Shown: positions 1 through 32,294 of the stretch, in pieces
How the letters are laid out: each line of letters starts with the position of its first letter
How positions within the stretch are numbered: position 1 is the stretch's first letter
Assembly: GCA_021805805.1 (NCBI GenBank)
Contig: JAJZEB010000028.1
Span: 1 to 32,294, forward strand
Source: Pseudomonadota bacterium
GTDB taxonomy: Bacteria > Pseudomonadota > Gammaproteobacteria > Burkholderiales > Burkholderiaceae_C
Direction of reading: 5' to 3'
Length of the DNA: 32,294 nucleotides
Notes under the pieces: generated by a model
What the model saw: only the letters and a program-made list of their open reading frames with translations
What the model was told of the DNA's origin: nothing
Database searches by the model: none
Program-made: the position numbers and the translations under genes

Positions 1-177
1 CTGGTCGCGCGAGGCCTCGGCGACGCGTGCGATCAGGCGTGCGTCGACCGGCGAACGCTTGTCGAAGCGCTGCGTCGAGGCAACGAAGCTGCCGTTGATG
101 AAATGGTCGACCTGCGGCACGGCGGCATTGCTGCCGGCGGCGGTGCGGGTCGGAGCCTGGGGTTCGGTGATCAGCAT
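1..177 (-). CDS. dmpC: 2-hydroxymuconic semialdehyde dehydrogenase, N-terminal part (runs off the left edge)
   Basis: Reading the minus strand from an ATG at 177 gives 59 open codons that begin MLITEPQAPT and then contain HFINGSFVAS, followed by FDKRSPVDARLIARVAEAS. This is the usual N-terminus of NAD-dependent aldehyde dehydrogenases of the DmpC/XylG class, which oxidise 2-hydroxymuconic semialdehyde to 2-hydroxymuconate after meta-cleavage of catechol. The gene follows catechol 2,3-dioxygenase in the same orientation, as in known dmp operons. Catalytic Cys and Glu lie beyond the window. No good Shine-Dalgarno sequence is visible before the ATG, so the exact start is uncertain. Assignment rests on the family pattern plus operon position. 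Confidence 0.85.
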   Translation of the reverse strand, partial: MLITEPQAPTRTAAGSNAAVPQVDHFINGSFVASTQRFDKRSPVDARLIARVAEASRDQ

Positions 178-217
178 GATGAACGTCGAAGAATTAGGAA
201 ACGGGATCGGGTGCCTG

Positions 218-247
218 CAGCGCGCCGCCGCCGGCGGCGGCGCGCTG
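218..247. repeat. 30-bp perfect GC palindrome between dmpB and dmpC
   Basis: CAGCGCGCCGCCGCC is followed directly by its reverse complement. In RNA this would fold into a very stable GC hairpin with a minimal loop, between the dioxygenase stop (262) and the dehydrogenase start (177). No T-run follows it on either strand, so it is not a classical intrinsic terminator. It could stabilise the upstream mRNA 3' end or lower expression of downstream genes. Confidence 0.85.
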
Positions 248-261
248 GCTGCGTTGCGACA

Positions 262-1206
262 TCAGGTGTAGACCTCGGTGAAGGACGACACCAGCTCGCC
301 GGTGTGGTAGAAGATGCCGCTGCCGAGGTGATCCTCGGTCCACGTCGTCACCGGCCGGTCGGGCTGCGCCAGGTAGCCCAGTCCGGCGAACGTCTCGTTG
401 CGGTTGCCGCTGGGGTCGAAGAAGTAGATCGTGGTGCCGCGGGTGATGCCGTGACGGGTCGGGGCGACGTCGATGCGGGTCCGGTTCTTGCCCATCACGT
501 CGGCCGCCTTCAGCACGTCGTCCCAGGAGTCGAGGTAGAAGGCGATGTGGTGCAGCCCCATGCGCGGCCCGGCGACGAAGGCGATGTCGTGCGGGGTCGA
601 GGTACGGAACATCCACGTCGCCGCCTGGATGGTGTTGCCGGGGCCGACCATGACCTGCTCGGCGAGATGGAAGTCCAGCGCCCTGGACATGAACTCGGTG
701 TTCTCGGCCACCTTGTTGACGCCGGTTTCGGGGTTCATTTCGCACATCAGCAGACAATGGTCGAGCCAGTGCGCTCCGGCACCGGTGATGTCGTCGGGCC
801 AGGGGTCCGGGTTGGTCGAGCCGACATCGGTGCCGACACGCTCCTTCATCGCGTACAGGCGCATCTCGTGCCCGCTGGGCAGCTGGAACTGCAGCATGCG
901 CCCGGTGGCCGGCATCGTGCCTTCGGGCAGCACGCGGGTCGCGATGCCGTAGGCCTCGATGCGCGCCTGCAGCGCGTCCAGATCGGCGTCGTGCTCGACC
1001 TTGTAGGCCACGTGATTGAGCCCGGCCTCCTCCGCCGGGGTCAGGACCAGAGAGTATTTGTCCCACTCATCCCAGCACTTGAGGTAGACATTGCCCTTGT
1101 TGTCCTCCATCACCTGCTTCATCCCGAGCACTTTCTCGTAGTGCTTCAGGGCCGCGGCCATGTCCATCACTTTCAGGCTGGCGTGCCCGATACGCAGTAC
1201 ACCCAT
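262..1206 (-). CDS. dmpB: Catechol 2,3-dioxygenase (extradiol, type I)
   Basis: This 314-residue enzyme performs meta-cleavage of catechol to 2-hydroxymuconic semialdehyde with Fe(II). It has the two-domain vicinal-oxygen-chelate layout of XylE/DmpB, whose usual length is about 307. The metal ligands fit by spacing: His150 (WLDHCLL), His220 ([10 protein letters not shown]) and Glu271 (GNRNETF). The second-sphere His206 (TPHDIAF) and His252 (PTRHG) are also present. The extradiol signature region runs from the GLHHIAF strand to PSGNRNE. The ATG at 1206 is preceded by a strong GAGGAGAG ribosome site. It follows the ferredoxin gene by 21 nt and is cotranscribed with the phenol hydroxylase. Confidence 0.96.
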
Positions 1207-1227
1207 GATTGACTCTCCTCGTCGTGG

Positions 1228-1587
1228 TTATTTCGCGGAAACCGGATTCGCGCAGCTGCCGAATCCCTTGAAGAACGGTTTGCAGAACTTGCCCGTCACC
1301 TCGATCTCGAGCCGGCTCTGCGGCGCGACGCGACAGGCCAGGGTGTAGCCCTGGTCCTCCTCGTCCCTGCTCACATGCGCGCGGCTGACCGGGCCGAGCT
1401 TGCTCACCTGTCCATTGAGCAGCCGGATCTTGCAGACCCCGCAGCCGCCGCCGAGGCAGCCCACCGGGATACCCCGGCGCCCGGTCGAGGCCATTGCCGC
1501 GAGCACCGACTGGTTGCCGCGGCAATCGAACGATTCCCCGGTCTGGCGGATGGTCACCTGCAGCTTGTCGCTGGTCGCCTGGTTCAT
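1228..1587 (-). CDS. dmpQ: XylT/DmpQ-type [2Fe-2S] ferredoxin
   Basis: This is a 119-residue plant-type ferredoxin. Proteins of this kind re-reduce the oxidised, inactivated iron of catechol 2,3-dioxygenase. The cluster ligands are Cys44, Cys49 and Cys52 (GCLGGGCGVC) and Cys85 (TLACR). A C-terminal tail with two more Cys (KFCKPFFKGFGSC) extends past the fold. I place the start at the ATG at 1587, one nucleotide after the stop of the reductase gene, because the ferredoxin fold begins just after it; the longer frame overlaps the reductase. Position between dmpP and dmpB is the classical order. Confidence 0.93.
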   Translation of the reverse strand: MNQATSDKLQVTIRQTGESFDCRGNQSVLAAMASTGRRGIPVGCLGGGCGVCKIRLLNGQVSKLGPVSRAHVSRDEEDQGYTLACRVAPQSRLEIEVTGKFCKPFFKGFGSCANPVSAK

Positions 1588-1588
1588 C

Positions 1589-2650
1589 TCAGATCCTCTT
1601 GAACAGCGGGCTGCGAACCTGCTGGGCATCGGCGGCGGACAGGAACTTCTCGTGGTAGATGTTGTGCTCGAAAAGTCGCCCCTGCATCAGCGCGCCGATG
1701 CACGCGTCGATCATCAGCGGCGGACCGCACAGGTAGGCGCTGTGCTGCGAGAAGTCGCCGGCGAAGTGCTCCCGGGCGACCTCGTGCACGAAGCCCTGTG
1801 CCACCTCGGTCGTGCCTGCCGGCGTCTCGGACAGCGCCGGCACGTAGTCGAAGTTGGCGTGACGCGCGGCCAGTTCACGGAATTCGCGGTCGTAATACAG
1901 CTCGGCGGCGCTGCGCTGGCCGTAGACCAGCGTGATCGGCAGCGTGCAGCCCTGATGCAGCAGGTCGCGGATCATCGAGCGCGGGCTCGACAGCCCCGAT
2001 CCACCGGCCATGAACAGCAGCGGGCGCTGCGCCGAATGGCGCACGAAGAAACGCCCGTAGGGGCCGGACAGCCGCAGCCGCTGCCCGATCCGGAGCTGCT
2101 CGTGCAGGTAGCCGGTTCCCAGCCCGCCCGGAACGCGCCGCACATTGATCTCGATGCAGCCGCTGGCCTCGACCTCGTGTGGTGCGTTGGCGATCGAAAA
2201 CGCACGGCTCTGGCCGAGCCCGGGGATTTCCAGCTGCACGTACTGCCCGGCCTGGAACTGCAGCGGCTTGTCCAGCCGCAGCCAGATGGCGCGCACAGTC
2301 GGCGTCAGATCCTCGATGCGCTCGACCTCGGCGGCGAAGTCACGCACCGGGATCACCAGCGCGTCGGGTTCGTCGTCGATGTCGGCCTCGATGGTGGCGT
2401 CGGCCTGCAGGGTGGCGCAGCAGGCCAGCGCCTTGCCCTCGTCGCGTTCGAAGTCCATCAGCGCGAAGGGATTGGCCTCGCCGACGTCGATCTCGCCGTC
2501 CAGCACCTGCACCTTGCAGCTGCCGCACAGACCGTGTCCGCAGGCATGGGGCAGGTAGATGCCGTTGCGCAGCGCGGCGTCGAGCATGGTCTGGCCGTCC
2601 TCGACGTCGATGGTGGCGCCCAGCGGTTCGATGGTCAGTTGGAAACTCAT
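1589..2650 (-). CDS. dmpP: Phenol hydroxylase reductase component P5
   Basis: This 353-residue protein passes electrons from NAD(P)H through FAD and a [2Fe-2S] centre to the oxygenase. An N-terminal ferredoxin domain (about 1-95) has Cys37, Cys42, Cys45 and Cys77 or 78. An FAD-binding barrel follows with the RAFS motif at 149-152. The nucleotide-binding domain has GGSGLSSP at 216-223 and CGPP at 308-311. This is the domain order of DmpP, TomA5 and MmoC. The gene lies 18 nt after dmpO and ends one nucleotide before dmpQ, which implies translational coupling. Confidence 0.96.
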   Translation of the reverse strand: MSFQLTIEPLGATIDVEDGQTMLDAALRNGIYLPHACGHGLCGSCKVQVLDGEIDVGEANPFALMDFERDEGKALACCATLQADATIEADIDDEPDALVIPVRDFAAEVERIEDLTPTVRAIWLRLDKPLQFQAGQYVQLEIPGLGQSRAFSIANAPHEVEASGCIEINVRRVPGGLGTGYLHEQLRIGQRLRLSGPYGRFFVRHSAQRPLLFMAGGSGLSSPRSMIRDLLHQGCTLPITLVYGQRSAAELYYDREFRELAARHANFDYVPALSETPAGTTEVAQGFVHEVAREHFAGDFSQHSAYLCGPPLMIDACIGALMQGRLFEHNIYHEKFLSAADAQQVRSPLFKRI

Positions 2651-2668
2651 GGCGTGGCCGCGTGCGTG

Positions 2669-3025
2669 TCAGCTGCAGGAGCCGTTGATGCCGTTCAGGC
2701 CGGGCGTGCGAAAGCGGATCACGTCCTTGTGGCCCAGGCCGTTGTCGGCCAGCGACTTCGCCGGATCGGGCTGGAACGGCCTGCCCGATTTGAGCCACTG
2801 CACCTGCTGCCAGTCGATGCGCGCGAAATCCGGGTGATCGCCGAACACGCCGGGCAGGACCTGCGTGGCCAGGGCGCCGAACGGCATGTCCGGCGGCAGC
2901 GGCAAGCAGAACGGGGCACAGAACATCAGATGATCCTCCCAGCCGATGTACAGCAGCGGGGCGGGAAACTTGTCCACGCTGTCGCGCGCGGGCAGGTCGT
3001 AAGGGGCGACGGCGGCTACGCTCAT
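2669..3025 (-). CDS. dmpO: Phenol hydroxylase component P4
   Basis: This is the 118-residue small (gamma) subunit of the multicomponent phenol hydroxylase oxygenase. The sequence MSVAAVAPYDLPARDSVDKF leads into GWEDHLMFCAPFCLPLPPDMPF, a typical DmpO/TomA4 core, and the chain ends in RTPGLNGINGSCS. The ATG at 3025 is chosen because AGGAG stands a few bases upstream and family members begin here; a longer frame to 3091 would overlap dmpN. It sits 43 nt after dmpN and 18 nt before dmpP. Confidence 0.93.
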   Translation of the reverse strand: MSVAAVAPYDLPARDSVDKFPAPLLYIGWEDHLMFCAPFCLPLPPDMPFGALATQVLPGVFGDHPDFARIDWQQVQWLKSGRPFQPDPAKSLADNGLGHKDVIRFRTPGLNGINGSCS

Positions 3026-3068
3026 CGTTGTCTCCTGATGGAAAGGGTCGCGGGGGTGCGTGCGGTGC

Positions 3069-4619
3069 TCAGACGCCCTGCGCCTGGCCACGCCAATGCG
3101 CGAAGTTCTTCTGGTCCTCGGAGCCTTCGAAGTCGAAGTTGTCGCGCCCGACCTCGAGCTCGTAGTAGTCGAGCACCGCGAGCAACGGGTCGAAGCCCTC
3201 GCGCGTCGGATCGGTGCCGGGCTTGAAACAGTGCCCCTGGTAGATCTGGTGCACCGGAAGCCACGACTGGATGTACTTCTGCGGCTCGTTGTCGAAGATC
3301 TCCTTGCAGTGGTCGCTGCAGAAGTGGTACTTGTCGCCGCCGAAATCGCTCTCGCGATAACAGATCTTGGTCGCGTCGCCGGGTTCGGTGAACAGCATCG
3401 GGATCTGGCACGTCGTGCACAGCATCGGCAGGGTCTTGTTGTAGAAGCGGTTGCTGTGCTGCGCCTGCTCGCGCCAGTACTCCAGACGCGGGCGGTACAG
3501 CTTGTCGAAGCTTTCCGGGTACTGCTGGGACAGCCAGTCCATCTCGTCGTCGCGCGGGATCCAGGTGTGGAACGGCGCAGCAGCGGCGTAGTTGTAGAAC
3601 GTGCCCCAGGCCTGGTGGCTGATGTGGTCCTTGGCCTCGCAGGCGTCCTTCCAGCCCTTGGGCTCGCGGATGCCGTAGCGTGCGAGGTCGCGGAACAGGG
3701 CGCCGCCGTTCTGCTCGGCGTAGATCTCCCAGGCCTGACGCCAGCTCATGACTCGCTTGGGCAGCATGTAGTCCATCATCATGCCGACCAGGGTCAGCAG
3801 CCGGAAGCCACGCCAGAACCACTTGTCGATCCAGCGCTGCACGATCGGCACGTTGCCCGGGTCCTGCTCGAGCATGAACTTGATGCATTCGATGCCAAGC
3901 GTCATGTGGCGCGACTCGTCCGACTGCGCGGAAAAACCGAACGTCACGGTCGACATGTCGCCGTTGTACGCGGCGCCGGACATGAACGGAACGAACAGCA
4001 GGTTGGTCAGCACGTACTCGAACGAGAAGCTGACCGCGGTCAGGAACTCGAACGGACCGGCGGTGTTGGCGTCCTCGAAGAACGACTTCGGCACCGACAG
4101 GTACCACACGCGGTCGAACCAGTGGTTCGCGTGGTGCATGCCGTTGAAGAACTTGTTGTACGACGAGATGGCGTGGGTTTCGGTCTGGTAGTGGCGCAAT
4201 TCGTCGACCGACTGCATCTGGCAGGCGATCCGTGCCCCGGCGCCGGTGAAGTGGCGACCCACATGCGCGAAGCCGCGATGGGCGTAGTACTCCAGCGGCG
4301 ATACGCCCTGGATGAACAGCTTGAGCGCATTGACGTAGCGCGCATCGGTGACGCCGAGGAAGCCGTTGTTCTGCTGGAAGGCGTCGATCACCGCGTACAG
4401 CTTGCGCTCCTTCTCGCCCTGGTACTTCCAGTAGGCGTCCATCGTCAGACGGAACGGATCCTGCCACTGGTCCCAGTCGTGGATCTTGATGCCCTCATAC
4501 CGGTCGTAGGGGAAGACCTTGTCCATCGGTTGATAGGTGGTCTCCCAGCCCAGGCCGCGGGTCATCGCGGCGTAGCGCTCCTTCAGGCCCAGCCGTGGCT
4601 TGGCAGTGCGTGTGTCCAT
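3069..4619 (-). CDS. dmpN: Phenol hydroxylase large (alpha) oxygenase subunit P3
   Basis: This 516-residue subunit holds the carboxylate-bridged di-iron centre that hydroxylates phenol to catechol. Ligand candidates are Glu110 (SPLEYYAHR), Glu140 and His143 (DELRH), Glu201 (FSFEYVLTN), and Glu235 and His238 (DESRH), in the two-EXXH arrangement of bacterial multicomponent monooxygenases. The C-terminal part carries Cys401, Cys404, Cys434 and Cys438 (CTTC and FCSDHC), the zinc-type knuckle known from phenol hydroxylase structures. Length and motifs match DmpN, TomA3 and PhlD. All key residues appear intact, so the subunit should be active. Confidence 0.97.
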   Translation of the reverse strand: MDTRTAKPRLGLKERYAAMTRGLGWETTYQPMDKVFPYDRYEGIKIHDWDQWQDPFRLTMDAYWKYQGEKERKLYAVIDAFQQNNGFLGVTDARYVNALKLFIQGVSPLEYYAHRGFAHVGRHFTGAGARIACQMQSVDELRHYQTETHAISSYNKFFNGMHHANHWFDRVWYLSVPKSFFEDANTAGPFEFLTAVSFSFEYVLTNLLFVPFMSGAAYNGDMSTVTFGFSAQSDESRHMTLGIECIKFMLEQDPGNVPIVQRWIDKWFWRGFRLLTLVGMMMDYMLPKRVMSWRQAWEIYAEQNGGALFRDLARYGIREPKGWKDACEAKDHISHQAWGTFYNYAAAAPFHTWIPRDDEMDWLSQQYPESFDKLYRPRLEYWREQAQHSNRFYNKTLPMLCTTCQIPMLFTEPGDATKICYRESDFGGDKYHFCSDHCKEIFDNEPQKYIQSWLPVHQIYQGHCFKPGTDPTREGFDPLLAVLDYYELEVGRDNFDFEGSEDQKNFAHWRGQAQGV

Positions 4620-4646
4620 GGTGCTTGTCTCCTGCGGGTCTTGGGT

Positions 4647-4916
4647 TCAGTGCTTCCAGCTCAGCGTGAGCTGGTCGTCGTCCTCGTCGATGTGGCCGGA
4701 CAGCGAGATCAGGTTGACGTGCAACTGCTGCAGGTCGTACCTGGCGCCGGTGCGCTCCTCGATGCTGGCGCGGCTGATGCGCAGGGTGTCGGGCGCATCG
4801 ATCTTGACCATCGCCGGGGATTCCACGGCGACCGCGTGGGGGTTGTCGGCCAGGATGGCCTCGATCACCGGGCGGGTTTCCTCGTTGGTCTGCAAGGCAA
4901 TGAATACGTTGGACAT
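4647..4916 (-). CDS. dmpM: Phenol hydroxylase effector/coupling protein P2
   Basis: This 89-residue regulatory protein has no cofactor and belongs to the MmoB/DmpM family. It binds the oxygenase and tunes turnover. The sequence starts MSNVFIALQTNEETRPVIEA and ends in the acidic stretch GHIDEDDDQLTLSWKH, both typical of DmpM. The ATG at 4916 is chosen by family length; the open frame continues upstream into dmpL but is not conserved there. It sits 26 nt after dmpL and 27 nt before dmpN. Confidence 0.94.
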   Translation of the reverse strand: MSNVFIALQTNEETRPVIEAILADNPHAVAVESPAMVKIDAPDTLRISRASIEERTGARYDLQQLHVNLISLSGHIDEDDDQLTLSWKH

Positions 4917-4942
4917 GATGTCGGGTCTCGCGGTCAGGGATG

Positions 4943-5938
4943 TCACGAAGACAGCCCGGCCTTGGCCAGGCGGGAACGCAGCTGCTGCTGTGCCTCGTCG
5001 AGCGCGCCGGCGCCGGCAGCGCCCAGCGCGGCTTCGGCCAGCGGCTTCAGCGCGGCGCTTGCCTGCGGCTCCCAGGTGTCGATCCAGCGACGCAGCAGCG
5101 CCTTGTTGTCGGCCGACTCGGCGGCCATGGTCTTCAGCACGGCGTCGATCCAGCGCGCGCTCTCGGCATGCCACTCCGGCATGAACGCGGTGAGCATGGC
5201 CACCGCGCTTCCGCCTGCCAGCGCCAGATGGTCATCGACAAAGGCCCCATACACGAGCGGGTACAGGATTCCGTCTAGCACGGCGTTCTGCGCGACGAAC
5301 AGCTCGACCGGATCCTGCACCACCAGCGTGTCCTCGACGTAGCGGCGCAGCGGCTGCCAGTGCGGCGCCTGCATCCACGCCGTCTTCGCGCGATCGAGCT
5401 CGTCCGGCCCGTCGAGCAGCAGCGCCAGGCGGGTCAGGAACTGCGCCACGCCCAGGTTGTCCATGGCATGGAACATGGCCGGCGCGGTGAACGTGGTGCC
5501 CCAGCCCAGAGCGCAGATCTGCGAATTGTTCATGTTGCCGCCCCAGGCCACGTGGCGCAGCGGCACGAGGACCTGCAGCGCGCGGGTGCGCAGCTCCTCG
5601 GGGATGGTGGCGGCCATGCCGCGCGACTCGACGAACTCGAAGTTGGCCTCGACCGCGTCCTGCTGGCGCGCGCGAGTCATGGTCCAGCTGGCGTAATAGA
5701 ACTGGCGCGGGTCGCGCAGCGCGTACCAGTCCTGCATGCGGATCGCGGTGCGCGCGGTGTCGAACAGTTCGTGCCCGGGGTCCCAGGTCGGACGGTAGTG
5801 GAAGTTCACTTCGGGTTGCGCGCCCAGCGTGCCCTCCTGGTAGCGCGAGGCGTTCCGGTCGCCTCCGAGATGGCGCGCCACGTGCGCATAGGTGTGGCGC
5901 AGTGGCTTGATGTCCACGGTCTTCAAATCCAGGGTCAT
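4943..5938 (-). CDS. dmpL: Phenol hydroxylase beta subunit P1
   Basis: This 331-residue beta subunit has a ferritin-like helical fold related to the alpha subunit but lacks its complete di-iron ligand set. It stabilises the (alpha-beta-gamma)2 oxygenase. Recognisable DmpL/TomA1 segments are YQEGTLGAQPEVNFHYRPTW, RDPRQFYYASWTMTRARQQ and HVAWGGNMNNSQICALGWG. The ATG overlaps the TGA of dmpK in an ATGA tetranucleotide (5935-5938), a sign of translational coupling. Confidence 0.95.
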   Translation of the reverse strand: MTLDLKTVDIKPLRHTYAHVARHLGGDRNASRYQEGTLGAQPEVNFHYRPTWDPGHELFDTARTAIRMQDWYALRDPRQFYYASWTMTRARQQDAVEANFEFVESRGMAATIPEELRTRALQVLVPLRHVAWGGNMNNSQICALGWGTTFTAPAMFHAMDNLGVAQFLTRLALLLDGPDELDRAKTAWMQAPHWQPLRRYVEDTLVVQDPVELFVAQNAVLDGILYPLVYGAFVDDHLALAGGSAVAMLTAFMPEWHAESARWIDAVLKTMAAESADNKALLRRWIDTWEPQASAALKPLAEAALGAAGAGALDEAQQQLRSRLAKAGLSS

Positions 5939-6210
5939 CGCTTGCTCCTCAGTTCGTTGTCGTCGATGGGCTTGGCAGCGCAGCCATCCGTGGCGGGCGC
6001 GGCGCCGGCATCCAGGCGCTGCACCGCCTGCGCGGCGCAGAATTCCTCGAAGGCGACTGGCGGCAGCATCAGTTCCACACAGAGCTCGGGACTGCCGATG
6101 CTGAACTCGAATTCCACGAATCCCCTCGAACTGACCCGGGTGACGCGCACGAAGCGTCGTCGGGGGTCGAAGTCGCCGGGCGATGCCGGCATCGATGGTG
6201 CGTGGTTCAC
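5935..6210 (-). CDS. dmpK: Phenol hydroxylase assembly protein P0
   Basis: This small first gene of the operon belongs to the DmpK/TomA0 family, thought to help insert iron into the oxygenase. The core RRFVRVTRVSSRGFVEFEFS and the following CVELMLPPVAFEEFC are typical. I choose the GTG at 6210 (91 residues) because TCTCC on the plus strand at 6217-6221 reads as GGAGA six bases before it. The alternative ATG at 6192 would give 85 residues without a clear ribosome site. The predicted sigma-54 transcript would start near 6227, so the leader is very short with the GTG start and about 35 nt with the ATG. Confidence 0.9.
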   Translation of the reverse strand: MNHAPSMPASPGDFDPRRRFVRVTRVSSRGFVEFEFSIGSPELCVELMLPPVAFEEFCAAQAVQRLDAGAAPATDGCAAKPIDDNELRSKR

Positions 6211-6237
6211 ATTGCGTCTCCGGTTCGCCTTCTGCTC

Positions 6238-6254
6238 AGCAGCAAACGTGCCAG
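6238..6254 (-). promoter_or_regulatory. Sigma-54 promoter of the phenol hydroxylase operon
   Basis: The minus strand reads CTGGCACGTTTGCTGCT. Against the sigma-54 consensus YTGGCACGNNNNTTGCW there is only one mismatch (C for the first T of the -12 element), and the GG and GC doublets are 12 bases apart as required. The expected transcription start is near 6227. The position directly upstream of dmpK and beside a DmpR-type activator gene supports it strongly. Confidence 0.88.
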
Positions 6255-6402
6255 TCAGCGGGCAATCCGGCAAAAATCTCGAGAATTCAGGGAAAACACC
6301 GGTATCGACGCGCACTGCATACCGTTGTTTTGCGGGTTAACCCCAGAGTATGGTGCCGCAGTTGGAGCTGCAATAGCAGTCATTTGCGCTATGAAATTCA
6401 CC

Positions 6403-6414
6403 ATTTGCTCAAAT
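6403..6414. promoter_or_regulatory. Candidate upstream activator site (palindrome ATTTG-CT-CAAAT)
   Basis: A 5-bp inverted repeat with a 2-base centre lies about 150 bp upstream of the sigma-54 promoter. Its centre is about 28 bp from the centre of the second candidate site at 6429-6444, close to three helical turns. DmpR and XylR use paired inverted repeats at such distances. A CATTTGC heptamer also occurs at 6381-6387 and again inside this site. Binding is inferred. Confidence 0.55.
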
Positions 6415-6428
6415 CGAGTCGACTGCGT

Positions 6429-6444
6429 TTGACGAAATCATCAA
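6429..6444. promoter_or_regulatory. Candidate upstream activator site TTGA-N8-TCAA
   Basis: TTGACGAAATCATCAA resembles, with 12 of 16 positions equal, the inverted-repeat site TTGATCAATTGATCAA that I recall for DmpR/XylR-class activators. It lies about 180 bp upstream of the dmpK promoter. It also covers the -35 hexamer of the likely promoter of the regulator gene itself. Confidence 0.55.
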
Positions 6445-6458
6445 CAAAGTTCTATGCT
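6429..6458 (+). promoter_or_regulatory. Likely sigma-70 promoter of the dmpR-like gene
   Basis: TTGACG at 6429-6434 and TATGCT at 6453-6458 are separated by 18 bases, 38 bp before the regulator ATG. The -35 hexamer lies inside a candidate activator-binding palindrome, which would allow autorepression. Confidence 0.5.
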
Positions 6459-6496
6459 GGCGACGACGATGGTTAGAGAAAAATCTCGACGAAACA

Positions 6497-8215
6497 ATGA
6501 GCAAGACCAAGCTGCCGCCGCTGCCCGGAGATGCCGACCTGCGCCGGTTGATCCACTTTTCCACCGGTGACGGGCGAATCTGGCTGGCCGGCCAGCGCAT
6601 GGTGCTGGTGCACTCGGCCGCGCTGGGTGCGCTGCGCCGGGAGCTGATGCTCGGAGTCGGCGCGGAGCAGTCGCGGCGCGTGTTCACGCGCGCGGGGTTT
6701 GCCGCCGGCGAGCGCGACGCCGCGCTGGCGCGTCAGATCCGTCCGCAAGCTTCGCTGTACGACATGTTCGTCGTCGGTCCGCAGCTGCACATGCTCGAGG
6801 GCGCGGTGCAGGTCACGCCGCTGGTGTTCGAGGCCGACCCGCGCAGCGGCCACTACAGGGGCGAGTTCCAGTGGGCGCATTCGTGGGAGGCTGAAACGCA
6901 CAAGCGCGATTTCGGGGTGCAGGACGACCCGGTGTGCTGGATGCTGATCGGCTACGCGTCGGGCTACACCAGCGCCTTCATGGGGCGCCCGGTGCTGTAC
7001 AAGGAGGTCGCCTGCGTGGGGCGTGGAGACGCCTGCTGCCACATCGTGGGCAAGCCGCACGAGGAATGGGAGGACGCCGACGAGCTCGCGTCGTATTTCG
7101 AGCCCGGCTCGATGCTGCACACCATGCAGGATCTGCAGACCCAGGTCGAATCGCTGCGCCTGGAAATGGCCGCCGACGCGCAGCGCGGTGAGCTCATTGG
7201 CCAGTCCGAGGCGTTCCGCCGCGCCTACGCGCTGCTGCAGACCGGCGCGCCGACCGCGGTGACGGTGCTGCTGACCGGTGAGACAGGGGTCGGCAAGGAG
7301 CGTTTCGCGCGCGCGCTGCACGCGCTGAGCACGCGCAGCGGCAAGCCTTTCGTGGCCATCAACTGCGCGGCCATTCCGCACGAGCTGATCGAATCCGAGT
7401 TGTTCGGCGCCGAGAAGGGCGCCTATACAGGGGCCCAGGCCGCGCGCGCCGGGCGTTTCGAGCGTGCCGACGGCGGCACGCTGTTTCTCGACGAAATCGG
7501 CGAACTGCCGCTGCAGGCGCAGGCCAAGCTGCTGCGCGTGCTGCAGGAAGGCGAGGTCGAGCGCCTGGGGGCGACGCAGCCGCGCAAGGTCGACGTGCGG
7601 CTCGTCGCGGCGACCAACCGCGATCTCGAGCAGGCGGTGCGCGAAGGTCGCTTTCGTGCCGACCTCTATTACCGCATCCACGTCTACCCGGTTGCGCTGC
7701 CGCCGCTGCGCGAGCGCCTGGACGACATCGAGCCGCTGGCCGCGGCCATGCTCGAGCGCTTCGCCGCGCTGCATGGCAAGCCGGTGCCGCGGCTCACCGA
7801 CCACGCCTACACCGCGCTGCGCGCGCACGACTGGCCCGGCAACGTGCGCGAGCTGGAGAACCTGGTCGAGCGCGCCGTCATCCTGGCGCGCCCCGGTTGC
7901 GCGGTCGACGCCGGCGATCTCTTCCCGGGAATCGGGGCGCCGGCGGGCGTTGCGGTCGAACCCAGCGGCCAGCTCGCACCGCGACCGGGCAGCGCGCTCG
8001 ATTGCCGCGCGCTGCTGCGCGCGTTGCGCGATTGCGGCGAGAGCCTGGATGTCCTCGAGCACGGCCTGCTTACCGAGGCGGTCGACACGGCGCGCGGCAA
8101 TCTGGCCGCCGCGGCGCGCATGCTGGGAATCAGCCGCGCCCAGCTCAGCTACCGTCTGGGGCGCGGCGCCAGTTCCTGCCGGACGCGGGCGACGCCGGCG
8201 CACGAACCGTCATGA
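6497..8215 (+). CDS. dmpR: DmpR/MopR-type sigma-54-dependent phenol-sensing activator
   Basis: This 572-residue enhancer-binding protein has an N-terminal XylR_N sensor (about 10-185), a V4R/B-linker, an AAA+ domain and a C-terminal Fis-type helix-turn-helix. With an offset of eight relative to MopR (numbers from memory), the zinc ligands fall at Cys147, Glu170, Cys173 and Cys181, and the phenol-contacting residues at His98 and Trp126. All are present, so it should sense phenols. Walker A is GETGVGKE (261-268). The sigma-54 contact loop is GAYTGA (308-313) instead of the usual GAFTGA. The Walker B region is [11 protein letters not shown]. The helix-turn-helix is near [20 protein letters not shown]. 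It is divergent from the operon it should activate. Confidence 0.95.
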
Positions 8216-8919
8216 GCCAGGTCTTCGAGGCCCCGGGAATCGAGCAGGCCGCAGGCGCGCCGCGCACGCTGGCAGAGCAGGCCTACACCCGCTTGCGGCG
8301 CCACATCATCGAGGGCTGGTATCCGCCGGGCACGAAGCTGCGGGTCGAGCACTTGAAGGACGACTATGGCGTCGGCGCCGGCACCTTGCGCGAGGCCTTG
8401 ACGCGACTGGTCAGCGACGCGCTGGTGATCGCCGAGGGGCAGCGCGGCTTCCGCGTCACGCCGATGTCGCTGCAGGACCTGACGGACCTGACTCGGCTGC
8501 GCATCCATATCGAGGTCGACGCGCTGCGCCACTCGGTGCGCAACGGCGACGCGCAATGGGAGCTTCGCGTGCGCGATGCCTTCGACCGTCTCAGCGCCCA
8601 CGAGCAGCCGATCACCCTGGAGCGGCTGCCGGCGTGGGAGGACTGCAACCGCGTCTTCCACGAACAGCTGATTTCGGCTGCGGCCAGCCCGTGGACCTAT
8701 CACGTGCTGCACATCCTGTCGCAGCATGGAGAGCGCTATCGCAGGCTGTGCATCGGGCTGGAGGACAGCGCGCGCGACGTGCACCGCGAGCACCAGGAGA
8801 TTTTCGACGCCGCGATCCGCCGCGCCGACGCGCGTGCCGCGCTGGCGCTGGAGGCGCACATCAGCACCACCCTGACCCTGCTGCAGGGCCTGCCGGCAGA
8901 GCGCAGCCCGCTGCGCTGA
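8212..8919 (+). CDS. GntR family regulator, FCD (FadR-like) subfamily; AphS-like candidate
   Basis: This 235-residue protein has an N-terminal winged helix (TLAEQAYTRLRRHIIEGWYP, then LREALTRL) and an alpha-helical FCD ligand-binding domain from about residue 90. The start ATG overlaps the stop of the upstream activator gene in an ATGA, so the two are translationally coupled. The same frame is open upstream but only as a shadow of the activator gene. In Comamonas testosteroni TA441 a GntR repressor, AphS, is reported to act with the activator AphR on the phenol genes. The location suggests the same role here, which is inference. Confidence 0.88.
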   Translation: MSQVFEAPGIEQAAGAPRTLAEQAYTRLRRHIIEGWYPPGTKLRVEHLKDDYGVGAGTLREALTRLVSDALVIAEGQRGFRVTPMSLQDLTDLTRLRIHIEVDALRHSVRNGDAQWELRVRDAFDRLSAHEQPITLERLPAWEDCNRVFHEQLISAAASPWTYHVLHILSQHGERYRRLCIGLEDSARDVHREHQEIFDAAIRRADARAALALEAHISTTLTLLQGLPAERSPLR

Positions 8920-8931
8920 CAGCAGGCCCTG
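8884..8931 (+). terminator. Nested hairpin across the gntR stop codon (terminator-like)
   Basis: CAGGGCCTGC (8884-8893) pairs with GCAGGCCCTG (8922-8931). Inside this, AGCGCAG (8900-8906) pairs with CTGCGCT (8911-8917) around a CCCG loop. Both arms are perfect. No T-tract follows, so it may be a 3'-end stabiliser rather than a true intrinsic terminator. Confidence 0.5.
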
Positions 8932-9161
8932 AAGGATCCGGATCGCGCCCACGCCACCGCGCCGCAACCTCGTGACGATCCGCATCCGGGGCAGCGCATT
9001 GGTAATGATTGGCAACAAATGCCCGTTCGAACCATAGAAATCGCCGGTAGCATGCCCAATCCGACCCAATGGCTGTCGGCGTCGACTTTCCGCCGCCCGG
9101 ATTCGCGGTCCATGTTCGCGGTCCATGCGGCGACGCCGGCCGCCCGCTTCGAATACGAACG

Positions 9162-10655
9162 ATGGACACTTTGAATCCCACTCCTTGCCTTGTCAACGAC
9201 GACACCGTCGACCTGAGCGAACGGGTCGTGCGCGCGCTGCCCGAACCCTGGTGTGACCTGCTGGGGCGTTTTCGCACATTCGTCGACCACGTCAGCACCG
9301 ATGCGAACGAGGTCGCCTATGCGCTCGCGCGCATGAGCCTGCACGCGCGGCAGACCCTGGAGCAAACCACCGAACACGCGACCGAACAGACCGCGGCGAT
9401 CACCGCGGTCGGCGCCGAACTGCAGACCCTGGCCGAAGCGTCGGGTACCGCCCAGGACCAGATGCGCGCGCTCGACAGCGAAATCGGCAGCGTGAACAAC
9501 CTGGCGGCCGAAGGCGCCGCGAAAAGCGATGCGATGCGCGTGCTGTTCGCCCAGCTCGTCGAACGCAACACCCAAAACCAGGACGCGCTCGACGCGTTGC
9601 GCCGGCAGTTCGCCGGCGTCGTGCAGCAGATGCACAAGATCCACACCATTGCCGAGCGCGTCAACCTGCTCGCGCTGAACGCCGCGATCGAAGCTGCGCG
9701 CGCCGGCGACGCCGGCCGCGGCTTCGCCGTCGTCGCCGACGAGATCCGCAGCCTGGCGCGCGCCACCGAAAGCACGGTCAACGGCATCGGCGCCGAAGTC
9801 GATGGCATGCAGCGCACGGTGCAAGTGACGTCTGACGCGGCCCGCCGGTTCGCCGGCGACATGGATTCCAGCCAGGCGCAGATGCAGCAGCTGGTCGGGG
9901 ACTTCAATGCCATTGCCGGAGGCGTCTCGCGTATTGCCGCGCAGACTTCGGCGACTTCGACGACATTCGCCACCCAGGGCGAGCACTTGCGCGAACTCCA
10001 GGGCCGCTTCGACGGCATGGCCGTCCGCGTGCGCGAGTTCGGCGACGAGAACGTGGCCGAGGCGCGCGCGTTCAACGACGCGCTGGGCACCGCGGTGGGC
10101 AAGGCGCAGCGCATGTTCGAGCTGTCGACGCTGTATCGCACGGATTCCTCGGCCAGCCGCATCGTGCAGGAGCTTGGCCGCCGCGCCGCTGCCGCCGAGG
10201 CACTGCTCGAGAACGCGCTGGCGCGCGGCGAACTCGACGAGGCCGAGCTGTTCGACGACAACTATGTCGCGGTTCCGGGAACCAATCCGCCGCGCTACAC
10301 GACGCGCTACACCGACTGGTTCAGCCGGCACGTGCAGCCTTTCGAGGACGACTATCTGGCGGCTTCGCCGGCATACCGGGCCGCAGTGCTCATCGACCGC
10401 AACGCCTATGCCGCAGCGAGCAACAGCATCACCGACAAGCCGCTGACCGGAGATCCGCGGCACGACCTGGCGCACAACCGATCGCGACGCCGTTTCGACG
10501 ATCCGGTGATCGTCACCGCGGCAGCCAACTCCGCCGGCGTGATGCTGCAGGTCTACCCGCGCGACAACGGCGAAGTCATGAGCGCGCTGGCGCATCCGCT
10601 GCGCGTGCGAGGTCGCCACTGGGGCGCGCTGTTCCTCGGTTTCATCGGCAGCTGA
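9162..10655 (+). CDS. Soluble methyl-accepting chemotaxis protein with a C-terminal sensory domain
   Basis: This 497-residue chemoreceptor has no signal peptide or membrane segment. The helical signalling domain has the conserved hairpin tip near 166-200 ([15 protein letters not shown], then [16 protein letters not shown]). A long helix follows to about residue 345, then a C-terminal domain (about 350-497) with [30 protein letters not shown] and [13 protein letters not shown]. That pattern recurs at the C-terminus of many MCPs and looks Cache-like. The ATG at 9162 is chosen because the upstream part of the frame (from 9069) has no MCP character. Its ligand is unknown; proximity to phenol genes allows aromatic taxis as a guess. 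Confidence 0.88.
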
Positions 10656-10665
10656 GCACGACCCT

Positions 10666-10682
10666 GCGCGCATTCCGCGCGC
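10666..10682 (+). terminator. Short GC hairpin after the chemoreceptor gene
   Basis: GCGCGC, a 5-base loop ATTCC and GCGCGC lie 11 bases after the stop. There is no T-run. It is a weak terminator candidate only. Confidence 0.3.
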
Positions 10683-10747
10683 GGATCCGGCTATGCTGGC
10701 ACGCGGCGCCGGACATGCGGCGCAGATGATTCCCAGGGGAGATTCAG

Positions 10748-12118
10748 ATGAGTGAGGCAACCAAGTACCTGCTTGACGAGAGCCACATACCGAAAGCCTG
10801 GTACAACATCCAGGCAGATCTGCCCAAGGCCTTGCCGCCGGTACTGCACCCAGGCACGTTGCAGCCCATCGGCCCGGACGATCTCGCGCCGCTGTTCCCG
10901 ATGGCGCTGATCGCGCAGGAGGTCAGCACCGAGCGCGAGATCGAGATCCCCGAGCCGGTGCGCGAGGTCTATCGCCTGTGGCGCCCGGCGCCGCTGTTTC
11001 GCGCGCATCGGCTGGAAAAGGCCTTGCAGACCCCGGCGAAGATCTTCTACAAGTACGAAGGCGTCAGCCCGGCGGGCAGCCACAAGCCCAACACCGCAGT
11101 GCCGCAGGCGTTCTACAACGCACAAGCCGGCGTCAAGCGCCTGACCACCGAGACCGGAGCGGGTCAGTGGGGAACGTCGCTGTCGTTCGCCGGCCAGCTG
11201 TTCGGCCTCGAAGTCCTGGTGTTTCAGGTCCGCGTGTCCTACGACCAGAAGCCGTATCGGCGCGCGGTCATGGAGACCTACGGCGCGCGCTGCCTGCCAT
11301 CGCCGTCGACAGAGACCGCATACGGCCGCCGCGTGCTGGCCGAGCGCCCGGATCATCCGGGAAGCCTGGGGATCGCCATCTCCGAGGCCGTCGAACTCGC
11401 CGCGCAACGCGAGGACACCAAGTACGCGCTGGGATCGGTGCTCAACCACGTGCTGATGCACCAGACGGTGATCGGCCTGGAAGCCATGGAGCAGATGCAG
11501 ATGGCCGACGCTTGGCCCGACGTGGTCGTCGGCTGCACCGGCGGGGGATCGAATTTCGCCGGCATCGCCTTCCCGTTCATCGGCCACGGACTGCGTGGCG
11601 GCGCCCGGCCGCGCATCGTCGCCGTCGAGCCTGCCGCGTGTCCGTCGCTGACCCGCGGGCGCTATGCCTACGATTTCGGCGATACCGGGCACATGACCCC
11701 GCTGACCAAGATGCATACGCTGGGATCGACGTTCACGCCTCCCGGGTTCCATGCCGGCGGGCTGCGCTACCACGGCATGGCGCCGCTGGTGTCGCACCTC
11801 AGTCAGCTCGACCTGATCGAGGCCGTGGCCTATACGCAGGGCGAGTGCTTTGCCGCGGGCGTGCAGTTCGCGCGCACCGAGGGTATCGTGCCGGCGCCGG
11901 AGGCCAACCACGCGGTCAAGGGGGCGATCGAGGAGGCACTGCGCTGCAAGCGCGAAGGGCGCAGCGAGACCATTCTGTTCAACCTGTGCGGGCACGGCCA
12001 TTTCGATATGTCCGCGTACCAGAAGTACTTCGCCGGCGAGCTCAAGGACGAGTCCTACGACGAGCGCGAACTCGCCATGGCGCTGGCGGGCCTGCCCAGC
12101 GTTCCCGAGGCGGCCTGA
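10748..12118 (+). CDS. TrpB2-type tryptophan synthase beta-like PLP enzyme
   Basis: This 456-residue protein is longer than TrpB1 (about 400) and matches the TrpB2 (TrpB-related) subgroup, which has an N-terminal extension and usually no partner trpA. The PLP lysine is Lys113 in GSHKPNTA, the catalytic-loop motif ETGAGQWG is at 135-142, and the phosphate-binding CTGGGSN is at 263-269. All needed PLP residues appear present. The ribosome site AGGGGAG precedes the ATG. No trpA or other trp genes are near. Candidate roles are indole salvage, or beta-substitution or deamination of serine-like substrates; the substrate cannot be read from the sequence. Confidence 0.9.
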
Positions 12119-12129
12119 AGCTGCGCGCC

Positions 12130-12189
12130 GCCGGAAGTTCTCCGCGCGGCTTCCGGCCGATCGCGCCCGTTCATCAACGGGCCGCGATC
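12130..12189 (+). terminator. Two tandem hairpins after the trpB2 gene
   Basis: The first pairs GCCGGAAG (12130-12137) with CTTCCGGC (12150-12157). The second pairs GATCGCGCCCGTT (12159-12171) with AACGGG (12176-12181) and, after one bulged C, CGCGATC (12183-12189), leaving a CATC loop. They start about 12 nt after the stop codon at 12118. The rest of the 314-bp gap up to 12432 shows no gene; a small palindrome ACACGG-C-CCGTGT lies at 12291-12303. Confidence 0.5.
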
Positions 12190-12432
12190 GCGCATCGTCA
12201 TTCGGGTCGACTGTCGCGCGCGGGTCCCCGGAGCCGAGTCCGGCGTAACGCGCCACGCACGGAGGCGATACCCGAAATCTTGCAGCCATGACACGGCCCG
12301 TGTTTTGGGCGGAGGAACTTTTGCGAGGCTGAACGTTCGAATCGCATCCGATCCTTCGCTGGCTCCCGGTTTGACGACGGGTGCGCTTGTCGCGATCGAC
12401 CCTGGTGGGCAACCACGATTGCGGAGCCGAGC

Positions 12433-13710
12433 GTGAAAAATCGACTGACGTATTCAATCCTGGGCGGAATGCTGCTCGGCGTCATCGTCGGCTATGCCTG
12501 CCATGCGGGCGCCGGAGATGCGGAATCGACCCAGGCGATCTCCGGCTACTTCTCGATCGTGACCGAGATCTTCCTGCGGCTCATCAAGATGATCATCGCT
12601 CCGCTGGTGTTCTGCACCCTCGTGTCGGGGCTTGCCGGGATGGACAGCGTTTCCGCGGCCGGGCGGATCGGCGCGCGGACGATTGGCTGGTTCTTTTGCG
12701 CTTCGCTGATCTCGCTGGCACTGGGCCTGACCCTGGCGAACCTGCTGCAGCCCGGAGCCGGGCTCCATCTGGTGTCGACCGTCCAGGACGCGGGAACCGG
12801 GCTCGACAGCGGGGGGCTGACGGCAAGGAACATCCTGACGCATGCGTTCCCGACCAGTCTGTTCGACGCGCTGGCGCACAACAACATCCTGCAGATTCTG
12901 ACCTTCTCGATCTTTTTCGGTATCGCGCTGTCCGCGCTGAAAGGCGACGCCCGCGTGAAGGTCGTCGTCGATGCGATCGACGGCGCGGTGCCGGTGATGT
13001 TGCGCCTGACCGATTACGTGATGTGGGTCGCTCCGCTGGGCGTGTTCGCAGCGCTGGCGTCGGTCGTCACCGTCCGCGGCCTCGGTGTGCTGGTGACCTA
13101 CGGCAAGCTCATCGGCAGCTTCTATCTCGGGCTCGCGTTGCTGTGGGCGATCCTGATCGGCATCGGCTATGCGTTCCTCGGCAAGCGTGTCGGCGCGCTG
13201 CTGAATGCTGTACGCGAGCCGGCGCTGCTGGCTTTTTCGACGGCGAGCAGCGAGGCTGCGTACCCGCGCTTGACCGAGCAGCTGGAAGCGTTCGGCGTCG
13301 ACAAGAAGGTGGTCGGATTCACCTTGCCGCTTGGTTATGCGTTCAATCTGGACGGATCCATGATGTACCAGACGTTCGCAGCGCTTTTCATCGCCCAGGC
13401 GTTCGGTGTCGAAATGCCGCTTTCACAGCAGGTCGTGCTGCTGCTGGTTCTGATGCTCAGCAGCAAGGGGATGGCCGGCGTGCCGCGCGGCGCGGTCGTC
13501 GTCGTGGCCGCGGTGGCGCCGATGTTCGACCTGCCGGTAGCCGGCGTTGCGCTCGTCCTCGCCATCGACCAGGTCCTCGACATGGGCCGCACGATGACCA
13601 ACGTGATCGGCAACAGCGTGGCAACCGCCGTCATCGCGCAGTGGGAATCGGCGCGCGCCGGCCGTCGCGTGCACGGCTCCGGGAGCGAACACGGGCAGGG
13701 TCGACTCTGA
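12433..13710 (+). CDS. Dicarboxylate/amino acid:cation symporter (DAACS family)
   Basis: This 425-residue membrane transporter belongs to the GltP/DctA family. It begins with a hydrophobic segment (LTYSILGGMLLGVIVGYA). The family motifs in the second half are a serine-containing hairpin loop with SSKGMAGVPRGAVVV, the substrate/cation-site motif DQVLDMGRTMTNVIGNS, and FNLDGSMMYQ, which matches the unwound NMDG-type element. The start is GTG at 12433, with GGAG at 12423-12426. Whether it carries C4-dicarboxylates, glutamate/aspartate or other acids is not decided by the sequence. It may share a transcript with the upstream gene, but the hairpins between them argue against that. Confidence 0.92.
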   Translation: MKNRLTYSILGGMLLGVIVGYACHAGAGDAESTQAISGYFSIVTEIFLRLIKMIIAPLVFCTLVSGLAGMDSVSAAGRIGARTIGWFFCASLISLALGLTLANLLQPGAGLHLVSTVQDAGTGLDSGGLTARNILTHAFPTSLFDALAHNNILQILTFSIFFGIALSALKGDARVKVVVDAIDGAVPVMLRLTDYVMWVAPLGVFAALASVVTVRGLGVLVTYGKLIGSFYLGLALLWAILIGIGYAFLGKRVGALLNAVREPALLAFSTASSEAAYPRLTEQLEAFGVDKKVVGFTLPLGYAFNLDGSMMYQTFAALFIAQAFGVEMPLSQQVVLLLVLMLSSKGMAGVPRGAVVVVAAVAPMFDLPVAGVALVLAIDQVLDMGRTMTNVIGNSVATAVIAQWESARAGRRVHGSGSEHGQGRL

Positions 13711-13749
13711 CCCGGTGCAAGGCCACGCAGGTCGACGGCGCGCTGCCGC

Positions 13750-13768
13750 GCCCGACGGCTGATCGGGC
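13750..13768. terminator. Hairpin between convergent symporter and SDR genes
   Basis: GCCCGA (13750-13755) pairs with TCGGGC (13763-13768) around a 7-base loop, in the 64-bp gap between two convergent stop codons. It may serve as a bidirectional terminator; there is no clear T-run. Confidence 0.4.
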
Positions 13769-13774
13769 ACGCGC

Positions 13775-14551
13775 CTACAGCACCACCGGGTGCTGCCCAC
13801 CGTCGAGCGCGAAGGTCGCGGCGGTGGCGTAGCTGGCGCGCGCGCTGGCCAGAAAGACGGCCATCTCGGCAACCTCCACCGGCGAGGCCATGCGTCCGAG
13901 CGGGATCTGGGCCACGGCCTGGGCGCGGGCCTGCTCCAGCGTGGTGCTGGCGGCACGCGCGGCCGCCAGCAGGCCTTCCTCGACGCGCGAGGTCTCGGTC
14001 AGCCCGGGGTTGATCCCGATCACCCGCACGCCGAGCGGCGCGTAGGCCGCGCCCAGTCCGGAGGTGGCGAGCATCAGCGCGGCGTTGGCCGCACCCCCGG
14101 CCAGGTGCGTGGGCGAGGCCACGCGTCCGCCTGCGCCGATGATGTTGACCACCACGCCACGGCCGCGCCGGCCCATGCGCTTGAGCAACGGGTCGATGAC
14201 GTGGATGTAGCTGAAGAACTTGGCGTCGAGTGCAGCATGCCACCTGGCCGCATCGAGCTCTGCCGGCGGCGTGCGCTGCGCGGCGCCGGCAGAATTGACC
14301 AGCACGTCGACCGGGCCGATGCGCGACTCCACCGCGTCGACCATCGCCGCGGCTGCAACCGCATCGCGCAGGTCGGCAGCGAAGGTGGGCACGCCACCCA
14401 ACAGCCGCGAGGCAGCTTCCAGGCCATCGGCGCCGCGCGCGCACAACACGACACGCGCGCCCTCGGCGCAGAAAGCTTGCGCACAGGCCAGACCGATGCC
14501 GCGGCTGCCTCCGGTGATGAGCACGATACGGTCGCGAAGCTCCAGATCCAT
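13775..14551 (-). CDS. Divergent short-chain dehydrogenase/reductase lacking the usual catalytic residues
   Basis: This 258-residue Rossmann-fold protein has the cofactor motif TGGSRGIG (13-20), NSAG near 86-89 and NPGLTETS near 181-188. At the place of the catalytic Ser it has NIIGAGG, and at the YxxxK motif it has GGAAN (152-156) within HLAGGAANAALM, so Ser, Tyr and Lys are all replaced. A group of SDRs with an AGxxGNAxLM-like helix exists, so this may be a family trait rather than decay. The ATG at 14551 is chosen by family start; the frame is open further upstream. It is convergent with the symporter gene. The substrate is unknown. Confidence 0.83.
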   Translation of the reverse strand: MDLELRDRIVLITGGSRGIGLACAQAFCAEGARVVLCARGADGLEAASRLLGGVPTFAADLRDAVAAAAMVDAVESRIGPVDVLVNSAGAAQRTPPAELDAARWHAALDAKFFSYIHVIDPLLKRMGRRGRGVVVNIIGAGGRVASPTHLAGGAANAALMLATSGLGAAYAPLGVRVIGINPGLTETSRVEEGLLAAARAASTTLEQARAQAVAQIPLGRMASPVEVAEMAVFLASARASYATAATFALDGGQHPVVL

Positions 14552-14814
14552 GACAGCGTCTCCAGTTTCGGGCCGGCTGCGCTTGCGCTGAGCCGCACGG
14601 GCACCGGCTTGGTTGCGGGCGTGCCGCAGCCGCCGGCCGCGTTGTCCGGCGGGACCCTTGGATGGGTCTCGGGGTCGCAAGCTGCGATGCAGCCGTGCGG
14701 ACGATCGTAGTCGACGCACGTGAAATCCTGCATATGCCGTCGCGCCGTGTGCACTGTCCGGCCCCGGGTCTTCAGTCGCCGATGCGCAGAGTCAGCTCTT
14801 CTTGCAGCAATAAA

Positions 14815-14829
14815 TTCTGCGTAGCAGAA
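14815..14829. promoter_or_regulatory. Operator-like palindrome TTCTGC-GTA-GCAGAA (liv/SDR copy)
   Basis: This is a perfect 6-bp inverted repeat with a 3-base spacer in the region between the SDR and liv genes. The same design occurs at 27173-27187 and 31316-31330 upstream of two beta-oxidation operons. It is a candidate binding site for the IclR regulator encoded at 27371-28261. Confidence 0.6.
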
Positions 14830-14943
14830 CTACGTTGCCCAAGCTTGTCCGCATGAACCCATTCGCCATCGGCTTGTGCTGTTCATATCGAAACACGATA
14901 ACTAATTGATTGAACTGATGTTTGTCGCTTCTTTGCCGCGAAA

Positions 14944-14972
14944 TTGATCGCTGTCTGGCGCTTCAGTATTTT
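14944..14972 (+). promoter_or_regulatory. Candidate sigma-70 promoter of the liv operon
   Basis: TTGATC (14944-14949) and TATTTT (14967-14972) are 17 bases apart. The transcript would start near 14979, with a leader of about 150 nt to the livH start. It lies about 115 bp downstream of the shared palindrome. Confidence 0.45.
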
Positions 14973-15129
14973 CCCTAGAGTGACTGCACAGCAGAATCGG
15001 TTGCCAAATAGGCTCTTCGCACAGCGCGATCAAGGGTCGACTCCGTCGCCCATCGCAACGGCACGCGGCATGCGGGAATCGTCGTCGCGATGGTGCAGGT
15101 CAACGGCTTATCGCGGACAGGAGATCACG

Positions 15130-15999
15130 GTGGATTTGCTATTGCAGCAATTGCTCAACGGCGTGACGCTGGGCAGCGTGTACAGCCTCGTCGCGCTGGG
15201 GCTCACCCTCGTCTACGGGATTCTCGCCATCCCGAACTTCGCGCACGGCGCGCTTTACATGGTCGGCGCCTTCGCGTCGTTCTACCTGACGTCGGCGCTT
15301 GGTCTCGGCTACTGGAGTGCGATGCTCGTGTCCGCGGCCTGCGTCGCGCTGCTCGCCGTCGTCGCCGAGCGCCTCGTGTTTCACCCCCTGCGCAACGCGC
15401 CGGAGCTGTCGCCGATGATCGCGGCGATCGGCTTGCTGCTGTTTCTCGAAGCCGGCGCGCAAGCGTTGTGCGGCGCCAACTACCACCGGATGTCATCTCC
15501 GTATTCCGGCGTGATGCACTGGGGCGGCGTGATCGCGCCGACGCAGCGCCTGCTGATCATCGCCGGCGCGTTCGTGCTCGTTGCCGCGCTGCAGCTGTTC
15601 CTGCATCGCACCGTGCTCGGCGCGTCGATCCTCGCGGTCGCGCAAAACCGCGAAGGCGCCTTGCTCGTCGGCATCGATCCGACAAGGGTCGGAATGGCCG
15701 CGTTCGCACTGTCCGGCGCGCTCGCGGCAGTCGCCGCCACGCTGTATGCGCCGATCAACCTCGTCTACCCGACGATGGGCGATCTCGTGATCCTGAAGGC
15801 GTTCGTGATCATCATTCTCGGCGGCATGGGAAGCGTGCCCGGCGCGATTGCAGGCGGCCTCATCATCGGGCTCGCCGAAAGCCTCGGCGCGTTCTACATA
15901 TCGCCTGACTACCAGGACCTGATCGCGTTCGTGCTGCTCGTCGCGATCCTGTCGCTGCGCCCGCAAGGCCTGTTCGCGAAGCAGGTGCGCGCAGCATGA
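15130..15999 (+). CDS. livH: Branched-chain amino acid-type ABC transporter permease LivH
   Basis: This 289-residue inner-membrane permease has multiple hydrophobic helices and family motifs GVTLGSVYSLVALGLTLVYG, IPNFAHGALYMVGAF near the N-terminus and ILGGMGSVPGAIAGGL near the C-terminus. The start is GTG at 15130, with AGGAG at 15119-15123; the longer frame from 14944 adds a non-hydrophobic, promoter-containing segment and is rejected. The stop overlaps livM in an ATGA. Liv-type systems also carry aromatic acids and other carboxylates, so the substrate need not be an amino acid. Confidence 0.93.
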   Translation: MDLLLQQLLNGVTLGSVYSLVALGLTLVYGILAIPNFAHGALYMVGAFASFYLTSALGLGYWSAMLVSAACVALLAVVAERLVFHPLRNAPELSPMIAAIGLLLFLEAGAQALCGANYHRMSSPYSGVMHWGGVIAPTQRLLIIAGAFVLVAALQLFLHRTVLGASILAVAQNREGALLVGIDPTRVGMAAFALSGALAAVAATLYAPINLVYPTMGDLVILKAFVIIILGGMGSVPGAIAGGLIIGLAESLGAFYISPDYQDLIAFVLLVAILSLRPQGLFAKQVRAA

Positions 16000-16991
16000 A
16001 ACCAACCCGTCCCTACGGCTGGATCGCACTCTTTGCCGCCGGGCTCGTCCTGCCGGCGCTGCTCCGGAACGACTACTCGCTGACGGTGATGTCGACCGCC
16101 TACATCTTCGCGCTCGCGACGGTCGGCCTGAACCTGATCACCGGTTACACCGGCCAGTTCAACCTCGCGCACGGCGGCTTCCTCGCGATCGGCGCCTACA
16201 CCGTCGGCATCCTCACCGTCGACCATCAGCTTCCGTTCTGGCTCGCGTTCGTGCTCGGCGGCGCCGTCACCACCGTGCTCGGCCTGCTCGTCGGCATGCT
16301 GTCGCTGCGCCTGAGGGGCCACTACTTCTCGATTTTCACGATGTGCGTCGGCTACCTCATCTATCTGGTGATCCAGAAGTGGAATGGTCTCACGCACGGC
16401 GTCGTCGGCATCATCGGCATTCCGGCGCCTCCGCGCGTCGGCCCGGTGTCGTTCCAAAGTCCGCTCGCGCTCTACTACCTGACGTTCGCGTTTCTCGCGG
16501 CCGGCACGTGGATCATGGGCCGCATCGTCAACTCGCTGCTCGGCCGGACGTTTACCGCGATCCGCAACGGCGAGCATCTCGCGCAGGCGCTCGGAATCAA
16601 TGCGATGCGAAACAAGCTGCTCGCATTCCTCATTTCCTCGTTCTATGCGGGAATCGCAGGCGGCCTGTACGCGGGCTTCGTCCGCTTCATCGGCCCCGAT
16701 CTCGCCGGCATCGACCACACGTTCGACATGACGATGTACATGGTCGTCGGCGGAATCGGCACCCTTGCCGGTCCGCTGATCGGCGCGCTCCTGCTGCCGT
16801 GGATCACGCAGTACCTGCAGTTCATGCAAACGTACCGATTCATCGTCTTCGGTCCGCTGCTGATCGCGCTGCTGATTTTCCTGCCGCACGGAATCGTCGG
16901 CCTCTATCGCAGCATCCGGATCAAGTGCGATGCGCGTCGCGCCTCGCCGGCCGCGGCCACGCGGATCACGCGCGGAGACGGTCATGCTTGA
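15996..16991 (+). CDS. livM: Branched-chain amino acid-type ABC transporter permease LivM
   Basis: This 331-residue second permease has the family motif LNLITGYTGQFNLAHGGFLAIGAY near the N-terminus, and the C-terminal part holds MVVGGIGTLAGPLIGALLL. Several hydrophobic helices are evident. The ATG at 15996 overlaps the livH stop. The C-terminal tail after residue 310 is polar and arginine-rich (cytoplasmic). The 3' end overlaps livG by 8 nt, so the genes are tightly coupled. Confidence 0.93.
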   Translation: MKPTRPYGWIALFAAGLVLPALLRNDYSLTVMSTAYIFALATVGLNLITGYTGQFNLAHGGFLAIGAYTVGILTVDHQLPFWLAFVLGGAVTTVLGLLVGMLSLRLRGHYFSIFTMCVGYLIYLVIQKWNGLTHGVVGIIGIPAPPRVGPVSFQSPLALYYLTFAFLAAGTWIMGRIVNSLLGRTFTAIRNGEHLAQALGINAMRNKLLAFLISSFYAGIAGGLYAGFVRFIGPDLAGIDHTFDMTMYMVVGGIGTLAGPLIGALLLPWITQYLQFMQTYRFIVFGPLLIALLIFLPHGIVGLYRSIRIKCDARRASPAAATRITRGDGHA

Positions 16992-17751
16992 GATCGAGAA
17001 CGTCAGCAAGCGCTTCGGCGGGCTGCTCGCGGTCAGCGACGTCAGCACCCGCATCGCCGCTGGCCGGATCAATGCGATCATCGGCCCGAACGGCGCTGGC
17101 AAGACGACCTTCTTCAACCTGATCAGCGGAATGTACCGGCCGACGGCAGGCACCATCCGCCTGCGCGGCGAGGACGTGACCGGCCTGCCAGCCGACCGGA
17201 TGGCGCGACTCGGCGTCGCGCGCACGTTCCAGGCGACCGCGCTGTTCGAGCACGCAACCGTCCTCGACAACCTGATCGTCGGACACCGGCTGCGTACGCG
17301 CTCAGGCCTCTGGGACGTCCTGCTGCGCACGCGGCGATGTCGGGCGGAGGAGCGCCTGTGCCGCGAGAAGGCGCGTTGCGCGCTCGACTTCGTCGGCCTC
17401 GAGCACATCGAGGAGCGACGCGCCGGCGACATCACGCAGGAACAGCGCAAGCGCGTCGCGATCGCGCTCGCCCTCGCGACCGAACCCGAACTGCTGCTGC
17501 TCGACGAGCCGGCGGGCGGCGTCAACCCCGAGGAAACAGACGGGCTCGCCGCGCTGATCCGCAAGATCGCGAACCGCGGAATCACGGTCTGCCTCGTCGA
17601 GCACAAGATGCGCATGATCATGAGCCTTGCCGACAGGATCACGGTGCTCGACCACGGCGAGAAGATCGCCGAAGGCACTCCCGATGAGATCCGTACCGAA
17701 CGGGCGGTGATCGACGCCTATCTGGGGAGCGATCATGCTGACGTTCAGTGA
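16984..17751 (+). CDS. livG: ABC transporter ATP-binding protein LivG
   Basis: This 255-residue nucleotide-binding subunit has Walker A GPNGAGKTT near residue 35, Walker B LLLLDEPAGGVNPEE and a switch His in LVEHKMRMIM. The signature stretch reads DITQEQRKRVAIALAL, so the usual LSxGQ is replaced by ITQEQ; a modified signature ending in RKR is not rare in LivG-like proteins. The start ATG at 16984 lies inside the end of livM. The 3' end overlaps livF by 17 nt. Confidence 0.92.
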   Translation: MLEIENVSKRFGGLLAVSDVSTRIAAGRINAIIGPNGAGKTTFFNLISGMYRPTAGTIRLRGEDVTGLPADRMARLGVARTFQATALFEHATVLDNLIVGHRLRTRSGLWDVLLRTRRCRAEERLCREKARCALDFVGLEHIEERRAGDITQEQRKRVAIALALATEPELLLLDEPAGGVNPEETDGLAALIRKIANRGITVCLVEHKMRMIMSLADRITVLDHGEKIAEGTPDEIRTERAVIDAYLGSDHADVQ

Positions 17752-18442
17752 CGTGCGTCTCGAATACGGCAGCTTCCGCGCGCTGCACGGAATCAATCTG
17801 CACGCGAACGACGGCGAACTCGTCGTCCTGCTCGGCGCGAACGGGGCCGGGAAGAGCACGATATTCAACGCCGCGAGCGCGCTGCGCCGCATCAGCGGCG
17901 GGCACATCCTCCTGAAGGGTGCCGACCTCGCAAGCATGAAGCCGGCAGACGTCGTGCGCGCTGGCGTGATCCAGTGCCCCGAGGGCCGCAAGCTGTTCCC
18001 TGCGCTGTCGGTGCGGAAGAATCTGATCCTCGGCGCGTACATCCACCGCCGCGACAAGGCCGGCAATCGCAAGCGGCTCGACGAGGTGCTCGCATTGTTC
18101 CCCGCGCTCGGTGATCGGCTCGACGACGCGGCAGGCGCGCTTTCCGGCGGGCAGCAGCAGATGGTCGCGATCGGTCGCGCGCTGATGGGGCGGCCGCGCG
18201 TGCTGTTGCTCGACGAGCCGTCGCTCGGACTCGCGCCGCTCATCGTCAAGCAGATGTTCGAAGTCATCAAGGCGATCAACCGCTCCGGGACCACCGTGCT
18301 GCTGGCCGAACAGAACGCGCACGCCGCACTGCAGATCGCGCATCGCGCGTACGTCGTCGAAAGCGGGCGCATCGTCCTCGAAGGCACCTACGAAAGCCTG
18401 TCCGGAAACGAGGCGATGCGACGCGCGTACGTCGGCGGCTGA
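17735..18442 (+). CDS. livF: ABC transporter ATP-binding protein LivF
   Basis: This 235-residue nucleotide-binding subunit has Walker A GANGAGKST, canonical signature LSGGQQQM, Walker B VLLLDEPSLGLAP and the LivF-typical QCPEGRKLFPALSVRKNL segment. It starts within the end of livG and is followed after 66 bp by the binding-protein gene. It pairs with LivG to drive the LivH/LivM channel. Confidence 0.94.
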   Translation: MLTFSDVRLEYGSFRALHGINLHANDGELVVLLGANGAGKSTIFNAASALRRISGGHILLKGADLASMKPADVVRAGVIQCPEGRKLFPALSVRKNLILGAYIHRRDKAGNRKRLDEVLALFPALGDRLDDAAGALSGGQQQMVAIGRALMGRPRVLLLDEPSLGLAPLIVKQMFEVIKAINRSGTTVLLAEQNAHAALQIAHRAYVVESGRIVLEGTYESLSGNEAMRRAYVGG

Positions 18443-18508
18443 CCCGCGGCTGACCCAATACCCGGGCCGCGGCCGGCGTTACCGCGGGAACTTCCAAGGA
18501 GGATCAGT

Positions 18509-19672
18509 ATGTCGACGAAGAAATTGACCTTGTCACTCGTTGCCGCGCTCGTCGCGGCCGCTCCGGCGCTGGCTCAGGAAACCGTGAACATCGGCTATTC
18601 GGGACCGCTCAGCGGCGGTGCCGCGCAGTACGGCGAAGCCGTGCTCGAGGGCATGCAGATGGCTGCCGCCGATCTCAATCGGGCCGGGTTCGACATCGCC
18701 GGCAAGAAGGTCCGGTTCCACATCGTCGCCCTCGACGACCAGTACAACCCGAGCGAAACCGCGATCAACGTGCGCCGCCTGGTTCAGGAAGACGGTACAG
18801 CCGTGATCCTGTGCCCGCATTCGGGCGGCGACTACGCGATCCAGATGACCAACCGGTCGCAGAACCTGCTGCTGCTCGCTTACACGAGCGTGCCGCAGAT
18901 CACGGCACGACGCAATCCGCTGACGATCCGCATTCCGCCGAAATTCACGCTGTACATGGCTCCGTTCATCCATTACGAAATGGCGCATTACGGCAAGGCG
19001 GTCGCGATCGCGAACACCAACACCGATTACGGCAACGCCTGGGCGAATGCGTTCGAGCCGGCCTGGAAGGCGGCGGGCGGCACGATCGTCTCCGACACCC
19101 AGATGTCGTACAACAGCGCGGCCGACTTCTACAGCAGCGTGAGCCGCGCGATCGCGGCGAAGCCCGATGTGATGTTCGTCGGCGGCCCGTCGCAGCCGAC
19201 CGGCCTGGTCGTCAAGCAGGCGCGCGAACTCGGCTTCAAGGGCGGCTTCATCGTGATGGATCAGGCGAAGTTGGACGAAGTCGCGAAGGCTGCTGGCGGC
19301 GACCAAGCGCTCGACGGCGCAATCGGCGTCATGCCGCTCGTCGACGATCAGACGCCGGCCGCGAAATCGTTCGTTGCACGGTTCCGCAAGACGCATGACG
19401 GCCGCACTCCGTCGCAAGAGGAAGCTCTGAACTATACGGCGGTCTGGGCGACTGCCTATGCGATGAAGATCGCCGGCACGACGACCGATGGCAAGGCGAT
19501 CCGCAGTGCCTTCGGTCAGGCGCTGAAGTCGTTGCCGCCGCAGGACGACCCGGACGACCTGACCGGAGTCGACGCGGAAGGAGGCGCGACGATGGGCAAG
19601 ATCCCGCTTGCCGTCGTCGAGAACGGCCGGATCGAGCCGTACGCCGACGTCGAGCAAACCGCCGCGAAATAA
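18509..19672 (+). CDS. Periplasmic substrate-binding protein of the Liv-type transporter
   Basis: This 387-residue type I periplasmic binding protein (LivK/ANF-receptor family) starts with a signal peptide, MSTKKLTLSLVAALVAAAPA, with likely cleavage after ALA at about residue 22. The mature start ETVNIGYSGPLSGGAAQYGE is typical. An excellent ribosome site AAGGAGG precedes the ATG. Placement at the end of livHMGF identifies it as the receptor of this importer. The ligand cannot be read from the sequence; the shared operator with beta-oxidation operons suggests the acid they degrade. Confidence 0.92.
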   Translation: MSTKKLTLSLVAALVAAAPALAQETVNIGYSGPLSGGAAQYGEAVLEGMQMAAADLNRAGFDIAGKKVRFHIVALDDQYNPSETAINVRRLVQEDGTAVILCPHSGGDYAIQMTNRSQNLLLLAYTSVPQITARRNPLTIRIPPKFTLYMAPFIHYEMAHYGKAVAIANTNTDYGNAWANAFEPAWKAAGGTIVSDTQMSYNSAADFYSSVSRAIAAKPDVMFVGGPSQPTGLVVKQARELGFKGGFIVMDQAKLDEVAKAAGGDQALDGAIGVMPLVDDQTPAAKSFVARFRKTHDGRTPSQEEALNYTAVWATAYAMKIAGTTTDGKAIRSAFGQALKSLPPQDDPDDLTGVDAEGGATMGKIPLAVVENGRIEPYADVEQTAAK

Positions 19673-19724
19673 TGCAGCGCGGCGGGCATCGAGCGTCTCG
19701 ATGATCTGGCGGTAGACCTCGGCG

Positions 19725-20705
19725 TCAGCCGCGCGGCAAGACCACGATCTTGCCCATCGCCCGGCGTTCCGCCAGACGCGCGATGGCGTCGGCCGCGCCG
19801 GCCAGGGGCACCTGCTCGGTCACCGGCGGCTTCACCTTGCCTGCCTTGAACCAGCCAGCGAGCTGCTGCAGGTCGGCCAACAGCTGCCTGGGTTCCCGGG
19901 CCATGGCCGCGCCCCAGAACACGCCCAGGATGGCCCGTTCCTTGAGCAGGGCGAGGTTCAGCGGCAACTTGGGAATCTCGCCCGCCGCAAAGCCCACGAC
20001 CAGATAGCGCCCGCGCCACGCCGTGGCGCGCAGGGCCGGTTCGGCGTACTGGCCGCCGACCGCGTCGTAGACCACATCGACCCCATTGCCATCGGTCAGG
20101 CGCTCCACCTCGCGGCGCCATTCGGGTTGGGTGTAGTCGACGGTCTCGTCGGCACCGGCCCGCCTGGCCAGCGCGCGCTTCTCGTCGCTCGAGGCCGCCG
20201 CGATCACGCGCGCGCCGAGCGTCTTGGCGATCTCGATCGCAGCGATGCCCACCCCGCCGGCGGCACCGAGGACCAGAAGGGTCTCGCCGGCACGCAGTCG
20301 GCCGATGGTCTGCAGTGCGTGCAGCGAGGTGCCATAGACCAGCACGAAAGAAGCCCCGGCCGCGTAGTCCATGCCGTCGGGCAAGGGAATGACCCTCGAC
20401 GCATCGACCGCGGCCTGTTCGGCGAACGCGCCGGTGCCGGTCGAGCAGGCCACGCGGTCGCCGACCTTCACATGCGCCACGCCATCGCCGACGGCACAGA
20501 CGACGCCGGCCAGTTCGGCGCCGGGCGTGAATGGCAGCGGCGGCTTGACCTGGTAGAGGCCTTGCACCATGAGGGCGTCCGGGAAATTGATCGAGGCGGC
20601 GTGCACGTCCACCAGCACCTGGCCGGCGGATGGCACAGGCGCGGGTATGTCTTCGACACGCAGCGCGTCGATGGGGCCAAAGGCGTTGCAGCGCAGGGCT
20701 TTCAT
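19725..20705 (-). CDS. NADPH:quinone oxidoreductase family protein (zinc-free MDR)
   Basis: This 326-residue medium-chain reductase of the QOR type has an N-terminal GroES-like domain (ASINFPDALMVQGLYQVKPP), a nucleotide motif GAAGGVG, and no structural zinc cysteines. It would reduce quinones or activated enones with NADPH. The ATG at 20705 has AGGAGACC upstream. It is the last gene of the operon that begins at 27103 and is convergent with the liv operon. In this setting it could act on an enoyl intermediate, which is inference. Confidence 0.9.
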   Translation of the reverse strand: MKALRCNAFGPIDALRVEDIPAPVPSAGQVLVDVHAASINFPDALMVQGLYQVKPPLPFTPGAELAGVVCAVGDGVAHVKVGDRVACSTGTGAFAEQAAVDASRVIPLPDGMDYAAGASFVLVYGTSLHALQTIGRLRAGETLLVLGAAGGVGIAAIEIAKTLGARVIAAASSDEKRALARRAGADETVDYTQPEWRREVERLTDGNGVDVVYDAVGGQYAEPALRATAWRGRYLVVGFAAGEIPKLPLNLALLKERAILGVFWGAAMAREPRQLLADLQQLAGWFKAGKVKPPVTEQVPLAGAADAIARLAERRAMGKIVVLPRG

Positions 20706-20757
20706 GGGGCAGGTCTCCTGGAAATGGGGCGAAGCGGATGGGGTCAGTCGAACACGA

Positions 20758-22458
20758 TCATGTCGCTTGTCCTGACTGGTCCTGCTGGTTCTGGCGCTGC
20801 TGCAACTGGCGCCACATGATCTTGCCGGCGCCCGACTTGGGCAGGGACTCGGCGAATTCGACGATGCGCGGACTCTTGTACGCCGCCATGCGATCATGCG
20901 CCCAATCGGCGATCTCCTGCTCGTGCACCTGCCCTCGGTGTTCCGGCCGCAGCACGACCACGGCCTTCACGGTCTCACCGCGTTTTGCGTCGAGTGCGCC
21001 GATGACGCAGACCTCCAGGATGGCCGGATGCTGGTGCATGAGGGCTTCCACCTCGGCAGGCCAGACTTTGTAGCCCGACGCGTTGATCATGCGTTTGAGG
21101 CGGTCGATCATGAAAAAATACCCGTCCTCGTCGACGCGTGCGAGGTCGCCGGTGCGCAGGAAGCGCAGGCCGTCGATCTCGATGAAGGCCTCGGCCGTGG
21201 CCTTCTCGTTGCGCCAGTAGCCGCGCATCACCTGCGGCGCGCGAACCACGAGCTCGCCGGTCCGACCCTGCGGCAGTTCCTGCAGGCTTGCCGCATCGAC
21301 GATGCGCGCGTCGACGCCGAACACCGGAATGCCCAGGCATTGCGGTTTGGGGCGTTGCGGCGGGTTGATGTGGGTGGCGGCCATGGTCTCGGACATGCCG
21401 TAGCCTTCCACATAGTCGAGCCCCAGCAGGTCCCTGAGCTTCTCGGCCACCGCCGCCGGCATGGCGGCACCGCCGCCGCGGATGCGGCGCAGCTGCGAGA
21501 GATCGTAGTCGCCGATTCGCGGATTCGCCAGGAAATCCACCACCATGGTGCTGATGGCCTGCCAGCCGGTGATTCCGTGGCGCTGCATCAGCGCGGCGGC
21601 TTTCTCGCGGTCCCAGCGCGACATGACCACGGTGGTTCCGCCCACGAACAGCGGCCCGTTCATTCCGCCGGCCATGCCGGTGACGTGGAAGAAGGGCAGC
21701 ACCGAGAGCACGACCGAGTCCTGGTTCCACGCGAACCACTGCATGCCTCCGATGGCGGTGCACTGCGCGCTGCGGTGCGTGTGCATGCAGCCCTTGGGGT
21801 GGTCGGTGGTGCCGGAGGTGTACGGCATCACGCACAGATCGTCGGGGCCGGCGGTGTGCGGGCCCGGTGCGTGGTTCGCGGCCAGTGCGTCCGACCATGC
21901 GTGCAGGCCGGCGCCGTGCATGCGCTGGCGCGGCGCGGTCACGAAAGCGGGCAGTCGCAGGTCGGTGGCGGTGTGCAGGTAGTCGCTGTAGGTGGCGACC
22001 ACCAGATGGTCGAGCGCGTCGGCAAGCGGAGCGCCGTGGGCGCTGTGGTGGGGTCTCAGCTCCGCCAGCAGGTCCTGCGCGGTGATGGCCACGCGCGCGC
22101 CGGTGTCGGCCACGTAGTGCCCCAGCTCCCCGGCCAGGTTCATCGGATTGACGGGCACCACCACCGCGTTGGCGCGCAGGATCGCGTAATAGCCGATCAT
22201 CCATTGCGGGCTGTTCTGCAGGTACAGCAGGACACGGTCGCCGGCGCGTACGCCGCAGACGTGTTGCAGGTGGCCGGCCAGGCGCTCGGCCTCGTCGCGA
22301 AAGCGGGCGAAACTCAGCGGCGAGTCGTAGTAGACGATGAACGGCTTGTCGGGATAGCGCCAGGCGGAGACCTCGGCGTTGAACCACAGGCTGGTTTCGG
22401 GCAGCGTCAGTTGCCGGGGCAGGCTCGGCGGCCAGTGGCCGTGGGCGGACATGTTCAT
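20758..22458 (-). CDS. AMP-forming acyl-CoA ligase
   Basis: This 566-residue member of the ANL adenylating superfamily activates a carboxylic acid with ATP and CoA. The P-loop motif is [11 protein letters not shown] (213-223), the mid motif is GYGMSET, the hinge region is [20 protein letters not shown], and the catalytic lysine is Lys546 in SGAGK. The ATG at 22458 overlaps the TGA of the acyl-CoA dehydrogenase remnant. The same frame is open back to 22590, across that remnant, so a 44-residue N-terminal extension is possible. In a pim-type pathway this would be the entry step; LvaE of levulinate catabolism is an alternative analogue. Confidence 0.92.
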
Positions 22459-22590
22459 TTCCGCCGCGCCAGCAGCGGCTTGAGCCAGCGCTCCTGCTGC
22501 GCGGGCGTTCCGTAACGCGCGATGGTTTCCATGTTGCCGGTGTCGGGCGCCGAGCAGTTGAAGGGATCGGAGCCGATGTTCGAAATCCAT
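22455..22590 (-). pseudogene. Remnant of an ACAD10/11-type acyl-CoA dehydrogenase
   Basis: The minus strand encodes [20 protein letters not shown], then [13 protein letters not shown], and stops after RRK. The [12 protein letters not shown] segment is diagnostic of the ACAD10/ACAD11 clade, where about 300 further residues with the catalytic and FAD sites should follow. An ATG at 22590 begins MDFEH, like the start of such enzymes, but in another frame, so sequence between the N-terminus and this internal segment is also lost. About 30 homologous residues remain of a protein of about 400. It sits directly after the APH-family kinase gene, where an intact copy is expected. Confidence 0.8.
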
Positions 22591-22618
22591 TGGGAGCTCG
22601 GCAAGGTGGACAAGGAGG

Positions 22619-23692
22619 TCAGAGGCTGCTGGCCAGCGCCCAGGCCTGTTCGGCCAGCGGGCGGGCGCGTCTGCCCGTTTCCACAGCGCTCGCGTTGGAG
22701 GCGTTGCCCAGCTGGGCGCGCCTGGCGATGCCCTGCAGGATGCCGACCAGGCGGAACATGCTGAACACCATGTAGTAGTTCCAGTCGCGTGCCGGAACGG
22801 CCGCGCTGCGCCCGGTGCGCGCGAGGTGGCGTGCCAGGTAGCTCGCTTCGCCTGGAATGCCCAGGGCCGCGATGTCCACGCCCGCCAGCCCGCGCAAGGA
22901 CGCGGGCATGCGCCAGGTCAGGCAGTGGTAGGCAAGGTCCACCAACGGGTCGCCCAGGGTCGAGAGCTCCCAGTCGAGAACGGCCAGGATGCGCGGTTCG
23001 GTTGGGTGGAAGATCACGTTGTCGATCCGGTAGTCGCCGTGCACGATGCAGGTCTCGCCGTCGGCCGGCATGTGCCGCGGCAACCATTGCATCAGCCGGT
23101 CGGCAGCCTCGATGGGCTCGGTTTCGGCAGCCTTGTACTGCCGCGTCCAGCGCGCCACCTGGCGCTCCAGGTAGGCTCCGGGGCGGCCATAGTCGGACAG
23201 CCCAACCGCGGCCGGTCTGACCTGGTGCAGGGCGGCGAGCACGCGGTTGAGCTCGTCGAAGATCGCGCCGCGTTCAGCCGGTGTCATGCCGGGCAGGGTC
23301 GGGTCCCAGAAGATACGGCCTTCGACATGGTCCATGACGTAGAAGGCCGATCCGATGACTGCGGGGTCTTCGCACAGGGCGTGCACCCTCGCCACCGGAA
23401 CTTCGGTTCCGGCCAGCTCCCGGATGACGCGGTATTCGCGATCCACCGCGTGTGCCGACGGCAACAGCTCGCCCATCGGCTTGCGTCGCAGCACGTAATG
23501 TCGATCGCCGCACGTCAGCAGAAAGGTCGGGTTGGATTGCCCTCCCTTGAATTGCATCACGCTCAGGGGACCGCTGAAGCCCGGCACGTGGCCCTGCATC
23601 CAGGCGGCCAGGCTGGCTTCGTCGAAGCGGTGCACCGGGCTTGGCGGCTGTGTGCCGGCGAACTGCCCCTGCGGCGATGGGCTGGCGCGCAT
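22619..23692 (-). CDS. APH-family kinase, ACAD10/11-domain or LvaA type
   Basis: This 357-residue protein has an aminoglycoside-phosphotransferase-like fold. It contains [10 protein letters not shown] (48-57), VLRRKP near 67-72, the catalytic loop HGDYRIDN (218-225) and the metal-binding Asp240 ([12 protein letters not shown]). This is the subfamily fused to acyl-CoA dehydrogenase in mammalian ACAD10/11 and free-standing as LvaA in Pseudomonas levulinate catabolism, where it phosphorylates 4-hydroxyacyl-CoA so that a dehydrogenase-like partner can remove phosphate. The partner here is only a remnant. The gene looks intact. It is not expected to confer aminoglycoside resistance. Confidence 0.88.
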
Positions 23693-23698
23693 GGCAGC

Positions 23699-23809
23699 TC
23701 AGATGGCCGACGCCCCGCCATCGATCGCGATGAACTGGCCGGTCACGTGGCGCGAGGCCTCGCTGGCGAGGAACACCACCGTGCCCATCAGGTCTTCGTC
23801 GCCGTTCAT
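23699..23809 (-). pseudogene. C-terminal remnant of a short-chain dehydrogenase
   Basis: The 36 codons begin MNGDEDLMGTVVFLASEASR and continue HVTGQFIAIDGGASAI, the standard C-terminal end of classical SDRs. The Rossmann fold, catalytic Tyr/Lys and everything before are missing. The fragment starts two bases after the thiolase stop and ends 6 bases before the kinase start, as expected from an internal deletion in an operon gene. It could still be translated, but not as an active enzyme. Confidence 0.85.
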
Positions 23810-23811
23810 GG

Positions 23812-24990
23812 TCAGCACAGCTCGAACAGACCGGCAGCGCCCTGGCCGCCGCCGATGCACATGGTCACCACCACGTATTTCGCGCCACGGCGCCTGCCCT
23901 CGATCAGCGCATGGCCGACCAGGCGCGCTCCCGAGACGCCGTAGGGATGGCCGACGGCGATGGCGCCACCGTTGACGTTGAGCAGCTCGTCCGGGATTCC
24001 CAGTCTGTCGCGGCTGTAGATCACCTGGCAGGCAAAGGCCTCGTTGAGTTCCCAAAGGCCGATGTCCTCGACTTTCAGGCCCGCGCGCTGCAGCAGGCGC
24101 GGCACCGCGAACACCGGGCCGATACCCATTTCATCGGGCTCGCAGCCGGCCACCGCGAAGCCGCGGAAGATGCCCAGGGGCTGCAGGCCCAGCTGTTCTG
24201 CACGCTTGCCGTTCATCACCACGCAGGCCGATGCGCCGTCGGAGAACTGGCTCGCATTGCCGGCCGTGATCACTCCGCCGGGAAGCGCCGGGCGGATGCT
24301 CTGCACGCCTTCGATCGTGGTGTCCGCACGAATGCCTTCGTCCGCATCGATGGTGACTTCGCGGGTGGTGATGCGACCGCTGGCCTTGTCCATCACGCCC
24401 ATGACGGTGGTCATGGGAACGATCTCGTCCTTGAACCTGCCGGCAGCCTGCGCGGCGGCTGCGCGCCGCTGGCTGCGCACGCCGTACTCGTCCTGCGCCA
24501 GCCTGGAGATGCTGTAGCGCTGGGCGACGGTCTCGGCTGTCTGCAGCATGCTCCAGTACAGCTCGGGTTTGTGCTCGACCAGCCAGGGGTCGCGGCGCAT
24601 ATGGGCGTTCGACTCGTTCTGCACACAGCTGATGCTCTCCACGCCACCGGCGACGATCGCCGGCACGCCCTCGACCATCACGCGCTGCGCGGCCATGGCG
24701 ATGGTCTGCAGGCCTGACGAGCAGAAGCGATTCACGGTCATGCCGGCAACCGTCACCGGAAGCCCGGCCCGCAATGCAATGGCGCGGGCGATGTTGCCGC
24801 CGGTGGTGCCTTCGCCGAAGGTGCCGCCCATGATGCAGTCCTCGATTTCGCCGGGGTCGATACCCGAGCGCTGAACCGCGTGCCGCACGGCGTGGCCTCC
24901 CAGCGTGGCGCCATAGGTCATGTTGAAAGCGCCCTTCCAGCTCTTGGCCAGTCCGGTGCGCGCGGTGGAAACGATCACGGCGTCGATCAT
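23812..24990 (-). CDS. Acetyl-CoA acetyltransferase / 3-ketoacyl-CoA thiolase
   Basis: This 392-residue thiolase has catalytic Cys90 (NRFCSSGLQ), His348 (GHPYG) and Cys378 ([11 protein letters not shown]), at nearly the same positions as in the Zoogloea enzyme. It cleaves 3-ketoacyl-CoA at the end of beta-oxidation (PimB-like role in context). The ATG at 24990 has GGAG upstream within GAGGAGC. It follows the hydratase/dehydrogenase gene by 25 nt. Confidence 0.94.
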
Positions 24991-25015
24991 GAAATGCTCC
25001 TCGGGGTTCTGGATG

Positions 25016-27103
25016 TCAGGCGAAGCTCCGGCCTTCTTCGGCGAGCTTGCGCAACAGCGGGGCCGGTTGCCACCAGTCGAAGGCGCCTGGCTCGGCAGCG
25101 AAGCGGCGCAGCGTGCGCACCACGTTGAACAATCCCACCTCGTTGGCGTAGCACATGGGCCCGCCGCGGCGCGCTGGGAAGCCATAGCCGTTGAGATAGA
25201 CCAGGTCGACGTCCGAGGCGCGCACGGCGATGCCTTCGTCGAGGATGTGCGCGGCCTCGTTGACCAGCGCGAACACGCAACGCTGGACGATTTCCTCGTC
25301 GCTCACCGTGCGTGCGCGCACGCCCCTGGCGATGCGGTAGTCGGCCACGATCCGGTCGACCACCGGGTCGGGCAGGGCCTCGCGGGCGCCGGGCAGGTAG
25401 CGGTACCAACCGGCACCGGACTTCTGTCCGAAGCGGCCGAGTTCGCACAGCTTGTCGGCCACGACCGGGTCGTGCGGCACGCCGGCTTCGGCGGCCTTGC
25501 GCTTGCGCGTGGCCCAGCCGATGTCCAGGCCCGCCAGATCGTTCATGCGGAACGGGCCCATGGCAAAGCCGAAGCGCTCCAGCGCCTGGTCGATCTGCTG
25601 TGGCGTGGCACCGGCGACGATGAGCGCATAGGCCGCTGCGCCATAGCGCGCCAGCATGCGGTTGCCGATGAAGCCGTCGCAGACAGCCGAGACCACCGAG
25701 ACCTTGCGGATCTGCTTGCCCAGGGACATCGCGGTCACCATCACGTCGTTGGCGGTTTGCTCGCCACGCACGATCTCCAGCAGGCGCATGACGTTGGCCG
25801 GGCTGAAGAAGTGCAGGCCCAGGACGTCCCGCGGGCGGCTGGTGAAGCCGGCGATCGTGTTGATGTCGAGGTACGAGGTGTTGGACGCCAGAATGGCGCC
25901 GGGCCTGCAGACCGCGTCAAGCTGCCTGAACACCTTTTCCTTCACGTCCATCTGTTCGAACACCGCTTCGATCGCCAGGTCAACGTCCTTGAAGTCAGCG
26001 TAGTCGAGCGTCGGGGCGATCAGGGCCATGCGCTGTTCCACCTGCTCGGTGGTCAGCCTGCCGCGCCTGGCGCTGTTGTCGTAGTTGCGGCGGATGGTGG
26101 CCAGCCCCCGGTCGAGCGCCTCCCGATCGGCTTCCAGCAACACCACCGGAAGGCCGACGTTCAGGAAGTTCATGGTGATGCCTCCACCCATGGTTCCGGC
26201 ACCCACGACACCCACCTTCCGGATGGGGCGCGACGGTGTGTCGGCCGCAATGTCGGGCAGCTTGCCGGCGGCGCGCTCGGCCGCGAACACGTGGCGAGCC
26301 GCGCGTGACTCGGGGGTGTTCATCAACGCGAAGAACGCCGCGCGTTCGCGTCGCAGGCCTTCGTCGAAAGGCTGGGTCACGCTGTCGGCCACGGCTTCCA
26401 TGCAGGCCAGCGGTGCGGGAAGTCCCTTGGCCGCTGCCTTCACGTTGGTGCGGGCGAACTGCAGGAACGCGTCGGTGCCGGCGGTCGGCATGTTCACGTC
26501 GCGCAGGCGGCGCAGCGGCCGGCCTTCGGCGACAACCTGTTCCGCCAAGGCCACTGCCGCGGCGAGCACGTCGGTGTCCACCACCTGGTCGAGCAGGCCG
26601 GTGCCTTCGAAGGTGGCGGCCTTCTGCGGCGCACCCGAGACGATCATGTTCAGCGCCGCTTCGAGCCCGATGGCGCGCGGCAGCCGCTGCGTGCCGCCGG
26701 CGCCGGGCAGCAGACCGAGCTTGACTTCGGGCAGGCCCAGGGTGGCGTCTTTGTGCGCCACGCGGAAATGGCAGCCCAGTGCAAGTTCGAGCCCGCCCCC
26801 CAGGGCATGCCCCGCGATGGCGGCCAGCACCGGCTTGCCGGAGTTCTCCAGCGCATGGATCACGTCGGGAAGGTGGGGCGACATGGACGAACGCGGCGTG
26901 CCGAACTCGCGCACGTCGGCTCCGCCGGAAAACTGCCGCTCGCCACCGGTGAGCACGATGGCGGTGACGGCCGGGTCGGCCAGGGCGCGGTCGAGCCCGT
27001 CGACGATGCCTGTGCGCAGTGCGTGTCCCAGGCCGTTGACGGGCGGGTTATGCAGGGTGAGCACGGCCACCGGGCCGTGCAAGGTGTAGTCGACCGTGTT
27101 CAC
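25016..27103 (-). CDS. Fused enoyl-CoA hydratase / 3-hydroxyacyl-CoA dehydrogenase
   Basis: This 695-residue bifunctional beta-oxidation enzyme is of the PimF/FadJ type. The N-terminal crotonase domain has Glu106 and Glu126 (GGGLELALG and [11 protein letters not shown]), both needed for hydration. The dehydrogenase domain begins near 295 with the NAD motif GAGTMG (301-306) and has the catalytic His431 and Glu443 ([15 protein letters not shown]). A duplicated C-terminal helical domain follows to the end. It is the first gene of an operon with the thiolase, kinase, ligase and oxidoreductase. A palindrome shared with two other promoters lies 70-84 bp upstream. Confidence 0.95.
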
Positions 27104-27172
27104 GGGTGTCTCCGTTGTCGGAAGAGAAGGGTGCCTCGGCCATGGGTCGCCCCACGCCTGGGTTCAGCAAAG

Positions 27173-27187
27173 AACTGCATTGCAGAA
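27173..27187. promoter_or_regulatory. Operator-like palindrome (hydratase/dehydrogenase operon copy)
   Basis: AACTGC-ATT-GCAGAA, one mismatch from the symmetric TTCTGCNNNGCAGAA. On the minus strand it follows directly on a possible -10 hexamer TATGTT (27186-27191), the same layout as at 31316-31334. It shares the 14-mer GTTCTGCAATGCAG with the copy at 31316-31330. A clear -35 element is not seen. The rest of the 267-bp gap between 27104 and 27370 holds no recognised gene. Confidence 0.65.
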
Positions 27188-27370
27188 CATAGTTTCATCG
27201 GTTAGCGCATCATAACGGCAATCGATTCGCGCAACCATGTCATGCTCGCCACCCCGCGCGGCGAACGCAGCCACCTGATCAACAACGGCCAGAAGTGCTG
27301 GCGCAGCAGGCGCTGGCGCGCGTAGGGCCGGTGCCCGGACGCGAAGGCCAAGTGCCGGCGGCTCGCGTCT

Positions 27371-28261
27371 TCAACGAGGCAGCGTGTCCTCGATCAAGCG
27401 CACGACCTCCAGCAGACGCGGACGCACCTCGCCGAGCAGGAACTCGGGCGAGAGGTTGTACGACGGACCGCCGACGTTGACGGCCATGAGCGGCAGGCCG
27501 TTGCCCGGGTCGAAGGCACGCGCAATGCCGTTGACCTCCTTGTTCCAGTCGCCGAACGAGCAGGCCACGCCCAGCGTGCGGTAATCCTCGATCGCCTTGT
27601 TCACGCCAGCCTGGATGCCGGGCCAGGCCAGGTGGTCGAGTTCGCGAATCTGTTCCAGCGCCTGCTCGCGCTCGGTCGCGGACACGGAGGCCAGCCAGGC
27701 GCGCCCCATGGCCGAGGTTGCCAGCGGCATGCGCGAACCCACGTCCAGCGTGAGTGTGAGCGCTGCGCTGCTGCGGCAATTCTCCAAATAGATCATCGAA
27801 AGCTTGTCGCGAACGCCCAGCGACACTGCAGCGCCGGAAAAATTGGCCAGATCCTGCATCATCGGGCGTGCGATCTTGCGCACGTCCAGCCGCGTGAGCA
27901 GCGCGCTTCCCAGCGCCAGGCAGGCGGTACCCAGACGGTAGCGCCCGCTTTCCTTCACATGGATCAGGTAGCCCAGCTTGGTCAGCGTCATCGTCAGGCG
28001 CGAGACCGTGGACTTGGGCAGCGCGCAACGAACCGCGAGTTCCTGGTTGCTCAGGGTCGTCTCGCCGTTGCGGAAGCACGCCAGAACCTCCAGGCCGCGC
28101 GCCAGCGCCGTGACGAAGTGGCGATCTTCCTTGGGCTTGCAGGCGGGAGCCGGGCGCTTGGGAGGGGCGGTGCGTTCGGCGGTGCCCACCGCGGGTGCCG
28201 CCGGCGCGGGCGGGGCGGTGTCTGGGTTCAAAATGGATCTCCGTTCTGCAACACGAGACAT
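27371..28261 (-). CDS. IclR family transcriptional regulator
   Basis: This 296-residue regulator has an extended Pro/Ala-rich N-terminus (about 50 residues), a winged helix (ALARGLEVLACFRNGETTLSN, then LPKSTVSRLTMTLTKLGYL) and the IclR effector domain (GSRMPLATSAMGRAWLASVS, then GVNKAIEDYRTLGVACSFGDW). The ATG at 28261 has no strong ribosome site. A TTG at 28231 preceded by GGAG is a possible alternative start, trimming the disordered N-terminus. It lies between two catabolic operons on the same strand, so it is the obvious candidate to bind the palindromes shared by them. A half-site GTTCTGCAA lies at 28243-28251 near its own start. Confidence 0.92.
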   Translation of the reverse strand: MSRVAERRSILNPDTAPPAPAAPAVGTAERTAPPKRPAPACKPKEDRHFVTALARGLEVLACFRNGETTLSNQELAVRCALPKSTVSRLTMTLTKLGYLIHVKESGRYRLGTACLALGSALLTRLDVRKIARPMMQDLANFSGAAVSLGVRDKLSMIYLENCRSSAALTLTLDVGSRMPLATSAMGRAWLASVSATEREQALEQIRELDHLAWPGIQAGVNKAIEDYRTLGVACSFGDWNKEVNGIARAFDPGNGLPLMAVNVGGPSYNLSPEFLLGEVRPRLLEVVRLIEDTLPR

Positions 28262-28307
28262 CACTGTACCCGGATCGTCCAGAGGCCAAATTGGGAGCTT
28301 TCATCAG

Positions 28308-28327
28308 GGTATACCTGAGCATACCTG
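28308..28327. repeat. Tandem decamer repeats upstream of the iclR gene
   Basis: GGTATACCTG (28308-28317) is followed directly by AGCATACCTG (28318-28327); ATACCTG recurs with a 10-bp period, one helical turn. GGTATACC is itself palindromic. The site is 47-66 bp upstream of the regulator start and may be an operator or activator site for it. Confidence 0.45.
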
Positions 28328-28352
28328 TCGCTGCTCGACCGCGCGCTGACGC

Positions 28353-28829
28353 TCAGGGGTAGTGGCGCGACACCATCTCGGCCACGCAGGCCGGCTTGCT
28401 GCTGCCTTCGACTTCCACCAACGCCTGCCAGACCACCTGGGCGCCGCCGTGCGGCAGCGCTTCAACGGCCTGCAGCGTGAAGCGCGCGCGAATGCGGTCG
28501 TCGACTCGCACCGGCGCCATGAAACGCACCCGGTTGAGGCCGTAGTTCACCGCCATGCGGGTGCCGTGCACGGTGATGCAGCCTTCCGACAGAGCCGGCA
28601 GCAGCGACAGCGTCAGATAGCCATGCGCGATGGTCGTGCCGTAAGGCGATTCCCGGCGGGCGCGCTCAGGGTCGACGTGAATCCACTGCAGGTCGCCGGT
28701 GACTTCGGCGAAGCGGTTGACCCGTTCCTGGGTGATCGGCATCCAGTCGCTGACGGCAAGCTCTTCGCCGACGAGCGCGGCCAGAGCGTCCAGGCTCCGG
28801 GCCTCGAAAACCTGCTTGCCGGTGTCCAT
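28353..28829 (-). CDS. MaoC-type (R)-specific enoyl-CoA hydratase
   Basis: This is a 158-residue hot-dog-fold protein. The hydratase-2 motif is visible, with Asp46 and His51 (GDLQWIHVDPERA) followed by GTTIAHGYLTLSLLP. It hydrates a 2-enoyl-CoA with R stereochemistry. The ATG at 28829 or the GTG just before it at 28832 could start translation; both lie at the edge of a perfect hairpin (28831-28858) and no normal ribosome site is present. It is the third gene after the acyl-CoA dehydrogenase pair and supplies a hydratase besides the fused enzyme. Confidence 0.9.
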   Translation of the reverse strand: MDTGKQVFEARSLDALAALVGEELAVSDWMPITQERVNRFAEVTGDLQWIHVDPERARRESPYGTTIAHGYLTLSLLPALSEGCITVHGTRMAVNYGLNRVRFMAPVRVDDRIRARFTLQAVEALPHGGAQVVWQALVEVEGSSKPACVAEMVSRHYP

Positions 28830-28830
28830 C

Positions 28831-28858
28831 ACAGCGCCAGCACCCGTTCTGGCGCTGT
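28831..28858 (-). repeat. Perfect 10-bp hairpin abutting the maoC start codon
   Basis: ACAGCGCCAG (28831-28840) and CTGGCGCTGT (28849-28858) form a perfect inverted repeat with an 8-base loop, directly next to the ATG at 28829. It lies in the 118-bp gap after the acyl-CoA dehydrogenase gene. In RNA it would sequester the translation-initiation region. No U-run follows, so a terminator role is unlikely. Confidence 0.7.
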
Positions 28859-28947
28859 TGCGCCCTCCACTGCGACAGGGTCGAACGGGTTCATGCGCAT
28901 CCTTGCGTTGGAGGAGGTGTCCGCGCCGCGAGCGTCGCGGGGCGGGT

Positions 28948-30078
28948 TCAGTCGGCGCCGAGCGCGACGTAGCGCGCGAGGTGGTGGTCCTCGTCGCCGA
29001 ACTGGTGGTCGATCATCACCAGGCGCTTGGCGTAATGGGCCAAGGGCAGCTCCCAGGTCATTCCGATGCCGCCGTGCATCTGGATGCTCTCTTCGGCCGT
29101 GCGGGTGCCGACTCGCCCGATGGTGTACTTCGCGGCCGACAGCGCGCGCTCGCGTGTGGTTCGATCGGCGTTCATCGCGGCAGCTGCGTTGATCACCGCC
29201 GAGCGCGCCTGCTCGATGTCCAGCAGCACGTCGGCCATGCGGTGCTGCAGGGCCTGGAAGCTGCCGATGGGTACGCCGAACTGTCGGCGTGTGCGCAGGT
29301 AGTCAAGCGTATGTTGCCTGGCGACGTCCATCGCCCCCACGGCTTCGGCGCACAGCGCCAGCAGACCCCAACCCACCGCCTGCTCCAGCACGGCCAGGCC
29401 ATGGCCCTCCTCGCCCAGCAGTGCGGTGGCGGGCAATGGCACCTTGTCGAACGTCAGTTCGGCCACACGGCCGCCATCGACGCGGCGATAGCCCTGCCGG
29501 GTGATTCCCGTCGTGTCGGCAGGCACGAGGAACAGGGAGATGCCGTTTTCGTCGTCCACCCCAGCGCTGCTGCGGGCGCTGACGAGCAGCAGGCCAGCGG
29601 CTTCGCCGTGCAGCACCACGCCCTTGGTGCCGTCGAGCCGGTACCCGTCGGCGGTCTTTGTGGCCTGCAGTCCCACGTAGGCCAGTTCGTAGTGTCCGCC
29701 GGCTTCGTCGTGTGCCAGGGCCGCGACAGTGCTGCCGTCCAGGATGCCGCCGAGCCGGGCCTTGTGGGCGTCGCTGCCCGCGGCGACGATGGCGCGACCC
29801 ACCACCAGCGCACCCAGGAAAGGTTCGATGACCAGGCCCTTGCCCAGGTGCTCGAACACCACGGCCACGTCGAAGGCGTCGCCCCCGAAGCCGCCCACGT
29901 CTTCGGGGAACAGCGCACCGATTGCGCCCAGCGCGGAAAGGCCGTTCCAGACTTCGGCGCTGTAGCCGGTTGCCGATTCCGCGGCGGCGTGGCGCGCCGC
30001 GATGGGGTACTGCTCGGCGAGGAATCGGTCCAGAGTGTCGGCGAGCATGCGCCGGTCTTCGGTGTGTTCAAAGTTCAT
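28948..30078 (-). CDS. Acyl-CoA dehydrogenase, PimD-like small subunit
   Basis: This 376-residue acyl-CoA dehydrogenase begins MNFEHTEDRRMLADTLDRFL, like PimD-type subunits. FAD-domain landmarks are RTRRQFGVPIGSFQALQHRM and the C-terminal QMHGGIGMTWELPLAHYAKR. The residue aligned with the catalytic Glu of the partner lies in LLALCAEAVGAMD and is not clearly retained. In known heteromeric acyl-CoA dehydrogenases such as ChsE4-ChsE5, one subunit provides the base and FAD sits at the interface. The gene starts 9 bp after its partner's stop, supporting an alpha2beta2 enzyme. Confidence 0.9.
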   Translation of the reverse strand: MNFEHTEDRRMLADTLDRFLAEQYPIAARHAAAESATGYSAEVWNGLSALGAIGALFPEDVGGFGGDAFDVAVVFEHLGKGLVIEPFLGALVVGRAIVAAGSDAHKARLGGILDGSTVAALAHDEAGGHYELAYVGLQATKTADGYRLDGTKGVVLHGEAAGLLLVSARSSAGVDDENGISLFLVPADTTGITRQGYRRVDGGRVAELTFDKVPLPATALLGEEGHGLAVLEQAVGWGLLALCAEAVGAMDVARQHTLDYLRTRRQFGVPIGSFQALQHRMADVLLDIEQARSAVINAAAAMNADRTTRERALSAAKYTIGRVGTRTAEESIQMHGGIGMTWELPLAHYAKRLVMIDHQFGDEDHHLARYVALGAD

Positions 30079-30087
30079 GGTCGCGCG

Positions 30088-31284
30088 TCACAGTCCGAGG
30101 ATCATCTTGGAGATGATGTTCTTCTGGATTTCGTTGGAACCACCGAAAATCGACAGCTTGCGGTGGTTGAAGTACTGGGAAGCGGCGACCTTGGCTTCTT
30201 CGGGTCCTGACCATGGGCCTGCGTAACCTGCATGCAGGGCCTCTTCGACGAAGGCCAGCGCGTAGGGCCCCATCGCGCGGCGCATCAGCGAGAGCATTTC
30301 CTGGCGGATCTCCGTGCCGCGGATCTTGAGCATGGAACTCTCCGCGCCCGGCACGCCGCCGCCTTCCGCGGCGACGATCATGCGCAAGTTGGTGGTCTTC
30401 ATGTTCTCCAGGTCGATCTCGACCCTGGCAAGGCGGGTGGCGAACATCGGGTCCTGCAGCAGCGGCTTGCCCTTGTGCGTCACGCGCGAAGCCGCCGACT
30501 TGAGCTGCTCCAGTCCGGCGATCGAAAAGCCCACGCCAGCGATGTTGGTCCGCTCGTAGGTCAGCAGGTATTTCGCACAGGTCCAGCCCTTGTTTTCCTC
30601 GCCGACCAGGTTTTCCGCCGGAACCTTCACGTCGGTGAAGAACACCTCGTTGACCTCGTGTTCGCCGTCCAGCGTGATGATCGGACGCACATCGACTCCG
30701 GGGCTGTTCATGTCGATCAGCAGGAAGCTGATTCCCTCCTGCTTCTTGGCGTCGCGGTCGGTCCGCACCAGGCAGAAGATCATGTTGGCGTGCTGGCCCA
30801 GCGTTGTCCAGGTCTTCTGGCCGTTGACGACGTAGTGCTCGCCTTCGCGCACAGCCGTGGTTTTCACTCCGGCCAGATCGGAACCGGCTCCCGGTTCCGA
30901 GTAGCCCTGGCACCACCAGTCCTCGCCGCTGAGGATGCGCGGCAGCCAGCGGCGCTTCTGCGCCTCGCTGCCGTACCTGATCAGCACAGGGCCGAGCATG
31001 CCGACGCCGAAGGGCACGATGCGCGGCGTATGGGCCAGCGCGCATTCGAGTTCGAAAATGAACTTCTGCACCGCCGTCCAGCCCGGACCGCCGTACTGCA
31101 CGGGCCAGTGATTGGCCAGCCAGCCGCGGGCGTTGAGGATGCCGTGCCATTCCTCGATGTCGGCCTTGCTCAGGTGCAGGCCGTCGCGCACCTTGGACGA
31201 CAGCCGTTCGGGCAGGTGTCTCCGGAGGAAGTCGCGCACCTCGGCGCGAAAGGCCTCTTCCTCCGGAGTGAAGTTCAGATCCAT
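30088..31284 (-). CDS. Acyl-CoA dehydrogenase, PimC-like large subunit
   Basis: This 398-residue subunit resembles pimeloyl-CoA dehydrogenase large subunits: MDLNFTPEEEAFRAEVRDFL, WWCQGYSEPGAGSDLAGVKT, NGQKTWTTLGQHANMIFCLV and GEHEVNEVFF. Glu244 in LLTYERTNIAG is the probable catalytic base. The ATG at 31284 has GGAG six bases upstream, and the longer frame up to 31323 would include the operator. It is the first gene of an operon with the small subunit and MaoC. The pair would introduce the 2,3-double bond in an unidentified acyl-CoA; pimeloyl-CoA, other dicarboxylyl or alicyclic acyl-CoAs are candidates. Confidence 0.92.
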   Translation of the reverse strand: MDLNFTPEEEAFRAEVRDFLRRHLPERLSSKVRDGLHLSKADIEEWHGILNARGWLANHWPVQYGGPGWTAVQKFIFELECALAHTPRIVPFGVGMLGPVLIRYGSEAQKRRWLPRILSGEDWWCQGYSEPGAGSDLAGVKTTAVREGEHYVVNGQKTWTTLGQHANMIFCLVRTDRDAKKQEGISFLLIDMNSPGVDVRPIITLDGEHEVNEVFFTDVKVPAENLVGEENKGWTCAKYLLTYERTNIAGVGFSIAGLEQLKSAASRVTHKGKPLLQDPMFATRLARVEIDLENMKTTNLRMIVAAEGGGVPGAESSMLKIRGTEIRQEMLSLMRRAMGPYALAFVEEALHAGYAGPWSGPEEAKVAASQYFNHRKLSIFGGSNEIQKNIISKMILGL

Positions 31285-31315
31285 TCCATTCTCCGTCACT
31301 GAAAATGGTCCAGTG

Positions 31316-31330
31316 TTCTGCAATGCAGAT
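31316..31330. promoter_or_regulatory. Operator-like palindrome (acyl-CoA dehydrogenase operon copy)
   Basis: TTCTGC-AAT-GCAGAT, one mismatch from TTCTGCNNNGCAGAA. It overlaps the -10 element and predicted transcription start of the promoter at 31329-31357, the position expected for a repressor. Confidence 0.65.
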
Positions 31331-31357
31331 TATCAGCTTCTTGCTCCTATTGGACAA
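31329..31357 (-). promoter_or_regulatory. Sigma-70 promoter of the acyl-CoA dehydrogenase operon
   Basis: On the minus strand TTGTCC (31357-31352) and GATAAT (31334-31329) are exactly 17 bases apart, with the predicted start near 31322 and a leader of about 38 nt. A second palindrome, CTATTG-GA-CAATAG (31347-31360), covers the -35 element. Confidence 0.7.
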
Positions 31358-31363
31358 TAGAGC

Positions 31364-32294
31364 TCAGACCTCGCCCGGCTGCATGCGCGCGGCCAGCGCC
31401 AGCAATTCGCGCGCGCGCTCGCCGAGTTGCCGGTAGCGGTGCATCGGCAGGCGCAGATCAAGTTCGTGGTGGCGCGCCATATCGGCCAGCAGCACGCGCT
31501 GCTGGCGCACCAACTCGCGCGCCGCGGGAACCTCGCGCAGCGCCGTGTCCAGCTCGGCGTACATCGCTTCGCCAGGATGGAAGAAGCGCAGATGCGATGG
31601 CGCGTTCTGCAGCAGACCGAGGATATGCGAATCCAGGTTCAGGTGCCGCGTATAGGCCAGTGCCAGCGCGGAGTCCGCACCTGCCGGACGCCAGTGCCGG
31701 AGTCGGGCCAGCAGCTGCGGCAACTTCGCCGCCGGCACCGCGCGCGCGATGCCCCATCCCTGCACTTGGCGAATTCCCAGCGCGCGCAGGATCTCGATGA
31801 CCTGCGCGTTCTCGGCCCCCTCGGCGACCAGCTGCACGTGCAGCCCGTGGGCGAGTTCGTGCACGCTTCGCACGAAGGCGATGTCCTGAAGATTGCGCGC
31901 GATCTCGCGCACGAAAGCCTGGTCGAGCTTGATCTCGTCGATCGGCAACCCACGCAGGCGCAGCAGACTGGAATGTCCTGTGCCGAGGTCGTCGATGGCC
32001 AGGCGTACTCCCATGGCGCGCAGCAGCGTGAGCTGGCGAAGCGCGGCATCGCGGCTGAGCAGCTCGCCGCGCTCGAGGATTTCCAGCGTGAGCCGGCTCG
32101 GATGCAGGCCGTGACGTTGAAGGCAAGCCGCGACGCGCCTCGCAAGATCCGGCTCGCCCAGCGAAAGCGGCTCCACATTCACCGACACGCCCAGGCCCGC
32201 CAGCCCCTGCAGCTCCCATTGCGCCAGTTGGTGCAACGACGCATCGACCACGCCGTCCAGCAGGCGCCGGTGCTGGCGCGAGTCGAGCTGACCG
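31364..32294 (-). CDS. EAL-domain protein, C-terminal part (runs off the right edge)
   Basis: The frame is open to the window end, so the N-terminus, including the EAL motif itself, is outside. Visible c-di-GMP phosphodiesterase elements, counted from the Val codon at 32251, are Asn25 (VNVEPLSL), Glu57 (LEILE), Asp87-Asp88 (IDDLGTGHSSL), Lys109 (IKLD) and Glu144 (VAEGAE). The main metal and base residues are therefore kept, although the motifs vary (DDLGTGH for DDFGTGY). A helical tail of about 110 residues rich in His, Arg and Leu follows the domain. It hydrolyses or binds c-di-GMP; upstream sensory domains are unknown. Confidence 0.85.
   Translation of the reverse strand, partial: GQLDSRQHRRLLDGVVDASLHQLAQWELQGLAGLGVSVNVEPLSLGEPDLARRVAACLQRHGLHPSRLTLEILERGELLSRDAALRQLTLLRAMGVRLAIDDLGTGHSSLLRLRGLPIDEIKLDQAFVREIARNLQDIAFVRSVHELAHGLHVQLVAEGAENAQVIEILRALGIRQVQGWGIARAVPAAKLPQLLARLRHWRPAGADSALALAYTRHLNLDSHILGLLQNAPSHLRFFHPGEAMYAELDTALREVPAARELVRQQRVLLADMARHHELDLRLPMHRYRQLGERARELLALAARMQPGEV

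Follow-up and report, generated by a model that had tools for sequence, protein, structure and literature searches.

Candidate IclR operators before a LIV-type importer and two acyl-CoA degradation operons on a Burkholderiaceae_C contig

The window analyzed here, the whole 32,294-nucleotide stretch of contig JAJZEB010000028.1, carries a palindrome with the extended form GTTCYGCNNNGCRGAAC, and the local IclR-family protein very likely binds its copies before the LIV-type importer and the pimC/pimD/maoC and fadJ operons; uptake and breakdown would probably be switched at the same time. In the proposed mechanism, the palindrome is the operator of the IclR protein encoded at 27371-28264, the predicted binder, whose dimer would occupy the sites at 14815, 27173 and 31316. 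The targets would be the LIV-type importer, the pimC/pimD/maoC operon and the fadJ-thiolase-kinase-ligase-reductase operon, and iclR, which lies downstream of pimC/pimD/maoC, is perhaps in the same control. The IclR protein would most likely act as a repressor, released by the substrate or its CoA ester. Judged from the enzyme families, this substrate is probably a carboxylic acid, either dicarboxylic (such as pimelate) or 4-hydroxylated. The sites, which have no strand assigned, and the regulator are as follows.

14815-14829: candidate operator 1, a perfect TTCTGCGTAGCAGAA; 22.6 bits, rank 3; among the genome's best matches
14982-14996: perhaps a second, weak liv operator, GACTGCACAGCAGAA, centred at -141 from livH; 2 mismatches; 10.2 bits, rank 5
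27173-27187: candidate operator 2, before the fadJ-thiolase-kinase-ligase-reductase operon; reads TTCTGCAATGCAGTT on the minus strand; 24.0 bits, rank 2
28242-28260: IclR half-site near the iclR start; 6.2-6.3 bits, rank 6
31316-31330: candidate operator 3, before the pimC-like gene; overlaps the end of a -10; 27.0 bits, rank 1
27371-28264, minus strand: IclR-family regulator, candidate binder (HTH_IclR and IclR_C)

Read directly, the sequence has all three main copies at the coordinates given by the initial annotation, and those at 27173 and 31316 do share the 14-mer GTTCTGCAATGCAG. The annotated mismatch counts stand for 14815-14829, which matches all 12 specified positions, and for 31316-31330, which has one mismatch, but 27173-27187 departs from TTCTGCNNNGCAGAA at two positions rather than the one claimed. 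The palindromes are genuine and in excess of chance. With up to two mismatches the window holds seven matches, against a mean of 1.36 and a maximum of 5 in 100 shuffles; with up to one mismatch the genome holds six places, against two for the reversed control pattern, and three of these six (14815, 31316 and 6230) are on this 32-kb contig. A matrix built from other genomes alone puts 31316, 27173 and 14815, in that order, at the head of the window's ranking (27.0, 24.0 and 22.6 bits), the next-best score being 10.6 bits, and among 300 random windows the top score was 21.7 bits, with none reaching 22 bits. The four further window matches are 6230 (one mismatch) and 14982, 11111 and 12319 (two mismatches each). 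As regulon members, 6230 (10.6 bits, inside ORF 5935-6315 with a phenol hydroxylase subunit domain) and 11111 and 12319 (at most 3.5 bits each) were rejected; chance is the best reading of all three. The 6230 match possibly lies upstream of the true start of ORF 5935-6315.

Stray copies elsewhere, a concern raised with the original proposal, do not displace the three reported sites, which a profile search puts on top in the 3.27-Mb genome: six of the seven matches with E up to 10 are both strands of these sites, with E-values that are weak genome-wide (0.05-0.7) and a first look that scored 150 of 1176 candidates. The profile was made from 75 sites, to which four were added. Nine were dropped: an L059 artefact, an L088 site inside maoC, two duplicates (one of them exact, the other near), a site of L167, and four weak ones that precede the pimC-like gene in L138/L140/L141. 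Plain mismatch counting is without selectivity, unlike the relatives' matrix. The 17-mer is found at four places with one mismatch in this genome, including 14814; the other two window sites, at two mismatches, rank among dozens genome-wide. At up to three mismatches the genome gives 884 matches and the reversed control 692; most weak matches are therefore noise. This excess of noise speaks for chance or coding palindromes on a high-GC contig, a reading that is nonetheless scarcely credible in view of the random windows, of the conservation of the three main sites before orthologous operons and of their absence from operon-internal genes, both described below. A de novo palindrome search is, taken alone, only suggestive: TCCGCAN1TGCGGA was best (55/88), TTCCGCN3GCGGAA second (51) and TTCTGCN3GCAGAA fourth (47), while GC-rich palindromes in the controls reached up to 47/88, and an unrelated palindrome, CGCCAGN12CTGGCG, had 48. 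The profile search also gave a site on C174, which, as read by eye, closely precedes a chemotaxis-receptor-like ORF and has a transposase-like ORF nearby.

In loci or genomes that have an IclR orthologue, the window among them, fadJ is preceded by a site with up to two mismatches in 26 of 35 cases and livH in 16 of 20; the pimC-like gene, its start corrected, has one in 18 of 36, and for iclR itself the count is 24 of 69 (window included, overlong L059 region left out). These counts, made over 350 bp and with L133 (contig same as L090), L098 and L099 (L036/L035 extensions) dropped, are partly circular because the 17-mer consensus was set after congener loci had been inspected. By the same measure none of 167 operon-internal genes has a site (thl 20, aph 30, pimD 34, livM 20, livG 21, livF 21, sbp 21), and the upstream counts are 0/26 for adh, 0/16 for acs and 1/7 for maoC. 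The 15-mer of the initial annotation was read from the window alone, so its conservation count is not circular; outside the window and with up to one mismatch, it precedes fadJ in 20 of 34 cases and livH in 7 of 19; the pimC-like gene has it in 5 of 35, and none of 160 operon-internal genes does. An operator before orthologous operons that is missing inside them points to one co-regulated regulon, strongly for fadJ and livH and in half of the regions for the pimC-like gene. That only half of the pimC-like regions reach the cut counts against the regulon reading, as do the nine of 35 fadJ regions in which no site was found, seven of them congeners. Both the genome scan and the comparison of orthologous operons are favourable to the co-regulation of import with degradation originally proposed.

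Membership of the candidate binder in the IclR family follows from its HTH_IclR (52.0 bits) and IclR_C (76.4 bits) scores, which both exceed the gathering scores. The protein is 89% identical to that of L083 and 57-62% in 21 of 27 congeners, and its orthologous group is found in 42 of 399 sampled family genomes, its own included. It is the predicted binder because of a match to the group-1 motif, linkage of the site to iclR, and covariation with one recognition-helix residue. The IclR group-1 subgroup motif is GTTYCRYW3RYGRAAC, i.e., GTT-11-AAC (Suvorova and Gelfand, 2021, PMC8222616), and GTTCYGCNNNGCRGAAC fits it, the site agreeing at six of seven half-site positions. The published group-1 regulons are alike in their half-site, odd spacing and local regulator, and Liv-type transporter subunits are among the co-occurring regulog COGs; they are unlike the present sites at half-site position 5, which is mainly C there and C or T here (T 0.56, C 0.43). 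As for linkage, a fadJ site is present in two of nine genomes without an iclR orthologue (three of which, G031, G032 and G034, carry a 30-39% iclR homologue, the set omitting L213, whose fadJ-like gene is 51% identical and whose best site has four mismatches), and a livH site in one of eight where iclR is unlinked; the site-iclR association has Fisher p values of 0.007 for fadJ and 0.002 for livH, uncorrected for shared ancestry of the loci. Where the recognition helix has Ser (PKSTVSRLT) a site is found in 50 of 66 loci, compared with two of nine where it has Thr.

A different transcription factor might act on the palindrome, with IclR a mere neighbour. In L215, L217 and L223 a site is present although no linked iclR was detected (the last on a short contig of a genome 82% complete), and the first two would suit such a factor; the fit to IclR group 1, the association of site with iclR and the nearby sites in seven of 25 iclR loci without detected fadJ, pimC or livH (e.g., L139, L147, L150, L151, L153) make it quite improbable. 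The same seven of 25 imply that many iclR homologues are without a site. The half-site annotated at the iclR start is indeed present, and the window's own iclR has just this half-site, which counts against the regulon reading.

Operator 1 lies in the divergent region between an SDR gene and the importer.

13775-14551, minus strand: SDR gene divergent from liv; 74% to L059/L061
15130-19672, plus strand: LIV-type ABC importer livH-livM-livG-livF and periplasmic binding protein (profile matches)

The importer is of the LIV type (HAAT), since a single operon encodes two permeases, two ATPases and a Peripla_BP_6 protein; it scores below the cut-offs of the branched-chain amino acid and urea models and is therefore LIV-type without an assigned substrate. 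Only four congeners have the binding protein at E up to 1e-50, and in each its gene shares a contig with iclR, about 17-18 kb away, which favours the joint reading. All three copies had been described as upstream of an operon start, which is close for 27173 and 31316, but within the 578-bp SDR-livH region operator 1 is 308 bp from the livH GTG at 15130, while the SDR ATG at 14551 is 271 bp away. The distance to livH exceeds the usual -20 to -80 range and counts against the preferred reading, and the promoter-pattern search gave no promoter match to the TAAATT earlier singled out at this copy. The SDR gene is a possible co-target. It may even be the sole one, in which case the pimC and fadJ sites would be IclR operators, 14815 would serve the SDR gene, and import would not be co-regulated here. 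Besides the shorter distance, four of 20 liv loci in genomes with the regulator (L170, L174, L175 and L176) have no site at up to two mismatches although their iclR is 76-84% identical to that of the window; against this stand the livH sites in the other 16, the distant or paired liv sites in L137, L142, L144 and L169, and the second weak site at -141 from livH, so that control of the SDR gene alone is improbable. The 14982 site may itself be chance, as random windows average 0.72 positions of at least 10 bits; two-site liv promoters are also seen in L137, L142 and L144. Looping from tandem-site phasing was rejected, since paired liv or fadJ spacings (~113-198 bp) are too variable.

Joint control of import and degradation, the favoured reading, would extend to the catabolic genes through operators 2 and 3.

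19725-20897, minus strand: PIG3-like quinone oxidoreductase (profile)
20758-22590, minus strand: acyl-CoA ligase, N-terminus uncertain (AMP-binding)
22619-23692, minus strand: APH-fold kinase, ACAD11-kinase-domain-like (8v3v, 5.7e-87)
23812-24991, minus strand: thiolase (PRK07108, above cut-off)
25016-27103, minus strand: gene of the fadJ-thiolase-kinase-ligase-reductase operon (profile)
27209-27237, minus strand: candidate fadJ promoter TGGTTG-17-TATGAT; weak, by eye; aligns with relatives' TATTAT
28353-28832, minus strand: MaoC-like dehydratase, between the pimCD-like genes and iclR (profile)
28948-30078, minus strand: PimD-like acyl-CoA dehydrogenase (profile)
30088-31323, minus strand: PimC-like acyl-CoA dehydrogenase; likely ATG 31284
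31329-31357, minus strand: promoter-like TTGTCC-17-GATAAT of the pimC-like gene; from pattern search and alignment

The -10 element assigned at 31316 holds up: TTGTCC-17-GATAAT at 31357..31329 was found once versus 0.0 expected, and in three relatives the aligned -10 reads GATAAT, CACAAT and TATAAT. Within operator 3, CTGCATTGCAGAA is invariant in four aligned promoters. For operator 2, TTCTGCA and GCAG are invariant in eight aligned promoters; the TATGTT taken as a -10 at 27173 is not conserved in the promoter alignment, and the promoter-pattern search for fadJ gave no match at threshold. The repressor reading is preferred because operator 3 covers the -10 edge and the likely start site. PcaU is an activator, as is PobR, and the best NCBIfam match of the window IclR is the PcaR/PcaU/PobR group, its nearest named subfamily by profile, at a score of 114.4 against the TIGR02431 cut-off of 284.75. 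A PcaU-like activator is a possibility to be taken seriously, if a doubtful one given that the overlap of operator 3 with the -10 edge suits repression. Unlike in the PcaR/PcaU/PobR group, the genes adjoining the window iclR encode acyl-CoA enzymes, not protocatechuate genes.

The catabolic genes resemble the pimFABCDE operon of Rhodopseudomonas palustris in their paired PimC/PimD-type dehydrogenases, FadJ-like enzyme, thiolase and CoA ligase. They differ in being split into two operons, in having an ACAD11-type kinase and a LIV importer, and in PimC and PimD scores below the equivalog cut-offs (479.2 versus 623.85 for TIGR03204; 338.5 versus 652.7 for TIGR03203). The kinase is predicted from its kinase-domain homology to be of the ACAD11/LvaA 4-hydroxyacyl-CoA type. 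An ACAD11-type kinase beside a CoA ligase is shared with the Lva operon and ACAD10/ACAD11 (PMC11342911), and relatives such as L083 also share the ACAD and SDR genes; in the window, by contrast, only a remnant of the ACAD gene is present. Ralstonia CL21 has a pimelate ABC transporter (ABZR87_RS12600-20) with a pimeloyl-CoA ligase (RS12625) (PMC12543098); the locus tags of this importer continue into those of a CoA ligase, which resembles the sbp-acs layout of L137, L142 and L168.

No published account of the regulon was found in paper listings and in passages of the papers cited here; the mapped operator sites are new, whereas IclR proteins that govern both uptake and catabolism from a nearby gene are well known. 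The sites supply an operator matrix and target genes for this IclR orthologous group, connect the LIV-type importer with a beta-oxidation pathway that includes an ACAD11-type kinase, which narrows the importer's cargo range, and offer a possible sensor part for carboxylic acids.

The cluster may be a mosaic. The catabolic block is close to Hydrogenophaga (iclR 89%, thiolase 92-93%), and the liv block is 69-71% identical to the liv genes beside the same Hydrogenophaga cluster. Tentatively, the liv block would have another origin, joined to the catabolic block by the shared IclR operator, and the import and degradation regulon would have been assembled by matching operators after horizontal transfer. 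The contig is unlikely to have been misbinned: its trpB2 shares 95-98% identity with that of five of 24 congeners and 89% with that of one more, but this single gene is also 89% identical to that of one of six genomes of the other group.

In this window, a LIV-type importer and two beta-oxidation operons are very probably co-controlled by an IclR-family regulator (27371-28264), the putative binder of a palindrome found near each of them. Systems of this kind are already known, and this regulon is a further example. The initial annotation, which proposed the regulon, was right in substance; three points needed correction: one mismatch count, the fadJ −10 element, and the placement of the liv site, which is remote from livH and lies between divergent genes. 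The genes concerned are:

15130-19672, LIV-type importer
27103 down to 19725, minus strand, operon for a FadJ-like enzyme, thiolase, kinase, CoA ligase and quinone oxidoreductase
27371-28264, IclR gene
31323 down to 28353, minus strand, operon for two dehydrogenases (one PimC-like, one PimD-like) and a MaoC protein

For livH, the GTG at 15130, which is preceded by GGAG, is the most likely start codon. An SDR gene upstream of livH, on the opposite strand, has its ATG at 14551, so that the liv site falls in the 578 bp between two divergent genes.

The 15-mer TTCTGCNNNGCAGAA occurs at 14815 (liv) without mismatches, at 31316 (pimC-like gene) with one, and at 27173 (fadJ) with two, rather than the one first reported. 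With up to two mismatches, it is found seven times in the window (also at 6230, 11111, 12319 and 14982), whereas shuffled sequences average 1.36 matches and reach 5 at most. In the entire genome (3.27 Mb in 211 contigs, one of which is the window), six places match with at most one mismatch, against two for a reversed control pattern. Mismatch counting with a 17-mer is not selective genome-wide, giving four places at one mismatch (14814 included), dozens at two, and 884 at up to three versus 692 for the reversed control. A matrix built from relatives' sites alone, with the window left out, scores 27.0 bits at 31314, 24.0 at 27171 and 22.6 at 14813; the next-best positions, 6228 and 14980, score 10.6 and 10.2, and the iclR half-site at 28242 scores 6.2. 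The best of 300 composition-matched random windows reached 21.7 bits, and such windows contain a mean of 0.72 positions at 10 bits or more. When a profile of 70 relatives' sites was run against the genome (150 of 1176 candidates scored), both strands of the three sites made up six of the seven matches at E ≤10, in line with the earlier proposal, the other match being on contig C174; the E-values of the three sites are modest (0.049 to 0.72), as such a short motif would lead one to expect.

Orthologues of iclR with 57-62% identity are present in 21 of 27 congeners, and relatives at 46-89% in 11 named loci; of 399 genomes sampled across the family, 42 (own genome counted) have a match at E ≤1e-70. 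The best match to GTTCYGCNNNGCRGAAC, a consensus written after the congener loci had been seen, was sought within 350 bp upstream of genes in the fetched loci, window included. At up to two mismatches, it precedes fadJ in 26/35 regions, livH in 16/20, iclR in 24/69 and the pimC-like gene, its start corrected, in 18/36 (28/36 at up to three); averages from Markov resamplings of these regions are 0.1 to 1.1. The same threshold gives a combined 0/167 for thl, aph, pimD, livM, livG, livF and sbp, 0/26 for adh, 0/16 for acs and 1/7 for maoC. A cleaner test takes the initial 15-mer, which was derived solely from the window, and scores it in the other loci: with at most one mismatch it is found at 20/34 fadJ, 7/19 livH and 5/35 pimC-like regions and at 0/160 internal genes, upholding the expected conservation upstream of orthologous operons. 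For the consensus at up to two mismatches, nine of the 35 fadJ regions are without a site, including seven from congeners (L042, L045, L048, L049, L050, L052 and L055), and four of the 20 livH regions (L170, L174, L175 and L176) hold nothing better than three mismatches. The liv promoters of these four loci, L171 and L172 carry a TTCCACTNTGCAG-like element ~64-82 bp before livH, which may be a drifted operator.

The sites also tend to accompany iclR. In genomes without an iclR orthologue, the fadJ site is present in 2/9 loci, vs 26/35, and liv operons unlinked to iclR have it in 1/8, vs 16/20 (Fisher p = 0.007 and 0.002, respectively, shared ancestry not corrected for). L223, one of the fadJ exceptions, sits on a short contig from a genome that is 82% complete, and the assembly may therefore lack its iclR; among the eight unlinked-liv genomes, G280 and G235 have an iclR orthologue elsewhere. 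Where iclR was present but fadJ, pimC and livH were not detected, a site lies near iclR in 7/25 loci. Among 75 IclR sequences, Ser as the sixth residue of PKSTVSRLT goes with a site in 50/66 loci and Thr in 2/9, a comparison confounded by ancestry and gene content.

The published motif of IclR group 1 is GKTYCRYW3-4RYGRAMC, with a subgroup GTTYCRYW3RYGRAAC, and Liv transporter subunits appear in that study among COGs co-occurring in IclR regulogs (PMC8222616). Six of the seven half-site positions here agree with this subgroup; the fifth is T or C. Polaromonas transporter genes likely under adjacent IclR proteins are mentioned, rather than studied, in a passage of another report (PMC6449761).

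IclR would bind the palindromes and repress the target operons, with a putative signal releasing it. The pimC-like promoter, TTGTCC-17-GATAAT at 31357..31329 (1 found vs 0.0 expected), runs into the operator, an arrangement that suits a polymerase-blocking repressor; CTGCATTGCAGAA is invariant across four aligned promoters of this gene. A promoter scan near fadJ and liv found none. The TATGTT initially taken as the fadJ −10 is probably not one, because 7/8 aligned promoters carry a −10-like TATTAT some 20 nt before the operator, where the window reads TATGAT.

The window trpB2 is 95-98% identical to 5/24 congeners, whereas iclR matches a Hydrogenophaga protein at 89% identity and congeners at ~60%. 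The catabolic block 19725-31323 is 84-93% identical to Hydrogenophaga loci L083 and L172, and its fadJ-to-adh part shares 85-93% with the contig of that Hydrogenophaga protein. The liv genes share only 69-71% identity with those neighbouring that Hydrogenophaga block, and the binding protein 58-59%. Since identities differ so from block to block, the catabolic block looks horizontally transferred and the liv block apparently came from another source, which is the basis for a possible but less likely mosaic reading wherein operators would join blocks of separate origin.

By analogy, the PimC/PimD-like enzymes and a Ralstonia pimelate ABC transporter, described in part of PMC12543098 as next in locus-tag number to pimeloyl-CoA ligase, point to dicarboxylic acids as a candidate substrate. 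The kinase, close to the ACAD11 kinase domain (8v3v, E 5.7e-87; also 3dxp, E 1.9e-142), points to 4-hydroxy acids as another candidate, going by a portion of PMC11342911.

Elsewhere in the window, phenol hydroxylase-like subunits and an adjoining MobR-like sigma-54 activator (3069-8215) lack a clear tie to the palindromes. The thiolase-kinase gap (23692-23812) is without the SDR gene that L083 has there; the window SDR (13775-14551) is a different one, 74% identical to SDRs that two congeners (L059 and L061) have alongside another IclR paralogue. In relatives such as L083, an ACAD-family gene (L083:18556-19782) lies between the kinase and CoA ligase genes; it finds only a 63-residue match in the window (70%, 22461-22652), and contig C125 carries a near full-length paralogue with 57% identity.
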